From Pseudomonadales bacterium (GTDB lineage: Bacteria > Pseudomonadota > Gammaproteobacteria > Pseudomonadales > Azotimanducaceae): a stretch of DNA of 64,000 nt. Within the stretch, counting starts at the first letter, position 1, and the number at the start of each line of letters is the position of its first letter. The position numbers were made by a program, and so were the translations under genes. Where the stretch lies: positions 1-64,000 of the forward strand of contig JALZVT010000004.1 of assembly GCA_023300545.1 (NCBI GenBank). The letters run 5' to 3'. The notes below the pieces were generated by a model. That model saw nothing but the letters and a program-made list of their open reading frames with translations. It searched no databases and had not been told where the DNA came from. Shown here piece by piece: positions 1 through 64,000 of this stretch.

Positions 1-255
1 GCGGCTTACCGCGAATCGGTACTGCCGAGTAGTTGTAGAGCTCGGGTTGCTGTGGAAGCGGCCCACCCTGATTACTGGTACCGCTTTGTCGGGCTTGATG
101 GTGCGGTCGTTGGCATCAACACCTTTGGTGTCTCTGCACCGGGTGACGTAGCCCTCGAAACCCTCGGTATCAGTGCCGCAAACGTGTTGACGCGGGCCCG
201 GGAGGTGCTGCGTTCATCACAAAAAAAGCCACTGGGAGCTGATGCTCCAGCCTGA
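1..255 (+). CDS. tkt: Transketolase, C-terminal fragment
   Basis: The reading frame is open from the first base and ends with TGA at 253-255. The 84 visible residues match the C-terminal end of transketolase: a YRESVLP stretch, then a segment ending near DYWYRFVG, a short GINTFGVSAPGD stretch and a final helix. Transketolase moves two-carbon units between sugar phosphates in the pentose phosphate and Calvin cycles, using thiamine diphosphate. The rest of the gene lies outside the window. The next genes are pgk and fba, a common sugar-phosphate grouping. Identity rests on C-terminal sequence plus neighbours only. Confidence 0.88.
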   Translation, partial: AAYRESVLPSSCRARVAVEAAHPDYWYRFVGLDGAVVGINTFGVSAPGDVALETLGISAANVLTRAREVLRSSQKKPLGADAPA

Positions 256-295
256 ATCGCGTACGTTATCCGCTGACTAATCAAGCGGTAGAACC

Positions 296-1471
296 ATGAC
301 CATTGCTCTGATGCGCGACGAAGCAGCCGCCGGCACCCTTAAGGGTGCCCGTGTGTTGATTCGAGAAGATCTGAACGTTCCGGTAAAAGACGGTGTTGTC
401 ACTAGTGACGCGCGTATTCGTGCTGCGCTCCCAACGCTCAAGTTAGCGTTGGAATCGGGTGCCAAGCTGTTGGTGATGTCCCACCTTGGCCGCCCAACCG
501 AAGGTGAATTTGCCGCTGAGTTCTCGCTTGCGCCCGTTGCCGCTCGTTTAGGTGAGCTGCTCGGTCGCAACGTACCGCTGATTGACGATTGGCAAACCCG
601 TACACCAGATGTGGGCGCGGGTGAAATCGCGCTACTTGAAAACATTCGGTTTAATCCGGGTGAGAAGAAAAATGATGATGTGCTAGCGAAGGCGATGGCG
701 GCGCTGTGCGATATCTACGTTATGGATGCGTTTGGTACAGCTCATCGTGCGCATGCATCGACCCATGGTGTGGCGAAATTTGCACCAAAAGCTTGCGCTG
801 GTTTGCTGCTTGCTGGCGAACTGGACGCTCTAGGACGGGCGCTGAATACCCCGAAAAAGCCTGTGATTGCGATTGTTGGTGGTTCGAAGGTTTCAACCAA
901 GCTTGAAGTCTTGGAGTCGTTGGCTGCTGTGGCTGATGAAATTATTGTCGGCGGCGGTATCGCTAATACCTTTCTTGCGGCCGCTGGGCACCCGGTGGGT
1001 GCATCGCTGCACGAGGCTGACCTGGTTGATGCTGCGAAGCGAATATCAGCCCTCACCGAGATTCCGTTGCCAGTTGATGTCATGACTGCCCCGGGTTTTG
1101 CAGAAGACGCAATCGCGACGGTGCGCCCAGTGAGTCAGGTGGGCGACACTGAAATGATCCTCGATATAGGGCCCGAGACCGCGCGTCAGTTTGGCGAGCG
1201 ACTCAAAAGCGCCGGCACCATTATTTGGAACGGCCCCGTTGGCGTCTTTGAGTTTGATCAGTTTGGCGAAGGCACCCGGGTGCTGGCGGAAGCCATTGCC
1301 GCGAGTGATGGCTTTTCGATTGCGGGCGGCGGCGATACCTTGGCGGCGATCGACAAGTACGACGTAGCGGATAAGATGGGCTACATATCCACTGGCGGTG
1401 GCGCTTTCCTTGAGTTTGTGGAGGGCAAAGTGCTGCCTGCCGTGCAAATCCTACAAGAACGTAACAACTAG
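296..1471 (+). CDS. pgk: Phosphoglycerate kinase
   Basis: Encodes 391 residues, the usual length for bacterial phosphoglycerate kinase, a cytoplasmic monomer that interconverts 1,3-bisphosphoglycerate/ADP and 3-phosphoglycerate/ATP. The N-terminal domain carries the substrate-binding segment around REDLNVP and the MSHLGRP motif. The nucleotide domain carries [20 protein letters not shown] and the GGGDT loop near the C-terminus. The ATG at 296 lies 40 bp after the transketolase stop with only a weak purine-rich stretch before it. No glyceraldehyde-3-phosphate or erythrose-4-phosphate dehydrogenase gene separates tkt and pgk, although one often does in related groups. No unusual residues noted. 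Confidence 0.97.
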
Positions 1472-1596
1472 CCGGCAAGCTGCGGAAGGCATTGTCGCCC
1501 GCGCGCTGTATTATGCGCGGCAATTACACCCGTTTGATGACAGCGCAAGCCGTCAGGCTTACGTTAATCACCTGCCTAAAAGTTAGGAGAATATAG

Positions 1597-2661
1597 ATGG
1601 CCCTGATCAGCATGCGTCAGCTGTTGGACCACGCGGCGGAGCACCAGTACGGTGTGCCGGCGTTCAACGTAAACAACCTCGAGCAGATGCGCGCCATAAT
1701 GGAAGCAGCAGCTGCAACAGACTCGCCGGTAATCGTGCAGGCATCTGCTGGTGCCCGCAAATACGCAGGACCCACCTTTCTGCGGCATCTTATTCTGGCA
1801 GCGGTTGAGGAATTTCCAGACATTCCTGTTGTTATGCATCAGGACCACGGTGGTTCGCCAGCGGTTTGTCAGCGGTCTATCGCGCTCGGCTTTTCCTCGG
1901 TAATGATGGATGGTTCGCTCGAAGAAGACCAAAAAACGCCAGCGAGCTATGAATATAACGTCGACGTTACCCGTCGCACCGTAGACATGGCACACGCCTG
2001 TGGTGTGTCTGTTGAAGGTGAGTTGGGTTGTTTGGGTTCACTTGAGACCGGGCAGGCCGGTGAAGAAGATGGCGTTGGTGCTGACGTCACTCTCTCTATG
2101 GACATGATGCTGACGGATCCAGATGAGGCCGCCGACTTTGTTAAGCGCACTCAGGTAGATGCGCTGGCAATTGCCATTGGTACCTCACACGGCGCGTATA
2201 AGTTCACGCGCCCACCTACTGGTGACATTTTGGCGATTAACCGGGTTAAAGCGATCAACAAACGCATTCCTGAAACGCACCTGGTTATGCACGGCTCATC
2301 AAGTGTGCCGCAGGACTTGCTCGCGATCATTAACGAATACGGCGGTGAAATTCCTGAAACCTACGGCGTGCCGGTGGAAGAAATTCAGGAAGGCATCAAG
2401 CACGGTGTACGCAAGATCAATATTGATACCGATCTGCGGCTGGCCTCTACGGCGGCTATTCGCAAGTTTATGGCGCACAACAAGTCCGAGTTTGATCCGC
2501 GCAAGTATTTGGCTGAAACCACAAAGGCCATGCGTGAAGTGGTTGTTGCGCGTTACGAAGCCTTTGGTACCGCCGGTCAGGCCAGCAAAATCAAGCCTAT
2601 TTCGCTGGATGCAATGTCTGATGCGTATGCGGCTGGGAAACTGGACCCGTTGGTTAAGTAA
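1597..2661 (+). CDS. fba: Class II fructose-bisphosphate aldolase, Calvin-cycle subtype
   Basis: Encodes 354 residues starting at ATG 1597, behind a clear TAGGAG ribosome site. The zinc-dependent class II aldolase condenses or cleaves fructose 1,6-bisphosphate. Visible signatures are [10 protein letters not shown] near the N-terminus, the MHQDHGG metal site (about residues 84-90), the EGELGCLG stretch, [10 protein letters not shown], and [10 protein letters not shown] with KINIDTDLR in the C-terminal half. Length and the insertion before the second half fit the Calvin-cycle subtype, though that subtype also occurs in non-autotrophs. The 125-bp gap after pgk contains a short inverted repeat (CCGCGC at 1499-1504, GCGCGG at 1515-1520). 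A palindromic element follows 29 bp after the stop. Confidence 0.96.
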
Positions 2662-2690
2662 AGACCGAACGAGACTTGCTATACCAAGCA

Positions 2691-2714
2691 GGGGTCAGAA
2701 TGAATTCTGACCCC
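2691..2714. repeat. GGGTCAGA-type palindrome, copy 1
   Basis: A perfect 11-bp inverted repeat: GGGGTCAGAAT and ATTCTGACCCC separated by GA. It lies between the convergent fba and serA genes, 29 bp after the fba stop. There is no U-tract on either strand, so it is not a classical intrinsic terminator, though it could act as one or as an mRNA 3'-end stabiliser. A second element with the same GGGTCAGA/TCTGACCC core occurs at 62085-62106. Such palindromes resemble REP-like dispersed elements mobilised by IS200-like (RAYT) transposases; no such transposase is in this window. Confidence 0.8.
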
Positions 2715-2746
2715 GTGCTTCACGATATGCCCTTCCAAAACTCTTG

Positions 2747-3976
2747 TTAGAACAAAACCCTGGCCCGAATTGTGCCTTCTATCTGTCGTAAGGCCTCCAG
2801 CACAGCGCCTGAACGCTCTTCGTCGATATCCAGCACCACGTAGCCAATGTCGGCAGTGGTCTGCAAATACTGCCCGGCAATATTCACGCCCAGATCGGAA
2901 AACACCTGATTGATCGCGGACAGCATGCCGGGTTGATTGCGGTGCACGTGCAGCAGCCGATGATGACCGGGGTGTTCGGGTAGGGCGGCTTCCGGAAAGT
3001 TGACTGCTGACAGGGTTGAGCCGTTATCGCTGTAGCGAATCAGTTTTGCGGCTACCTCCTCACCAATGTTGCTCTGCGCTTCTGCGGTGCTGCCGCCGAT
3101 ATGTGGTGTTAGCAGCACGTTGTCGAGTTTCTGCAACCGCGACACAAAGGGTTCATTGTTCGACTTTGGCTCCTCGGGATACACATCGATAGCAGCACCT
3201 AAGAGCTTGCCTGCGTCTAGCGCATCAGCCAGCGCCTCCAAGTCGATAACGTTGCCACGCGAGGCATTGATCAACACGGCGCTTGGCTTCATGAGCGACA
3301 GTGCATAGGCATCGATCATGTTGTTGGTTTGCTGGGTGGCGGGTACGTGCATGGTCACCACGTCGGCTTCGGTTAACAGAGCTTCGAGAGTCTCTGCCTG
3401 ACGCGCGTTACCGAGTTTCAATTTGGTTTCGACGTCATAAAAAATAACCCGCATGCCGAGCGACTCTGCCAGCACGCTCAACTGCTTGCCAATGTTGCCG
3501 TAGCCGACCACACCTAGAGTTTTGCCGCGCGTTTCGAATGAATTGCTTGCTGACTTCTGCCATTTGCCTTCGCGCAGCTGGTTGTGCCGCGCGGGAACGC
3601 TACGTAACAGTAAGATAGCCTCGGCTAACACCAGCTCAGCGACGCTGCGAGTATTGGAAAATGGGGCGTTGAAAACCGGCACCCCTTTCATCGCGGCGGC
3701 ATTCAGGTCAACCTGATTGGTGCCGATGCAAAAACAACCAACGGCAACCAGTCGATCAGCAGCCGCCAATGCAGTGGCGTCGAGCTGGGTACGTGAGCGT
3801 ATGCCCAATACGTGCACGCCCTTTAGTGCAGCTGCTAGAGCGTCGCCCTGCAGTGCGGCTTTTTCCTGGCGAATGTTGGTGTAGCCAGACGCCTTTAGGG
3901 CGGTCACGGCAGATTCGTGCACTCCTTCCAGCAACAGAACGTTGATACGTGCGCGATCGAGAGAAGTTTGGGCCAC
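2747..3976 (-). CDS. serA: D-3-phosphoglycerate dehydrogenase
   Basis: Encodes 409 residues, close to the E. coli enzyme, from a GTG start at 3976. It oxidises 3-phosphoglycerate to 3-phosphohydroxypyruvate, the first step of serine synthesis. The Rossmann motif is VGYGNIGKQL. The catalytic Arg, Glu and His are in INASRGNV, YPEEPKSN and LTPHIGGST. A C-terminal ACT domain (about residues 335-409) is the usual serine-sensing part, implying feedback control. SerA enzymes also reduce 2-oxoglutarate to D-2-hydroxyglutarate; the divergent neighbour is a candidate to recycle that product. The two coding starts are only 76 bp apart, so their promoters must overlap. Confidence 0.96.
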   Translation of the reverse strand: MAQTSLDRARINVLLLEGVHESAVTALKASGYTNIRQEKAALQGDALAAALKGVHVLGIRSRTQLDATALAAADRLVAVGCFCIGTNQVDLNAAAMKGVPVFNAPFSNTRSVAELVLAEAILLLRSVPARHNQLREGKWQKSASNSFETRGKTLGVVGYGNIGKQLSVLAESLGMRVIFYDVETKLKLGNARQAETLEALLTEADVVTMHVPATQQTNNMIDAYALSLMKPSAVLINASRGNVIDLEALADALDAGKLLGAAIDVYPEEPKSNNEPFVSRLQKLDNVLLTPHIGGSTAEAQSNIGEEVAAKLIRYSDNGSTLSAVNFPEAALPEHPGHHRLLHVHRNQPGMLSAINQVFSDLGVNIAGQYLQTTADIGYVVLDIDEERSGAVLEALRQIEGTIRARVLF

Positions 3977-4052
3977 GGTGACGCTCGGGGATGTAGAAAG
4001 GGCCGCTATACTAGCAGCGTTGTTTACCTATTCGGCGGGCGGCCGTTTGAGA

Positions 4053-5420
4053 ATGCCTACGTTCCTTGATGAGATTTTCTCACCTGAGCAGATTGCCCGG
4101 GATGATGATTCGTGTGCCAATTGGGGGCGCGACTGGACCCGAGATCGAGCGCCTGCGCCCAGTGCGGTGGTGTTTCCAAAGACAGCCGAAGAGGTTCAGG
4201 CGCTTGTGCGACGGGCCGCTGAGACGGCAACGGCGCTGGTACCCAGTGGCGGACGCACAGGATTGTCCGGTGGCGCTGTTGCTGCGAATGGTGAGGTAGT
4301 GGTGTCGTTCGACAAGATGAACCGCATTGTCGACTTTGACGCAACCGACCGCATTGCTCGCTGTCAGCCCGGTGTTGTCACTGGGGCGTTGCAGAGCTTT
4401 GCCGAAGACCGCGGTCTGATGTATCCCGTCGATTTTGCGTCTTCTGGGTCGAGCCACATAGGTGGCAACATCGCGACCAATGCGGGTGGGATAAAGGTGA
4501 TTCGTTATGGCCTTACTCGCGATTGGGTCACGGGTTTGCAGGTGGTTACCGGAGCAGGTGAGCTACTGAAATGCAATCAGGGGTTGACCAAGAACGCGAC
4601 TGGCTACGATTTAAGGCATCTCTTTGTGGGCTCGGAAGGCACTCTTGGGTTTATCGTCGAGGCGGAGATGCGTCTGGCAAAAGCGGCACAGCCGCATCGC
4701 GTGATGGTGCTGGGTGTGCCGCAGTTTCCTGATCTGTTGAAAGTGCTGGCGGCATTCCAGCAAGAGATCACCCTTTCTGCGTTTGAATTTTTCTCCCAGA
4801 TTGCCCTTGATAAGGTGCGGGCGCATCGTGACTTGGCAGAGCCATTGAGTACGCCAACAAATTTCTACGCGTTGCTTGAGTTTGATGACAGCGAAGAAGA
4901 CGCCGCAATGGCGGCATTTGCCCGGGTGATGGAAGAAGGCTGGGTGACCGACGGCGTACTTAGCCAGTCGGATGCTCAGGCCGCCTCGCTCTGGCAATTG
5001 CGCGAAGGCATTTCAGAGAGCATTGCCATTTATACGCCGTATAAAAACGATCTGGCGGTGAAGGTTTCTGCGCTCCCTGAGTTTCTGACCAAGGTGACAG
5101 ACTGTGTGCAGGCCGCCTACCCAGATTATGAGGTGTGCTGGTACGGGCATATTGGTGACGGCAATTTGCACCTGAATATTTTGAAGCCCGCCGCGCTTTC
5201 AATCGAAGAGTTTTACGCTAATTGCGGCACCATTAGTCCGCAAATATTCGCGCTAGTCGAGGCAGCAGGCGGCAGTATTTCGGCGGAACATGGAGTGGGC
5301 ACTTTAAAGGCGGACTATCTGCAGTTCAGTCGTTCGCCCGAACAGATTGCAGTTATGCGGGGGCTCAAGTCATTGTTTGATCCACATGGCATCATGAATC
5401 CTGGCAAGTTGCTGGTTTAG
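4053..5420 (+). CDS. FAD-linked dehydrogenase, probable D-2-hydroxyglutarate dehydrogenase
   Basis: I chose ATG 4053 (455 residues). The frame stays open upstream to 3942, but that adds 37 poorly conserved residues and would overlap the divergent serA. The protein belongs to the GlcD/DLD family. The N-terminal FAD domain shows PSGGRTGLSGG (about residues 67-77), GGNIATNAGG and LFVGSEGTLG. The C-terminal substrate/metal domain shows GHIGDGNLHLN, SAEHGVG and a final MNPGK. Family members oxidise D-2-hydroxy acids such as glycolate, D-lactate or D-2-hydroxyglutarate, passing electrons to a flavoprotein or quinone. The divergent serA points to D-2-hydroxyglutarate, a side product of SerA. Glycolate oxidase subunit GlcD is the alternative, but no glcE/glcF follows. 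Confidence 0.85.
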   Translation: MPTFLDEIFSPEQIARDDDSCANWGRDWTRDRAPAPSAVVFPKTAEEVQALVRRAAETATALVPSGGRTGLSGGAVAANGEVVVSFDKMNRIVDFDATDRIARCQPGVVTGALQSFAEDRGLMYPVDFASSGSSHIGGNIATNAGGIKVIRYGLTRDWVTGLQVVTGAGELLKCNQGLTKNATGYDLRHLFVGSEGTLGFIVEAEMRLAKAAQPHRVMVLGVPQFPDLLKVLAAFQQEITLSAFEFFSQIALDKVRAHRDLAEPLSTPTNFYALLEFDDSEEDAAMAAFARVMEEGWVTDGVLSQSDAQAASLWQLREGISESIAIYTPYKNDLAVKVSALPEFLTKVTDCVQAAYPDYEVCWYGHIGDGNLHLNILKPAALSIEEFYANCGTISPQIFALVEAAGGSISAEHGVGTLKADYLQFSRSPEQIAVMRGLKSLFDPHGIMNPGKLLV

Positions 5421-5450
5421 TCAGTCTAGGGTTAAACCACGCCTGGTTCC

Positions 5451-6122
5451 CTATTGGCCGATTAGTTCTACGCCATCGGCGCTCGCTAATACGACAATAT
5501 CTGCAGCCTGGGCCGCAAACACGCCGTTACAAACTGCGCCAACTAGGTTGTTGATGTAGGCCTCGAGTTTTGCGGGTTCCTCGATTCGCAGGCCGTGCAC
5601 ATCCAGAATGTGATTGCCGTTGTCAGTGACAAAGCCATCGCGCCATATGGGTTCGCCGCCGATTCCGGCTAGCTTACGCGCAACCAGACCGCGCGCCATT
5701 GGAATGACTTCGACAGGCAGCGGAAAGGCGCCAAGTACAGGCACTCGCTTAGATGCATCTGCTATGCAAATAAAGCGATTGCTTGAGGCGGCGACAATTT
5801 TCTCGCGGGTCAGTGCGCCACCACCACCTTTGATCAGCTCGCGGGCAGGGTTGATCTCGTCTGCACCATCGACATAGGCGGCGATTTCACTGACAGCATT
5901 GGTGCTAAGTACACGAATACCATGACCTTCGAGGCGTTTTTGCGTAGCGTCACTGCTGGCTACTGCAGCATCAAACTGATGCTTGTGTGCCGCCAGCAGG
6001 TCGATGAAGTAGTTGGCGGTGCTGCCAGTACCAACGCCCACAACCGTTTCGCGTCCAAACTCGCCTGTAATTAGATCGAGAGCCGCCTGTGCGGCGCTGC
6101 GTTTCAGAGTGTCTTGGTCCAT
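5451..6122 (-). CDS. rpiA: Ribose-5-phosphate isomerase A
   Basis: Encodes 223 residues from ATG 6122. The frame extends 38 residues further upstream, but the E. coli-like start [12 protein letters not shown] fits the family better and keeps the gene clear of the divergent ilvA. It interconverts ribose 5-phosphate and ribulose 5-phosphate. Motifs are [21 protein letters not shown], the DGADEI phosphate/substrate loop and the catalytic stretch [11 protein letters not shown]. The gene converges with the FAD dehydrogenase (30 bp between stops) and is divergent from ilvA with 35 bp between start codons. An rpiA-ilvA divergent pair is common in gammaproteobacteria. Confidence 0.95.
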
Positions 6123-6157
6123 AATCGCGAGCGCCCTCAAAAAAGTTTTGTCAAAAA

Positions 6158-7675
6158 ATGCTCGAACGCTATGTGAAAAAAATACTGTCGTCGCGAGTCT
6201 ACGACGTGGCGCAGGAGTCCCCCTTGCAGTTGGCAAATGGGCTTACTGAGCGTGTCGGCAACACCGTATTGCTTAAGCGAGAAGACATGCAGAGCGTGTT
6301 TTCTTTCAAGTTGCGCGGATCATATAACAAGATGGCGCAGCTTTCGCCGGAGCAGGCTGCGATTGGCGTGATAACAGCCTCTGCCGGCAACCACGCTCAG
6401 GGGGTGGCGTTGGCGGCGTCCAAGTTAGGTATCAAGGCGACCGTAGTGATGGGGCGTAATACCCCCGATATCAAAGTAAACGCAGTCCGTCGTCGCGGGG
6501 CAAAGGTGGTGCTACACGGTGATGGTTACGACGACGCAGCCGCGCACGCGCGAGAACTCGAGCAAAGCGCGGGTTACACCTATGTCCATCCGTTTGATGA
6601 TCCCGATGTCATTGCAGGGCAGGGCACCGTGGGTATGGAAATACTCAATCAGCACAGCGGGCCGCTTGATGCGATCTACGTGCCGGTGGGTGGCGGCGGT
6701 TTGATCGGTGGCATTGCGGCCTACGTAAAATACTTACGCCCGGATGTGAAAGTGATTGGCGTTGAAGCCGAAGGCTCAGCCTGTTTGCAGGCTGCGCTGC
6801 ACAAAGGTCGCCGGGTCAAACTGCCAGCCGAAACTCTCGACCTTTTTGCAGACGGTGTATCGGTGGCGCAGATTGGTAAAGAAAACTTTGCGATCGCGCG
6901 TAAGTACGTCGATGAGGTAGTTACTGTGACTACTGATGAAATCTGTGGGGCGGTTAAAGACGTGTTCGATGACACCAGAGTGCTTGCTGAGCCGTCGGGC
7001 GCGCTGTCGATTGCGGGTATGAAAAAGCACGTCGCGCAGTCGGGCGCAACAGGCCGGACCTTGGTAGCCATTGTCAGTGGTGCCAACGTTAACTTTGATC
7101 GGCTCAGGCATATTTCAGAGCGAGCGGAGCTGGGTGAGGCGCGCGAGGCGATTCTTGGCGTGTCTATTCCGGAGCAAGCCGGCAGCTTTCACCGCTTTTG
7201 CAAACAACTCGGCAAGCGTGGCGTTACTGAGTTCAACTATCGTTATGCAGGTGGCAGCGAAGCGCAGGTTTATGTGGGGCTGAAGACCGACACCCTGGAC
7301 GATAGGCAAGTGCTGGTGAAAAAGTTGCAGGCTGCAAACTATGTCGTAGAAGACATGACCGATAACGAGGCTGCCAAGTTGCACGTGCGGCATATGGTTG
7401 GTGGTCGGGCGCAAGACTCTAACAGCGAACTATTGTATCGCTTTGAGTTTCCTGAGCGTCCGGGGGCGCTATTGAAGTTTTTAGCTGTGCTGGGCGACCG
7501 TTGGAATATCAGTATGTTCCATTATCGCAACCACGGTGCGGCTTGGGGGCGCGTGCTGATTGGCTTTCAGGCTCAGCCCTCTGAAGCTCGACAGCTACAG
7601 GCGTATTTGAAGAAGATTGGTTATCGCTTTTGGGAAGAAAGTGATAATCCGGCGTATCAGATGTTTTTACGCTAG
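6158..7675 (+). CDS. ilvA: Threonine ammonia-lyase, biosynthetic
   Basis: Encodes 505 residues, the length of the biosynthetic, isoleucine-regulated enzyme. It converts threonine to 2-oxobutyrate, the first committed step of isoleucine synthesis, using PLP. The PLP lysine is in [11 protein letters not shown] (about residue 51), the phosphate-binding glycine loop is [11 protein letters not shown], and [10 protein letters not shown] is the usual substrate loop. The C-terminal third (from about residue 325) holds two ACT-like regulatory domains, which normally bind isoleucine and valine. A perfect intrinsic terminator follows six bases after the stop. Another isoleucine/valine gene, ilvD, is at the far end of the window. 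Confidence 0.97.
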
Positions 7676-7680
7676 ACAGA

Positions 7681-7706
7681 AAAAACGGGGCCTTGGCCCC
7701 GTTTTT
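7681..7706. terminator. Bidirectional intrinsic terminator
   Basis: A perfect 12-bp inverted repeat, AAAAACGGGGCC / GGCCCCGTTTTT, with a TT loop. The GC-rich stem is followed by a T-tract on both strands, so it can end transcripts from ilvA (plus) and from the DoxX gene (minus), which converge here. The adjacent 7707-7755 stretch is a low-complexity run of TATCTAC-like words. Confidence 0.93.
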
Positions 7707-7751
7707 GTTTATTACTTATCTACCTGTCTGCATATCTATCTACCCACTTAT

Positions 7752-8345
7752 CTATCGGCGACTGATCCAGTAGTCGACGCTGGTGTATTTGCCGCCGCCG
7801 GTAAAGAGCAGAGACAGCAGCATGACAAAGTAGGTCGCAGCAAACTCAATGCCGTTATTCAGAACGGTGATCGAACCTTTGGCCGTTAGCCAGCTGTAGT
7901 TGCCGTGTTCTTTTAACAGTGAGATTGCGGCAGCTTTGCGTTCAACCGCCTCTTGTATTCGGTCATTGGCGAGCCAGCTGGTGGCGTCAGATAGTGCTAA
8001 CCAGCCGTTGTCCCAGTGCACACTGAATATGGCTACGAGCATGGTGAACATCAATGGGATAGCTACCCAGCGAGTGGCAAAGCCAAAGACCAAAGCGATG
8101 CCACCGAGTAATTCGGTTCCGGCGGCCAAGGTCACCATTAATTCGGGGAAGGGCAGACCAAGGCCCCAATCTGCGTTGCCCATCCAGGCCGCAGTGTCTT
8201 CGAAGCTTGCAAACTTAGTCCAGCCTGCCTGAATCATTATGGGAGCCAGAAACAGGCGCAGCAGCAATGGGGCTATGCCTTCTAGATGACTCAGACCGCC
8301 AACAAAGCGGTTGTTGATGGATTCGAGGGTGCCGGTGAGTGACAT
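7752..8345 (-). CDS. DoxX-family membrane protein, HvfX-like
   Basis: Encodes 197 residues with four likely membrane segments: LLLRLFLAPIMIQAGW, the GTELLGGIALVFG region, IPLMFTMLVAIFSVHW and a C-terminal helix near FVMLLSLLFTG. The Arg in LLLRL, the Gly-rich second helix and the overall length are typical of DoxX proteins. DoxX members accompany copper-binding ribosomal peptides of the HvfA/bufferin type, where they are thought to assist in the inner membrane; the exact biochemistry is unsettled. It lies 119 bp downstream of the HvfA-like gene on the same strand and is probably co-transcribed. The region between residues 105 and 165 is longer than in minimal DoxX proteins. Confidence 0.85.
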   Translation of the reverse strand: MSLTGTLESINNRFVGGLSHLEGIAPLLLRLFLAPIMIQAGWTKFASFEDTAAWMGNADWGLGLPFPELMVTLAAGTELLGGIALVFGFATRWVAIPLMFTMLVAIFSVHWDNGWLALSDATSWLANDRIQEAVERKAAAISLLKEHGNYSWLTAKGSITVLNNGIEFAATYFVMLLSLLFTGGGKYTSVDYWISRR

Positions 8346-8401
8346 GGTGTGCGCTTCCTGTCTGCGAATTAGATTGTGGTTTTTGTTGTGAAGTAAGAGG
8401 T

Positions 8402-8442
8402 CGCCCCTCCCTCCATACGGGGGAGAGAGTGGAGGAGGGGCG
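8402..8442 (-). promoter_or_regulatory. Intergenic hairpin between hvfA-like and DoxX genes
   Basis: On either strand the sequence CGCCCCTCC(C)TCCA can pair with TGGAGGAGGGGCG across a 14-base loop, with one bulged base. It sits in the 119-bp spacer between the repeat-peptide gene and the DoxX gene and has no T-tract on the minus strand. It may separate expression of the abundant peptide from the membrane protein by attenuation or by protecting the upstream mRNA end. This is inference from structure alone. Confidence 0.55.
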
Positions 8443-8464
8443 TTGGTTAGCTAGAGGGTATCAA

Positions 8465-8851
8465 TCAGGCGGCGCCGCCGCATTTGCCCTCGCCACATTT
8501 GCCTTCAGCGTGGGATTTGCCTTCAGCTGCAGAATCGCCGCCACACTTGCCTTCGCCACATTTGCCTTCAGCGTCGGATTTGCCTTCAGCTGCAGAATCG
8601 CCGCCGCACTTGCCTTCGCCACATTTGCCTTCAGCGTCGGATTTGCCGTCAGCTGCAGAATCGCCACCGCACTTGCCTTCGCCACATTTGCCTTCAGCGG
8701 CACTTTTATCTGCGGCTTCGTAGCCAGACGCGAGCTCGGAGGGGCCACTTTCAGCGTGATGGTCTGCCGTTGCGAGGTTAGACATGCCAGCAGCCAGCAG
8801 AGATACGCCAACAAGGCTTGCAGTTTTGTGGAATTTAAATGGAGTGTTCAT
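8465..8851 (-). CDS. HvfA-like Cys-rich repeat peptide (copper-binding RiPP precursor family)
   Basis: Encodes 128 residues. An AAGGA ribosome site precedes ATG 8851. Residues 1-29 form a signal peptide (hydrophobic ASLVGVSLLAAG, probable cut after ATA). The mature part holds four 21-residue repeats, each with EGKCG twice in a row, giving eight EGKCG motifs with Cys at 56, 61, 77, 82, 98, 103, 119 and 124, spaced by Gly/Asp/Ser/Ala/Lys linkers. In Haemophilus HvfA, EGKCG cysteines are converted by a multinuclear iron enzyme (HvfB, with partner HvfC) to oxazolone/thioamide groups that bind copper(I). Here no hvfB or hvfC is adjacent: only a DoxX gene follows. Without modification it could still bind metal through its thiols. 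Confidence 0.85.
   Translation of the reverse strand: MNTPFKFHKTASLVGVSLLAAGMSNLATADHHAESGPSELASGYEAADKSAAEGKCGEGKCGGDSAADGKSDAEGKCGEGKCGGDSAAEGKSDAEGKCGEGKCGGDSAAEGKSHAEGKCGEGKCGGAA
8477..8701 (-). repeat. 63-bp coding tandem repeat, four units
   Basis: The mature half of the repeat peptide is built from near-identical 63-bp units (21 codons), the last one partial. Units differ by a few bases, giving D/H and D/E exchanges in the linkers. All eight EGKCG motifs are unchanged, which suggests selection on the motif and recent unit duplication. Copy number would be expected to vary between strains. Confidence 0.9.
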
Positions 8852-8898
8852 TATGACGTCCTTAGTTTACTGGTGTTGCCCGCAGGCTCTCTCGTAAA

Positions 8899-8942
8899 CC
8901 GCGCAGGTTGTTCCGGCGCGGTAGATGCAGAGTTTTCTCTGC
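8899..8942 (-). promoter_or_regulatory. Two hairpins in the 5' leader of the repeat-peptide mRNA
   Basis: The roughly 95-base leader predicted for the hvfA-like transcript contains GCAGAG/CTCTGC around a four-base loop (8927-8942) and CCGCGC/GCGCGG around an 11-base loop (8899-8921). Both arms are perfect. They could stabilise the mRNA or affect translation; no known riboswitch class is recognised. Confidence 0.5.
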
Positions 8943-8952
8943 GCTTACCTGT

Positions 8953-8980
8953 CTGACGCGCCGGAAGCCAATTTGTTACA
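8953..8980 (-). promoter_or_regulatory. Candidate ECF-sigma promoter of the hvfA-like operon
   Basis: Reading the minus strand, TGTAAC (8980-8975) and CGTCAG (8958-8953) are separated by 16 bases. The GTAAC -35 and CGTC -10 pattern with a 16-bp spacer is typical of several ECF sigma factors. The divergent neighbour encodes an ECF sigma with its anti-sigma, so this is the natural target. The start site would be about 95 bases before the peptide's ATG. I found no matching motif on the plus strand in front of the sigma gene. Confidence 0.6.
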
Positions 8981-9026
8981 GCCGTGATGAAAAAAAGACA
9001 AATAAATTTGGTGCCATAATAGACGC

Positions 9027-9671
9027 ATGGTGAATGTGACGGACATTGCAGCTCAATCGATGCCGGAAGAGGAGGCGCTTGTAGCGCGACTCCGGGCGGG
9101 TGACACCCAGGCTTTTCGGCAAGCGGTGACCACCTATAGCCCGCGAATGCTGGCAACCGCGCGACGAATAGTGGGGCCTGCAGACGCTGAAGATCTGGTG
9201 CAGGAGTCGTGGCTGGCGGCCTATAAGCAGCTTGGAGGCTTTGAGGGGCGGTCTCAGTTAGGCAGCTGGCTGTGTCGAATTGTGTCGAATCGAGCGATAT
9301 CGGCGCTGCGTAAGCGTCCTAACGAGCAGAGTCTCGATACCAACCTTCATGGTGAGGCTCTAAGCGATCCTTCTGCTGACTGGTTTGACGCATCGGGTCA
9401 CTGGATCGCCAAGCCCACACTGTGGGATCCAGGCACGCCTGAACAACTGGTTGACGCCGCGGAGCTGCAGCGGTGTGTCGACCATCATCTAGACAAAATG
9501 CCTGACAATCAGCGTCGCGTACTTATGTTGCGCGATACCCATGAAAAAAGTTTTTCTGAAATTTGTAACGCCATGGAGCTTTCCGCGTCTAATGTAAGAG
9601 TGCTGTTGCATCGCGGCAGGCTCAAGCTGATGGCCATGGTGAATCAATTTCAGGAGACCGGCACGTGCTGA
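9027..9671 (+). CDS. ECF-family RNA polymerase sigma factor
   Basis: Encodes 214 residues. Region 2 runs through AFRQAVTTYSPRMLATARR and the DAEDLVQESWLAAY helix (about residues 30-75), with QLGSWLCRIVSNRAIS typical of region 2.4. Region 4 carries the helix-turn-helix in EKSFSEICNAMELSASNVRV followed by HRGRLKL. The linker between regions 2 and 4 is longer than usual (about residues 95-140). The next gene encodes a zinc-finger anti-sigma and overlaps it, the normal arrangement for a signal-responsive ECF switch. It is divergent from the HvfA-like operon, its likely target. ECF/anti-sigma pairs next to such operons respond to metals or redox stress in other proteobacteria. Confidence 0.93.
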   Translation: MVNVTDIAAQSMPEEEALVARLRAGDTQAFRQAVTTYSPRMLATARRIVGPADAEDLVQESWLAAYKQLGGFEGRSQLGSWLCRIVSNRAISALRKRPNEQSLDTNLHGEALSDPSADWFDASGHWIAKPTLWDPGTPEQLVDAAELQRCVDHHLDKMPDNQRRVLMLRDTHEKSFSEICNAMELSASNVRVLLHRGRLKLMAMVNQFQETGTC

Positions 9672-9955
9672 GTTGTGAACAGGTAACAGACAAGCTTAGT
9701 GCGCAGATTGACGGCGATCTGTCACTGAGTGAGCGCACTGCTTTGCGGGTCCATCAGTTTCTTTGTTCCGACTGCAAAGCGGCGGCACAAAATATGCGCT
9801 CGTTGGTTCAGAGCTTGCGGGATCGATCGCCTGCGGTTATTGCCGAGGAAGACACCCTGCATAACGACTACGTCGACCAGGTTATGCGCGCACTTGAACG
9901 CGAAGGTGCAACCTCAGGTTCAGTGCGCGATAGCGTCGGGCAAGATGCCGACTAG
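9665..9955 (+). CDS. Zinc-finger anti-sigma factor
   Basis: Encodes 96 residues from a GTG start overlapping the sigma gene by seven bases, consistent with translational coupling. The N-terminal half contains MLSCEQV and the HxxxCxxC signature HQFLCSDC (about residues 30-37), the zinc-binding anti-sigma (ZAS) fold that holds an ECF sigma and lets go when its thiols or metal change. No membrane segment is visible, so it is probably a soluble cytoplasmic sensor. The C-terminal half is acidic and unrecognised. Its stop codon overlaps the convergent def stop in a shared CTAG. Confidence 0.88.
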   Translation: MLSCEQVTDKLSAQIDGDLSLSERTALRVHQFLCSDCKAAAQNMRSLVQSLRDRSPAVIAEEDTLHNDYVDQVMRALEREGATSGSVRDSVGQDAD

Positions 9956-10533
9956 TCCAGTTCTTTAGCGTCATCGCTAACCAACGGATGTTCTTGCCAA
10001 TAGCTGTTGTGACGGGACAGCTCCTCATCGAACATTAAAAGCGCCGGATTTTTGACTCGATCGACGTAGAGCTTGCCGTCGAGATGATCAAATTCGTGCT
10101 GGAAAACCGTGGCATGAAAGCCGTGTAGTTCTAGCCGGCGGTTGACGCCTTCAAGATCGGTGTAGTTGACGGCGATGTGCTGAGGGCGTTCGACGTAGCC
10201 ACGCAAACCAGGTATCGACAAACAACCTTCCCAGAACCCTTTCACAGGCAGTGCTGTGAGTACTTCTATCGCGGGGTTTACGAAGACGGTTAACGGCATG
10301 CTTTCGAGCTCGCCATAGCGGCCCGGCGCGTCGGTAATTTTGATGATGGCGAGGCGCCAGGGTTCGTTAACCTGTGGTGCTGCCAGCCCGACGCCGCCGT
10401 AATCTTGCAGAGTGTCTTCCATATCGATCAGCAGATGGTCGAGCCAGGTGCTGTTGAGCTCGTCGAGAGGCAATGCTCTGGCGGTTTGGCGCAAATGGGG
10501 GTGACCCATGCGAATGATGCGACGTACTGGCAT
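9952..10533 (-). CDS. def: Peptide deformylase
   Basis: Encodes 193 residues and removes the formyl group from new proteins' N-terminal methionine. All three metal-site motifs are present: GVGLAAPQ (about residue 46), EGCLSIPG, and QHEFDHLDG with the two His ligands. The length is somewhat above the 168 residues of E. coli Def, owing to a C-terminal tail. It is not next to fmt here; instead it converges on the anti-sigma gene and lies 72 bp downstream of fau on the same strand. Confidence 0.95.
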   Translation of the reverse strand: MPVRRIIRMGHPHLRQTARALPLDELNSTWLDHLLIDMEDTLQDYGGVGLAAPQVNEPWRLAIIKITDAPGRYGELESMPLTVFVNPAIEVLTALPVKGFWEGCLSIPGLRGYVERPQHIAVNYTDLEGVNRRLELHGFHATVFQHEFDHLDGKLYVDRVKNPALLMFDEELSRHNSYWQEHPLVSDDAKELD

Positions 10534-10605
10534 GTTGTGCTCGCTGTGCTCTTTATGTGATGAAGATGGACGATAATCCGGGAGTAGAATAACTGTCGAC
10601 GGAGG

Positions 10606-11352
10606 TTAAGCGGACTCCTGCCTCAAGCAAGCTTGCCCGCGACGACTAAACCCCATTACCCGTTCTTCGGTTATCACTCCATCAAGTGGTATGTCCCAGG
10701 GATCAGCGGGCAAGCGCTGGTCTGCTGGCAGTCCCTGCAATTCGTGGGCTAAGCCAATTCGTAGTGCGGGTTGCGTGCGTTCCATTGGATTTGCATAGCG
10801 GTCATAAAACCCTCCACCCATACCCAGGCGATGGCCTTCAGCATCAAAGCTGACCAGCGGCAGCAGCATGATGTTCGGGACAAAGTGGCTGCGGACGTTA
10901 GCGCTGGGTGGTGGTTCCAGTAGGTCGTAGTGTCCGTTCACCAGGGGGGTTGTGGGGATGTAGTGCGTAAAGTGCATGCGCAGATCGCCGGTTGGTTTTT
11001 TGCGTAAACAGGGCAGCCCCACCTGCATGTCGAGCGCTAGCAGCTTGTTGAGCAGTGGCCAGGTATTGATTTCGCCATCGGCCGGCAAGTACAACGCAAA
11101 GCGATCAAAACGCAGCGTGAGTAGAGTGCTTGCAACGTTGTGCGTCAGTTGCGCAGCGTGCCGTTGTTGTTGGGTGTCGCTCAGTGCTCTGCGTGCTGCA
11201 CGCAGTTCGCGGCGCAGGCCAGGCTTGGTGGTCGCTCGGGGTGCTTGCGGGGATGTTGGGCGGGATGTTGGGCGGGATGGTGGGCGGGATGATGGGCTGG
11301 ATAGTTTTAGAGGGTGTTTGGTTATGAGTTTTTTCGGGTCTGGGTCGGGCAT
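10606..11352 (-). CDS. fau: 5-formyltetrahydrofolate cyclo-ligase with repetitive N-terminal extension
   Basis: Encodes 248 residues; the conserved enzyme (about residues 45-240) converts 5-formyl-THF to 5,10-methenyl-THF with ATP. Recognisable parts are LRRELRAARRALS, the LYLPADGEINTWPLL stretch, and the glycine-rich LGMGGGFYDRYAN near the C-terminus. Residues 1-45 are Pro/Ser/Arg-rich and come from a tandem 12-bp DNA repeat (GGGATGTTGGGC-type units on the plus strand, about 11254-11297). No Shine-Dalgarno stands before ATG 11352, so the true start may be internal. The gene lies directly downstream of the 6S RNA, the standard ssrS-ygfA arrangement. Confidence 0.92.
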   Translation of the reverse strand: MPDPDPKKLITKHPLKLSSPSSRPPSRPTSRPTSPQAPRATTKPGLRRELRAARRALSDTQQQRHAAQLTHNVASTLLTLRFDRFALYLPADGEINTWPLLNKLLALDMQVGLPCLRKKPTGDLRMHFTHYIPTTPLVNGHYDLLEPPPSANVRSHFVPNIMLLPLVSFDAEGHRLGMGGGFYDRYANPMERTQPALRIGLAHELQGLPADQRLPADPWDIPLDGVITEERVMGFSRRGQACLRQESA

Positions 11353-11402
11353 GTGTTAGCCGGTGCGACGATCCGCGCCAAGGGCGCAGATTAGTAAAAG
11401 GT

Positions 11403-11627
11403 GTTCCCGAGAATGCCGCTGCTTGGATAGCCCTGAACCGTAGTGGTTCAAGGCGGGGGCCTGTGTCATGTCATAGGCGTCCCAATCTACGTGAAAAGAT
11501 GGTCAAACGACGTGAATCGTTTAACGGGCTTTCCGCGCTTGGGCTGGCACATAGAGCACAACGTCAAAACCCCCTAGGTTTTTATAACGGCTCAAGGACG
11601 ACACCAACTGGCGAGCACCCCAGGAAC
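11403..11627 (-). ncRNA. ssrS: 6S RNA
   Basis: The position between zapA and the cyclo-ligase gene is where gammaproteobacterial 6S RNA lies. On the minus strand the 5' part contains GTCCTTGAGCCGTTAT, close to E. coli GTCCCCTGAGCCGATAT. The 3' part contains CCTTGAACC, then GGTTCAGGG and GCGGCATTCTCGGGAA, matching the E. coli 3' region. The ends pair: GTTCCTGGGG with TTCTCGGGAAC (10 pairs including G-U). 6S RNA mimics an open promoter and sequesters sigma-70 RNA polymerase. At about 225 bases it is longer than the 184-base E. coli form; part of the excess is an extra hairpin at 11502-11525. Ends are inferred from pairing and the promoter. Confidence 0.85.
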
Positions 11628-11633
11628 AGAGGA

Positions 11634-11639
11634 AGTATA
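11634..11639 (-). promoter_or_regulatory. -10 element of the 6S RNA promoter
   Basis: The minus strand reads TATACT here, a one-mismatch sigma-70 -10 box, six bases before the G at 11627 where the closing stem of 6S RNA begins. No convincing -35 hexamer is visible at 16-18 bases upstream. Confidence 0.6.
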
Positions 11640-11818
11640 TCCCACTTTCATGAGTTAACCGTGAATCTGGTTTTGCTCTTTTGTACTTTCTTGGAAATAA
11701 GCGCTGTCAGGGACTGGACTGTGCGCAGGTTGGCATCTGAAGAGTTTTAGTGGCGAGCCGAGCGCGGGAGCTGCCCTATCGCTGGCAGCCTGTGCTAGGG
11801 GTTGGTGCGGTCGAGTAA

Positions 11819-12139
11819 CTAGAGGCTTAACTGCTTGTGCGCAGCGAGGGCTTCGCTGATGCGATCAACCAGTGCGACGGCGCGGTTTTCGATAATATCT
11901 TTGCTTTCGCCAGCATTGCTTTGGGTGCGTACCAGCTCATGGCTCAGATTCAGGCCGGCCATGACCGCGATACGATCTGCCCCAAAAACTTTTCCGGAGT
12001 CGCGAATTTCGTTCATGCGCTCATCGAGTATGCGCGCTGATTTTGTGAGTTCGTCAACTTGATCTGCGGGAGCGCTTACCTGATATTCCTTGTCGAGTAT
12101 GCGTACGCTAACGGTGGTGAGGTCTTGATCTTGTTTCAT
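11819..12139 (-). CDS. zapA: Cell division protein ZapA
   Basis: Encodes 106 residues with the ZapA layout: an N-terminal beta-rich head (VSVRILDKEYQVS), the conserved LDERM and VMAGLNLSHEL stretches, and a C-terminal coiled-coil helix. ZapA bundles FtsZ filaments at the division site. It lies 14 bp downstream of a short coiled-coil gene and upstream of the 6S RNA, as in many gammaproteobacteria. Confidence 0.94.
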   Translation of the reverse strand: MKQDQDLTTVSVRILDKEYQVSAPADQVDELTKSARILDERMNEIRDSGKVFGADRIAVMAGLNLSHELVRTQSNAGESKDIIENRAVALVDRISEALAAHKQLSL

Positions 12140-12153
12140 ATGGTTTTGTTCAA

Positions 12154-12360
12154 TCAGTCTTGTTCAAGCGACTTGAGTCGGGTAATCATGGATTCGACCC
12201 TGGATTTTGCCAGTTCGTTTTTCTCGATGAGCTTTGCGCGCTCAGTGGTCCATGCTTGTTGCTGTGCACGCAGAGCCTTGTTCTCTCGACCAAGTGTGGT
12301 GCACAGGTCGATCAGTTCATCGACTTTCTGTTCCAGAGCAGTGAATTCGCCAGCGGCCAT
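12154..12360 (-). CDS. ZapB-like small coiled-coil protein (TIGR02449 type)
   Basis: Encodes 68 residues that are almost entirely one heptad-patterned helix (LEQKVDELIDLCTTLGREN and onward). Its position immediately before zapA, its size and its sequence style match the small protein family found before zapA in pseudomonads and relatives. A role in Z-ring assembly alongside ZapA is inferred by analogy to ZapB, not demonstrated. Start ATG 12360 is the only in-frame ATG near the beginning. Confidence 0.8.
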   Translation of the reverse strand: MAAGEFTALEQKVDELIDLCTTLGRENKALRAQQQAWTTERAKLIEKNELAKSRVESMITRLKSLEQD

Positions 12361-12495
12361 ATGAGTGTTTGTGATAAAAATAGTAGGAGGTCAAGTTTCA
12401 CTCTAATTGGTTAGCTTGTGAAGCGATTTGATAAGATGCTTCGAATGTCGGGGCATCTAGGTGCCCGAGAAGGCGATTTCGGGCTCTCTCTAGCT

Positions 12496-12578
12496 AGCTG
12501 AAGGCTCTTCATAAGTAGCTAAAGGCTCTTTCATAAGTAGCTGAAGGCTCTTTATAAAAGCTGAAGGCTCTTCCGTAA
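12496..12578. repeat. Four 20-22 bp tandem repeats upstream of ygfB
   Basis: Four copies of an AGCTGAAGGCTCTT-type word begin at 12496, 12517, 12539 and 12559, spaced 21, 22 and 20 bp. Three are followed by a TAA-containing AT-rich tail; one has A for G at the fifth base. They lie in the 301-bp divergent gap between the ZapB-like gene and ygfB, which otherwise holds only two short inverted repeats (GGGCA/TGCCC around 12453-12468 and GCCCGA/TCGGGC around 12463-12484). Spacing near two helical turns places the words on one face of the DNA, which suits a protein-binding array. No known operator is recognised. Confidence 0.75.
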
Positions 12579-12661
12579 CCCGCCACGACTTTGCCTGCAT
12601 TTTGCCTCTGGCCGGCGTTGTTAGCGTCGATCAGGCACCAATTATAGGAAATACCACTACA

Positions 12662-13207
12662 GTGACGCTCGAATTTCATGGGTCTACCCCGGACATCTAT
12701 GAGCTGGGCCAGCTTGCTGAGCAGGCTGCGCGAGGGATTTCATCGACTGAACTGCACGGTGCGCTCTGCGGTGTCTTTGCTGCGGGTGGTACCCAGGCTG
12801 ACCTGATCAGTCTGGTTGGCGAAGATTCGCTGACAGATCAGGACAGTGTGTCGGCGTTCTGGCACGCCTGTCTGACCGTAGCGTTCAGCCACGATCTGGA
12901 TTTTATGCCGGTGCTGAATGTCGACGACGATGACCATGTGGCCCAGCGGGTTGATGCCCTGGCCCAATGGAGTGCCACCTTCCTCGCGGGCTATACCCGC
13001 CTGAAAGAGTTTGGTCAGATCGTTGGCGATACCAAAGAAATATTGCAGGATCTCGCTCGCGTGGCCCAGGCAGACACCGATATGGACGAATCAGAAGTCA
13101 ACGAAGCCGACTACGTCGAGCTCTATGAGTTTGTGCGGGTCGCGGGGTTGCTGCTGTTTGCAGATGCCGTTGATGTTGAGCCCGACGCTGACGACAGCAT
13201 CCATTAG
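12662..13207 (+). CDS. ygfB: UPF0149 family protein YgfB
   Basis: I chose GTG 12662 (181 residues), which aligns with the start of YgfB proteins and has an upstream AGGAAA; the frame is also open from TTG 12602. Family features are GISSTELHGALCGVFAAGG near the N-terminus and the acidic C-terminal half with NEADYVELYEFVRVAGLLL. YgfB proteins have no established enzyme activity; in Pseudomonas a homologue affects beta-lactam resistance through gene regulation. The gene sits before pepP and a ubiquinone hydroxylase, its conserved location. Confidence 0.88.
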   Translation: MTLEFHGSTPDIYELGQLAEQAARGISSTELHGALCGVFAAGGTQADLISLVGEDSLTDQDSVSAFWHACLTVAFSHDLDFMPVLNVDDDDHVAQRVDALAQWSATFLAGYTRLKEFGQIVGDTKEILQDLARVAQADTDMDESEVNEADYVELYEFVRVAGLLLFADAVDVEPDADDSIH

Positions 13208-13219
13208 GGCGGCGGGTCT

Positions 13220-14830
13220 GTGCCTCAGAAAAAGGAATCCAAAATAAAAGCGCCTTCAGCGAAGTCGGCAGCCAAAGCCAAAGTGCGGACGAAAGCAAAA
13301 GCCCAAGTCAAAGAAAAGGCGAAAAAAAAGGCGAAAGAAAAGGTCAAGAAGGCCAAAGCACCTGTCAGCCGGGCTAAGGCCGGAGCACCGGTTAGAAAAC
13401 CTGCCAAGAAGTTGGCCTCTGCTAAAGCGGCGGTGAAGAAAGGTACGGTGCGGAAGGTCGCTAAGCCGCGTAGTGCTAAGCCGGTGGCAGTAGTGCCCGC
13501 GTCACCGCCGCCGCGCATTGGGCGGCAGGAATATCAACGCCGTCGGCTGCGACTGATGGCCATGATGGAGCCGGGCACAATTGCGCTTATTCCCGCCGCC
13601 AAGATTGCCAAGCGCACCAGGGTTACCGACTACCCTTTCCGCCAAGACAGCGATTTCTATTATCTAACGGGTTTTGAAGAGCCCGGTGGTGTGCTGGTGT
13701 TGACGCCAGACAGAGAGCACGGCGAAGTCATTCTGTTTTGCGAAGAGCGTGACCCGTTAAAAGAACAGTGGGATGGTGAGATTCTGGGGCCTGAGCGCGC
13801 TATTGAAGCGCTGGGTCTGGATGACGCGTTTCCGGTCGCAGACATGCATGACATTTTACCGGGGTTGCTGGAAGGGCGAGAGCGCATTTACATCACGCTT
13901 GGTGAATACGCTGCCTTTGATGCGCAATTAATGAGTTGGGTGCAGCGCATGCGCACGCGCGAATCGGGGGGGGCCATTCCGCCGGGTGAGTTTGTCGCCC
14001 TAAAGCATCTGCTGCACGAAATGCGGTTGTACAAATCCGCCAGCGAGATTCGACTCATGGAGCGGGCGGCGCAGATTAGTGCGTCCGCACACGCTCGCGC
14101 GATGCGCGCCTGTGGTCCTGGACTGAACGAAAGTCAGTTAGAGGCCGAACTGGTTTATGAGTTTATGCGCCATGGAGCGAAGAGCCCGGCGTATCCGAGC
14201 ATTGTTGGTGGTGGCGCAAACGCGTGCGTGATGCACTACGCGGCTAACAATGCCCCACTCAAACGGGGCGATCTGCTGCTCATCGATGCGGGCGCAGAGT
14301 ACCAACACTACGCATCGGATATCACGCGCACGTTTCCGGTGGCGGGCAAATTCAACGCGTCTCAGCAGGCGCTCTACGAAGTGGTGCTGAATGCCCAAGC
14401 CGAAGCGATTGCGACTGCGCGATTGGGCAACCACTTTGATATGCCGCATCAGGCCGCGTTGCGAGCGTTGGTACAAGGCCTGGTTGACCTGAAATTGCTC
14501 AAGGGATCCGTCGATGAAGCCATCGACAGTGGGGCCTACCGAACGTTCTGTCCGTCCAAAACCTCCCATTGGCTGGGCATTGATGTCCATGATGCCGGCG
14601 ATTATCGGGTGGGCGGTGCTTGGCGTGAGTTTGAAGCCGGCATGGTCATTACGGTGGAGCCCGGGATATATGTGCCTGCCGATTTGCCCGATGTTGCGGC
14701 CAAGTGGCGCGGTATGGGCGTGCGCATCGAAGATGAAGTGTTGATTACGCGTGACTCACCGCGGGTGTTGACTGAGGCGGCGCCAAAATCGGTAAAGGAC
14801 ATTCACGCCATGATGCGTCGCAAGCTGTGA
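13220..14830 (+). CDS. pepP: Xaa-Pro aminopeptidase with Lys/Ala-rich extension
   Basis: Encodes 536 residues from GTG 13220. The enzyme proper starts near residue 99 (RIGRQEYQRRR, aligning with the E. coli PepP start). Residues 1-98 are an extreme Lys/Ala-rich tract like histone H1 or AlgP tails. PepP removes N-terminal residues before proline using two metals. Ligands are present: D356, D367, H450, E480 and E504, as are H339 and H457. E. coli His350, which helps position substrate, corresponds to Ser446 here (CPSKTSHWLG), a notable change. The extension might be partly untranslated if an internal GTG (near residue 92) is used; no Shine-Dalgarno decides this. Overlaps the next gene by GTGA. 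Confidence 0.9.
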   Translation: MPQKKESKIKAPSAKSAAKAKVRTKAKAQVKEKAKKKAKEKVKKAKAPVSRAKAGAPVRKPAKKLASAKAAVKKGTVRKVAKPRSAKPVAVVPASPPPRIGRQEYQRRRLRLMAMMEPGTIALIPAAKIAKRTRVTDYPFRQDSDFYYLTGFEEPGGVLVLTPDREHGEVILFCEERDPLKEQWDGEILGPERAIEALGLDDAFPVADMHDILPGLLEGRERIYITLGEYAAFDAQLMSWVQRMRTRESGGAIPPGEFVALKHLLHEMRLYKSASEIRLMERAAQISASAHARAMRACGPGLNESQLEAELVYEFMRHGAKSPAYPSIVGGGANACVMHYAANNAPLKRGDLLLIDAGAEYQHYASDITRTFPVAGKFNASQQALYEVVLNAQAEAIATARLGNHFDMPHQAALRALVQGLVDLKLLKGSVDEAIDSGAYRTFCPSKTSHWLGIDVHDAGDYRVGGAWREFEAGMVITVEPGIYVPADLPDVAAKWRGMGVRIEDEVLITRDSPRVLTEAAPKSVKDIHAMMRRKL

Positions 14831-16137
14831 GCAATACGCTAATACCCCAGCAGTTCGACTATGCCGTGGTGGGTGGCGGGCCGGTAGGCGCGGTTATGGC
14901 GCTCGGGCTTGCAGCCCAAGGACATCGTGTTGCACTGATCGAGCGTGATGCAGAAGTTGCTGGAGTTGCAGAAGCCCCGGGGGCTGCTAATGCGCTGGGT
15001 ATAGATCCGCGCACGGTTGCTCTGTCTGTGTCATCCCAGACATTGCTTGAAGACCAGGGTGCGTGGCCTGAGCGTGGTATTGGCGTCTTTGAGCACATGG
15101 AAGTTTGGGAAGATCGCGGTACATCGGTGTTGCGGTTTGGCGCCGCTGATATTGCCAGTAATAAAGGCTCTCAGACTGTGCTGGGTCATATTGCGGAAGT
15201 AGGCCTGTGGCGTGGGCAGCTGTGGCGGATGCTGGCAGCGAGCGACGTTGAGCTGTTCACTGGTGTGGCAGTAACGGGTGTCACTGCCGGCCTGCAAGAC
15301 AGCAACCTAAACTCCAGTGGCTACCGATTAACGTTTGCGGCCCCCAATCAGAAAAAAGGCCAGGAACACGATCTGGAACAAGGGCGGGGCGCACTGTCGA
15401 TCAATGCTCGGACTTTGATTGCTGCGGATGGCGCGAACTCAATTGTGCGTCGAGAGTTGCGGGTGCCAATGACACTGGCCGATACCGGCCAGAGCGCGCT
15501 TGCGTTTGCAGCGCGCACGTCAGCACCGCACGAACACACCGCGTTTCAGCGGTTTTTGCAAGATGGTCCTTTGGCGTTATTGCCCATGGCGGATGAACAT
15601 CTGGTGTCCATTGTTTGGAGTGCGCGCAACGCTCGTGCTGATGAGCTCGCTGCACTGCCTCTGGCTGAACTGCAAAGCGAACTAGAGCGAGCCAGTGAAC
15701 GTCGGCTCGGCGCTATAGAGCAGGTCATTGCGCCAGTGCGGTTTCCCTTGCGGCAGGGTGTTATTAGCAATTTTTGTCCCGCGCCTAATTTGGTTTTTAT
15801 AGGCGATGCGGCCCGTGTTTTGCACCCGTTGGCAGGGCAGGGGGTCAACCTTGGATTTGAGGATGTTCGTGCGCTGTTGCTTTGTACTGAGCCTGCTGTG
15901 TGTGTAAACGCGGTGCCCGCGGCGTCGCGACTGCAGCGCTTTGCTCGCCTGCGACGCGCCCGATCGCGTCTTGCCGTGAATGCGATGAGTGCGTTATCCC
16001 AGGCCTACGCCGGGCAGTCTCCCGGAATGTTGTGGGCGCGAAATGCAGCTACGCGGGCGTTGGGTGGCTGGCCGTTGTTGCGTCGACAACTGGTGCTAGA
16101 GGCAATGGGGCTTGGTCCGGTTGCGCGTTCGAGCTAG
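14827..16137 (+). CDS. ubiI: FAD-dependent ubiquinone-biosynthesis hydroxylase, UbiI-like
   Basis: Encodes 436 residues of the UbiH/UbiI/Coq6 family, which hydroxylates ring positions of the ubiquinone precursor with FAD, NAD(P)H and oxygen. The N-terminal dinucleotide motif is VVGGGPVGAVMALGLA, the middle motif ADGANSIVRREL, and the C-terminal FAD site FIGDAARVLHPLAGQGVNLG. Features such as MEVWED, LGHIAEV and a C-terminus with EAMGLGP look more like UbiI than UbiH. Only one such gene stands between pepP and gcvT, whereas E. coli has two (ubiH, ubiI). A loop around residues 175-195 is longer than in the E. coli proteins. Confidence 0.82.
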   Translation: MSNTLIPQQFDYAVVGGGPVGAVMALGLAAQGHRVALIERDAEVAGVAEAPGAANALGIDPRTVALSVSSQTLLEDQGAWPERGIGVFEHMEVWEDRGTSVLRFGAADIASNKGSQTVLGHIAEVGLWRGQLWRMLAASDVELFTGVAVTGVTAGLQDSNLNSSGYRLTFAAPNQKKGQEHDLEQGRGALSINARTLIAADGANSIVRRELRVPMTLADTGQSALAFAARTSAPHEHTAFQRFLQDGPLALLPMADEHLVSIVWSARNARADELAALPLAELQSELERASERRLGAIEQVIAPVRFPLRQGVISNFCPAPNLVFIGDAARVLHPLAGQGVNLGFEDVRALLLCTEPAVCVNAVPAASRLQRFARLRRARSRLAVNAMSALSQAYAGQSPGMLWARNAATRALGGWPLLRRQLVLEAMGLGPVARSS

Positions 16138-16205
16138 CGCGCAACACGCTGCCCCGTATAAAGTGTCCCCCCGACAAACTAGGCCGCGCACAAAGAGGTG
16201 TCTCA

Positions 16206-17303
16206 ATGAGTAATCAACCGCTGGGCAAAACGGCCTTGCACGCCGAGCACGTGGCTGCGGGCGGCAAAATGGTCGACTTTGCGGGCTGGCACATGCCATT
16301 GAATTACGGCTCACAAATAGAAGAACACAATCAGGTGCGCTCTTGTGCCGGTCAGTTTGATGTCTCGCACATGACCGTTGTTGATGCCGACGGCGCCGGC
16401 ATTGCTGATTTTCTGCGACGCGTACTGGCCAACAATATCGACAAGCTAAAAGTTTCAGGGCGCGCCCTGTATGGCGCTCTGCTAAACGAGGCCGGAGGGG
16501 TTGTTGACGACCTCATCGTGTATCGACGCGCTGCTGGTTATCGGTTGGTCGTGAATGCAGGCACTCGGCAAAAAGTGCTCGATTGGCTGGCGCAACAGCA
16601 AGGTAGCGACACCTCTTTCACGCTAACTGAGCGGCCTGATCTGGCGATTCTTGCGGTGCAGGGTCCCGAAGCCGTGGCGCGTTGCAGTGCCGCATTGCCT
16701 CGAACAGCCGCGGGTGCCGATTTAAAGCCGTTTTGGATGTTCGAAGACGGCGATTGGATGGTGGCGCGCACAGGATATACCGGTGAAGACGGCTTTGAGC
16801 TGATTCTGCCCAGCGCGGATGTGGTGGATGCGTATCGAGCATTGGTTGCTGCGGGCGTGCCGCCCATCGGTTTGGGTGCCCGCGATACGTTGCGTCTTGA
16901 AGCCGGGTTAAATCTTTACGGCCACGATATGGATGACAGCGTCAATCCATTGTCGGCGAACATGGCATGGACTATTGCTTGGACGCCGCCAGAGCGCGAT
17001 TTTGTCGGGCGGGCTGCGCTTGAGAAAATCAAGTCCGCAGGCCGCCATGAACAGCTGTTAGGTGTGGTTTTGCGAAGCCGTGGTGTGCTGCGTGAAGGGC
17101 AGGAAATCACAACAAATGCAGGGCCCGGTGTCCTTACCAGTGGGGCGTTTTCTCCCACCTTGGGGTACAGTATTGCCTTTGCTCGAGTGCCCTTGGCGGC
17201 GGCTGGGAAAGCCACTGTCGAAATTCGCAAAAAGCAGTTCGAAATTGAGTTGGTGAAAGCGCCCTTTGTGCGAAACGGTACTCAAGTTTACAAACCTCTT
17301 TAA
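16206..17303 (+). CDS. gcvT: Aminomethyltransferase (glycine cleavage T protein)
   Basis: Encodes 365 residues from ATG 16206, preceded by AGAGGTG; the frame is open further upstream but that part overlaps the hydroxylase gene. GcvT releases ammonia from the aminomethyl group on lipoyl-GcvH and transfers the carbon to tetrahydrofolate. Typical segments are MVDFAGWHMPLNYG, the FDVSHM motif, RTGYTGEDGFE and GLGARDTLRLEAGLNLYGHD. Four glycine-cleavage genes follow one another here. I looked for a glycine riboswitch in the 68-bp leader and saw none. Confidence 0.96.
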   Translation: MSNQPLGKTALHAEHVAAGGKMVDFAGWHMPLNYGSQIEEHNQVRSCAGQFDVSHMTVVDADGAGIADFLRRVLANNIDKLKVSGRALYGALLNEAGGVVDDLIVYRRAAGYRLVVNAGTRQKVLDWLAQQQGSDTSFTLTERPDLAILAVQGPEAVARCSAALPRTAAGADLKPFWMFEDGDWMVARTGYTGEDGFELILPSADVVDAYRALVAAGVPPIGLGARDTLRLEAGLNLYGHDMDDSVNPLSANMAWTIAWTPPERDFVGRAALEKIKSAGRHEQLLGVVLRSRGVLREGQEITTNAGPGVLTSGAFSPTLGYSIAFARVPLAAAGKATVEIRKKQFEIELVKAPFVRNGTQVYKPL

Positions 17304-17406
17304 CGGTCCGGCGAAGCACTTGGTACCCTTCAAACCATATACTTTTCGCGATCTGCGAATTGTCTGCCGCACAAACTTGCAACCTAAAGAAAAGAGCTAA
17401 TTTCAG

Positions 17407-17802
17407 ATGAGTGAAACGCCTAATGAGCTGCGCTACGTAGCCACCCATGAGTGGGCCCGCCTTGAAGAAGACGGCACTGTAACCATTGGTATTACCGACC
17501 ATGCACAGGATGCGTTGGGTGATGTGGTTTTTGTGGAGTTGCCGGAACTCGATGTGGATTTGCTGGCGGCCACTGAGGCCGGCGTTGTTGAGTCTGTCAA
17601 AGCGGCGTCTGACATCTATTCGCCGATCGATGGCAATGTCATCGCGATCAATTCGGCGCTCGAAGAGCAGCCAGAGCTGGTGAACACCGATCCGTTTGGC
17701 GAAGGCTGGTTTTTCAAACTGCGCCCGCTCGATGCGCCCCAACTCGAAGAGTTGCTGTCGGCAGCCGACTACGTTGAGTTGTGCAACGACGAAGCGCACT
17801 GA
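17407..17802 (+). CDS. gcvH: Glycine cleavage H protein
   Basis: Encodes 131 residues. GcvH is the lipoylated shuttle of the glycine cleavage complex. The lipoyl lysine lies in [13 protein letters not shown] (about residue 63), and the flanking ELPELD and NGNVIAIN-like segments complete the lipoyl fold. The start ATG 17407 follows a weak AAAGAGC purine stretch. Spacing from gcvT (103 bp) is wide enough for a secondary promoter or processing site, but no clear one is seen. Confidence 0.96.
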
Positions 17803-17872
17803 TCGCTAGCCGCCCGGTTATTTTTCGAGTCGTTTTTTTACCGATACTTTTTTCTGTCGAGCACCCGTAGTC

Positions 17873-19225
17873 ATGCCGTTTATTCCTCATACCGAGGCCG
17901 AGATTGAATCTATGCTCGGCGTTATTGGTGCCAGCAGCATCGATGATTTGTTCGACGAAATTCCTGCCCATTTGCAAGTCGATGGTTTGCACAACGTACC
18001 GGCGGGGGTTTCTGAGATGGCTATGCTCGCAAAGCTCTCCGAGCGGGCTCAGCAGGATGACGCGGGTGTCTGTTTTGTTGGGGCCGGCAGTTACGATCAC
18101 CATATTCCGGCTGCTGTTTGGGACATAACTGCACGGGGTGAATTCATGACGGCGTACACGCCTTACCAGGCTGAAGCCAGTCAGGGTACGCTGCAGCTCA
18201 TTTACGAATACCAAACCATGCTGGCAAAGTTGACGGGCATGGAAGTATCTAACGCCTCTGTGTATGACGGCGCGTCTGGTTTGGCGGAGGCCATTCTTAT
18301 GGCGGTGCGGGCGAACCGTAAGGCGCCAGCCAAGCGCGTTTTGGTGCCAGAGACCGTGCATCCACTGTATCGCCGTGCAGCCACCAACATTGTGCGCAAT
18401 CAGGATATCGACGTGCGCATTTTGCCAATGGCAGCAGACGGTCGACTCGATCACGCGTCGCTGGCCGATTGGGCGGGCGACTGCGCTGCATTGGTTGTTC
18501 AACAGCCAAACTTTTTTGGCACATTAGAAGACGTTGATGCGTTAGCCGATTGGGCCCAGGCCAACGAAGTGTTGTTGATTGCGGTGGCGAACCCGTTGTC
18601 TCTGGCGATGCTCAAGCCGCCCGGTGAGTGGGGCGCCGATATTGTGTGTGGCGATGGGCAACCCTTTGGAATACCCATGGCCTCTGGCGGTCCGTCGTTT
18701 GGCTTTATGTGCACCAACACCAAGTATGTTCGGCAGATGCCGGGTCGAATTATTGGCCGCACGGTAGATCTGGACGGTAAGACGGGTTACGCCCTGACAC
18801 TGCAAGCTCGCGAGCAACACATTCGACGCGCCAAGGCGACGTCGAATATTTGTACTAACCAGGGTTTATTGGTGACCGCTGGCACAATTTATTTGAGCTT
18901 GCTGGGTGATCGCGGCCTGCATCAGGTGGCGCAGCAGTGTCACCACAATGCGCTCCAGCTGAAGAATGCGCTTTGCGCGGTGCCAGGAGTTGATCCGGTG
19001 GTTGAAGGTGCGTTTTTCAACGAATTTGTTATTCGCTTGCCGCGCTCTGCTGAGTCTGTGGTTGATGATCTGTTGCGGCAGGGCATTCACGCAGGGTTGC
19101 CGCTTGGGGACTACTTCCCCGATATGCAAAATGCGCTGTTGGTCTGTGCGACCGAAAAGCGTACACCCGCAGAAATTGAAAATTATGCGCGAGCGCTTGG
19201 CGCGCTGTTGGATGATGCAGCATGA
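17873..19225 (+). CDS. gcvPA: Glycine dehydrogenase (decarboxylating) subunit 1
   Basis: Encodes 450 residues, the N-terminal half of the split two-gene form of the P protein, unlike the single long GcvP of E. coli. Typical segments: [13 protein letters not shown] at the start, [31 protein letters not shown], and SGGPSFGFM. It pairs with the PLP-carrying subunit 2 to decarboxylate glycine and load the methylamine onto GcvH. The stop overlaps the start of gcvPB (ATGA), as expected for equimolar subunits. Confidence 0.96.
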
Positions 19226-20742
19226 AAGATACAACCGAACCAACGATATTTGAGATAAGTGCGCCGGGTCGAAGCGCAACGGCGCAAATGCCCGACGCCA
19301 CGGCGGATTCCTATGACTGCGCGCTGCCAGCCTCTACCCTGCGTGCGACCCCTTTGGGTTTGCCTGAAGCTTCTGAGTTGCAAGTGGTGCGGCATTTCAC
19401 GCGTCTCTCGCAAAAGAATTTTTCAATTGATACCCAGTTCTATCCACTGGGTTCCTGCACTATGAAATACAACCCGCGCGGCGCACATCGTGCGGCCAGT
19501 CTGCCGGGTTTTCAGAATCGTCACCCGTTGACACCATCCCACGCCAGTCAGGGCATTCTTTCGTGTCTTTATGAATTGCAGGAAATACTCTGTGATGTCA
19601 CTGGTATGAAAGGCGTAAGCCTTGCGCCGATGGCCGGAGCTCAGGGAGAGTTTGCCGGGGTTGCTATGATTCGCGCGTATCACGAGAGTCGCGATGACGA
19701 TGCGCGCCAGGAAATCATTGTTCCTACCGCGGCGCATGGCACTAATCCGGCAACGGCGGTGATGTGTGGTTATAAGGTTCGCGAAGTTAAGGTCGACGCG
19801 AGCGGCGATGTCGACATCGAAGATTTACGCGCAGCTGTTGGTCCACAAACCGCTGGTTTGATGATGACTAACCCGAGCACTTGCGGCGTTTTTGAGCGGC
19901 AAATTGAAGAGATCGCAAAAATTGTCCATGAAGCAGGTGGTCTGCTTTATTACGATGGCGCTAATCTTAACGCCATCCTCGGTCGAGTGCGGCCCGGCGA
20001 TATGGGCTTCGATGTGCTGCACATGAATCTCCACAAAACATTTGCCACGCCGCACGGCGGCGGTGGCCCTGGCGCCGGTCCGGTTGCTGTAGGCGAGCGT
20101 CTGTTGCCATTCTTGCCTGTGCCTATGGCGGGGCTAGCTCACACCGCAGGAGCGCCCCCGCCATCCGGTGATGCAGTTGATGGTAAGGGGCAGAAGTTTG
20201 TCTGGGTTGATGAGCAGGATTTGCCACAAACGATTGGACGCTTGTCAGCGTTTATGGGCAATACCGGTATTTTGGTGAGGGCGTTGTCCTATGCGTTACT
20301 GCTTGGTAGAGACGGTCTGCGTCGAGTGGCCGAGTTTGCCACCTTGAACGCCAACTACATGGCGTCGCGGCTTGGTCAGGAGGGCTTCAAGCTGGCTTAT
20401 CCCGAGCGTCGGGCCAGTCATGAATTTATTATCAGCTATTCGGAAGAAGCCAAGGCGCTGAACGTCAACGCCATGGATATGGCAAAGCGTCTGTTAGATC
20501 ACGGCGTACACTCGCCGACTACTTATTTCCCATTGCTGATACCCGAGTGTTTTCTCATTGAGCCCACTGAGACCGAAACCCGTGCGGAGCTCGATGCCTA
20601 CATCGATGCGATGATTGCCGTGCGCAAAGAGGCGCACACGGATGCAGACACCGTGAAAAGTGCACCTCACAGCTTGCCAGTTCGGCGCTTGGACGACGTA
20701 AAGGCCGCTCGCGATCTTGATCTAATCTGGAGCGCAGGCTAA
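19222..20742 (+). CDS. gcvPB: Glycine dehydrogenase (decarboxylating) subunit 2
   Basis: Encodes 506 residues. The PLP lysine is in [20 protein letters not shown] (about residue 272). Other family segments are [13 protein letters not shown] and [17 protein letters not shown]. With subunit 1 it forms the glycine decarboxylase. It ends the glycine-cleavage group and converges with the next gene; a short inverted repeat (AGCCT/AGGCT, 20753-20769) lies in the gap but lacks a T-tract. Confidence 0.96.
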
Positions 20743-20773
20743 AGAGCTCAACAGCCTCTGATACAGGCTCTGG

Positions 20774-22852
<2,079 letters not shown>

Positions 22853-22884
22853 CGTAATGCTCCGCTTCCTCTACACTGGGCTCT

Positions 22885-24045
22885 ATGCATGAACTCTACC
22901 TTAAAAAATCGGCCGAGCGCCGTCTTAGCCGCGGTCATCCGTGGGTGTACAGCAATGAAATTGATGTCGAGCGCTCGCCGCTTAAAGGGCTAGAGCCTGG
23001 CATTGAGGTCGCCGTGCTTACTGCGTCCGGCAATCGCCTTGGCAGCGGCTATGCAAGCCCGGGCAGTCTGGTTAGCGTGCGCTTACTGGCGCGTGGCAGT
23101 GTTGAGCTCGATGGGCTGATCGAAACCCGGATTGCCAAGGCGTTGGCCTGGCGAGAGCGGGCGTTTTCAGAGCCATTTTATCGACTGGTGTTTGCCGAGG
23201 GCGATGATCTGCCGGGTCTGGTGATTGACCGGTTTGGCGATGAGCTGGTTGTGCAGGTGTCAACCTGGGGTATGGAAGGTCGGCGCGACGATATTCGTGC
23301 GACGCTGCAGTCATTGTTGTCGCCTAAGGCGATTCATTTTGATGACGCATCCACAGTACGCAAGCTCGAAGGTTTGCCGGGCCCTATCTCGGGCGAGCAG
23401 CCAGAGCGTCCCAGACTAGCGCGCGAAAATGGCGTCGATTTTGTCTTGCCCGGCAACGCGCAGAAAACGGGCTGGTATTACGATCAACGAGATAATCGCG
23501 CCCAAGCGGCTAGATGGTTCAAAGGCCAGCGCGTGCTAGATCTCTACAGTTACGCGGGTGGTTGGGGTATTCAGGCGGCAAATGCCGGAGCGGCTTCAGT
23601 TCTCTGCGTCGACAGTTCGGCGCCTGCGCTTGAAGCAGCGGGCGCAACCGTCGAGCAGGGCGATTTTTCGGTCGAGTTGCAGCAGGCAAAAGTGGAGGCG
23701 TTCTTGACCACAGCGGCTGAAGAGAAGCGCCGCTGGGATCTGGTCGTGCTGGACCCACCGGCACTGATTAAGCGCAAAAAAGACATTAATAAAGGCACCA
23801 CCAAGTACCGGGCTCTCACCCGGCAGGCGCTTCAGATCATCGAGCCAGGCGGCATGCTGGTGAGTTGTTCCTGTTCCATGCATCTCGATCGCCTTGCTCA
23901 TCTTGCGATGGTCCGGGCTGCGGCGCGGGGTGAGCATCGGCACTTGCGCGTGGTCGCCGAAGGCGGATTGCCTGCAGACCACCCAACCCACGCACAGTTG
24001 CCTGAGTCTCGGTACCTGAGTTGTTGGTATTTCCTCGTCGATTGA
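22885..24045 (+). CDS. rlmI: 23S rRNA cytosine-C5 methyltransferase RlmI family
   Basis: Encodes 386 residues. An N-terminal PUA-like RNA-binding domain (LSRGHPWVYSNEID) is followed by a linker and a SAM-dependent methyltransferase domain with VLDLYSYAGGWGIQAA (SAM site, about residue 218), VVLDPPALIK as the catalytic motif and SCSCSMHL near the C-terminus. E. coli RlmI methylates C1962 of 23S rRNA; the same target is expected but not proven. The gene stands alone between divergent and unrelated neighbours. Confidence 0.9.
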   Translation: MHELYLKKSAERRLSRGHPWVYSNEIDVERSPLKGLEPGIEVAVLTASGNRLGSGYASPGSLVSVRLLARGSVELDGLIETRIAKALAWRERAFSEPFYRLVFAEGDDLPGLVIDRFGDELVVQVSTWGMEGRRDDIRATLQSLLSPKAIHFDDASTVRKLEGLPGPISGEQPERPRLARENGVDFVLPGNAQKTGWYYDQRDNRAQAARWFKGQRVLDLYSYAGGWGIQAANAGAASVLCVDSSAPALEAAGATVEQGDFSVELQQAKVEAFLTTAAEEKRRWDLVVLDPPALIKRKKDINKGTTKYRALTRQALQIIEPGGMLVSCSCSMHLDRLAHLAMVRAAARGEHRHLRVVAEGGLPADHPTHAQLPESRYLSCWYFLVD

Positions 24046-24143
24046 TGTTCAATCAATGCTTATTCAAAGGTTTGTGTGCTGCTGGCCGAGATTAGGTGCT
24101 CGAGATATGAGCACTCAATGTGAGTCGGGCACCTATAAAGAAC

Positions 24144-24710
24144 ATGATTGACGCAGATGGCTACAGGCCCAACGTTGGTATTGTGGTTGCTAATCGGTTG
24201 GGGCAGGTGCTGTGGGCCCGCCGAGTCGGTGGCCACGACGCTTGGCAGTTCCCTCAGGGCGGCATGCAGCAAGGCGAAAAGCCTGAGCAGGCCTTGTTTC
24301 GCGAGCTAGAAGAAGAGGTGGGGCTGAAAGCCGTCGACGTGAAGGTGCTTGCGTGCACCGACGGTTGGCTACGTTATCAGTTGCCGGTGCACATGCGTCG
24401 GGATCATCGGCGGTCCAGTGCTGATCACTCAAACGGCGCAGCCGTTTCTCGAAAGCGTGGTGGTAAAGACGGCAGGCGTGAGCCCGTAGCCTTCAAAGGT
24501 CAAAAACAAAAATGGTTTTTGCTTGAGATGATCGCTGACAATGATGAATTGATTCGCTTCGATAGGTGCGCCAAGCCCGAGTTTGACGGATTTGAATGGG
24601 TGAGCTACTGGTACCCTGTAAACAAAGTGATCGACTTCAAGCGTGACGTTTACCGTCGGGCTTTGAAGCAGCTGGCGACCAAGTTGCCTGTTGATCACGG
24701 CGGCGGCTAG
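24144..24710 (+). CDS. rppH: RNA pyrophosphohydrolase with an internal insertion
   Basis: I chose ATG 24144, giving [13 protein letters not shown], which matches the E. coli RppH start; the frame opens earlier at GTG 24120. The 188-residue protein has the Nudix box [20 protein letters not shown] (from residue 39) plus EVGL. It removes pyrophosphate from mRNA 5' ends, triggering decay. Between WLRYQLP and GQKQKWFLL this protein has about 37 residues, against 13 in E. coli; the extra 24 or so (about 84-107) are rich in Arg, Lys, Ser and Gly. ptsP follows after five bases, a conserved pairing. Confidence 0.93.
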
Positions 24711-24715
24711 TCTCT

Positions 24716-27088
24716 GTGCTGAACGCCCTTCGAAGTATTGTTCAGCATGTTAACGACGCCACTAACTTTCGTGAGGCGCTTGACCTTATCGTTCGAGAAG
24801 TTCGTGATGCGATTGGCACCGAGGTGTGCTCGGTTTATCTGAAAGACACAGGTAGCGTATCGAACAATCCCAATAACGCAAACCGCGCTAATCTAGCGCT
24901 GAGCAATCGGTTTCGTTTTGCGGCGAACGTTGGTCTAAATCACGATGTGATTGGCAGCCTTGAATTGGGCGAGGATGAGGGCTTGGTCTCTTGGGTGGCT
25001 AAGCGTGCGGAGCCCCTCAATCTGCAGGACGCGACAACCCACCCCAAATTTTTGTTGTTGCCCGAGATTGGCGAAGAGCCTTTTCATGCGTTTCTTGGGG
25101 TGCCCGTTATTCACCAGCGTCGAGTGCTTGGTGTGCTTGTAGTGCAGCAGCGTGAAGTTCGGCGCTTTGACGATGCTGAAGAAGCTTTTTTGGTGACTCT
25201 GTCTGCTCAGTTAGCCGGTGTTATTGCTCATGCTCAGGCAACTGGTGCGATTCGCGGCCTGTTTGGTGGCGAATCGCCCGACGGGGATGAGCGCGACAGT
25301 CGTTACCGCGGTGTGCCCGGTGCGCCTGGAGTTGCTCTGGGACAGGTGGTGGTTTTACAGCCTCCTGCAAACCTTGATCGTGTGCCAGACCGCGAGGCAG
25401 AAGACGTTACCGTAGAACTCATGGTGTTTGACCGTGCGCTGAGTTCGGTTCGAGACGACATCGAACGGCTTGGCCAACGATTACCTGAAAGTCTGCCGCG
25501 TGAAGAGCGGGCACTATTCGACGCCTATCTGCACATGCTCGACGATGCAGCACTTGGTAATGATGTGCGCGCGTTAATACGTCGCGGTCAGTGGGCGCAA
25601 GGCGCGCTTCGACGAGTCATTGTCGATCATGTTCGGCGCTTTGATGAGATGGAAGACTCTTACCTGCGCGAGCGCGGAGCGGATGTGCGCGAGTTGGGGC
25701 AGAGAGTACTTGCGTACCTGCAGGATATTCGCCGGCAAAAAGTCCACTTTCCTGCAGCAAGCATTGTGATTGGTGAAGAAATTTCTGCGGGTATGTTAGC
25801 TGAGTTCCCCGCTGACCGACTCGCAGGCATTGTCTCGATGAAAGGTTCGGGTAATTCCCATGTCTCTATTCTCGCCCGCAGCCTGGGCGTGCCGACAGTG
25901 ATGGGTGCGGTGGATTTACCCATTCATGGGCTTGATGGCCAAACGCTGATCGTAGATGGCTTTTATGGCGAGGTAGTGGCTAATCCCTCAGCCGAAGTGC
26001 AGAGCAGTTACCTCGATTTGATGACCCAGGAGCGGGAGTTTGCAGTTGAGCTGGAAGCGCTCCGTGATCTGCCGAGCGTGACGCAAGATGGCCATGACGT
26101 GCGGTTGTGGGTGAACATTGGCTTGTCGAGTGATATTACCCGGTCGCTCGATATGGGCGCGCAGGGTATCGGTTTGTTTCGCACCGAAATTCCGTTTATG
26201 ACCCAGCAGCGTTTTCCAACGGAAGAGGAGCAGCGTGTTATCTATCGCGGGCACATGGTTGCCTTTGAACCTCGACCCGTGACCATGCGCACTTTGGATA
26301 TTGGTGGTGATAAATCGCTGTCGTACTTTCCGATAAGTGAAGAAAATCCCTTCCTTGGTTGGCGTGGCATCCGGGTCACTTTAGATCACCCGGAAATATT
26401 TCTGGTGCAGGCCCGGGCGATGATCAAAGCAAACGCCGGACTCGAAGGCGTGCTGCGTATTATGTTGCCAATGATCAGCAGCATGGGGGAAGTTGAAGAG
26501 GCGACCACGCTGGTAGCCCGTGCATACGCCGAGGTTCTCGAGGAAGGATTTAAGGTTAAGCGCCCACAGGTTGGCGTGATGATCGAAGTGCCGGCGGCTG
26601 TTTACCAGGCTCGTGAAATCGCCAGTAAGGTTGACTTCCTTGCGGTCGGAAGTAATGACCTTACGCAGTACATGTTAGCCGTCGATCGTAATAACCCGCG
26701 TGTGGCAGATCTATATCAAGATCTGCATCCGGCCGTTATTCAGGCTTTGAATGAAGTTGCTCTGCGAAGCCATGCGGCAGAAACCCCGCTGGGAATTTGT
26801 GGCGAACTCGCGGGCACGCCCGTTGGTGCGGTGTTGCTAGTGGGTATGGGGTATGACGTTCTATCGATGAACGCGATTAACCTTCCGCGCATTAAATGGG
26901 TAGTGCGCAACGTGTCGTTGCGTCAGTCGAAGCACTGGCTTGCTGCAGTTCTTACCATGGCCGATGCGGAAGAAATTCAGTTCTATATGCGTGAGCAGTT
27001 GTTGCGGGCTGGGCTTGGGCGAGTAGTGCCCACTCACCGTACTGATATAGTTGCCGCAAGCGACACGCTTCCAGCATCCTATAGATGA
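24716..27088 (+). CDS. ptsP: Phosphoenolpyruvate-protein phosphotransferase PtsP (enzyme I-Ntr)
   Basis: Encodes 790 residues from GTG 24716. An N-terminal GAF domain (about 15-170) is followed by the enzyme I core: the swivelling phosphohistidine domain with KGSGNSHVSILARSLGVPTV (His382) and the PEP-binding barrel with GLFRTEIPFM, GSNDLTQYMLAVDRNNPRV and LGICGELAG. Enzyme I-Ntr passes phosphate from PEP to the nitrogen-related PTS proteins, a regulatory chain sensing nitrogen and carbon state. The GAF domain is the part that binds glutamine or 2-oxoglutarate in studied homologues. Stop and next start overlap as ATGA. Confidence 0.96.
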   Translation: MLNALRSIVQHVNDATNFREALDLIVREVRDAIGTEVCSVYLKDTGSVSNNPNNANRANLALSNRFRFAANVGLNHDVIGSLELGEDEGLVSWVAKRAEPLNLQDATTHPKFLLLPEIGEEPFHAFLGVPVIHQRRVLGVLVVQQREVRRFDDAEEAFLVTLSAQLAGVIAHAQATGAIRGLFGGESPDGDERDSRYRGVPGAPGVALGQVVVLQPPANLDRVPDREAEDVTVELMVFDRALSSVRDDIERLGQRLPESLPREERALFDAYLHMLDDAALGNDVRALIRRGQWAQGALRRVIVDHVRRFDEMEDSYLRERGADVRELGQRVLAYLQDIRRQKVHFPAASIVIGEEISAGMLAEFPADRLAGIVSMKGSGNSHVSILARSLGVPTVMGAVDLPIHGLDGQTLIVDGFYGEVVANPSAEVQSSYLDLMTQEREFAVELEALRDLPSVTQDGHDVRLWVNIGLSSDITRSLDMGAQGIGLFRTEIPFMTQQRFPTEEEQRVIYRGHMVAFEPRPVTMRTLDIGGDKSLSYFPISEENPFLGWRGIRVTLDHPEIFLVQARAMIKANAGLEGVLRIMLPMISSMGEVEEATTLVARAYAEVLEEGFKVKRPQVGVMIEVPAAVYQAREIASKVDFLAVGSNDLTQYMLAVDRNNPRVADLYQDLHPAVIQALNEVALRSHAAETPLGICGELAGTPVGAVLLVGMGYDVLSMNAINLPRIKWVVRNVSLRQSKHWLAAVLTMADAEEIQFYMREQLLRAGLGRVVPTHRTDIVAASDTLPASYR

Positions 27089-28317
27089 GAGAAACAAGTT
27101 TGAGCGAATTTGAGCCATTGGCCAGCGATAAACCGCTGATTGTCTACATTGATATCAAAAGCCCTTACGCCTTTATCGCCAAAGACCCAACCTGGGCTCT
27201 GGCAGACGAACTCGGAATCGAAATCGACTGGCGTCCGCTCACGCTCGATATTCCATCCTATCTGGGCTCTGCAAAACTCGACAACAGTGGCAAAGTCGCG
27301 CAGTCAAATCGCAGTGCGGAGCAATGGGGCGGAGTGCGGTATGCCTATATGGATGCAAGGCGCTACGCGGCGGCATACGGTTATGCGTTGCGTGGCACTG
27401 AAAAAATATGGGATACCCGGCTGATTCACATTGCGTTTTTGTGGGTGAAGCGCGCGGGTATGGCAGAGTTACGAAAGTTTATCGATGCTGTGTATCCGCC
27501 GTTTTGGATTCGTGAGCTCGACGTTGAAGACGAGCAAACAGTGATTCGTTGTATCGAGCAGGCTGGTGTTGCCAGCGCCGGCTTTCTTGAGTGGGCGTCG
27601 TCAGCTGGCGGGCAGACTCATGATGAGCAGCAGGCCGCTGTGTTTGACGCTGGTGTTTACGGTGTGCCTGGTTACGTCGTGGATGGAGAGTATTTCTTTG
27701 GCCGCGAACATTTACCAACTATTCGGAATCGATTGATTGCGCGGCGTGACAAAGCGGCGGTTGCCCTTGTCGATATTGGTAATTCTTTGCCCTCGGTTGT
27801 GGAGCTCGAAAGAAATGCAGCGGGTGAAGCCAACAAAGCTGCTGTCTTTCATGACATGCGGCAAGCGGCGCAAGCGGGCCGGTTGGAGATTGTCGCGGGA
27901 GTAAATTCGACCTGCGCGCAATCGGCGATGGCACTGCGCGAGCTTGAACGATTGTCTGCAGCGCACCCAGGCAGATTGCGGATACGCTGGGGTGAGCTAC
28001 CTTGTCGCGAACCTGCACCACCACCTGCACCACCACCTGGGGCGCTGAAAGAGGCGAGTGCTTCGAGAGGTGATCGTCATCGAGCCTTGCGAGCGCAGTA
28101 TCAGTTTGAAGACCTTGAGCGCTACCGGCGTCAGCTGGTAGCGAAGTCTCTGCCAACGGCTTTTGAGCCGATTGTCTATGAGCCAGAGGCGACGCAGTTG
28201 CTGCAAGATAATGGCGTTAAGCAGTCGTTTGGTTTTGTCTACCAAGACAAACACGCAGTGCTTCACCCGTTTAACGGTCGTCAGCATCTTGCCGCACTGT
28301 TCTGGGCCGTTTCTTGA
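27085..28317 (+). CDS. Two-part thioredoxin-fold protein (DsbA / HCCA isomerase-like)
   Basis: Encodes 410 residues. Residues 1-235 resemble DsbA-superfamily 2-hydroxychromene-2-carboxylate isomerases: YIDIKSPYAFIAKDP at the start (Ser where DsbA has its first Cys) and YGVPGYVVDGEYFFGREHL near the end of the domain. The second part (about 245-410) starts with another strand-helix unit containing GVNSTCAQSAMALRELERL and is split by a Pro-rich hinge made from a CACCACCTG-type DNA repeat around 28010-28040. Function unknown; a glutathione-linked isomerase or transferase activity is possible. It is translationally coupled to ptsP, which does not explain its role. Confidence 0.7.
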   Translation: MRETSLSEFEPLASDKPLIVYIDIKSPYAFIAKDPTWALADELGIEIDWRPLTLDIPSYLGSAKLDNSGKVAQSNRSAEQWGGVRYAYMDARRYAAAYGYALRGTEKIWDTRLIHIAFLWVKRAGMAELRKFIDAVYPPFWIRELDVEDEQTVIRCIEQAGVASAGFLEWASSAGGQTHDEQQAAVFDAGVYGVPGYVVDGEYFFGREHLPTIRNRLIARRDKAAVALVDIGNSLPSVVELERNAAGEANKAAVFHDMRQAAQAGRLEIVAGVNSTCAQSAMALRELERLSAAHPGRLRIRWGELPCREPAPPPAPPPGALKEASASRGDRHRALRAQYQFEDLERYRRQLVAKSLPTAFEPIVYEPEATQLLQDNGVKQSFGFVYQDKHAVLHPFNGRQHLAALFWAVS

Positions 28318-28509
28318 GTGAACGGTAAGCAAGTCTCCAATTGCTATTGAGTTGTTTACATGGATTTAATGCTTGAGTGTTCTAAGTGGGGCTGAGGTCT
28401 ATTTCTTCTGGTTATTTGTTGTTATTTTCGTTTTAACTATCACGTAGCTAACCTCGGCTAGTCCATAGATCAGGGCCCCCGTGTAATACACGCCCTCGAG
28501 GAGACGAAC

Positions 28510-28707
28510 ATGCTCATACTAACCAGGAAGACCGGTGAACGTGTTCGCATTGGCGAAGACGTTGTAGTGACTGTGTTCGGCGTAAATGGCAATCAAGTGC
28601 GGATTGGTGTTGATGCGCCGCGCGATGTGGTTGTGCATCGTGAAGAAATCTATCAGCGAATTCAGCAAGAACAGAACGCTGACACCAAGACTCGAGGGGC
28701 GAAGTAG
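28510..28707 (+). CDS. csrA: Carbon storage regulator CsrA
   Basis: Encodes 65 residues that match CsrA through residue 50: [15 protein letters not shown] at the start and [11 protein letters not shown] plus [12 protein letters not shown] in the middle. CsrA binds GGA motifs in mRNA leaders and controls translation and stability. The ATG at 28510 follows GAGGAGACGAAC, a strong ribosome site that includes GGA. The 192-bp upstream gap is AT-rich and holds no other feature I can name. In many relatives csrA is next to alaS/lysC or tRNA genes; here it precedes a dehydrogenase gene instead. Confidence 0.96.
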
Positions 28708-28757
28708 CTCAATCTTTGGCACACTCTCAGATCATAGAGACAGTGGAGATGGCAGAG

Positions 28758-29564
28758 ATGATTCAGAGTCAGGGCGTCGACAAAGCAGTCGGTAGAGTTT
28801 CAGGGAAAGTAGCGATTGTTACCGGGGGTGCCTCGGGAATTGGGCTTAGTTGCGCGCATCGTCTTGCCGCAGAAGGTGCTGCCGTTGTTGTCACTGACAT
28901 TGAAGTGGGCGCTGGCAGTGAGGCTGTTGCTGCAATCAACGCGGCTGGCGGTGATGCTCTCTTTATTAAACACGACGTGACCAGTGAGCCGGCTTGGCAA
29001 GATGTGCTTGCGGCAACGATGGAAAAGTATGCTCGGCTGGATATTCTTGTTAACAATGCGGGCATTGGCATTGGTGGCAGCATTGTCGATATGGCGCTTG
29101 CCGACTGGCAGCGGCAGCAGGCCATTAATCTGGATGGCGTATTCCTCGGATTGAAACATTCGATTCCGGCTATTCGAGATTCCGGTGGCGGTTCTATTAT
29201 TAACATCTCCTCAGTAGCCGGTATGAAAGGCGCGGCTAACCTTGCGGCCTACAACGCAACAAAAGGCGGTGTCCGGCTTCTCACTAAAGGCGTGGCGCTT
29301 GAGTGCGCGCAAAATAGATGGGGCGTACGAGTGAACTCGGTGCACCCAGGAATTATCAACACGCCAATTTGGGATAAGGTAAATCCGGATTTTTATGAGG
29401 ACGGGCAGAACCGGGTAGACCTAGATGCGATGGCTGAGTCGGTGCCCAACGGTATTCTGGGTCAGCCGGATGATGTGGCTAACGGCGTACTATTTTTGGC
29501 CAGCGACGAATCATCCTATATGACAGGCACCGAGATGATCATTGATGGTGGCCTCTGCGCGTAG
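28758..29564 (+). CDS. Short-chain dehydrogenase/reductase
   Basis: I chose ATG 28758 (268 residues), which has GGAG nine bases upstream; TTG 28716 and ATG 28749 are possible alternatives. Classical SDR features are all present: TGGASGIGLS (NAD site), the DVTSE acidic residue, NNAGIG, the catalytic Ser in NISSVAG, YNATKGG (Tyr-x3-Lys) and HPGIINTPIW. The C-terminus ends in the usual MIIDGGLCA. Sequence style is near cyclopentanol/3-alpha-hydroxysteroid-type dehydrogenases; substrate cannot be inferred. It converges with a peptidase gene. Confidence 0.9.
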   Translation: MIQSQGVDKAVGRVSGKVAIVTGGASGIGLSCAHRLAAEGAAVVVTDIEVGAGSEAVAAINAAGGDALFIKHDVTSEPAWQDVLAATMEKYARLDILVNNAGIGIGGSIVDMALADWQRQQAINLDGVFLGLKHSIPAIRDSGGGSIINISSVAGMKGAANLAAYNATKGGVRLLTKGVALECAQNRWGVRVNSVHPGIINTPIWDKVNPDFYEDGQNRVDLDAMAESVPNGILGQPDDVANGVLFLASDESSYMTGTEMIIDGGLCA

Positions 29565-29584
29565 TCGCCAGAGGCTTCGCGGAG

Positions 29585-31789
29585 TTACTGGTCTGCGATC
29601 TGCAAATCAAGGTGGAAAGCGAGAAACGCCCACATGTCTGCGAACTCAGCGATACGCTTGCTGGTGGGTTTTCCCGCGCCATGGCCTGAACGGGTCTCGA
29701 TGCGCAACAGCGCGGGTGCGTCTCCCGTGTCTGCGGCCTGTAGGCGTGCCGCGTACTTAAAACTGTGGCCAGGTACGACACGGTCGTCGGTGTCAGCGGT
29801 AGTGACTAGCACGGGCGGGTAGGTCTTGCCGTCAGTGATGTTGTGGTAGGGCGAATAAGCGAGCAGTGCTTTGAATTCTTCTGGGTTATCAGCTGAACCA
29901 TAGTCGTCGGTCCAGAACCGGCCCGCGGTAAAACGATGAAAGCGCAGCATGTCCATAACGCCAACGCCCGGGAGCGCTGCACCGAACAGATCGGGGCGTT
30001 GATTGACCACAGCACCTACCAGCAGGCCACCGTTGCTACGCCCGTGAATGCCGAGTTTTTTGGGCGAGGTGACACCTTCTTGAATCAGATGCTCTGCGGC
30101 CGCGATAAAATCATCAAACACGTTTTGCTTCTGCAACTTGGTGCCCGCCTTGTGCCAGGCTTCGCCGTATTCGCCGCCACCGCGTAAATTCGCCTGGGCG
30201 TAAACGCCCCCCAATTCCATCCAGGCCAGTTGGGTGACTGAGAACCCTGGCTTAAGGGAGACGTTGAAACCGCCGTAGCCGTACAGCAGGGTTGGGGCAT
30301 TCTTTAAGCGGGTGGTCTTCTTGGCCGCTATGTAGAGGGGTACCCGGGTGCCGTCTTTGGAGGTGTAAAAGGTTTGGCGAACGTTGTAGTCCTCAGGGTC
30401 GAATGCCAACTTAGGTTGTCTGATGAGTGTGGACTTGCCGGTTGCCACGTCGAGACGAAACGTTGATGACGGGGTTGTCATGCTTGAGAAGCTATAGAAG
30501 GTTTCTGTGCTGTCGACGCTATTTGGAAACCCACTGACGCTGCCGATGCCAGGTAATACGAGGGGCTGGCTGGTGTTGTCATTGGTGTCGACCAGCGTGA
30601 CCTGCGAGGCGGCGTCAACCAAGTAGCTTAGAACGAGTGTGTTGCCGATCAGTGAGCCGCCTTGCAGCGTGTCTTTGCGCTCGGCGACAACAACAACGGG
30701 TGATGGCGTTTCAGCTGCGTCGAGATCAAATGCCAGCACGGCGCCCAGAGGGGCATCTTTGTTAGAGCGGAAATACAGAATCCCACCTTTGTTGCCGATT
30801 AGACTGTAGTCGTGCTCGAAGCCGCTGACGATTTTTCGGAGCTTGCGGACTTTGTTAGCCGGTCGCAGATCTTCGACAAACAACTCGTAACGGTCGTCAG
30901 TACCTATTGATGACACGATAATCAGGAAGCTGCCGTCAGTTGTCAGCGAGGGGAAAAAACCGCGTTCGGGGTTTGTTGAATCTTCATAAACCAGTTCGTC
31001 GTTCGCTTGCGCGTCGCCAAGTGTATGGAAGTAGACCGCCTTGTTGAGGTTAGTAGATTGAAACTTCAGCGATTCATCGGGTTCTGGGTAGCGGCTGTAG
31101 TAAAAGCCACTGCCGTCTGCGGACCAATCAATGCCGGTGAATTTCAACCAGCGGAGTTCGTCGTCAACATCTCGTCCGGTGCGCAGGTCGCGAACTCGAG
31201 CAATGCGCCAGTCGGTGCCACCGTCCTGCACGGTGTAGGCGACGTAGCGGCCGGAAGGGTCTGGCCAGTAACCCGCCAGCGCGACGGTGCCATCCTCCGA
31301 CCAACGATTTGGATCGAGCATTACGTCGCCCGCGACGCTGGCTTGTGCGGTTGCCATGACACGACTTTGATTCGCCAGGCCGTCGTTGTGGCTATACCAA
31401 TAGCGACCGCCTACCTTGCTGGGCGTGGAACTCTTGGCGTAGTTCCACAGGCGGGTCATTCGCTCTTCGATGCCAGCTCGACCCGGCAAAGCCTTAAGGT
31501 AGCTGCTGCTTTGGGCATTTTGCGTTGTGACAAAGCGGGCAACCTCGCTACTTTCCCGCACATCATCTTCGAGCCAACGATAGGGATCGGTTACTACAGT
31601 GCCGTGGTAGTTGTCTTCAACTTTAATGATCTTTGTGGCTGTCGCCGTCGTATCTAAGCTACGTAGCACGGTGCTTGAGCTTGCGGAGTCGTAGCTGCAA
31701 TTGGTGAGAGTCAACATAACCGGAAGAGCCAGAAGAGCGGCGGTGGCGAATTGTCCCGAGCCTTGGAAGACAGTGTTCAGCAGTTTCAT
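29585..31789 (-). CDS. Prolyl oligopeptidase family serine peptidase (S9A)
   Basis: Encodes 734 residues. The N-terminus has a signal peptide (ATAALLALPVMLTLTNC); the LTNC end is a poor lipobox, so export to the periplasm with or without a lipid anchor is possible. A beta-propeller domain (about 75-460) precedes the alpha/beta-hydrolase domain. The catalytic Ser lies in IHGRSNGGLLVGA, the Asp in TADTDDRVVPGHS and the His in TRSGHGAGKP. S9A peptidases cut short peptides after proline. It overlaps the upstream nuclease-like gene by ATGA on the same strand. Confidence 0.93.
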   Translation of the reverse strand: MKLLNTVFQGSGQFATAALLALPVMLTLTNCSYDSASSSTVLRSLDTTATATKIIKVEDNYHGTVVTDPYRWLEDDVRESSEVARFVTTQNAQSSSYLKALPGRAGIEERMTRLWNYAKSSTPSKVGGRYWYSHNDGLANQSRVMATAQASVAGDVMLDPNRWSEDGTVALAGYWPDPSGRYVAYTVQDGGTDWRIARVRDLRTGRDVDDELRWLKFTGIDWSADGSGFYYSRYPEPDESLKFQSTNLNKAVYFHTLGDAQANDELVYEDSTNPERGFFPSLTTDGSFLIIVSSIGTDDRYELFVEDLRPANKVRKLRKIVSGFEHDYSLIGNKGGILYFRSNKDAPLGAVLAFDLDAAETPSPVVVVAERKDTLQGGSLIGNTLVLSYLVDAASQVTLVDTNDNTSQPLVLPGIGSVSGFPNSVDSTETFYSFSSMTTPSSTFRLDVATGKSTLIRQPKLAFDPEDYNVRQTFYTSKDGTRVPLYIAAKKTTRLKNAPTLLYGYGGFNVSLKPGFSVTQLAWMELGGVYAQANLRGGGEYGEAWHKAGTKLQKQNVFDDFIAAAEHLIQEGVTSPKKLGIHGRSNGGLLVGAVVNQRPDLFGAALPGVGVMDMLRFHRFTAGRFWTDDYGSADNPEEFKALLAYSPYHNITDGKTYPPVLVTTADTDDRVVPGHSFKYAARLQAADTGDAPALLRIETRSGHGAGKPTSKRIAEFADMWAFLAFHLDLQIADQ

Positions 31790-32661
31790 AGCGTTTGCTC
31801 CATTGGGGTTGCTAAGCGCAGCTCGATGCTAAGTGGAAAATGGTCAGACGCGATTTCTGCGCGTTTGTTGCCCCAGAGTCTAATACTGCCCAGGCGATAA
31901 GTGGCTTTGGCGGCTTTGTTTAACAGTATTCGGTCGATGCGGGTTCGGCGTTTTGGCCAGTAGGTGCTTATGCGTGGGTTTACTGGCACCAGCTCGCGCA
32001 TCAGCGGGTCAAACAGTGCACCACCGGGCAGGTGCTCCAGAGCCGCAAATGCGGTACTGGTGGCGTTGTCATTGAAGTCGCCCATGACTAGCAACGGACT
32101 CGCTGGGTGTTGTTGCTGAAAATGGGTGATGACCTGTGCCAGCACCCGGGCCTCGGCCGTGCGGACCGTTAGGGGGGAGAGTGTTTGCCACGAGCGCTTG
32201 CCCGCCGATTTCAAATGCACGTTGGCGGCAAACACCGGTGGCTGGCCGTCGATCTGCAATTCTGCAATTGCGATGTCTCGTTGTAGCTTTAACGCTGTCA
32301 GCTGCGTAGCGCTAGGCCCTTGGAGGTCGGTAATGGGCTGCATAGCCTCGTCTAATAATGGCAGATCGCGGTGGGTATGCAGGCTGAAGGGGAAGCGGCT
32401 CATGAAGCCGAGGTGGATGCCCCGATCGCTGTTGGTCTCAGAAAGTTTGACGTAGGGAAAGGGCTGCTTCAGCAAACTGTTAACGTCTTGTAGTGCGGTT
32501 AGTGATCCTACTTCCTGCATGCAGATCAAATCTGCTTCGACCCAGTTGATGGTTTTTGCGAGTGCGTTGACCTCTCGCTGAGGTTTGGCCGGGTTAATGG
32601 GTTCCCGAGGCTCCGCAGTCCAGGCAAACAGATTCATGCAGTTGTAGGTGCAGATACGCAA
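31786..32661 (-). CDS. Endonuclease/exonuclease/phosphatase family protein
   Basis: Encodes 291 residues of the DNase I-like metal-dependent phosphodiesterase fold: TYNCMNLF at the start, ICMQEVGS with the metal-binding Glu, FAANVHLKS, VMGDFNDN and the C-terminal ASDHFPL His. Members cleave nucleic acids, phospholipids or phosphosugars; nothing here fixes the substrate. No signal peptide. It is the middle gene of a three-gene minus-strand group (NRDE protein, this, peptidase) with 11 bp and minus 4 bp spacing. Confidence 0.88.
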   Translation of the reverse strand: MRICTYNCMNLFAWTAEPREPINPAKPQREVNALAKTINWVEADLICMQEVGSLTALQDVNSLLKQPFPYVKLSETNSDRGIHLGFMSRFPFSLHTHRDLPLLDEAMQPITDLQGPSATQLTALKLQRDIAIAELQIDGQPPVFAANVHLKSAGKRSWQTLSPLTVRTAEARVLAQVITHFQQQHPASPLLVMGDFNDNATSTAFAALEHLPGGALFDPLMRELVPVNPRISTYWPKRRTRIDRILLNKAAKATYRLGSIRLWGNKRAEIASDHFPLSIELRLATPMEQTL

Positions 32662-32672
32662 TTTTTTGCCGC

Positions 32673-33479
32673 TTATTTGGCCGCAGCAACAATTCTAGGA
32701 ACGCGTGCAAACACAGCTTCGCGGCGCTTGCCGTGAGGACCGATTTGCTGTTCGTAGACGTCAGTGTGTTGGCTTGAGAAGCGTAGCAATGTCATCGCTC
32801 GGGTTCCGTAATCATCGCCTGCAATAAATCGGGCAGCCAGGGCCCGTCGCGACTCGATCGGCATCGTGCGCATGTGCTGTCGGTCGGGAATTCGATCGTC
32901 AGCTGGGGGTGTGCTGTTGCCTAGAATATCAAGCAGGGCAGGAATGCTTGCTTGGTTGCTGCTTGGACTCGTTTGCGGGTTGGCACTCACAAGCTCGCCC
33001 AGCGCCACAGCACCATCCACGGCCTTTGGCCATGCCGAATTCAGCTCAGCGTTACTAAGGCCATAGTTTCCGGGTGCAAGGGTTTCGTTGTCGAAGCCTT
33101 TGTTGTTGGTGTAGCACAACGCTCGACCATCAAACACGAGCAGGTTGAAGCCAGCGTACTGTTCGCCCTGCAGGTTAGCGACATAGTCTTGTGCGCTGCA
33201 TTGGGATGCCAGAAAGTCGGCAACGAGTGCTCCGCGGGACTGGGGGTGATCGCGTACTGGATCGCCCGCCGAGAAATTGGTCAGTGCCGCAAATCGGCCA
33301 GATCGGGTGGTGCCCAGCCAGGTTCCCCCGGCGGTTAAATCCCTGCCAGCAAATATGTCCGGGTTATCTGGCCAGTAGTGTGCGCCGCGTGCTGGGCGCG
33401 CGTAGAATTCATCGCGATTGGCGGCTACAACCAGGGGTTGTGGCGCATCGGGTTGAAACGATAACAAGATCAAGCACAC
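32673..33479 (-). CDS. NRDE-family protein (TANGO2-like)
   Basis: I chose GTG 33479 rather than ATG 33494, because it gives MCLILLSFQ, the family's usual start with Cys at position 2, which in Ntn-hydrolase-like folds becomes the N-terminal nucleophile. The ATG start would bury that Cys behind five residues. The 268-residue protein has AANRDEFYARP (the NRDE motif), GGTWLGTTRSGRFAALTNF and SRGALVADFL. TANGO2 homologues have been linked to heme handling and Golgi organisation in eukaryotes; the bacterial role is uncertain. Confidence 0.85.
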   Translation of the reverse strand: MCLILLSFQPDAPQPLVVAANRDEFYARPARGAHYWPDNPDIFAGRDLTAGGTWLGTTRSGRFAALTNFSAGDPVRDHPQSRGALVADFLASQCSAQDYVANLQGEQYAGFNLLVFDGRALCYTNNKGFDNETLAPGNYGLSNAELNSAWPKAVDGAVALGELVSANPQTSPSSNQASIPALLDILGNSTPPADDRIPDRQHMRTMPIESRRALAARFIAGDDYGTRAMTLLRFSSQHTDVYEQQIGPHGKRREAVFARVPRIVAAAK

Positions 33480-33538
33480 AACTGCGTACCGCATGATGAC
33501 AAGCGTTGCAGTTTAGCCTGCCGGGAGGCAAAGCGCCC

Positions 33539-34378
33539 ATGTACTACCCACTAATGGAAAATGTAATTGTTAGTCTGGGGCCCTTCGCCATTCGTTGGTA
33601 TGGGCTGTCCTATCTGGCCGGCTTTGCATTGTGCTGGTGGTTGGGGCGGCGGCGTGCCGCCAAGCTGTCAGCCGCTGGCGAGGCGTGGTCGAAGGACGAA
33701 GTGGGCGATATTGTGTTTTATGGCGCCCTTGGCGCTGTGCTTGGCGGGCGTCTTGGGTTTGTGTTCTTTTATGGCTTTGAGCGCTTTTTGGAAGACCCGC
33801 TGTGGCTGTTTCGGGTTTGGGATGGCGGCATGTCATTTCACGGCGGATTATTGGGCGTAGTGGTCGGATTTTTCCTATACGGACGCCACACGGGGCGCAG
33901 TTTCCTGCAGGTAGCAGACTTTATGGTGCCTCTGTGCCCGCCGGGACTTGGTTTTGGTCGGATTGCTAATTTCATTAACACCGAGCTTCCTGGTCGGATC
34001 ACGGATTCGCCACTCGGCTTTTACTACCCCTGCGATGCCGTAAGAAATCTCAGCCTCACCTGCACGGGGCAATGGGAGCTGGTCACCCGTCATCCGTCGC
34101 CGCTTTATCAGGCGTTTACCGAAGGCTTGTTGATGTTCTTGTTGCTGTGGTGGTTCGCTAGCCAGCCGCGCCGGCGCGGTGCGATCACCGGCCTGTTTCT
34201 GATGGGCTACGGCGTCTTCCGGTTTAGCACCGAATTCTTCCGTCAACCTGACTTTGGCATTGGCTTTGTCGCCTTCGACTGGCTGTCGATGGGGCAGCTG
34301 CTGTCGATACCCATGGTTATCGCTGGTATTGTGCTGCTGCTGCGCAGCCGCGCCCAGCCGCTACAGGGTTCAGCATGA
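33539..34378 (+). CDS. lgt: Prolipoprotein diacylglyceryl transferase
   Basis: Encodes 279 residues from ATG 33539, 12 bases behind GGGAGG; an earlier ATG at 33506 in the frame is not favoured. Lgt moves diacylglycerol from phosphatidylglycerol onto the Cys of prolipoproteins in the inner membrane. Family motifs: [15 protein letters not shown], the [10 protein letters not shown] loop, [14 protein letters not shown] and [12 protein letters not shown]; about seven membrane helices. It starts a five-gene run lgt-thyA-folA-(kinase-like)-fabV with mostly ATGA overlaps. Protein D of the cytochrome cluster is a predicted substrate. Confidence 0.96.
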
Positions 34379-35169
34379 AACAATATCTCGATCTGATGCG
34401 CACTATTCGCGAATCAGGCACTTACAAGTCCGACCGCACCGGTACGGGTACTTATAGCCTGTTTGGTCACCAGATGCGTTTCGATCTGAACGCAGGCTTC
34501 CCATTGGTAACTACCAAAAAGGTGTTCATGAAGGGCATTGTGCATGAGCTCCTGTGGTTCTTGCAGGGTGCGACTAACATCGGCTATCTGCGTGAGCACA
34601 ACGTGCACATCTGGGATGAGTGGGCGGATGAAAACGGTGACCTCGGCCCGGTGTACGGTTCTCAGTGGCGCTCTTGGCCGACACCCAGTGGCGAACGCGT
34701 CGATCAGATTGCCAATGTCATTGAGAGCATTCGCACCAACCCCGATTCACGTCGGCACATAGTTAGCGCATGGAATGTGGCTGAAGTGGACGACATGGCG
34801 TTGCCGCCTTGCCACACCATGTTTCAGTTCTATGTGGCAGATGGCAAGCTGAGTTGCCAGCTGTATCAGCGCAGTGCTGACGTCTTTCTGGGCGTGCCAT
34901 TTAATATTGCCTCCTACGCTCTGTTGACCATGATGGTTGCTCAGGTCTGCGATTTAAAGCTGGGCGATTTTGTCCACACCCTTGGGGACGCACATCTGTA
35001 TTCGAACCACCTCGAGCAGACCGATCGACAGCTGGCGCGGTCGCCGCAGTCGTTGCCAACGCTGCAGCTGAATGCTTCGATTCGCGAGATCAACGACTTC
35101 ACCTATGACGACATTACGCTCGTTAATTACACGCCTGCTGCAGGCATCAAGGCGCCCATTGCGGTCTAG
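34375..35169 (+). CDS. thyA: Thymidylate synthase
   Basis: Encodes 264 residues, the E. coli length. It makes dTMP from dUMP using 5,10-methylene-THF. The nucleophile Cys is in [12 protein letters not shown], with [20 protein letters not shown] following. [18 protein letters not shown] near the N-terminus and HLYSNHLEQ near the C-terminus are also conserved. It is translationally coupled to lgt, and folA, which recycles the dihydrofolate it produces, comes 12 bp later. Confidence 0.97.
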
Positions 35170-35181
35170 CCCCTAGTTTAA

Positions 35182-35751
35182 ATGAACGATATTGAAACAG
35201 TTAAAGAAGCATCGGGCTCTGTAAGCGTTGCCATGATCTGGGCAATGAGTCGTAACCGAGTGATTGGCCGCGACAACAAGTTACCCTGGCATCTGCCTAA
35301 TGACCTGCGTCATTTCAAACGAACTACTCTTGGCATGCCAATAATCATGGGGCGCCGAACCTATGAGTCGACCGGTGGTGCATTGCCGGGTCGACTGAAT
35401 ATTATTGTCACGTCTGGTGATCTGAATGGGGATTCTGAGCGCCTCGATAATGTGGTGCTTGCCCGTTCGGTTGAAGAGGCGCTGGCGCTTGGTAAGGCGC
35501 AGGCCGCCAACGATGATCGGGTCCGCTGTTTTGTCTGTGGTGGCAGTGCGCTCTACGCCGCTGCGCTGCCGCTGGCCGATGAGCTGTTTGTAACCCAGGT
35601 GGATGTTGAGGTTGAGGGAGACGTGTTTTTCCCCGAGTTTGACCTGGCTCCCTGGCGCTGTGTCAGCGAAGAGGTTTTTCAGCCAGACGAGCGTCATGCG
35701 CTCGGTTTCGCGTTTTTGCACTACCAACGCAAGCTAGCCGACCGATCATGA
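35182..35751 (+). CDS. folA: Dihydrofolate reductase
   Basis: Encodes 189 residues, about 20-30 more than E. coli FolA because of an N-terminal leader of some 15 residues and a C-terminal tail. Conserved parts: MIWAMSRNRVIGRDNKLPWH (substrate and Met20 loop), NDLRHFKRTT with the Asp-equivalent, PIIMGRRTYES (NADPH) and FVCGGSALYAAALP. It reduces dihydrofolate to tetrahydrofolate. Its stop overlaps the next start (ATGA). Confidence 0.95.
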   Translation: MNDIETVKEASGSVSVAMIWAMSRNRVIGRDNKLPWHLPNDLRHFKRTTLGMPIIMGRRTYESTGGALPGRLNIIVTSGDLNGDSERLDNVVLARSVEEALALGKAQAANDDRVRCFVCGGSALYAAALPLADELFVTQVDVEVEGDVFFPEFDLAPWRCVSEEVFQPDERHALGFAFLHYQRKLADRS

Positions 35752-36821
35752 AAGCGCTGGGTATCTGCGTTAACCCGATGTCGGGGCGAGACGTGCGCCG
35801 CTTAGCCGGCCGCGCCAGTACCATGACCCACGAGGCCAAGCGCGACATTGTGGCGCGTATTGCGACGGGCGCAGATGCGATGGGTGTTACGGACATTTTT
35901 GTAACGCGAGAACCGTTTCGCATAGCGGCTGCCGCGCTGGAACAGATCCCGTTACGTGCGCGTGTCCATGTCATCGATCACCCGCTGACAAATACCGCGC
36001 TTGACAGCGAGCGTAGCCTGGCTGCTTATTTATCAGCGGGCTGTCGCAGCTTTGTGTCCCTTGGCGGTGATGGCACTAACCGTGCGCTAGTGCGAACTCT
36101 GCTGCGAGAACAGAAGAGCCATCCTGAATACGCAGCCGTTGTATTAGTGCCGCTTTCAACAGGCACCAATAACGTCTATCCGCTACTGGCTGAGCCAACC
36201 ATTGCAGGCATGGTCGCTGGTCTCTACTCAGCAGATCGGTTGCCAGCGCCGGGATCTCCAGTTACCCATTCCGGAGGCAGTGTCAGTCCACTGGCCCAGC
36301 GTTCTAAAGTTCTGCATCTGAAGTTGCCGGATGGCACCACTGACATCGCATTAATAGATGCGGTTCTCATGCGCCATGACCACACCGGTAATCTGTTGCC
36401 GTTTGATGCCGAAAAAATTGCGCAGCTGTTTCTCTCGCGTGCTGAGCCCGAAGCGGTAGGCATGTCTCCAATTGGCGGTTACTTGCGAGTGATTGGTGAG
36501 GATGATGACGAGGGTATGGTTGTCCATTTGCGATCTGCCTCAGACGAGGGCGTACAAACACTCAACGCGCCACTGTCTCCGGGGCTGTTTGGCACCGTTG
36601 GAATTGAGTCGTGGCACGCGACACCCTTTGGAGTGCCCGTACTGTTTCAGGGGCCTGGCGTGATTGCTTGCGACGGTGACCGAGACCACAAATTGCTCGA
36701 AGGGGCGACGGCTAGGGTGCAGTTGCATCGGGATGGCCCGTGGGTGCCCGACTTGACGGCCACCATGCGTTACGCCACTGACGTGGGTATCATGGCCGCG
36801 AAATTAAAGGACCCTGTATGA
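35748..36821 (+). CDS. ATP-NAD kinase-like protein (AcoX-like)
   Basis: Encodes 357 residues. The N-terminus GICVNPMSGRDVRRLA and the glycine motif SLGGDGTNRALV (about residues 104-115), followed by PLSTGTNNVYPL, are the signatures of the diacylglycerol/NAD kinase-like fold seen in AcoX and ATP-NAD kinase proteins. The rest is not close to NadK. AcoX is linked to acetoin catabolism elsewhere, but no acetoin genes are here; a coupled position between folA and fabV may hint at NAD(P) supply. Substrate unknown. Confidence 0.78.
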   Translation: MKALGICVNPMSGRDVRRLAGRASTMTHEAKRDIVARIATGADAMGVTDIFVTREPFRIAAAALEQIPLRARVHVIDHPLTNTALDSERSLAAYLSAGCRSFVSLGGDGTNRALVRTLLREQKSHPEYAAVVLVPLSTGTNNVYPLLAEPTIAGMVAGLYSADRLPAPGSPVTHSGGSVSPLAQRSKVLHLKLPDGTTDIALIDAVLMRHDHTGNLLPFDAEKIAQLFLSRAEPEAVGMSPIGGYLRVIGEDDDEGMVVHLRSASDEGVQTLNAPLSPGLFGTVGIESWHATPFGVPVLFQGPGVIACDGDRDHKLLEGATARVQLHRDGPWVPDLTATMRYATDVGIMAAKLKDPV

Positions 36822-38002
36822 TTATCAAACCACGCATCCGCGGATTTATCTGTACCACTGCCCATCCGGCGGGTTGCGCCGCAAGTGTCAGCGAGCAAAT
36901 AAGCACAGTGCAAGCGGGTGGCGATATTGCTGATGCACCAAAGCGTGTTCTAGTACTGGGGTGTTCCGGCGGCTATGGCCTTGCATCGCGCGTGGTCAGC
37001 GGGTTTGGCTGTGGTGCGGCGACGATCGGTGTGTCGTTCGAAAAAGCACCGAGCGAAAAGAAGACCGGCACGGCGGGTTGGTACAACAACCTGGCTTTTG
37101 ATGCAAAGGCCGAAGCAGCTGGCCTGTATGCCAAAACACTCGATGGCGATGCGTTTGGCGATGTGATGAAACAGTCTGTTATCGATCTGATCAAAGCAGA
37201 TCTTGGGCAGATCGACCTTCTGGTTTACAGCCTTGCCTCGCCTGTGCGGCAGCATCCGAAAACCGGCGTGCTGCATCGATCGGTTATCAAACCGCTCGGC
37301 GAAACGCACCATGTGAAAACAATTAACGTCGACAAAGGCGAGGTCTTCGAAACAGACTTTGAGCCTGCTGACGAAGAAGAGACCGCTAATACCGTCACGG
37401 TTATGGGTGGTGAAGACTGGGAGTTTTGGGTCGATGCGCTGAACGATGCAGATGTGCTGGCCGATGGCTTCTCGACCGTGTCCTATAACTACATTGGCAG
37501 CGATTTGACCTGGCCAATCTACTGGCATGGCACACTTGGCAAGGCCAAAGAAGATTTGGACCGCGCGGCCAGTGACCTGCGTGATCGCCTCAAGAATGTG
37601 AATGGCGATGCTCGCGTTGCAACGTTGAAGGCCGTTGTTACCCAGGCGAGTTCTGCTATTCCGGTTGTGCCGCTGTATGCCTCGCTGGTGTTCAAGGTGA
37701 TGAAAGACCAGGGTGTGCATGAGTCTGTTATTGAGCATATCGATCGTCTGTTTCGCGAGAAACTCTATGGCGATATGCACGGCAAATACGACGAGGCCGG
37801 GCGCATTCGTAACGACGACTGGGAGCTGACAGACAAGGTGCAGGACGCTGTGCGCGAGCTTTGGCCTCGGGTGAACACCGAAAATGTCATGGAGCTCTCG
37901 GATCTTGCCGGTTTCCGTGCAGACTTCCTGCGAATCTTCGGCTTTGGTTTTTCTGGCGTCGATTATGACGCTGACGTTTCGCCGCTGGGCGTTCCCAACT
38001 AG
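36818..38002 (+). CDS. fabV: NADH-dependent trans-2-enoyl-ACP/CoA reductase FabV
   Basis: Encodes 394 residues, the normal FabV length. It reduces the enoyl double bond in the last step of fatty-acid elongation and is insensitive to triclosan. Features: MIIKPRIRGFICTTAHP start, LGCSGGYGLASRV NADH site, and the active-site pattern Tyr-x8-Lys in YWHGTLGKAK. Overlaps the kinase-like gene by ATGA and ends the five-gene run. Confidence 0.95.
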   Translation: MIIKPRIRGFICTTAHPAGCAASVSEQISTVQAGGDIADAPKRVLVLGCSGGYGLASRVVSGFGCGAATIGVSFEKAPSEKKTGTAGWYNNLAFDAKAEAAGLYAKTLDGDAFGDVMKQSVIDLIKADLGQIDLLVYSLASPVRQHPKTGVLHRSVIKPLGETHHVKTINVDKGEVFETDFEPADEEETANTVTVMGGEDWEFWVDALNDADVLADGFSTVSYNYIGSDLTWPIYWHGTLGKAKEDLDRAASDLRDRLKNVNGDARVATLKAVVTQASSAIPVVPLYASLVFKVMKDQGVHESVIEHIDRLFREKLYGDMHGKYDEAGRIRNDDWELTDKVQDAVRELWPRVNTENVMELSDLAGFRADFLRIFGFGFSGVDYDADVSPLGVPN

Positions 38003-38360
38003 GGCGGCAAGCTGAGCGCAATCACCTAAATTGGTGACACCATTGAGAATCTACATCATGTTTAATTCGTAAACTGCATTTTACAATTTGTAACTGATGC
38101 ACTTCAGTCCTACAATGCGCTGGCGGCTCGCCGCCAGGTGATGTCAGGGAACGACGCCAGTCTGCCAAACGAACAACAGTTAAAGCACGTGCCTCTATAA
38201 GCCTGATCCCCGCAAGTCGGGTTGGGAGATACGTCAGCGCGAGTTCTGGCTGATGATCTTTGATGCGGAAGGAGCCCTTACGCCCATGTGTCTGTCGTCC
38301 CACCTTCTTATTCGCACGGGTCCAACGGCTAACATCACCGCGTTTCCAGCAGCCATAAGC
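38003..38360. other. 358-bp gap between convergent genes, mostly unexplained
   Basis: This gap separates fabV and the FHA-protein gene. It holds one perfect inverted repeat, CTGGCGGC/GCCGCCAG with a TC loop (38120-38137), without a T-tract. Near 38020-38040 ATCACC/GGTGA-like bases form a weaker repeat. The part 38150-38340 is G+C-rich and structured-looking, and a minus-strand frame stays open across 38022-38303, but it has no ribosome site or recognisable protein. I cannot assign a gene or RNA family. Confidence 0.5.
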
Positions 38361-38948
38361 TCAGGCGTCGGCTCTTCCTGGTGCGCCGGTCAGAATGGTT
38401 GTCTCACCGTTCGCAGCACTGATGTTCAGTCGGATGCCGTCACCGCCGTCATACAGCGTGATGAGGGCGGTGTTGGTCAGCGTGGCGCGAGTGACCCGTT
38501 CGCCGTCGACGCTGGTGCCATTGCTGCTACCCAAATCTTCGACGTACCAAGTGCCATGTTGAGCAACAACACGAGCATGCCGTCTAGAAATTTTGGGGTC
38601 TTGGAGGTGCAGCTCGCATGCCTCGTCTCGGCCGATGGTAAAGGTGCGTTGGAAAGTCCAGCGTTTGTCGCGCCACATAACAACCATCTCGGCTTGAGTG
38701 CCTTCGATGGCGCGATCTATGGGGTCGCGTTCGATACCACCTGGGGTCAATTCGTAGAGCCAGGCGAGCAGCGCGACTATGGGCAGCAGACCGAGAGCGC
38801 CGATCACAAACCAGCGGACAGACTCATCGGGCAAGCCGAATGTGGGGAACAACTCTGCCGCACCCATCGACGCACCCCACGCGGTTACTGCGTAGAGACT
38901 GGTGACGCGAAAAACTTTACGACGTTTGAGTTCGTTGAAGAGAGCCAT
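38361..38948 (-). CDS. Membrane-anchored FHA-domain protein
   Basis: Encodes 195 residues. The first 65 (FNELKRRKVFRVTSLYAVTAW, in two parts, then VRWFVIGALGLLPIVALLAWLYE) form the two-helix membrane module often seen in front of cyclase or TPR domains. Residues about 90-180 are an FHA domain with the canonical set: FTIGRDEACELHL, DPKISRRHARV and LGSSNGTSVDG, so phosphothreonine binding is expected. The domain faces the cytoplasm if the second helix leaves the chain inside. It is transcribed away from the nine-gene cytochrome cluster, which encodes a PP2C phosphatase and further FHA domains, so a shared signalling role is plausible. Confidence 0.85.
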   Translation of the reverse strand: MALFNELKRRKVFRVTSLYAVTAWGASMGAAELFPTFGLPDESVRWFVIGALGLLPIVALLAWLYELTPGGIERDPIDRAIEGTQAEMVVMWRDKRWTFQRTFTIGRDEACELHLQDPKISRRHARVVAQHGTWYVEDLGSSNGTSVDGERVTRATLTNTALITLYDGGDGIRLNISAANGETTILTGAPGRADA

Positions 38949-39153
38949 TGTCAGAACCTGCTGTGCGGCAGTGGTTTAACGCCGTAAGAATAGGGTATTG
39001 AAATAGAAAATAGAAATTGTTGGGGGTTCGTGGCAGTTACAACAGGCCCAATAGAGAAAGAGATTGGCTTCTGCACATGAGTCGAGAGACTGTGCGCCCT
39101 TACGAATCAGGGTGTGTAGCCTGCGGCAGGGGTTGTCATGATTAGAGTTTATG

Positions 39154-39172
39154 GCCGGCACTGGGTGTCGGC
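39154..39172 (+). promoter_or_regulatory. Hairpin just before the cytochrome-cluster ribosome site
   Basis: GCCGGCAC (39154-39161) and GTGTCGGC (39165-39172) can pair with one G-U across a three-base loop. It ends two bases before the GGGGAG ribosome site (39175-39180) of the first cluster gene, so it could affect ribosome access or protect the 5' end. The 239-bp divergent gap (38949-39187) shows no clear sigma-70 promoter that I would defend. Confidence 0.45.
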
Positions 39173-39187
39173 TTGGGGAGAGCGCTC

Positions 39188-41734
39188 ATGGAAGTGCAAT
39201 ATCAAATAGCAATTGTTGGCTCCGGCCCGGCAGGTTTGTCAGCAGCCGCTCGTGCGGCTGCACGAGATCGGGAAAACGGCCTCGCGACCCCAAGTTACGT
39301 TCTGCTTGAGGGCTTCGACAATCTGTCGAAGACCATCTATCGGTACCAAAAGGGCAAGCACGTTATGGCAGAGCCCGGGTATTTGCGACTGCGTAGCGAC
39401 GTGGGGTTTGCTGCGGGTAAGCGCGAAGACATACTCGGTATCTGGGATACAGCCGCAGATGACCAGTCGTTGCACGTGCAATACGGCTCGGAAGTGACCA
39501 GCGTGCAAGGCCAAAAAGGCGCTTTTGAGCTGAAACTCGCCAATGGAGCGACCGTTACTGCGGCCAACGTTGTGCTTGGTATTGGTACTCAAGGCAATCC
39601 GCGTCGATTGGGTGTCACAGGCGAAGAACTGCCCAATATTCAATATCAGCTTGATGACCCGGGCGAATACACAAATGAAACCATCATTGTGGTGGGTGCT
39701 GGTGATTCGGCGATTGAAAATGCGCTGGCGCTGGCGGAACAGAATCAGGTTTACATTCTCAATCGCAAGGCGGAATTTGCTCGCGCCAAAGAAGGCAACC
39801 TCAACGCCATTCTGGCGGCGGCCAACAACGACGACGTAAGTCTCGGCTGCTTCTACTCATCCGCGATCGACAACATCGTCGCAGGCGATGATGGCGGAGC
39901 AGGTTTGCGCGTAACTATTGCCACGGCTGAAGGCGAAGAAGTGGTAGAGGCTGATCGTATTATCGCACGGCTTGGTTCAATTCCACCTCGCGGCTTTCTT
40001 GAAGGCTGTGGCATGACAATGAGCCACGAAGGGGCGGATGCGCTACCGGTTTTATCTGAGCACTATGAAAGCAGCGTGCCCGGCCTTTATGTGGTTGGAG
40101 CGCTGGCGGGCTGTCCGCTGATCAAGCAGGCGATGAACCAGGGCTATGACGTTGTCGAATTCGCGAATGACAACTTTGTTAAGCCGGCGGATCACGAGCT
40201 CATCGAGTTCCAGTTTGCGGGACTGCCCTATGACCGAGATGCGGATGAGCTCATCGGCTTGTTCATGTCTCGTATTCCCATGTTTCGGCAGCTCAGTGTG
40301 TTGGCGTTTCGCGAAATGGTGATTGAAAGCTCGCTGTACGTTGGTTTGCCGGACGCAGACAGCATAGAAGATGCGCAACTTTCACTAGCTGACGTGCAGC
40401 AGAAGATCGAGGGCGATGAGACTTACGCGAAGGCCAAGCCGAGCGTCACTAAGGTCATCCCGAAGGGGCACGAGTTTTACACTGAAGGTGACTTTGGCGT
40501 CTCGTTCTATACGGTGCTCGATGGCGAGGTGGTGTTGGGGTCGACAAACTTTGCGGGTGGTGAGCGTCGCCTTGGCCGCGGAGAATTCTTTGGCGAGATG
40601 AGCTTGATTGCGGGTCAGCCCAGACCTGAAACCGCCGTAGCTGGCGACAACTGCATTGTGCTTGAAACGCCCCGTCGAACCATTTTGAAGCTCATAGCCT
40701 CAAACGAGGCCGTGCGCGAAGGCATTGATTGGGTATTTATTGTGCGCGAGCTGCAGCGGCACTTTGCTCCCGCTGCGACCGTTGAAGAACTTCGCCCTAT
40801 CGCAGACGAGATCAAGCAACTCAGTTTTAAAGCCGGACAGCGACTCTGGGAGCCCGGCGATGACAGTAACAGTCTACATTTGATTCGCTCTGGCACCGTG
40901 CTGATTTTCAATGAGGTTGAAGGCAAGCGGAAGCTGATTGCTGAGGAGCGAGCCGGTGAAATGGTTGGCTTTATGGCTATGTACAACCAGAGCTCGCGAA
41001 CCAACGTAGCTGAAGCCTCGGTGCTCACTGAAACACTTGAGATAACAGAAGAGCAATATCGACGTTTGATGAACTTCGATATGGAGCAAGAAGACGTTGT
41101 CGATGCTCGAGCCAGCCGCGATCTAATGAAGTACTCCCAGTGGGAGACGCGCGGGGAATCATCCCAGGTGTTGGAGTTTATGCTGGGCGATGGCCTGGGT
41201 GAGGCGACCAACGCGCTCATTATCGACGAGTATCTGTGCGTAGGCTGTGACAACTGCGAAACCGCCTGTGCTGAAACCCATGACGGCATTTCCAGGCTTG
41301 ATCGCAAGTCGGGCAGCACCATGGCGCATGTCCACATCCCTGTGTCTTGTCGGCATTGCCAGCAACCCCATTGCATGAAAGATTGCCCACCTAACGCAAT
41401 TCATCGGGCAACCAACGGCGAAGTGTTTATTGACGACTCCTGTATTGGCTGTGGGAACTGCCAGAGTAACTGCCCTTACGATGTGATTCGTATGGCGCCA
41501 GAAGCCCCAGCTAAGCCATCACTGTTTAGTTGGTTGTTGTTTGGCGCAGGTTCAGGCCCAGGAGAAGATCGAGCAGCGAAGGGGCCGGAAGGCCAGGTTA
41601 AGAAAGCCCGCAAGTGTGACGCCTGTTTTGACCTGCCCGGTGGGCCCGCCTGTGTGTCGGCCTGTCCAACTGGAGCTGCCCAGCGTGTTAGCCCGAGTGA
41701 CTTTGTGCGCATCATCGAGCGAGATGCGTTGTGA
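39188..41734 (+). CDS. Protein A: FAD/NAD(P) + two cNMP-binding + 4x[4Fe-4S] fusion
   Basis: I chose ATG 39188 (848 residues; GGGGAG seven bases upstream) over TTG 39173. Residues 1-330 are a two-dinucleotide-domain flavoprotein (IVGSGPAGLSAA; second Rossmann IIVVGAGDSAIENA at 166-179) of the thioredoxin-reductase/YpdA type but without the redox CxxC. Residues about 425-510 are a cyclic-nucleotide-binding domain with GRGEFFGEMSLIAGQPR holding the usual Glu470 and Arg479. A second, weaker cNMP domain spans about 545-635. Residues 684-826 hold 16 Cys in four sets (684/687/690/694, 721/724/729/733, 752/755/758/762, 810/813/822/826), like HybA/DmsB ferredoxin subunits. Cytoplasmic; probably moves electrons between NAD(P)H and its membrane partner B. 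Confidence 0.88.
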   Translation: MEVQYQIAIVGSGPAGLSAAARAAARDRENGLATPSYVLLEGFDNLSKTIYRYQKGKHVMAEPGYLRLRSDVGFAAGKREDILGIWDTAADDQSLHVQYGSEVTSVQGQKGAFELKLANGATVTAANVVLGIGTQGNPRRLGVTGEELPNIQYQLDDPGEYTNETIIVVGAGDSAIENALALAEQNQVYILNRKAEFARAKEGNLNAILAAANNDDVSLGCFYSSAIDNIVAGDDGGAGLRVTIATAEGEEVVEADRIIARLGSIPPRGFLEGCGMTMSHEGADALPVLSEHYESSVPGLYVVGALAGCPLIKQAMNQGYDVVEFANDNFVKPADHELIEFQFAGLPYDRDADELIGLFMSRIPMFRQLSVLAFREMVIESSLYVGLPDADSIEDAQLSLADVQQKIEGDETYAKAKPSVTKVIPKGHEFYTEGDFGVSFYTVLDGEVVLGSTNFAGGERRLGRGEFFGEMSLIAGQPRPETAVAGDNCIVLETPRRTILKLIASNEAVREGIDWVFIVRELQRHFAPAATVEELRPIADEIKQLSFKAGQRLWEPGDDSNSLHLIRSGTVLIFNEVEGKRKLIAEERAGEMVGFMAMYNQSSRTNVAEASVLTETLEITEEQYRRLMNFDMEQEDVVDARASRDLMKYSQWETRGESSQVLEFMLGDGLGEATNALIIDEYLCVGCDNCETACAETHDGISRLDRKSGSTMAHVHIPVSCRHCQQPHCMKDCPPNAIHRATNGEVFIDDSCIGCGNCQSNCPYDVIRMAPEAPAKPSLFSWLLFGAGSGPGEDRAAKGPEGQVKKARKCDACFDLPGGPACVSACPTGAAQRVSPSDFVRIIERDAL

Positions 41735-42606
41735 GTGGCAATGCGTTGCAATACGCAGGAGGACGCTATCTCTGGATCGCCATAGGTTTGCTGGCAGCCA
41801 GCTTTGGATTGTATTGGCTGCAGGAAGAAACAACTCCACCCAGTGGTGGCACCTGGCAGGGTCTTACTCTTGGAATTGTTGCTGGGTTATTGATCTTTTG
41901 GCTCAACTACCTTGGCGTGCGTAAGCGTCGTTATGGTCAAGGTGGATCGTTAAAGGGGTGGGTCAGTGCGCATGTCTATCTAGGCACGGCGCTTATCGGC
42001 GTCAGTCTGTTTCACAGCGCGGGTCAGCTTGGTTGGAATATTCACTCGCTGTTTTTCTGGCTGATGATGGCAGTTATAATCAGCGGCATGATTGGCATGT
42101 CTGTCTATCTGTCATTGCCCCGTAGGCTGTCTGCGATTCGCAAAACGCGCAGTCGAGCAGAAATACTCGAAGAGCTCGAAGGGCTTGAGCTTGCGAGTCT
42201 TGAGCGTGCGGCAGACTGTTCCGAAAGTATCAGCATGGCGGTTCGCACGGCGCTAGAGCAAACGCGCGTGGGTGGTAGCGTCGCGCGCCAGCTATTGGGT
42301 CGTGACCGGTCCTCGTTTGAAGAGATGACGAGTGATGGCGGTATACGCCGCAGTAACCAAGATCAGCAACGGCTGCTGCGTTTTCTTTCTGAGCAGGCGA
42401 CTCAAACTCGTGATGCCAAAGAAACAACCGCACTGCGTCATCTCATGTCATTGACGGCGCGGCGGCAGGATCTGTTGCGTCGCGTCCGTCGTGATGTGCA
42501 AATCCAAGGGTGGCTGCAAGCATGGCTCTATGTTCATGTACCGCTATCTATCGCGGTGTTGCTTGCTCTCGTTGTCCATATTGTCGTCGTGTTCTGGTAC
42601 TGGTAA
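41731..42606 (+). CDS. Protein B: membrane cytochrome b-like subunit
   Basis: Encodes 291 residues from GTG, overlapping gene A by GTGA. Five hydrophobic segments: near residues 13-31, 45-64, 80-98, 105-130, and 264-290. Helix 3 has His-x13-His (HVYLGTALIGVSLFH) and helix 5 has His-x13-His (HVPLSIAVLLALVVH), the spacing that binds two b hemes one above the other. Between helices 4 and 5 is a long cytoplasmic, charged helical stretch (about 135-260). It is the likely membrane partner of A, linking it to the quinone pool or to periplasmic cytochrome C. No close named family is recognised. Confidence 0.8.
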   Translation: MSGNALQYAGGRYLWIAIGLLAASFGLYWLQEETTPPSGGTWQGLTLGIVAGLLIFWLNYLGVRKRRYGQGGSLKGWVSAHVYLGTALIGVSLFHSAGQLGWNIHSLFFWLMMAVIISGMIGMSVYLSLPRRLSAIRKTRSRAEILEELEGLELASLERAADCSESISMAVRTALEQTRVGGSVARQLLGRDRSSFEEMTSDGGIRRSNQDQQRLLRFLSEQATQTRDAKETTALRHLMSLTARRQDLLRRVRRDVQIQGWLQAWLYVHVPLSIAVLLALVVHIVVVFWYW

Positions 42607-42610
42607 GCCT

Positions 42611-44473
42611 ATGGATCTCTTGATACGTATAGCGGACGAAGCTGGCGGCAACAGTGACCGCGAACTCACCCTCGCTCGGATAATGCTTGGATCAGCGAAC
42701 GAAGCTGATCTGCAATTGCCGTTACTGGAGTTGCGTCACGCCACTCTAGAGATGGGTCGTGAAGGGCTGATGTTGCGTAGCATCGCTAGAGATGGCGTGC
42801 AGGTTAACGGCAACACCGTGAAGCGCTGTGTTCTGCGCCCTGGGGACCTTATCGAATTGCCAGGTGTGGGAGTACACGTAGAAGAAGCCCCGGGTGGTTT
42901 TGATGCGATGCTCACCGTACGTAGAGCTGCCGGTCATACGTCGGTGTTATCAGCGCAGAAGATGAGTCTGGCTGATACGTTTCTTGCCAAGCGTGCGTTT
43001 GCCTGGATTGGTGCGCTTGTTGTTGTTGTCGGTATGTTTGTAGTGCCGTTTCTGTTCTCGGGCGAGCGAGCGGTTCAGTCGCCAGTTGCGGCGGTGCTAT
43101 CAGACCATGTTTGGACATCTGGAGAATTGCACGCAGCGCATGAGTTGGTGACCGGCGAGAATTGTGCGGGTTGTCACGGCAAGCCGTTCGAGCGGGTACA
43201 AAACGAGGCGTGTGAAGCTTGCCATGGTGCGATTCAGGATCATGTGAGTGCAGGTTTTCTGGCAGCAAACTCAGCGCCGGTTGCCGCGGGTACGCTGGAT
43301 TTTGGCGCGAATGCGAACGAGCGCTGTGGCGTCTGTCATCGAGAGCACAATGAGCCGAGCACGCTGGTCAGTGATGCTGATAGTGACTGCGTGCAGTGTC
43401 ACGCAGCGGATGGTGGCATCGATAGAGGGATTGATCCTCTGGCAGCGGTAGCCGGCTTTACGCCTGAGACGCACCCCGTCTACGAATTTTCGTTACCCCG
43501 TTTCACGCTTGAGAACTTTGCAGGTTCGAAAGATGACGGTTGGCGGATTGACGCGGTTAGCGAAACAGAAATTGCTAACTCGCCGGAAAGCTCGCAATTG
43601 ATCTTTCCGCATGACATTCATCTGGATGTCGGTGAAGTCTCTGACCTGACGAGTGGTGAAGCACTGACCTGCGGCTCATGCCACAGCATGAGTGTTGATG
43701 GCGAACACTTCCTGCCGATAGATATGGAGACGCATTGCCAAGACTGCCATCAGCTAGATTTTGACGAGTCGGACCCTGATCGAAGTTTGCCTCATGCGCG
43801 CTTGAAAGAAGCCGTGCTAGCACTCGAGGGTATGCTGCTAAAGAAATATTTTGACCCCGACGACACGGGAGAGCTGTTTGCGTATCGACGTCTGCCAGAT
43901 CGAGCTGAACGCTCGGCCGGTTGTACAGATACGCCAGATGTTTGTGTAGAGCGCGAACTGAAAGAAATTGTTGAGGCGCAGTTTGCTGGCGACATCGGTT
44001 GCGCAGCTTGCCATGAGTTTGAGCGACAAGACTCAAAAGACATCGAAGATCAGTTCTGGGTTCACCCGGTGAAACTGCCACAAGACTTTGTGCCTGATGC
44101 CCGCTTTGATCACCAAGCTCACCAGGTATTGCGTGACAATACTACTAATGATTTGTTGATCGGTGATCAGGCGTGCGCAACCTGCCACGCTGCGGAAGCT
44201 TCTGAGCGTGCGACGGATTTGCTGATGCCGGCAATGACAACCTGTTACGAGTGTCATGGCGATCGCAGCAGCGCATCACAGGTGGCGCTGGCTTGTATTG
44301 ATTGTCATGCCTATCACCCACGCGGTGTTGGTGACGGTGGGTTGCAGCAGAATGCGTTGATAAACGGTGCTGAACAAGAAACTCAACAGAAAATAGTGCA
44401 TCAGGCCGCGCAGTTGTGGGAAACCTCAGCGCCAGGTGCTGGAGCCGGGGAAGTAGGGGGCGGAACACAATGA
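42611..44473 (+). CDS. Protein C: FHA-like domain - membrane helix - decaheme cytochrome
   Basis: I chose ATG 42611 (620 residues), four bases after the B stop. The frame is open 40 residues further up, inside gene B. Residues 1-105 form an FHA-like domain (LTLARIMLGSANEADLQL, ELRHATLEM, DGVQVNGN, LRPGDLIELPG); core FHA residues are only partly kept. One helix follows (FAWIGALVVVVGMFVVPFLF, about 132-151), then ten CxxCH motifs: CAGCH, CEACH, CGVCH, CVQCH, CGSCH, CQDCH, CAACH, CATCH, CYECH and CIDCH. With no other signal peptide, the FHA part should be cytoplasmic and the hemes periplasmic. Such a direct join of a phospho-recognition fold to a multiheme cytochrome is unusual. Overlaps D by ATGA. 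Confidence 0.85.
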   Translation: MDLLIRIADEAGGNSDRELTLARIMLGSANEADLQLPLLELRHATLEMGREGLMLRSIARDGVQVNGNTVKRCVLRPGDLIELPGVGVHVEEAPGGFDAMLTVRRAAGHTSVLSAQKMSLADTFLAKRAFAWIGALVVVVGMFVVPFLFSGERAVQSPVAAVLSDHVWTSGELHAAHELVTGENCAGCHGKPFERVQNEACEACHGAIQDHVSAGFLAANSAPVAAGTLDFGANANERCGVCHREHNEPSTLVSDADSDCVQCHAADGGIDRGIDPLAAVAGFTPETHPVYEFSLPRFTLENFAGSKDDGWRIDAVSETEIANSPESSQLIFPHDIHLDVGEVSDLTSGEALTCGSCHSMSVDGEHFLPIDMETHCQDCHQLDFDESDPDRSLPHARLKEAVLALEGMLLKKYFDPDDTGELFAYRRLPDRAERSAGCTDTPDVCVERELKEIVEAQFAGDIGCAACHEFERQDSKDIEDQFWVHPVKLPQDFVPDARFDHQAHQVLRDNTTNDLLIGDQACATCHAAEASERATDLLMPAMTTCYECHGDRSSASQVALACIDCHAYHPRGVGDGGLQQNALINGAEQETQQKIVHQAAQLWETSAPGAGAGEVGGGTQ

Positions 44474-46635
44474 GCAAAGCCAAGATGGCAACGGGCATAC
44501 CGACAGTTAGGTCGTCAGTAGAATCTACAAAAAAAATCTCCTGGCCGATGAAGCTGGCAACAGCGGCATTGATCACGTTGCAGCTTGGCAGTTGTGGTGG
44601 TGGTGATCGGGAAGAACCGCTGGGTGTTACTGGTGTTGAGCCGGACTGTTCTGGTGATTGTGGAACCACTCAGGCTGAGTCTCTATCGGTTGCTGACGTA
44701 CAGAAAATAATTGCCCAGGGGGTCTCGGAAGCGCAGGCGCAGGGGGTACTCGCGACTATTGCCGTAACCGACCGAGTCGGGAACGTGCTTGGTGTATTTC
44801 GCATGGGAGACGCTGCCGAGCGAGACATGTTGGTGGCAACTCAGGTTGCAGCAGATGGGTCAGCGGTTATTACCGCAGGTCTTGAAGGCATTCGCCTGCC
44901 AACGCAGTTGTTTAGTGGCGCGAATATTGATCATCTTGGTGCTATCGCCAAGGCAGTGACGGGTGCTTTCCTATCTAGTGAAGGCAATGCGTTCACTACA
45001 AGAACGGCCAACCAGATTGTGCAGGATCACTTTAACCCGGGCGAGATCAACCAACCTGCTGGTCCGTTGTTTGGTGTGCAGTTTTCCCAGTTGGCCTGTT
45101 CCGATTTCTCTCGCCGCTTTACGGGAGCTGGTGCTGAACCAGGTCCGCATCGGTCGCCGTTGGGTCTGTCAGCAGACCCTGGTGGCTTGCCTTTGTATCG
45201 AAATGGCGTGCCGGTGGGTGGCGTTGGGGTGATTGCGGATGGACTATATTCTGTCGATTTTGCGATTAGTGATATTGATTCAGATGTCGATGAGCTGATA
45301 GCGGTCGCGGCAACGTTTGACTTTGCCGCTCCATTGGATCGTCGAGCGAATCGAATCACCGTAGACGGGAAAACCTTTCGTTTCAGTGACGCGACCTTTG
45401 ATGATTTGTTAAGCGAGCCCGCCAGTGCTGATTTTTCCTCGATCGCTGGTGGTGTTGGTGCTCTCATTGCGGTAACCGGTTACACCGATGCGCAAATTCG
45501 ACCAGGCACGGCCTTTGGCTCCCCGGCTTCCGGTATTCGCCCGGCAACAACAGGTTTTTCTGGGCAAGATGCCTTTGTCTTTGTTGATGCCAGCAATGCC
45601 AATCGTTATCCGGCGATAGACGGTACCGACGTTGTTGAACTCGGCGGTAATCAACTCACGCAGACAGAAACTGCGTCGTTGTTGCGTAACGCCCTACGAG
45701 TGGCAAACAGCGCGCGAGCACAAATTCGCCGCCCTTTGAACAGTCAGGCCAGAGTGACTATCTCTGTGGTCGATACCAACGGTGAAATATTGGGCATGGT
45801 GCGAACGCGCGATGCCCCCGTGTTCGGCGCTGATGTGTCATTGCAAAAGGCTCGCACGGCAGCCTTCTTTTCCAGTGCAAGCGCCGCTGATTTTCTGACC
45901 AGTTTGCCGGCTGCGAACTACGTACAAATTACCGATACGGCGGTTAACCTCACCGAGCGGGTTGAAATGGCCAGTTATGTTGATGCATTGCGGGCGTTTC
46001 TGGATGATCCGATTGCATTGGCCAGTGGGGCCTTTGCCTTTTCTGACCGCGCAGGCGGCAATCTTTCCCGACCGTTTTTTCCTGATGGTATCGATGAACG
46101 TGATGCGGGACCACTGAGTAAGCCAGCTGGTGAGTGGAGTCCGTTTTCTACCGGACTGCAACTCGATCTGTCGATGAATGCGATTGTGCAGCATGTATTG
46201 TTTGCGGCGAGTGGCGCGACACTTGCGCCAGATGTTGTGCCCGGTTGTGCGGGCGCGGGCTTTAACCCTGGTCGCACCACTCCCGGAGAGATCGACCTTG
46301 CAGCCATTTCGATCGATATGCCTGCGGCGCTTAATCGCGTCGCTAACGGTTTTCAAATTTTCCCCGGTAGCGTGCCTATCTATCGACAAGGCATGCTGAT
46401 CGGTGGCATCGGCGTATCTGGCGATGGCATTGATCAAGACGACATGATTTCGTTTCTTGGTTTACACGAAGCTGGCCTTGAGACCGGCACGATAAACAAT
46501 GCGCCGCCGGAAATTCGAGCGGACCAGTTAACTCCGCTGGATACGCGGCTGCGGTATGTGCAGTGCCCACAATCACCTTTCCTGGAGGGGGGCGAATTTG
46601 ATGCCTCCATTCAGCGACCTTGTGAGGGCAAATAG
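44470..46635 (+). CDS. Protein D: lipoprotein with two HbpS/GlcG-like domains
   Basis: Starts at ATG 44470 (721 residues), overlapping C. An N-terminal cytoplasmic stretch of about 25 residues precedes the lipoprotein signal MKLATAALITLQLGSC, whose LGSC is a good lipobox for Lgt and signal peptidase II. Two repeated domains follow, each opening with a HbpS/GlcG-like pattern: LSVADVQKIIAQGVSEAQAQ with IAVTDRVGNVLGVFRMGDA, and LTQTETASLLRNALRVANSA with ISVVDTNGEILGMVRTRDA. Each ends in a Gly-rich GVGVIADG or GIGVSGDG. HbpS domains bind heme or act as redox sensors in some bacteria. Role here unknown; being membrane-anchored beside cytochromes suggests heme handling or a scaffold. Confidence 0.75.
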   Translation: MSKAKMATGIPTVRSSVESTKKISWPMKLATAALITLQLGSCGGGDREEPLGVTGVEPDCSGDCGTTQAESLSVADVQKIIAQGVSEAQAQGVLATIAVTDRVGNVLGVFRMGDAAERDMLVATQVAADGSAVITAGLEGIRLPTQLFSGANIDHLGAIAKAVTGAFLSSEGNAFTTRTANQIVQDHFNPGEINQPAGPLFGVQFSQLACSDFSRRFTGAGAEPGPHRSPLGLSADPGGLPLYRNGVPVGGVGVIADGLYSVDFAISDIDSDVDELIAVAATFDFAAPLDRRANRITVDGKTFRFSDATFDDLLSEPASADFSSIAGGVGALIAVTGYTDAQIRPGTAFGSPASGIRPATTGFSGQDAFVFVDASNANRYPAIDGTDVVELGGNQLTQTETASLLRNALRVANSARAQIRRPLNSQARVTISVVDTNGEILGMVRTRDAPVFGADVSLQKARTAAFFSSASAADFLTSLPAANYVQITDTAVNLTERVEMASYVDALRAFLDDPIALASGAFAFSDRAGGNLSRPFFPDGIDERDAGPLSKPAGEWSPFSTGLQLDLSMNAIVQHVLFAASGATLAPDVVPGCAGAGFNPGRTTPGEIDLAAISIDMPAALNRVANGFQIFPGSVPIYRQGMLIGGIGVSGDGIDQDDMISFLGLHEAGLETGTINNAPPEIRADQLTPLDTRLRYVQCPQSPFLEGGEFDASIQRPCEGK

Positions 46636-48615
46636 ATGCGAGTTATATCCAAACTTTCTGCAACCTTGTCGGGCGCCCTGATTTTTGGTGCAAGTATTGC
46701 TGGCGGTGGCGCTATCGCCGCCTTGTCGTCAGCCTCTGCCCACGCGGCTGAGATTTGCTACGAAGATGATCGGGGGCGCATCGTAAATCGCCGCCGGCCG
46801 GGTTACTTGAGAGTGGATTGCCCTCGTCCGGACGCTGAAAATGCGGCTGACCGGGTTGAAGGTTCTACAGCTCGTGCGGCGGGTGCCGGCCGTGTATTTG
46901 ATTACGGTCTGATTCGCGGTCGTAACAAGGCATCAGCTGTACCCTGTGTGAGTTCTGGTCGCAGCGAATGCATCGCAGCAGCGCCAACACTTGACTGCAA
47001 GGGCGGTGCGCAAAATTGCGTCACTCTGGCTATGCCTGATCGCTGGCGTATCGTAGAAAATCTCGATGCGTTTCAAGACTTGGTGGGTAATGATTCCGTT
47101 CGCTATAAGTACCCTTGGTGGGACCCCTACAATCGTAACGTTCTTAAAGGCGACATCCCGGTTAATGATGACGAGTGGTTCTTTTCAATCAACGCGCTCT
47201 CTGACAGCATCGTCGAGGTTCGAGAAGTACCAACGCCGATAGGGGCTTCGTCTACCGCCAATTCTGGTGACATTGATATCTTTGGTAACTCTGATCAGGT
47301 CTTTTTTAACCAGAACATTGCGGCTGAGTTTGTCTATCTGAAGGGCGACACCGTGTTTCGCCCTCCTGATCATGAGTTTCGTTTTACGCCGGTTCTCAAT
47401 ATCAACTATGTGAACCTTGATGAATTGCAGGGTGTTAATGCGCGCCCCAGTCGAGGCACTAGCCGTACCGATCACCATCTTGGCATTCAAGCGGCCTTCT
47501 ATGATCGCCACCTGCGTAATGTAGGTGATCGATATGATTTCGACAGCATCCGAATTGGTATACAACCTTTCAATAGCGACTTTCGTGGTTTCCTGTTTCA
47601 GGATAGCCAGTTGGGTATTCGCCTGTTCGGCAACCGCAACAACAACATTTTTCAATACAATCTCGCCTACTTTCGGCGTCTGGAGAAAGACACCAATAGC
47701 GGGCTGAACGATGTCACGAAAGACCTGCGAAAAGATGACGTTGTTGCTGCCAACTTTTATTGGCAAGACTTTCCAAAACTAGGCTTTGTCTCCCAGGCGA
47801 CCGTGGTCTATAACCGAAATCGGGAAGACAACGAATTTTTCTTCGATAACAACGAATTTATTGCGAGACCGGCATCGCTTGGTGATGAGAGGCCAAGAAA
47901 ATACGATGTGGTCTACTTTGGTTACAGCGGCGACGGCCACTTCGGGCGTCTGAATCTCACCACCTCGGCCTACTACGCCGTAGGTAGTGTCGAGCCGGGC
48001 GTGTTTGAAGATAAGAAGGTTGATATCAGTGCCGGCTTCTTTGCGGCTGAAGCGGGTTTTGATATGGACTGGATTAGAGTCCGCGGTTCACTACTCTACG
48101 GTAGCGGGGACAAAGATCCGTTTGATGACAAGGCGACTGGTTTTGACGCCATTTTTGAAAACCCGGTCTTTGCTGGCTCTGACACAAGCTATTGGCTGCG
48201 TCAGTCGGTTCCGCTTGTTGGTGGTGGGCGAGTCGCGCTGTCTACTCGAAACGGCTTGCTAAACAATCTGCGTTCATCAAAAGAGCAAGGCCAGTCGAAC
48301 TTCACTAACCCGGGCATGTTGCTGGCAGGTATCGGTGCAGACGCTGATCTGCTGCCATCGCTTCGAGTGAGTTTTAACTACAACTACATGCGCTTCGATC
48401 ACACACAAGTGCTAGAGGCCGTGCGCAACCAGGGCAGCATCGATGAAGAGATCGGTCACGATCTGTCGATGAGTCTGATTTGGCGACCACTGGTAAGCCA
48501 AAATATTGTTGTGCGCACCAGTTACGCCCATTTGATTCCAGGCAAGGGGTTTAAAGACCTGTTCCCGGATGAGGATGCGAGTTATTTCATGATGAATCTG
48601 GTGTTGGCGTTTTGA
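46636..48615 (+). CDS. Protein E: predicted outer-membrane beta-barrel
   Basis: Encodes 659 residues, starting directly after the D stop. A signal peptide (about 1-38, cut near AHA-AE) is followed by a soluble N-terminal part with paired cysteines, then from about residue 200 alternating hydrophobic/aromatic strands such as AEFVYLKGD, FRFTPVLNINYVNL and LSMSLIWRP. The chain ends in MMNLVLAF with the C-terminal Phe typical of Bam-assembled barrels. Size and position among multiheme cytochromes suggest a porin-cytochrome role like MtrB, but I see no direct sequence similarity to MtrB and no CxxC near its N-terminus of the MtrB type. Confidence 0.7.
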   Translation: MRVISKLSATLSGALIFGASIAGGGAIAALSSASAHAAEICYEDDRGRIVNRRRPGYLRVDCPRPDAENAADRVEGSTARAAGAGRVFDYGLIRGRNKASAVPCVSSGRSECIAAAPTLDCKGGAQNCVTLAMPDRWRIVENLDAFQDLVGNDSVRYKYPWWDPYNRNVLKGDIPVNDDEWFFSINALSDSIVEVREVPTPIGASSTANSGDIDIFGNSDQVFFNQNIAAEFVYLKGDTVFRPPDHEFRFTPVLNINYVNLDELQGVNARPSRGTSRTDHHLGIQAAFYDRHLRNVGDRYDFDSIRIGIQPFNSDFRGFLFQDSQLGIRLFGNRNNNIFQYNLAYFRRLEKDTNSGLNDVTKDLRKDDVVAANFYWQDFPKLGFVSQATVVYNRNREDNEFFFDNNEFIARPASLGDERPRKYDVVYFGYSGDGHFGRLNLTTSAYYAVGSVEPGVFEDKKVDISAGFFAAEAGFDMDWIRVRGSLLYGSGDKDPFDDKATGFDAIFENPVFAGSDTSYWLRQSVPLVGGGRVALSTRNGLLNNLRSSKEQGQSNFTNPGMLLAGIGADADLLPSLRVSFNYNYMRFDHTQVLEAVRNQGSIDEEIGHDLSMSLIWRPLVSQNIVVRTSYAHLIPGKGFKDLFPDEDASYFMMNLVLAF

Positions 48616-48626
48616 AGGTGTCCCAA

Positions 48627-51600
48627 ATGCATAAATCAATGTACAAATTTAAGACTATGCAGGGTGTCCTGGCTTCAGCCGGTTTGCTTGTTGTTGGACT
48701 CCTTGCAGTTGGTTTGTTCTCAAGCTCGTTCTGGAGTCTGCCGATCGCCGCTTCGGAGGCGTTGACTAAAGTAGAGCGTGACTACGTCATGGCACCGGCG
48801 GCACCGCTTAGTCAGCCGAGTGCGACGGCCAGTAATGACAAGAGCGCCGGTTGCGTGTCTTGCCATACTGATTCTGATCAGAAAACGATGCACAACGCGC
48901 CCGGCGTTGATCTGGGTTGTACTGACTGCCACGGAGGGGACCCGTCACAGTTTGTTCCGCACAATTCTAAAAGTGGCGGTGAAAGCGGTCATGGCTTACC
49001 CAAGGGTAACCAGTCGGATGATTACATCGCGGTGAAAGAGCTTGCGCATATTCTGCCGGAATATCCGGATGCGTGGCATTACCCCCATAGTGCTAACCCC
49101 GAGCGCACCTACAGCCTGTTGAATAAAGAAAGTCGTGAGTTTGTGCGGTTTATTAATCCATCAGACTATCGTGTCGTTGAACTGGGTTGCGGGTCGTGTC
49201 ACCAGGATCAAATCGAAAAGTCGATTCGTTCGCTGCACGCTACCGGGGCGATGTTGTGGGGCGGTGCGTCATACAACAATGGCATTCTGCCATTTAAGCA
49301 GTACATTCTTGGCGAGTCTTATACCTCTGACGGCGAGCCGGCCATGGTAAAAGGCCCGGTGCTTGATGCCGTATTGGCTGCTCAGTTGCAAGACGAGAAA
49401 GGTATTTTGCCGCAGTTGCTACCGTTGCCTGCGTGGGAAACAACCAAAGCGGGCGATGTGTTCCGCGTGTTCGAGCGTGGCGGGCGGAACATTATTAATC
49501 TGTTCCCAGAGACTGCGATTCCTAATTCACTGGGGTTAGTGCAGCGCCTGGAAGAGCCAGGCAAGCCAGATATCCGCCAGTCGAATCGCGGGCCATCTAC
49601 CGGCGCGCGTATCTCAGTGCCTATTATTAATATCACCAAAACACGACTTAATGACCCGTTGACCTGGTTTATGGGCACCAACGATCAGCCAGGCGATTAT
49701 CGCAACTCGGGTTGTGCCTCGTGCCATGTGGTGTACGCCAATGACCGCGACCCACGCCACTCTGGTGGTTACGCCAAACACGGACATACGGGTAAAACAG
49801 CAACCCTCGACCCAACTATTCCCAAAGATGAGTCTGGGCACCCGATTCAGCACAGCTTCACCAATGCGATACCGACCTCGCAGTGCATGATTTGCCACAT
49901 GCACCAACCAAACATGTTTGTGAACAGCTATCTTGGTTACACCATGTGGGACTACGAGTCTGATGCGCCAGCTATGTGGCCAGAAGAGCAGCAATACCCG
50001 ACCAGCGAAGAAATACATGAGGTGTTGGAGCGTAATCCGGAAGGTGCAGCGCCTCGCGGTAAGTGGGCGGATACCGACTTTCTGGAAGCAGTATCAGAAT
50101 TGAACCCAGATCTTAACGACACGCAGTTCGCTGACTATCACGGTCATGGCTGGAATTTCCGGGCGGTGTTCAAACGCGATCGAACAGGCAATCTGCTCGA
50201 CGCCAAGAATAATGTAGTTGAGAACAACGACCCTAAGAAGTTCGATAAAGCGGTACATATGTCATCGATTCACCTTGATGTGGGTATGCACTGTGTTGAC
50301 TGTCACTTTGGCCAAGATAGCCATGGTAACGGCCATATTCAGGGTGAGGTTGCTCTTGCGGTTGAGGTGGATTGCAAAGACTGTCATGGCACTTCCAAAG
50401 AGCTGCCCAACCTTTATGCATCTGGCCCCGCCGCGATTGATGGCGGAACCGACTTCCTGTCGCTGCGGGTACCCAGTGGGCGTCCGCGCTTTGAATGGGT
50501 GAACGGTGATCTGTATCAGCGCTCAGCACTCGACAAAGATCTTGAGTGGAAGGTGAGTCTGGTAAAGAATTCGGTAAACCCGCAACACGCTGACTACAAT
50601 TCGAAAGCGGCGCGTGCCAAAACAATGTCGAAAAATACAGAGACGCAAAGCTGGGGCGCAGATGTCGCTGGCGATGATCTTGCCCACTCCTCTGACGAAA
50701 TGGAGTGCTATACCTGCCATACGTCCTGGACTACCAGCTGTGGCGGTTGTCACCTGCCTATTGAAGCAAACAAGAAAACGGATCGGCATCACTATGAAGG
50801 CGGGTCCAGTCGCAACTTTGCCAGCTACAACCCGCAGGTCGCTCGCGATCAGATGTTCTTGCTTGGTCGACGTGGGCCGGCAAAGGGCGGCAAGATTGCG
50901 CCGGTTCGGTCAACCTCGGCATTGGTGTTGTCGTCGACCAACTCAAACCGGGAAAAAATCTACATCCAGCAGCCGCCCGTCGCGTCGTCTGGCTTCAGCT
51001 CTCAGGCTTTTAATCCGCACTTTCCGCATACCGTACGGCTCTCAGAAACGAAGAATTGCAGCGATTGCCACTTGTCGGAGAACAACGACAACAACGCGAT
51101 CATGGCTCAACTTCTAATGTTTGGAACCAACTTCGTGAACTTTGTCGGTTACAACGCCTGGGTTGGTGGGGACGGTGAAGTATCAGCGGTGCAGGTCACC
51201 GAATGGGAAGAGCCCCAGGCCGTCATTGGCAGTTATCTGCAAAAGTACGCCTACCCTGACTTTTTTGCTGAACATCAAGCGGGTGGTGGTGTATTGAAGC
51301 ACGCCTATAATCATAGAGCGGGCGCTGCAAACTGTTTGCAAATGCGCGGAGAGTATCTGTACGTTGCCGAAGGTAAAAACGGGATGCGGGTTTATGACAT
51401 TGCCAACGTCGCGAATAAGGGTTTCTCCCAGCGCATCGTGACCACTCCCTTTAGTCCATTGGGTCAGGGTACTCAGGTCAAGTCGAAGAATGCGACCTGC
51501 ATGGCGTTGCCTTCCACCCAGCCCATTGCGCCGTTCAAAAACGAAGGCGAGTTGATGCGTGTGGTGAACCAAGAGCAGCCGTTCCATCCGATCTACAACT

Positions 51601-52502
51601 ACGCAGTAATCACGGATTCGCAAGAAGGCTTGATTCTGGTCAATGTCAATACGCTGCAAGACGGCGAGTCGCGCAACAACAATCTCAGTCGCGCCCTAAC
51701 CTGGAATCCGGATGGCCTGTTAGATGGCGTTCGACATATTACGCTGGGTGGTTCAATCGCCTACCTCAGCATGCCTACAGAGATTTTGGTGGTGTCGCTT
51801 GAAAATCCATTGGAGCCCGTTCTAGTCAGTCGTGTTGCGATGGATGATCCACGGGCGAGTGCGCTGCAATTCCGCTATTTGTTTGTTACTACAGGCAAAG
51901 GTTTGCAGACCATTGACGTGACAAATATTAAGACGCCCAAAGTGTCGCCTTCTGTGATTGAGCTTGATAATGCAAAACGGGTATACGTTGCACGCACCTA
52001 CGCTTATGTCGCGGCAGGTGCGCAGGGGCTTGCGGTAGTCGATGTTACGCAGCCGAATAACATGCGTTTGCTGCAAACTTACAACGATGGCGGCAATATT
52101 GTAGATGCGCATGATGTTGTGGTTGCTAGCACCAACGCATCGCTGTTTGCCTATGTGGCTGACGGTAGCGGTGGTTTGAAAGTAGTTCAGCTGACGTCGC
52201 CTTCTTTGCAACCCAACTTCTACGGCTTTAGCCCAGAGCCTAATCCTAAGCTGATCGCTAGCTACCCAACCAAGCGCCCTGCATTGGCACTGTCGAAAGG
52301 CATTGACCGAGACCGTGGCGTTGATGAAACCGGTGGTCAGATCGCGGTGTTTGGTCGCCGCGGCTCACGCCCGCTATCTCGTGAAGACATGAACAAGATG
52401 TATCTCAACGAGTCTGGTGAACCTTGGTATGTGAAGGACACCAAGGGCACGGGCACCGCGGTTCAGGGGCATAGCGCCAAGAGCGCTGGGGGCTCTAGGT
52501 AG
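48627..52502 (+). CDS. Protein F: exported decaheme cytochrome fused to LVIVD-type propeller
   Basis: I chose ATG 48627 (1291 residues; AAGGTG six bases upstream); the frame also opens at TTG 48612, overlapping the E stop. A hydrophobic export signal covers about residues 12-42. Ten CxxCH motifs lie in the first two thirds: CVSCH, CTDCH, CGSCH, CASCH, CMICH, CVDCH, CKDCH, CYTCH, CGGCH and CSDCH. From about residue 890 repeated beta units appear (YLYVAEGKNGMRVYDIANV, YAVITDSQEGLILVNV, YLFVTTGKGLQTIDVTN, YAYVAAGAQGLAVVDVTQ), the LVIVD propeller pattern of surface or exported proteins. The chain has no lipobox. It may be the terminal, outward-facing electron carrier of the cluster, with the propeller as a docking part. 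Confidence 0.82.
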   Translation: MHKSMYKFKTMQGVLASAGLLVVGLLAVGLFSSSFWSLPIAASEALTKVERDYVMAPAAPLSQPSATASNDKSAGCVSCHTDSDQKTMHNAPGVDLGCTDCHGGDPSQFVPHNSKSGGESGHGLPKGNQSDDYIAVKELAHILPEYPDAWHYPHSANPERTYSLLNKESREFVRFINPSDYRVVELGCGSCHQDQIEKSIRSLHATGAMLWGGASYNNGILPFKQYILGESYTSDGEPAMVKGPVLDAVLAAQLQDEKGILPQLLPLPAWETTKAGDVFRVFERGGRNIINLFPETAIPNSLGLVQRLEEPGKPDIRQSNRGPSTGARISVPIINITKTRLNDPLTWFMGTNDQPGDYRNSGCASCHVVYANDRDPRHSGGYAKHGHTGKTATLDPTIPKDESGHPIQHSFTNAIPTSQCMICHMHQPNMFVNSYLGYTMWDYESDAPAMWPEEQQYPTSEEIHEVLERNPEGAAPRGKWADTDFLEAVSELNPDLNDTQFADYHGHGWNFRAVFKRDRTGNLLDAKNNVVENNDPKKFDKAVHMSSIHLDVGMHCVDCHFGQDSHGNGHIQGEVALAVEVDCKDCHGTSKELPNLYASGPAAIDGGTDFLSLRVPSGRPRFEWVNGDLYQRSALDKDLEWKVSLVKNSVNPQHADYNSKAARAKTMSKNTETQSWGADVAGDDLAHSSDEMECYTCHTSWTTSCGGCHLPIEANKKTDRHHYEGGSSRNFASYNPQVARDQMFLLGRRGPAKGGKIAPVRSTSALVLSSTNSNREKIYIQQPPVASSGFSSQAFNPHFPHTVRLSETKNCSDCHLSENNDNNAIMAQLLMFGTNFVNFVGYNAWVGGDGEVSAVQVTEWEEPQAVIGSYLQKYAYPDFFAEHQAGGGVLKHAYNHRAGAANCLQMRGEYLYVAEGKNGMRVYDIANVANKGFSQRIVTTPFSPLGQGTQVKSKNATCMALPSTQPIAPFKNEGELMRVVNQEQPFHPIYNYAVITDSQEGLILVNVNTLQDGESRNNNLSRALTWNPDGLLDGVRHITLGGSIAYLSMPTEILVVSLENPLEPVLVSRVAMDDPRASALQFRYLFVTTGKGLQTIDVTNIKTPKVSPSVIELDNAKRVYVARTYAYVAAGAQGLAVVDVTQPNNMRLLQTYNDGGNIVDAHDVVVASTNASLFAYVADGSGGLKVVQLTSPSLQPNFYGFSPEPNPKLIASYPTKRPALALSKGIDRDRGVDETGGQIAVFGRRGSRPLSREDMNKMYLNESGEPWYVKDTKGTGTAVQGHSAKSAGGSR

Positions 52503-53827
52503 TGAACGCCCTACTGAAAACCTTGGCGCATGCCATGACCGTTGGCGGATTGATGGCGTCAGCGTGCTTGGTGGCGACGAGTTCAGTGTGGGCTGATGTG
52601 TCGAGCATTGCTGACAATGTGCATTATGGGGCAGCCTCCTGTGCGGGAGGCGCGTGTCACGGTAAGTCGAGTCGGCAAGACAACCGGACGGTATGGCTTA
52701 ATGAGCACCGTATCTGGCGTTCGCAGGACTACCACTCGCGAGCCTACAAAACTCTGCTGTCGCCAGCTTCTAAGCTGATAGCGGCAAAACTTGGACTTGC
52801 CAGTGCCCACACCGCAGACATCTGTCTCGATTGTCACGCTGACAACGTTCCTAAAGATAAACGTGGGCCTGAGTTCAGCCTGAATGACGGTGTGGGTTGT
52901 GAGGCCTGCCACGGTGGTTCTGAAAACTGGATAAAAACCCATGACGACAAAGGTAATACTCACGCAGATAACATTGCCAATGGCTTGTATCCATCCGAAC
53001 AACCGGTCGCTCGCGCCCAGCTGTGTCTGAGTTGTCATCTGGGTACGCCGGAAAAATTCACAACGCATCGCATCATGGGTGCAGGGCATCCACGCCTCAG
53101 TTTTGAGCTGGAGAACTTTACAACCAACCAGCCACCCCATTTCTCGGTAGACGACGACTATCGAGACCGCAAAGGCGATTTTGAGGGCGTGCAACTCTGG
53201 CTGAGCGGCCAACTCGAAGGGTCTCGGCAGTTTCTGAAGATGCTCGGCAGTAGTTATTTCACTGGTTCACGGGGCATGCCTGAGTTTTCGCTGTACGACT
53301 GCCAAAGCTGTCATCACGGATTAGATCCGAACGATCTGCGCTGGTATACCGAGCGTCGTCAGCAGGGCATTGAACCGGGTAGCCTGCGTCTGGCAGATCA
53401 TCACTTCCGCACGCTACAGTTAATCAGTCAGGAGCTTTCACCCGCTAAGACGGCGGCACTGAAGAAAGCAATTGATCAACTTGTCCTGGCGGGGCAGGGT
53501 GACCCCAAAGCGATGGCTACGACGGTCACCCAATTGCAGGGGCTAATCGATGAACTGGGCGCACAGTGGCGTGGATTGAGCGTCAGCACGGCAAACGTCA
53601 AAGCACTGCGCAAGCGCTTAGTCGGTGAGGCGGCATCTCGGCGTATGGTTGATTACGGCACGGCAGAGCAAGGACTTTTAAGTATTGTGACACTGACTGA
53701 ATACCTCGGAGAGGCAGACCGCCTCGCCAATTCGCTCGATCAGCTGTTCAATGGGCTGGGTAACGACGAAACGTTTCGTCCTAAGGCGTACCAGCGAGCC
53801 GCGAAAGCCGTACAGGGAAGTTTTTGA
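52502..53827 (+). CDS. Protein G: five-heme cytochrome, c554-like
   Basis: Encodes 441 residues from GTG, sharing one base with the F stop. A signal peptide (about 1-31, cut near VWA-DV) precedes five heme sites: an unusual CAGGACH (C-x4-CH), then CLDCH, CEACH, CLSCH and CQSCH, all before about residue 275. The C-terminal 150 residues are helical without hemes. The pattern recalls cytochrome c554-like proteins, which carry electrons in nitrogen or sulfur oxidation, though no such oxidoreductase is adjacent. A periplasmic shuttle between C and F fits the context. Confidence 0.8.
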   Translation: MNALLKTLAHAMTVGGLMASACLVATSSVWADVSSIADNVHYGAASCAGGACHGKSSRQDNRTVWLNEHRIWRSQDYHSRAYKTLLSPASKLIAAKLGLASAHTADICLDCHADNVPKDKRGPEFSLNDGVGCEACHGGSENWIKTHDDKGNTHADNIANGLYPSEQPVARAQLCLSCHLGTPEKFTTHRIMGAGHPRLSFELENFTTNQPPHFSVDDDYRDRKGDFEGVQLWLSGQLEGSRQFLKMLGSSYFTGSRGMPEFSLYDCQSCHHGLDPNDLRWYTERRQQGIEPGSLRLADHHFRTLQLISQELSPAKTAALKKAIDQLVLAGQGDPKAMATTVTQLQGLIDELGAQWRGLSVSTANVKALRKRLVGEAASRRMVDYGTAEQGLLSIVTLTEYLGEADRLANSLDQLFNGLGNDETFRPKAYQRAAKAVQGSF

Positions 53828-53838
53828 GTGATTGTTAA

Positions 53839-54930
53839 GTGATTGAATTTGCGGCTGAATCCCATCCGGGTAATCGCTATCAGCACAACGAAGATTCGTT
53901 GGGTTGGGTCGAAGAGGCCGGTGTGTGGCTAGTTGCTGATGGTATGGGCGGTCACGCTTGCGGGGATGTTGCTTCTCGCACGGTTAAGCAGTCGCTGCTG
54001 CGAGCCAGCGCAGCAGCGAGCGAACAAGCCAAGCCATCTTCGCTGCCAGAACTGATTTCCCAGGCCCACGCCGCGGTGGTTGCTGAAGGTATCAGGCGTT
54101 CAGCCGAAAACATGGGCAGCACTGTTGTGATGGTTCGAGTTAGCGGTGACAGTGCTGAAATAGGTTGGTGCGGTGACAGTCGAGTCTATCTATGGCGTGA
54201 CAAGCAGTTGGTGCGTCTAACCCGGGACCATTCTTTGCTCGAGCAGTTGCTCGAATCGGGCGTGGTTGATCCGTCTGAGGCATTTGGCCACCCGCAAAAA
54301 CACGTTCTGGTGCAAGCGCTTGGTATTTCTAACCCAGAGCCTGTGCCTGCAAAGCTGCATATTGATTTGGCGAACGAAGACATGCTGCTGTTATGCAGTG
54401 ACGGCTTACATGATGAGCTGCGGGACGATGAAATTAATGAGCTGATAGTTGCTAACCCTGAGCCTGGAGAGGCAGTTCGTGCGTTGATCGCCCGCACCTT
54501 GCTTGGAGAAGCGCGCGACAATATTAGTGTGGTATGCCTTCGCATGTCAGGGCTTGCGAGTTCCCAGCCCCCGCTTAGCGTGCCGCAATTGCGAGCCCGT
54601 TTTGAACGCCTCCCAGGGCGTCGTGATACTGGCGCTGTAGCTGAGGGTTCAGACAGTGTGACACCGGCGCGAACGCCACAGGTTTCCCTAGAATCTGCAA
54701 CAGCAGATGATAGCGATCTAAGCGGTATTGCGCCGGCGCCTAGAGTCGCTGTAGCCGGGAAAATCAAATTGCCCAAGAGAGGGGCTTCTGCGGGTGGTAG
54801 CAATGGCGCGCAGTCTTCTATTGATGCGACGTCTGACGTTAAGCCGACGCCAAATAAATTTGATCGCGAGCTGTTAATTGCGTTGGTCGTAGTAGCGGCA
54901 ATGATCGCTCTTGTCCTATGGATTTCTTAA
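53839..54930 (+). CDS. Protein H: membrane-anchored PP2C-type protein phosphatase
   Basis: Encodes 363 residues from GTG, 11 bp after G. The PP2C metal motifs are present in order: HNEDSLGW, VADGMGGHACGDVAS, MGSTVVMV, WCGDSRVYLW, LLLCSDGLHDEL and DNISVVCL. A low-complexity linker of about 100 residues leads to one C-terminal membrane helix (LLIALVVVAAMIALVLWIS), so the phosphatase is cytoplasmic and tethered. It would remove phosphates from Ser/Thr; FHA domains nearby (C, I and the divergent gene) read phosphothreonine. No Ser/Thr kinase gene is seen in the window. Confidence 0.92.
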   Translation: MIEFAAESHPGNRYQHNEDSLGWVEEAGVWLVADGMGGHACGDVASRTVKQSLLRASAAASEQAKPSSLPELISQAHAAVVAEGIRRSAENMGSTVVMVRVSGDSAEIGWCGDSRVYLWRDKQLVRLTRDHSLLEQLLESGVVDPSEAFGHPQKHVLVQALGISNPEPVPAKLHIDLANEDMLLLCSDGLHDELRDDEINELIVANPEPGEAVRALIARTLLGEARDNISVVCLRMSGLASSQPPLSVPQLRARFERLPGRRDTGAVAEGSDSVTPARTPQVSLESATADDSDLSGIAPAPRVAVAGKIKLPKRGASAGGSNGAQSSIDATSDVKPTPNKFDRELLIALVVVAAMIALVLWIS

Positions 54931-54976
54931 TGAACTATTTATTGTGTAACGATATGAAAACGAATGGAGAAAAACA

Positions 54977-56023
54977 GTGAGCGAGCCTGGTATTCGATTT
55001 GCGCTCAGTAACGACGCAGGCGCGACGGTGTTGGAGTTTGGTGCGACGGTGCTTGTGGGTCGTGCGCCATCTGCGGAACACCAGGGTGTTTCCTATGAGG
55101 TGACGTTGCAGCTTGAGCAATCGACGGTGTCGACCAATCATGCAACGCTTGCCCCTGCGGATGGTGGGCTACTAGTGACTGATTTGGGTTCCACCAACGG
55201 CACCTTTATTAACCATCAACGCCTGAACGGCCCAACAATGGCCTGCAATGGTGACGAGATTCGTTTTGACACCCATACATTGACGCTTGAAGATCGCGAA
55301 GCTTCTGCGCCGGCGACGGACGATGCAGCGCCAATAGATGCTGGAGCGACCGTGATCCGAGCGGCTGTTCCCGCGCCCGCACCCGCAGGGCAGCCCGACG
55401 ACAGTGATCTCGGCAATGCTGCGATGGGCAAAACCATGATGATGGCCGTCAATAAGAATTTGCCGCGGTCATGGCAGGACGATAGCCCGGGTACGATTAT
55501 TCTTAAGCCTGGCGAGGCGAACGATCAGTTTGCTATTGATGCGGATGCTCTGGCCGCACAGTTCACAGACCCGACGCTTGTGTTGCTCAGTGACGCAGGT
55601 GAGGGGCAACCGATATCACTGAAAAGTGACGGTGAGTTAAATTTTTGGAATATCGGCAAAAACAGCGCGAAGCACGAGCTGTCAATTGTGTTGGAAGATC
55701 CGAGCGTTTCGGATTTTCATGCAAAACTGGTTCGGCGTGGCGCAAAGTGGTCGGTTCACGATCAGATGTCGACAAACAAAACCCGTGTGAACGGTGAGAT
55801 AGTGCTGAAGCGCTTTCTGAATTCTAAAGACGTCATTGAATTTGGGGGCACCAAAGCGCTCCTGTTGATTCCTGGCGGAACTGCCAAATCTGCCAAGACA
55901 AAGTCAGGTAAAGGTAAGTCTGTTGGGAACGGTGGCGGAAGTGCCGTGCGCTGGGTATTAATTGCTGCGGTAATTGCCGTCGCTGCAGGTGCGGGTTGGT
56001 TCGTTGTCAACGGCGGTATGTGA
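54977..56023 (+). CDS. Protein I: tail-anchored protein with two FHA domains
   Basis: Encodes 348 residues from GTG with GGAG ten bases upstream. FHA 1 (about 20-110) keeps the core: LVGRAPSAEHQ, STVSTNHATL and DLGSTNGTFINHQRL. FHA 2 (about 205-300) is weaker: IGKNSAKHEL, DPSVSDFHAKLV and STNKTRVNGE, with Lys for the usual Gly in NGT. A Lys/Gly linker leads to a final helix (WVLIAAVIAVAAGAGWFVV) ending four residues from the C-terminus, a tail anchor. It may gather phosphorylated partners at the membrane beside protein C. It is 46 bp after the phosphatase and ends the cluster. Confidence 0.85.
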   Translation: MSEPGIRFALSNDAGATVLEFGATVLVGRAPSAEHQGVSYEVTLQLEQSTVSTNHATLAPADGGLLVTDLGSTNGTFINHQRLNGPTMACNGDEIRFDTHTLTLEDREASAPATDDAAPIDAGATVIRAAVPAPAPAGQPDDSDLGNAAMGKTMMMAVNKNLPRSWQDDSPGTIILKPGEANDQFAIDADALAAQFTDPTLVLLSDAGEGQPISLKSDGELNFWNIGKNSAKHELSIVLEDPSVSDFHAKLVRRGAKWSVHDQMSTNKTRVNGEIVLKRFLNSKDVIEFGGTKALLLIPGGTAKSAKTKSGKGKSVGNGGGSAVRWVLIAAVIAVAAGAGWFVVNGGM

Positions 56024-56091
56024 ATCATTGCCTACACTTGTGGGTAACGACAAATAATCTAACGCAGTAAAACGATCAGGGAGATTGTGAA

Positions 56092-57450
56092 ATGAACAAG
56101 ACTACGCGTAAGGCACTTGATACCTTTATGGACGGGTTGGTTAAGCGCAATCCAGGAGAGCCGGAATTCCATCAGGCGGTGCAGGAAGTCGCTGAATCAG
56201 TCATGCCGTTCATGGCTGCACACAAAGACTATGCCGATATGTCGATTCTCGAGCGGATGACCGAGCCTGATCGTATTGTTATTTTCCGGGTCTGCTGGGA
56301 AGCCGACGACGGCACTATTCGTACTAATCGTGCTTGGCGTGTTCAGTTCAATAACTCCATTGGCCCCTATAAAGGCGGCCTGCGTTTTCACCCGTCAGTG
56401 AATCAGAGTGTTCTTAAGTTTCTAGGCTTCGAGCAAACGTTTAAGAATGCACTGACTGGTCTGCCTATGGGTGGTGGTAAGGGAGGTAGCAATTTCGATC
56501 CGAAAGGTAAGAGTGATCGTGAAGTGATGCGCTTTTGTCAGTCAATGATGACTGAGCTGTGCCGACATATTGGCGCAGATACCGATGTTCCCGCAGGTGA
56601 TATTGGCGTTGGAGCTCGTGAGATCGGTTATCTGTTTGGTCAGTACAAACGAGTGCGCAACGAATTCACGGGCGTACTGACGGGCAAAGGTCTGACGTTT
56701 GGTGGCAGTCTCGGTCGTACCGAGGCGACGGGCTATGGTGTTGTGTACTTCGTCGAAAACATGTTGCAAAGAATTGGTGAAGACTTTCAGGGTAAGACCG
56801 CGCTGGTGAGTGGCTCGGGTAACGTTGCGATTTATTGCGCAGAGAAACTATTGCAGCTGGGCGGTCGCGCGGTAACGCTGTCAGATTCCACAGGCTTTAT
56901 CCATGATGCGGAAGGTTTTGATCAGGACAAGCTCGATTTTCTTAAAGACCTAAAATTCGAGCGCCGCGGTCGCATACAGGAATACACAAAGGTCTATAAG
57001 AAAGCGAAGTTCCATGCCGGAAAACGCCCTTGGGCTGTTAAGGCCGACATGGCATTCCCTTGCGCCACCCAGAACGAGCTCGATGCTGCTGACGCGAAGA
57101 AACTGATTGCTAACGGCGTTAATGTTATCGCTGAAGGGGCCAACATGCCGTGCACGCTCGAAGCTCAGCATCTGTTTCGTGACAATGGTTCGCTGTACGC
57201 GCCAGCCAAAGCATCGAATGCAGGTGGTGTTGCGGTTTCTGGTTTGGAGCAAAGCCAGAATGCGATGCGTATCAACTGGACGCGTGAGGAAGTGGACGGA
57301 CGTTTGCAGGACATCATGCGCGGCATTCACGACCAGTGCGTTGAACACGGCGCGGCCAAACGCGGTAAGGCCGTCGACTATGTGGGTGGTGCCAACGTTG
57401 GTGGCTTTGTGAAAGTTGCAAGTGCGATGCACGCCTACGGCGTCGTCTAG
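56092..57450 (+). CDS. gdhA: NADP-specific glutamate dehydrogenase
   Basis: Encodes 452 residues of the hexameric ammonium-assimilating type. It interconverts 2-oxoglutarate plus ammonia and glutamate. Conserved parts: GGLRFHPSVNQS, the catalytic-Lys loop LPMGGGKGGSNFDPKGKSD, and SGSGNVAIYCAEKL for the cofactor. ATG 56092 follows AGGGAG. It stands alone, 68 bp after the cytochrome cluster, and could be its own transcript. Confidence 0.96.
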   Translation: MNKTTRKALDTFMDGLVKRNPGEPEFHQAVQEVAESVMPFMAAHKDYADMSILERMTEPDRIVIFRVCWEADDGTIRTNRAWRVQFNNSIGPYKGGLRFHPSVNQSVLKFLGFEQTFKNALTGLPMGGGKGGSNFDPKGKSDREVMRFCQSMMTELCRHIGADTDVPAGDIGVGAREIGYLFGQYKRVRNEFTGVLTGKGLTFGGSLGRTEATGYGVVYFVENMLQRIGEDFQGKTALVSGSGNVAIYCAEKLLQLGGRAVTLSDSTGFIHDAEGFDQDKLDFLKDLKFERRGRIQEYTKVYKKAKFHAGKRPWAVKADMAFPCATQNELDAADAKKLIANGVNVIAEGANMPCTLEAQHLFRDNGSLYAPAKASNAGGVAVSGLEQSQNAMRINWTREEVDGRLQDIMRGIHDQCVEHGAAKRGKAVDYVGGANVGGFVKVASAMHAYGVV

Positions 57451-57471
57451 CTCTAGGTCTAGCTTTAGGTC
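57448..57471 (+). repeat. Tandem 12-bp repeat at the gdhA stop codon
   Basis: TAGCTCTAGGTC and TAGCTTTAGGTC follow each other with one difference, then TAAG. The first TAG is the gdhA stop. It looks like a small slippage duplication; no function is evident. Confidence 0.7.
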
Positions 57472-57544
57472 TAAGAAGGACCACTCGCTGACACTCACGA
57501 GAGCGAATCTCTGCTGCCACTGAGGATGACGGTTAGCGCATGCT

Positions 57545-58861
57545 ATGCGCATGGCTATTCGAAATCTTTATCGACAAGCGAGACCCTTTCGGCTGCTGGG
57601 CTGGAGCCTATTTGCCGTGATGCTGCTGGGAGCGCCTGCCCAAACTTTGAGCAGCGGGCAGCGCCTTGGTGGGCTGCTATTGGCGCTAATGGGAGTGCTA
57701 GCGCTCGACCTCTTGCGGCTGGTGAATCGTTCAGATGCACCACCGTATGCCCTGCCTAGTGATTCGTTGGTGCAGCGATTGCAGCGGGTCGAGTTACTGC
57801 TGGTTCCTGGTGTGTTACTTATTCTGCGATTACCCCTGCCGCTTGTTTTTGCTGTGCTGGGCGCGTTGGTGAACGCCAATGTTGCGTTGGGTGGCGGACG
57901 GGCGTTGCCTGCTGTGCTGCTGTCGATTGTGTTCAGTGTCCTAATTGTCGCGTTAGCGACGCTCCTTGATGGCGCAGGCGTTGCTGGGCTGCTTGAGAGC
58001 ATTCGGCAGTTGCCCGGTGCGGTTGGTGCAGCGCACTGGTTGCCTGGTGCTTTTATGCTCTTGGTGTTCACGGTGACACTGTGCAACGTTGGGTTCTGCC
58101 TCACCCAGAAGCTCGATGATCACCGCAGACTCTGGCAAGACCGCTTGGCTGCGCTGCAACCCTTTGTACCCCACGGTCTTGCGCAGCGCTTGCCAGCCGG
58201 GCAGCGGCGATGCTGGGTATCTGTGGTTATCATTGATCTGGTGGAGTTCACTGCCCGCAGTTCGCCGCTGCCGCCTGAGTTGGTCACTATGGTGCTTGAT
58301 GATCTGCTGGACGCGGTAGTGGTGCGAGCCGGTCGGCGTGGGGGCACCCTCGACAAATTTATGGGTGACGGGGCGCTGTTGTTTTTCTTGCCGGAGCCCA
58401 GCCGTGCTGCCGGGGCCCGCAGTGCACTGTGCTTTGCCCGCGAGCTGCTCACCGACCTGCCTGGTTTGAATAGTCGTTGGTCTGGCTTTGGGTTGTCTGA
58501 ACAACTGCAGTTGCGAGTGGGCATTGCCTCGGGCTATTGCTCAGTGGGCGAATGTGGCACCAGCGACATTCGGGCCTACACAATCATCGGGGCCTGCGTG
58601 GGGCTCGCCGAGCGGCTGCAGGCTGCGAGTTCGGCCGACTCGATGGCATTGTGCCCCCTAAGTGCTCGTCTGTTGTTCGAGGCCGCAGCCGAGGCGGCAG
58701 ACCCCGCAGGGCGTAGTCCTGCACCACTACCTGACTGTTTCCAAATTGAGGTGGAAGAGGCAGAAATTGTTGAGTTTTCTGCCACTTTTGAAGCGCTGAA
58801 AGGCTTCGCCCGGATGCGGGTATTTCGTCCGTCTGCTAAGGTGCGCACGCCGTTAGTCTGA
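57545..58861 (+). CDS. Membrane class III nucleotide cyclase-like protein with altered active site
   Basis: Encodes 438 residues. Five or six membrane helices (about 15-185) precede a class III cyclase domain (about 220-400). Both metal aspartates are present (D231 in VVIIDLVEFT, D275 in FMGDGALLF), as is the base-contacting Lys271 in LDKFMGDG. The later motif, normally IGDxVNxAARL, reads IGACVGLAERL: the base-selecting Asp is Ala350 and the transition-state Asn is Gly353, while Arg357 remains. Activity may be weak, altered or lost. The two cyclic-nucleotide-binding domains in protein A are the only obvious receivers nearby, but they are 16 kb away. Confidence 0.85.
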   Translation: MRMAIRNLYRQARPFRLLGWSLFAVMLLGAPAQTLSSGQRLGGLLLALMGVLALDLLRLVNRSDAPPYALPSDSLVQRLQRVELLLVPGVLLILRLPLPLVFAVLGALVNANVALGGGRALPAVLLSIVFSVLIVALATLLDGAGVAGLLESIRQLPGAVGAAHWLPGAFMLLVFTVTLCNVGFCLTQKLDDHRRLWQDRLAALQPFVPHGLAQRLPAGQRRCWVSVVIIDLVEFTARSSPLPPELVTMVLDDLLDAVVVRAGRRGGTLDKFMGDGALLFFLPEPSRAAGARSALCFARELLTDLPGLNSRWSGFGLSEQLQLRVGIASGYCSVGECGTSDIRAYTIIGACVGLAERLQAASSADSMALCPLSARLLFEAAAEAADPAGRSPAPLPDCFQIEVEEAEIVEFSATFEALKGFARMRVFRPSAKVRTPLV

Positions 58862-58873
58862 GCAGAGTTTGCT

Positions 58874-59899
58874 ATGTCAGAGAAGATTTTTGTCGAGGCC
58901 TGTCACGGGCGCGACGTGTCACATACGCCAATCTGGTTGAATCGCCAGGCGGGTCGCTATATGCCTGAGTACCACGCTCTAAAAGGCAAAACCAAGAGCC
59001 TCGACTTTTTTACGAATCCCGAAATGTCAGCCCAGGCAACTTTGGATGCCCAGCGCATTCTGGGGGTTGATGCGGCGATTATGTTTGCCGACTTGCTGCC
59101 TATCCTTGTGCCGATGGGGTTGAACCTCGACTACAAAGAAGGTGTTGGGCCGGTGTTTGAGAATCCGGTGCGAACGCCGGCTGATATTGAGTCGCTGCGC
59201 ATGCTTGATGCCCGGGAAGGAACTCCGTACATCGCCCAGACGGTCACCAATATTCTGCACGACCTGCCCAAAGATATTGCCCTTATCGGCTTTGCCGGTG
59301 CGCCCTTCACACTGGCCTCCTATGCGGTGGAAGGCAAAGGCTCGCGTAACTACGTGCATGTGAAAAAGCTGATGTATCAGGCCCCTGACGCTTGGCATGC
59401 GTTGATGTCAAAGCTCACAGATAGTCTGGCGAGCTACCTGCAATTGCAGATCGATGCAGGCGTAGACGCCATTCAAATTTTTGATACTTGGGTTGGCAGC
59501 CTGTCTGTTGCTGACTTTCGGCGTTTTGCGTTGCCACACACCAAAGCACTGATCGACAAGCTGCGCGGTCAGGTACCCATAATCTATTTTGGAACGGGTA
59601 ACGGGCATTTGCTCGAAGCGTTAAACGAAGCCGCTCCCGACGTTGTGGCGCTCGACTGGCGCACGCCAATAACCAGTACCTGGAATGGGCTGGGTTGTAC
59701 CGCGGTGCAGGGCAATATGGATCCGATTGTGCTTTGTGCGGACAGAGCGACGGTGTCAGCCCAGGCCGGCGCTATTCTTGATGAGGTGGGCAACCGCCCC
59801 GGACACATATTTAACCTTGGTCACGGCATTATTCCGGAGACGCCGGTCGACAACGTGAAGCACCTCGTTGAATTTGTGCAGACCCAAAGCGCTCGCTAG
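58874..59899 (+). CDS. hemE: Uroporphyrinogen decarboxylase
   Basis: Encodes 341 residues. It converts uroporphyrinogen III to coproporphyrinogen III in heme synthesis. Family features: PIWLNRQAGRYMPEY near the start (substrate Arg residues), FADLLPILVPMG, GFAGAPFTLASY, and FNLGHGIIPETP at the C-terminus. It lies 12 bp after the cyclase-like gene on the same strand. Its nearness to a cluster needing 25 c-type hemes is notable but may be accidental. Confidence 0.96.
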   Translation: MSEKIFVEACHGRDVSHTPIWLNRQAGRYMPEYHALKGKTKSLDFFTNPEMSAQATLDAQRILGVDAAIMFADLLPILVPMGLNLDYKEGVGPVFENPVRTPADIESLRMLDAREGTPYIAQTVTNILHDLPKDIALIGFAGAPFTLASYAVEGKGSRNYVHVKKLMYQAPDAWHALMSKLTDSLASYLQLQIDAGVDAIQIFDTWVGSLSVADFRRFALPHTKALIDKLRGQVPIIYFGTGNGHLLEALNEAAPDVVALDWRTPITSTWNGLGCTAVQGNMDPIVLCADRATVSAQAGAILDEVGNRPGHIFNLGHGIIPETPVDNVKHLVEFVQTQSAR

Positions 59900-59915
59900 C
59901 CACACTTAAGCCCCT

Positions 59916-60320
59916 GTGACTGCACAACGCCATTCTAGTCCAGAGCCCGCGGGTGCAGACGCTGTGCTGCGACGGGTCGCGTTCTGGTTGCCGTTAGTGA
60001 TCTGCACTTGGGCGGCACTCGGGTCAGGGCTGCCCAGTTCGGCACCTAAGGTGAGTGACGTTACCCTGCATCTGTTTGCCTTTGTTTATCTGAGCGCCGC
60101 TCTGCGAATTGCCCACCCTGGGCTGTTCGTTGTGGTTGTGGCATTGATAATGGCGGCCTACGGCGGCTTCATTGAAGTAGCCCAGAGCTTTCTACCGCCG
60201 CGTCAGGCGGAATGGGGCGATCTTGGTGTTGATCTGCTGGGCATTGCTATTGGACTCATTGCACACTATTTTTTTGGCGAAAAAGTTTGGCGCCTGTTCT
60301 TGCGGCTCGTTAGGCTCTAG
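59916..60320 (+). CDS. VanZ-family membrane protein
   Basis: Encodes 134 residues from GTG, 16 bp after hemE. Four hydrophobic segments with KVSDVTLHLFAFVYLSAAL, the GGFIEVAQSFLPPRQAEWGD stretch and DLLGIAIGLIAHYFF are typical of small VanZ-like proteins. Such proteins are linked to glycopeptide tolerance in one case but are mostly uncharacterised. Nothing here suggests antibiotic genes. Confidence 0.82.
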   Translation: MTAQRHSSPEPAGADAVLRRVAFWLPLVICTWAALGSGLPSSAPKVSDVTLHLFAFVYLSAALRIAHPGLFVVVVALIMAAYGGFIEVAQSFLPPRQAEWGDLGVDLLGIAIGLIAHYFFGEKVWRLFLRLVRL

Positions 60321-60346
60321 GCACAACTACAGTTGGGGAAAAGTGC

Positions 60347-60703
60347 ATGGCACTCGTACGTTGTCTGACAGAAATGGGGATGGGAGTGGACGTGCACGGT
60401 CGTGATTACACGCGTGCCGCGTGTCGCGCAGTATCAGACGCTATTCGTCACAGCAGTATCGGTTTCTTTCGTCTACTCGATCGGTCAGTGGATGAGATGC
60501 ATGTGGAGGTAAACATTGGAATTCCTAACCCTGCGGCCGTCGATACGGCGATTGTGGCGGCAGAGTTGCCACACGGTCAGGTGACGGTGACCGTGGTGGC
60601 GGGAGGACTGGAAGTGCCTGACGATCAGGGTAGCGACGCGATGGTGATAGCAAACGCTGCCGTTCTAGTCAGCTTTGACGACGGCAAGGGAGCAGCCGTA
60701 TGA
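60347..60703 (+). CDS. Lin0512-family protein
   Basis: Encodes 118 residues: MALVRCLTEMGMGVDVHGRD at the start, followed by YTRAACRAVSDAIRHSS, matches the conserved small Lin0512 family. These proteins have a compact alpha/beta fold of unknown role. The stop overlaps the next start (ATGA), so it is coupled to the zinc-ribbon gene. Confidence 0.82.
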   Translation: MALVRCLTEMGMGVDVHGRDYTRAACRAVSDAIRHSSIGFFRLLDRSVDEMHVEVNIGIPNPAAVDTAIVAAELPHGQVTVTVVAGGLEVPDDQGSDAMVIANAAVLVSFDDGKGAAV

Positions 60704-61236
60704 ACTGCCCGGCTTGCACAGACCATGCACTTCAACCGACTAAGTTACACGATGGCTTGCCGGCCTATACCTGTATGAGCTGTCATGGCGTACTGATTGA
60801 TCTGCTGACCTACAGGCACTGGGCTGAAACTCGTGCTGATGACGCCGATGTTGTCCACGGCGAAGGCGAGACGGCCAGTCTGATCGAAGGCAGTGCCCAG
60901 GCCCTGTTATGCACCAAGTGTTCACACATCATGACTAAATACAGCATAAGCGGTAGCACGGCGAACAAGGTGGACCTATGTACAACCTGTCACGACGCCT
61001 GGCTTGATGCCGGCGAGTGGCAACTGCTAGGTGCCTTGCATCTGCAAGGTAAGCTGGCTGACATTGTTACCGAGCCTTGGCAGAAAGCGGTGCGTACGCA
61101 GACGGTCGAGACGATGCGTGACGAACGTTTGCGCTCGCTGTTTGGCGATGATCTGTCGCGTTTGAAAGATCTGCGCGACTGGCTCGCCGAGCACCCGGCG
61201 CGCGAGCAAGCGCTGCGCTTTTTGCGTAGCGAATAG
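60700..61236 (+). CDS. Zinc-ribbon (TFIIB-type) protein
   Basis: Encodes 178 residues. Two ribbon halves: CPAC...CMSCHGVLID near the N-terminus and CTKC...CTTCHDAWLDAGE in the middle (about residues 71-108), the zf-TFIIB pattern CxxC-x(n)-CxxC-x-G/D-x-W-L-D. The CxxCH strings are ribbon ligands, not hemes, since there is no export signal. The C-terminal half is helical and charged. A nucleic-acid or protein partner is possible; no function is known. Confidence 0.82.
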   Translation: MNCPACTDHALQPTKLHDGLPAYTCMSCHGVLIDLLTYRHWAETRADDADVVHGEGETASLIEGSAQALLCTKCSHIMTKYSISGSTANKVDLCTTCHDAWLDAGEWQLLGALHLQGKLADIVTEPWQKAVRTQTVETMRDERLRSLFGDDLSRLKDLRDWLAEHPAREQALRFLRSE

Positions 61237-61239
61237 CAT

Positions 61240-62097
61240 ATGAACGTACTCCATCCTGCACTCACATCCGGTCGTACCGCAGTCATCACTGGTGGTGCGA
61301 ATGGTATTGGGCTTGCCGTTGCACGACAGCTCCTCGGGTTGGGAATGCGTGTGTGCATTGCGGATCGAGACGAGGCGCAATTACAGGTCGCGCTAGAACA
61401 ATTAACCGGTGACGTATCGGGATACGCTGTCGACGTCAGTGATTTTTCTGCCGTCGAGCGATTTCGCGACCTGGTTTTTGAGCGCCACGGTAACATTGGC
61501 TTTCTGATGAATAATGCAGGGATCGGCGGTGGGGGTGGCGCATTCAAGCGCTATGAAGGATGGCAGCGCGTGTTGGGCGTCAACCTGTGGGGTGTTATTC
61601 ATGGCTTGCAGGCATTTGTGCAACCGATCATCGATCAAGGTACACCGTGCGCGATTGTGAACACAGGGTCAAAGCAGGGCATCACCAATCCACCAGGGGA
61701 CGCGGCGTACAACCTGAGTAAAGCGGGCGTACGCTCGGTCACCGAAAGCCTAGCGCACGAGTTACGCGAGATTGATGGCTGTCAGGTGACTGCGCATCTG
61801 CTGGTCCCCGGATTTACTTATACTGGATTGATCAAGAAACACGTGCCGGAGAAGCCGGCTGCAGCCTGGTTGCCTGAGCAGGTTGCTGAGGAATTACTCC
61901 TACGCATTGGCGCGGGGGATTTTTACGTGCTCTGCCCAGATAACGATGTGAGCGTTGCCATGGACCACGCCCGCCTGCAGTGGAACTCAAGCGACCTGAT
62001 AGAAAATCGCCCCGCGCTGTCACGCTGGCACAAAGACTATGCAGAAGAGTTTGCGACCTTTATGGATGGGGTCGAGAAAAGCAGGGGTCAGATTTAA
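61240..62097 (+). CDS. Short-chain dehydrogenase/reductase with palindrome-encoded C-terminus
   Basis: Encodes 285 residues, three bases after the zinc-ribbon gene. SDR motifs are present: TGGANGIGLA, NNAGIG, NTGSKQG (the catalytic Ser), YNLSKAG (Tyr-x3-Lys) and VPGFTYTG. Like several SDRs of this subgroup it has a long C-terminus after residue 220. The last codons and the TAA stop lie within a GGGTCAGA-type palindrome (62085-62106), which probably replaced the original 3' end. Substrate unknown. Confidence 0.9.
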   Translation: MNVLHPALTSGRTAVITGGANGIGLAVARQLLGLGMRVCIADRDEAQLQVALEQLTGDVSGYAVDVSDFSAVERFRDLVFERHGNIGFLMNNAGIGGGGGAFKRYEGWQRVLGVNLWGVIHGLQAFVQPIIDQGTPCAIVNTGSKQGITNPPGDAAYNLSKAGVRSVTESLAHELREIDGCQVTAHLLVPGFTYTGLIKKHVPEKPAAAWLPEQVAEELLLRIGAGDFYVLCPDNDVSVAMDHARLQWNSSDLIENRPALSRWHKDYAEEFATFMDGVEKSRGQI

Positions 62098-62106
62098 ATC
62101 TGACCC
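62085..62106. repeat. GGGTCAGA-type palindrome, copy 2
   Basis: A perfect 11-bp inverted repeat, GGGTCAGATTT followed directly by AAATCTGACCC. It shares the GGGTCAGA/TCTGACCC core with the element at 2691-2714. It also lies between convergent genes (an SDR gene and ilvD). The SDR stop TAA (62095-62097) is inside the palindrome. Confidence 0.82.
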
Positions 62107-62125
62107 TGTTTGCCCATTCAACCGC

Positions 62126-63805
62126 CTAGCCGTCCGTTACCGCGCCAGTGCTTGCTGAACTGACTAGCTTGGCGTATTTCGCCAAAGCGCCACGATCAGT
62201 ATAGGGCTCGGGAGCGGTCCACTTGGCCTTGCGCTGAGCAAGCTGCTCAGCAGAGACGTCAACGTTGATCTCACGTTTCTCAGCGTCGACGGTAATCTTG
62301 TCGCCGTCTTCAAGCAGTGCAATGGGGCCGCCGTCGAACGCTTCTGGCGTCACGTGACCGATCACAAAGCCGTGGGAACCACCGCTAAAGCGGCCGTCGG
62401 TTATCAGGGCAACGTCCTGGGACAAACCCTGGCCGTTAATGGCACTGGTGGGCGACAGCATCTCGCGCATACCAGGACCGCCTTTGGGTCCTTCGTAGCG
62501 CACCACAACAATGTCGCCCTTGCCAATCTTGCGATCCATGATGGCCTGCATTGCCGCTTCTTCGCCGTGATACACCCGTGCGGTGCCGGTAAAGAGCAAA
62601 CCTTCGTGCCCCGTGATCTTAGCAACAGCACCACCGGGGGCGAGATTGCCATACAGAATGACCAGATGGCTGTCGGGCTTCACCGGGTTATCGAAGGGGC
62701 GAATAACTTTTTGGTCAGCCGGATAGTGCCGCACGCTCGCGAGGTTTTCAGCGAGTGTCTTGCCTGTGACTGTCATGCAGTTGCCGTGCAGCAGACCTTT
62801 TTCAAGCAGCATCTTCATCAACGGTTGAATGCCGCCTACTTCAATAAGTTCTGACATCGAGTATTCGCCGGCGGGGCGCATGTCAGCGAGTACCGGGACG
62901 TTTTTGCCAATCCGCGTGAAGTCATCGATAGAAAGGTCGACGTGCGCCGCGTGAGCAATAGCCAGCAAGTGCAGCACCGCATTGGTTGAACCCTCAAGTG
63001 CAATCACTACGGTGATGGCGTTTTCAAAGGCCTCGCGGGTGAGAATGTCGAGCGGCTTGATGTCTTTCTCGATGAGATTGACCACGGCCTCACCGGCGTT
63101 ATAACTGTCGTTGCGCTTCTGTTGGGAAATCGCTTCCTGGGCCGAGCTACCGGGCAGTGATAAACCCAGCGCTTCAATGGCTGACGCCATGCTGTTGGCG
63201 GTGTACATACCACCGCAAGAGCCGGGTCCGGGAATGGCGGTCTGTTCGACTACCTTTAGCTCATTGTCGCTTATACTGCCCGCGGCACGGCCGCCAACGG
63301 CTTCGAACACTGAAACAATGTCACGCCGCTCTGCACCCATCTGAATGGTGCCACCGTAAACAAACACGCTGGGTCGATTCATGCGGGCCATCGCCATGGC
63401 GCAAGCGGGCATGTTTTTGTCACAACCACCGAGTGCGACAAAGCCATCAAAACCCTGGGCGCCAACCACGGCCTCGATCGAGTCAGCAATAATCTCGCGA
63501 CTCACCAGCGAGTACCGCATGCCGGGAGTGCCCATGGAGATGCCGTCGGAAACCGTGATGGTGTTAAATAGCACGCTCTTGCCGCCCGACTCGTCCACAC
63601 CCATGCAGGCCGCGTCAGCGAGGGTGTTGATGTGCATATTGCAGGGAGTAACCATGCTCCAGGTAGACGCTATGCCCACCTGAACTTTTTGGAAATCTTC
63701 GGTTTCGAAACCCACGGCGTGCAGCATGGCCCGGCTAGGGGCTTGCTCGATACCATCAACAACCTTCGATGAATATTTACGCTTGTTGGGAAGTTTGTCG
63801 GTCAT
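62126..63805 (-). CDS. ilvD: Dihydroxy-acid dehydratase, short type
   Basis: Encodes 559 residues, about 55 fewer than E. coli IlvD. It dehydrates dihydroxy acids in isoleucine and valine synthesis. Fe-S cysteines appear in [22 protein letters not shown] and [13 protein letters not shown]. The shorter length and GGCDKNMP style resemble plant, cyanobacterial and actinobacterial enzymes, which carry an oxygen-tolerant [2Fe-2S] cluster; this is inferred by length and motif. A possible -10 box (TATTAT on the minus strand, 63857-63852) lies upstream. Confidence 0.93.
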
Positions 63806-63865
63806 GTCGGGTCCGTTTTTTTAGGTGGATTGAGTACCGTCGCGGTCGCGCATAATACGCCAAAG

Positions 63866-64000
63866 TCATGCAAGTGCTTTGAGCCATGCGAGAGAGCCTC
63901 GGTCTTTGTCGTAGTTGGCCTGTCGTTCTGCCGGTAAGTCGGTAACTGGACAGGCTGTAAAGCCGTGTTCCATAAACCAGTCTTGAGCAGTGGTCGTCAG
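63866..64000 (-). CDS. argA: C-terminus of a GNAT-like protein, probably N-acetylglutamate synthase
   Basis: An open minus-strand frame enters from the window edge and stops with TGA at 63868-63866, giving 44 residues. It reads TTTAQDWFMEHGF, then a VTDLPAERQANYD stretch and KDRGSLAWLKAL. The pattern 'WF-x2-GF ... LP-x2-R-x3-Y' is that of the C-terminal end of ArgA. The assignment is tentative because only the tail is visible. Confidence 0.55.
   Translation of the reverse strand: MTTTAQDWFMEHGFTACPVTDLPAERQANYDKDRGSLAWLKALA

Follow-up and report, generated by a model that had tools for sequence, protein, structure and literature searches.

A multiheme gene cluster of Azotimanducaceae with an inner half related to PCC4 and a different outer module

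Among the described systems that the present locus resembles are the putative porin-cytochrome clusters called PCC4, introduced by He et al. 2017 and taken here from the available part of that paper (PMC5566968). The PCC4 inner-membrane protein has an SGXXG motif and two WX3HX13H motifs, and in Subgroup II its gene has a gene for an Fe-S protein (PF13247) upstream. PCC4 is described as having three cytochromes in the periplasm, with 4, 5 and 10 hemes, and none outside the cell. He et al. modelled the system as taking electrons from a donor outside the cell and delivering them to quinone, and electron uptake in iron oxidisers is its proposed role. The extracellular and periplasmic cytochromes of PCC3 have a median of 34 and 21 hemes in the same source. 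The Ext cluster of Geobacter (ExtHIJKLMNOPQS), according to the portion of the report consulted (PMC5877670), has a Rieske/cytochrome b pair, and loss of its porin-like ExtI alters selenite and tellurite conversion and leaves the reduction of Fe(III) citrate unaffected.

The window analysed is a 64,000-nucleotide stretch of contig JALZVT010000004.1 from a Pseudomonadales bacterium of the Azotimanducaceae. Between 39188 and 56023 it holds nine plus-strand open reading frames, here A to I, with intergenic gaps of -4 to +46 bp for the starts used, just as a sequence-only reading of this DNA had described. That reading had also counted 25 CxxCH-type heme sites, and the count holds: C and F carry 10 each and G carries 4 CxxCH and one CX4CH, a total of 24 + 1 = 25. 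The 43 largely non-overlapping open reading frames outside the cluster (14,790 aa) contain 3 CxxCH in all. Heme counts are almost constant across related loci; these counts, like the identities and the residues of D given below, come from rows whose alignment covers 70% of the query or more.

Protein A (39188..41734, alternative start 39173) is predicted to combine a TrxR/YpdA-like NAD(P)H/FAD part, two cyclic-nucleotide-binding domains and four [4Fe-4S] clusters. It matches Pfam Pyr_redox, cNMP_binding in two stretches and 4Fe-4S, and scores 107 bits with the YpdA-type NCBIfam model, below the cut-off of 340. The NADPH-type Arg/Arg/Lys are kept in 67, 66 and 68 of 68 A proteins, respectively, and all 16 Fe-S cysteines are present in every one of the 68. 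The FAD part has no conserved Cys pair in the same set, for which reason a thioredoxin-type disulfide reductase was rejected. A cyclic-nucleotide-binding domain is marked by a Glu and an Arg in its phosphate-binding cassette. In the first such domain of A, motif counts give Glu in 66/68 and Arg in 68/68 proteins; in the second, Arg is found in 68/68 and Glu in 52/68, the A of this locus having Phe in place of the Glu. By this cassette, A is predicted to bind a cyclic nucleotide. A class III nucleotide cyclase domain protein encoded 1.5 kb downstream (57545..58861, plus strand; PF00211, E-value 3.5e-5, 23.9 bits against a cut-off of 21.9) is a possible source of the ligand.

The di-heme-b inner-membrane protein B (41731..42606) matches no Pfam or NCBIfam family. 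It nevertheless keeps, across 24 aligned B proteins, the SGXXG and the two WX3HX13H motifs that PCC3 and PCC4 inner-membrane proteins have (motif definition from the part of PMC5566968 available), and the four HX13H histidines are invariant in that alignment. Compared with the inner-membrane protein of L153, a relative called PCC4 by its gene content, B gives 97.7% and an E-value of 1.7e-12 in hhalign; L153 fits the PCC4 description except that its contig has no 5-heme gene. The Fe-S protein PF13247 encoded upstream of B is found here inside the larger A protein (E-value 9.2e-11). Protein C (42611..44473, open from 42491), a decaheme protein with matches to multiheme Pfam families and an N-terminal hydrophobic segment that is not a lipoprotein signal, is homologous to the PCC4-type decaheme. 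G (52502..53827), a cytochrome c554-type pentaheme by Pfam Cytochrome_C554 and its heme motifs, has a counterpart in PCC4 as well. Furthermore, the same genome holds a second, PCC4-type cluster (L143 and L171) with 10, 5 and 4 hemes and a barrel. Its A and B are sister to those of this locus with a tree support of 1.0, and there the A-B pair precedes 5-heme, porin and 4-heme genes of the PCC4 type, a pattern of module swapping.

The locus also differs from PCC4. The cytochromes of this locus have 10, 10 and 4+1 hemes, not 4, 5 and 10; the FAD, cNMP and Fe-S parts are fused in the single protein A; F, with its 10 hemes and propeller, and the HbpS-like D replace the 5-heme and porin genes; and the profile of E against the barrels of L153 and L158, which are 43% identical to each other, gives 0.4% and 0.3%, with no detectable kinship. 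By sequence comparison, A-B-C and G form an inner half with kinship to PCC4, a predicted iron-oxidation system, and the outer half D-E-F differs. The earlier description of the cluster as an undescribed conduit thus fails for the inner half, which has relatives in the inner-membrane protein, Fe-S protein and decaheme of PCC4 as presented in the part of He et al. available (PMC5566968). The nine-gene set as a whole carries no name in the parts covered of the literature examined (PMC5566968, PMC6344600, PMC5877670, PMC11475568, PMC12175321); D-E-F may be tabulated in the supplements of He et al.

The PCC3 inner-membrane protein is distantly related, since PCC3-like loci of relatives match the B model at E-values of about 1e-9 to 1e-11, but the PCC3-like loci seen carry 9 to 35 hemes per cytochrome (mostly at least 21), and the 10, 10 and 4+1 of this locus fall short of the very many hemes of PCC3. 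MtrCAB, MtoAB and PioAB share the layout of a periplasmic decaheme and an outer-membrane barrel. C scores 44.8 bits with the MtrC/MtrF domain PF22113, above the cut-off of 30, but the domain is found in only 6/23 C proteins, and C lies far below the cut-off of the MtrA/DmsE-type decaheme model TIGR03508 (28.2 against 192.2 bits).

Of the outer module, D (44470..46635, open from 44416) has three HbpS-like stretches by Pfam, with PDB sequence matches, and is a probable lipoprotein, a loose lipobox-like pattern being present in 19/23 D relatives. A heme protein by motif was considered for D and rejected, as four Cys and no His lie above the conservation cut-off. E (46636..48615) has no Pfam match, and its profile against PDB sequences yields nothing usable (best E-value 0.57). 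The structure model supports the outer-membrane barrel that had been predicted for E, with about 18 strands, and its best fold matches are AlgE/OprD-type substrate channels (Foldseek; VIA Z 21.9). MtrB is absent among the 50 fold matches listed for E, an absence that does not exclude kinship with MtrB. A barrel of 18 strands does not have to enclose a chain of hemes.

F (48612..52502) is a secreted decaheme cytochrome with an LVIVD beta-propeller, matching LVIVD and multiheme Pfam families. Of the subunits compared across these loci it is the most conserved, with a mean identity to this locus of 0.61 against 0.27-0.49 for A-E and G, a lead inflated by the choice of most loci through their similarity to F; in class members sampled without regard to F, identity is 60-69%. 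The model of residues 60-898 is of moderate confidence (pLDDT 71.2) and reveals no active site. Searched against PDB folds, its best E-value is 2.4, far from the threshold of 0.001, and all 128 chains compared have a Z below 2, which is not proof of a new fold. The F sequence has no PDB match at 0.1, and the best E-value of its profile is 0.91. No NCBIfam model reaches its own cut-off on E or F.

The loci in which conservation was followed include 80 named ones, the best 80 of 182; L029 and L030 are contigs of one genome, and the named genomes may overlap with the others sampled. Where 9 kb or more of upstream sequence is present at an F locus, D and E adjoin F in 65/65 and A, B and C in 62/65, and the order A-B-C-D-E-F is kept in 53/65. 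The genes therefore travel together in relatives, although their occurring separately had been named as a finding that would speak against the cluster. The three loci lacking adjacent A-B-C (L063, L067, L082) have a B gene elsewhere in the genome, B being found in 4/5 genomes searched. Among 58 genomes, that of this locus included, 11 have full F and 11/11 of these also have B, counted at an E-value of 1.3e-18 or better (G009, at 7.4e-11, was left out). Among 349 genomes of the phylum, F occurs in 6 and B in 6/6 of them; 4/10 of those with a strong B (1e-60 or better) are without F, namely G058, G090, G207 and G208, the contig of the last ending after E. Sampled evenly from the class, 13/369 genomes have F, that of this locus included. 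Matches in G051, G052, G053 and G025:C83 cover the propeller repeat only and were not counted as F. Named relatives of the F locus span alpha-, beta- and gammaproteobacteria and include cultured strains, among them Dokdonella immobilis CGMCC 1.7659 and Chromatocurvus halotolerans DSM 23344. No further neighbour family is conserved in more than 7 loci; the genes upstream of A are hardly sampled because most loci extend little past A. The best candidate for an extra neighbour is a small secreted protein encoded between C and D at 6 alphaproteobacterial loci.

Phospho-signalling was proposed as a built-in part of the system. The genes are indeed there: H (53839..54930) encodes a PP2C Ser/Thr phosphatase by Pfam and NCBIfam and I (54977..56023) a double-FHA protein by Pfam, each with a C-terminal hydrophobic segment. 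They are, however, confined to 17/58 loci with enough downstream DNA and appear as lineage-specific accessories, so phosphorylation as part of the core system was rejected. C had been listed as an FHA-decaheme. The phosphothreonine pocket of FHA domains consists of Arg, Ser and Asn. Pfam FHA gives no match on the C of this locus; the longer reading frame has a sub-threshold YscD_cpl match only, and the trimmed one neither family at an E-value of 0.01. Among 23 C relatives, FHA matches 11 and YscD_cpl 14. The Arg position holds R in 43/65 C proteins and S in that of this locus, and the Ser position, taken as three residues before His, holds A in 30, P in 10 and S in 5. From the matches in relatives and these counts, an FHA fold is likely at the N-terminus of C, degenerate in that the pocket is not kept. 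Phospho-signalling, supported only in part, is an accessory of a subset of loci, and the cyclic-nucleotide-binding signature of A is the better conserved regulatory feature.

We favour, with confidence about evenly balanced against doubt, a cyclic-nucleotide-regulated and NADPH-linked trans-envelope pathway in which an A-B-C hub would feed the outer module D-E-F, with F as terminal oxidoreductase. A would draw electrons from NADPH via FAD and pass them to its four [4Fe-4S] clusters, with cyclic-nucleotide binding setting the access of electrons at this step. B, with its two b hemes, would take them through the inner membrane, and the anchored C, assisted by G, would relay them through the periplasm to the outer module, with D as a membrane-attached partner. 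F would most likely be a reductase of a specific substrate, which would arrive at the barrel E or pass through it, and F could act in the periplasm. The sequences show the co-conservation, the cofactor motifs, the barrel model and the relation of the hub to PCC4; NADPH as donor, control by the ligand, the order of carriers, the outward direction and F as catalyst are what we infer. The proposed route from cytoplasmic NAD(P)H/quinone to the cell surface is supported at its inner end, where A-B-C look like an NADPH/Fe-S/heme-b/decaheme path; the surface end is not established, since E resembles a substrate channel.

He et al. model PCC4 with an outside donor and quinone as acceptor (PMC5566968), which weakens the case for the outward direction. 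In electron uptake of the kind proposed for PCC4, F or its partners would oxidise a compound outside, be it Fe(II), Mn(II) or some other reduced donor, and A-B-C would deliver the electrons to quinone or uphill to NADP+. This reading gains from the relation of the inner module to a system of that proposed role and from the PCC4-type cluster in the same genome. We consider it unlikely, as the conserved NADPH-binding signature of A fits reductive flow more simply. Several cultured carriers, moreover, belong to genera of heterotrophs. Alternatively, F or G could sit in or on the barrel and hand electrons without specificity to minerals, humics or electrodes. A barrel, three multiheme proteins and an inner-membrane heme-b protein do make up a porin-cytochrome layout (PMC5566968, in part), the sister hub precedes PCC4-type outer genes, and the PF22113 match on C, shared by only 6/23 C proteins, may point the same way. 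Such a general conduit is nevertheless quite improbable: the channel-like model of E and its lack of detectable similarity to the two PCC4-type barrels argue against it, as do the absence of a lipobox-like pattern from all 24 F proteins checked and a conservation of F that seems tighter than expected for a non-specific surface cytochrome.

A special case of the favoured pathway is a channel with a periplasmic enzyme of the kind of Geobacter Ext, E importing an oxyanion or similar solute that F would reduce. The two systems share a barrel and several multiheme cytochromes, the predicted channel-like fold of E suits the idea, and so does the effect of ExtI loss on selenite and tellurite but not on Fe(III) citrate (PMC5877670, in part). 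ExtM is the best NCBIfam match of F (E-value 7.6e-18), but its 64.1 bits stand against a cut-off of 800, and Ext uses its Rieske/cytochrome b pair as inner module rather than A-B (PMC5877670, in part), so that this version, too, has a rather low probability.

More broadly, the regulated NADPH-linked pathway may represent a hitherto unrecognised, cyclic-nucleotide-gated electron export of free-living Proteobacteria, in which the same NADPH hub can be combined with a PCC4-type outer conduit or with D-E-F and drives whichever is present, and F would represent a new class of multiheme enzymes for specific reduction at the outer membrane; this we put forward tentatively, as a somewhat doubtful proposal. 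As the genome also carries a sister hub, the idea of the hub as a plug-in unit can be tested. Several carriers belong to aerobic genera, and to our knowledge carriers of this system are not known for extracellular electron transfer. A pathway of this type tied directly to NADPH and cyclic nucleotides would be unusual. If the proposal is right, bacteria without known extracellular electron transfer invest about 25 hemes in a regulated electron outlet.

The nine plus-strand genes at 39188–56023, named A to I in order, agree in their ORFs, spacings and heme sites with the sequence-only reading when checked by ORF and motif analysis of the window. The heme-binding sites comprise 24 CxxCH motifs and one CX4CH. 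This density is not due to chance, since only 3 CxxCH occur in 43 other, largely non-overlapping window ORFs (14,790 aa). In a Zn-ribbon protein at 60700–61236, the two CxxCH motifs probably bind zinc rather than heme. Among relatives aligned over at least 70% of the query, ten heme sites are found in 64/64 for C and in 87/90 for F (the remaining three have 7, 8 and 9), and 4 CxxCH plus the CX4CH in 56/56 for G.

The genes had also been proposed to form one unit, and their neighborhoods bear this out. A scan of named genomes gave 182 relatives of F, the best 80 of which were used as named loci. Upstream sequence of at least 9 kb is available for 65 of 91 F loci: all 65 contain D and E, 62 also contain A, B and C, and 53 show the strict order A-B-C-D-E-F. 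G lies inside the locus in 48 of the 70 with at least 2.5 kb downstream, directly 3′ of F in 42. For loci lacking A-B-C, B was found elsewhere in four of five genomes searched (including those of L063, L067 and L082), and no B was found in the fifth, that of L074. The identity of F to the window (0.61) is the highest of the subunits, against 0.27–0.49 for A–E and G, a comparison biased by the picking of most loci through F. In six alphaproteobacterial loci, such as L052 (5701–6150), a small secreted protein lies between C and D.

F is a single-copy gene in its own genome, and full F occurs in 11 of 58 related genomes, own included; three more matching its propeller repeat alone were left out. 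B is present in all 11, and at E 1.3e-18 or better in 13 of the 58. The other two carry A-B-C-D-E up to a contig end (G034, locus L157) and A-B-C followed by a 5-heme gene and a barrel gene (G023, locus L158). Among evenly drawn genomes, own included, F occurs in 6/349 of the phylum (E 1e-20) and 13/369 of the class (E 1e-50). Ten of the 349 have B at E 1e-60 or better, including all six F carriers. No F match was found in the other four: G208 runs from A to E before its contig ends, G058 has A-B-C only, and G090 and G207 have a fused A-B and a C with 9 sites. L151 (3052–6423) and L152 (7350–10706) encode an A-B fusion of about 1,120 aa with a C-like protein of 9 hemes nearby, and D-E-F is absent from the stretch seen around it. 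By record title, F carriers among the best 80 of 182 are mostly alpha-, beta- and gammaproteobacteria, several from lakes, ocean water or groundwater, and include the isolates Chromatocurvus halotolerans, Colwellia echini, Dokdonella immobilis and Tahibacter aquaticus. Five clusters (L069, L090, L093, L104, L106) lie in metagenome-assembled genomes titled Klebsiella pneumoniae or Bordetella parapertussis, which look like misnamed environmental bins.

By Pfam, A (39188–41734) consists of an FAD/NAD(P)H part resembling TrxR/YpdA, a pair of cyclic-nucleotide domains and a ferredoxin part; the NCBIfam YpdA-type model scores 107 bits, under its cut-off of 340. The NADPH-type residues R193, R199 and K201 are kept in 67, 66 and 68 of 68 sequences, and the 16 Cys for four [4Fe-4S] clusters in all 68. 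The FAD part lacks a conserved Cys pair across these sequences, and therefore a thioredoxin-type disulfide reductase is ruled out. In B (41731–42606), the motifs W77-H81-X13-H95, S118-G119..G122 and W265..H269-X13-H283 are kept in 24/24 aligned members; they are those given for the PCC3/PCC4 inner-membrane protein of putative porin-cytochrome clusters by He et al. 2017 (PMC5566968). C (42611–44473) combines ten hemes with an FHA-like N-terminus and a hydrophobic segment. It exceeds the cut-off of the MtrC/MtrF domain model PF22113, which matches 6/23 C members.

Locus L153 encodes two cytochromes, one tetraheme and one decaheme, together with a barrel, an inner-membrane protein, a cNMP/Fe-S protein and an NAD-binding/2Fe-2S oxidoreductase. 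This content fits PCC4 Subgroup II as described by He et al., except that the short contig of L153 has no 5-heme gene. Its decaheme matches the C profile (99.6%, E 1.2e-23) and its membrane protein matches B (97.7%, E 1.7e-12). The barrels of L153 and L158 are 43% identical to each other, and neither matches E (0.4% and 0.3%). Genomes of the same family or phylum also carry PCC3-like clusters, whose cytochromes have as many as 35 hemes (L160, L161, L154), and the source genome of L160, G026, carries F too.

A second A-B-C ends contig C118 of the own genome (L143; A 52%, B 41% identical to the window's). Contig C6 (L171) starts with the remainder of a decaheme protein, then 5-heme, barrel and 4-heme genes, its barrel being related to that of L158 (32%, E 1.1e-33). 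The ends of the two contigs overlap exactly over 99 bases. The second C has 10 CxxCH, since the pieces hold 5 and 6, one inside the overlap. Together the two contigs carry a second A-B-C hub followed by PCC4-type 5-heme, barrel and 4-heme genes. A single FastTree tree, built from 76 A+B pairs with L153 as the root, makes this second pair the sister of the pair in the window (support 1.0) and places L158 beside L058 (0.999) within D-E-F-linked pairs. As far as this one tree indicates, the hub therefore seems to have acquired PCC4-type outer genes as new partners on at least two occasions.

In the outer module, the barrel predicted for E (46636–48615) is upheld by a structure model (pLDDT 66.9, pTM 0.64) of about 18 strands by our count; its best fold match is AlgE (Z 21.9, rmsd 4.0, 353 aligned), followed by OprD-family channels (Z ~20). 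D (44470–46635) has three HbpS-like stretches by Pfam and a loose lipobox-like pattern in 19/23 relatives. F (48612–52502) combines a signal-like N-terminus, ten hemes and an LVIVD propeller; the lipobox-like pattern was found in 0/24, and its heme region has no fold match in PDB.

The mechanism we favor, at about even chances, is that NADPH would reduce A, from which electrons would cross the membrane on B and pass through C and G (52502–53827) to F, which would be the terminal reductase; E would serve as a barrel or channel, and D would be a partner. An oxyanion reductase like that of Ext, the Geobacter selenite/tellurite cluster, would be a special case of it and is rather unlikely; the best NCBIfam match of F is ExtM, at 64 bits against a cut-off of 800. 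Electron uptake is held equally unlikely, and a non-specific conduit slightly more so. These readings overlap and their likelihoods need not sum to one.

Control by phosphorylation, also proposed earlier, is supported only in part. H (53839–54930) is a PP2C (NCBIfam Stp1-type, 182 bits, under the cut-off of 230), I (54977–56023) has two FHA domains by Pfam, and Ser/Thr kinases lie near A in L143, L162 and L023, in L143 close to a three-FHA protein. Yet H and I occur together in only 17 of 58 F loci with at least 4.5 kb downstream, and the FHA part of C is degenerate: Pfam FHA matches 11/23 members, the window's C not among them, and the phosphothreonine-pocket Arg (R in 43/65) is S in the window. 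Phosphorylation is thus best seen as a putative lineage-specific layer. The conserved regulatory signature is the predicted cyclic-nucleotide binding by A, whose first cassette keeps Glu in 66/68 and Arg in 68/68, and the second Arg in 68/68 and Glu in 52/68 (Phe in the window's A). A class III nucleotide cyclase domain protein is encoded at 57545–58861, 1.5 kb beyond the 3′ end of the cluster, and hemE (58874–59899) comes 12 bp after it.

The system had been called undescribed. This stands insofar as the cluster is uncharacterised as far as literature searches reach, but the inner half (A-B-C with G) belongs with the published PCC4 proposal. The nine-gene cluster is real and conserved, and its outer half (D-E-F) differs from PCC4.
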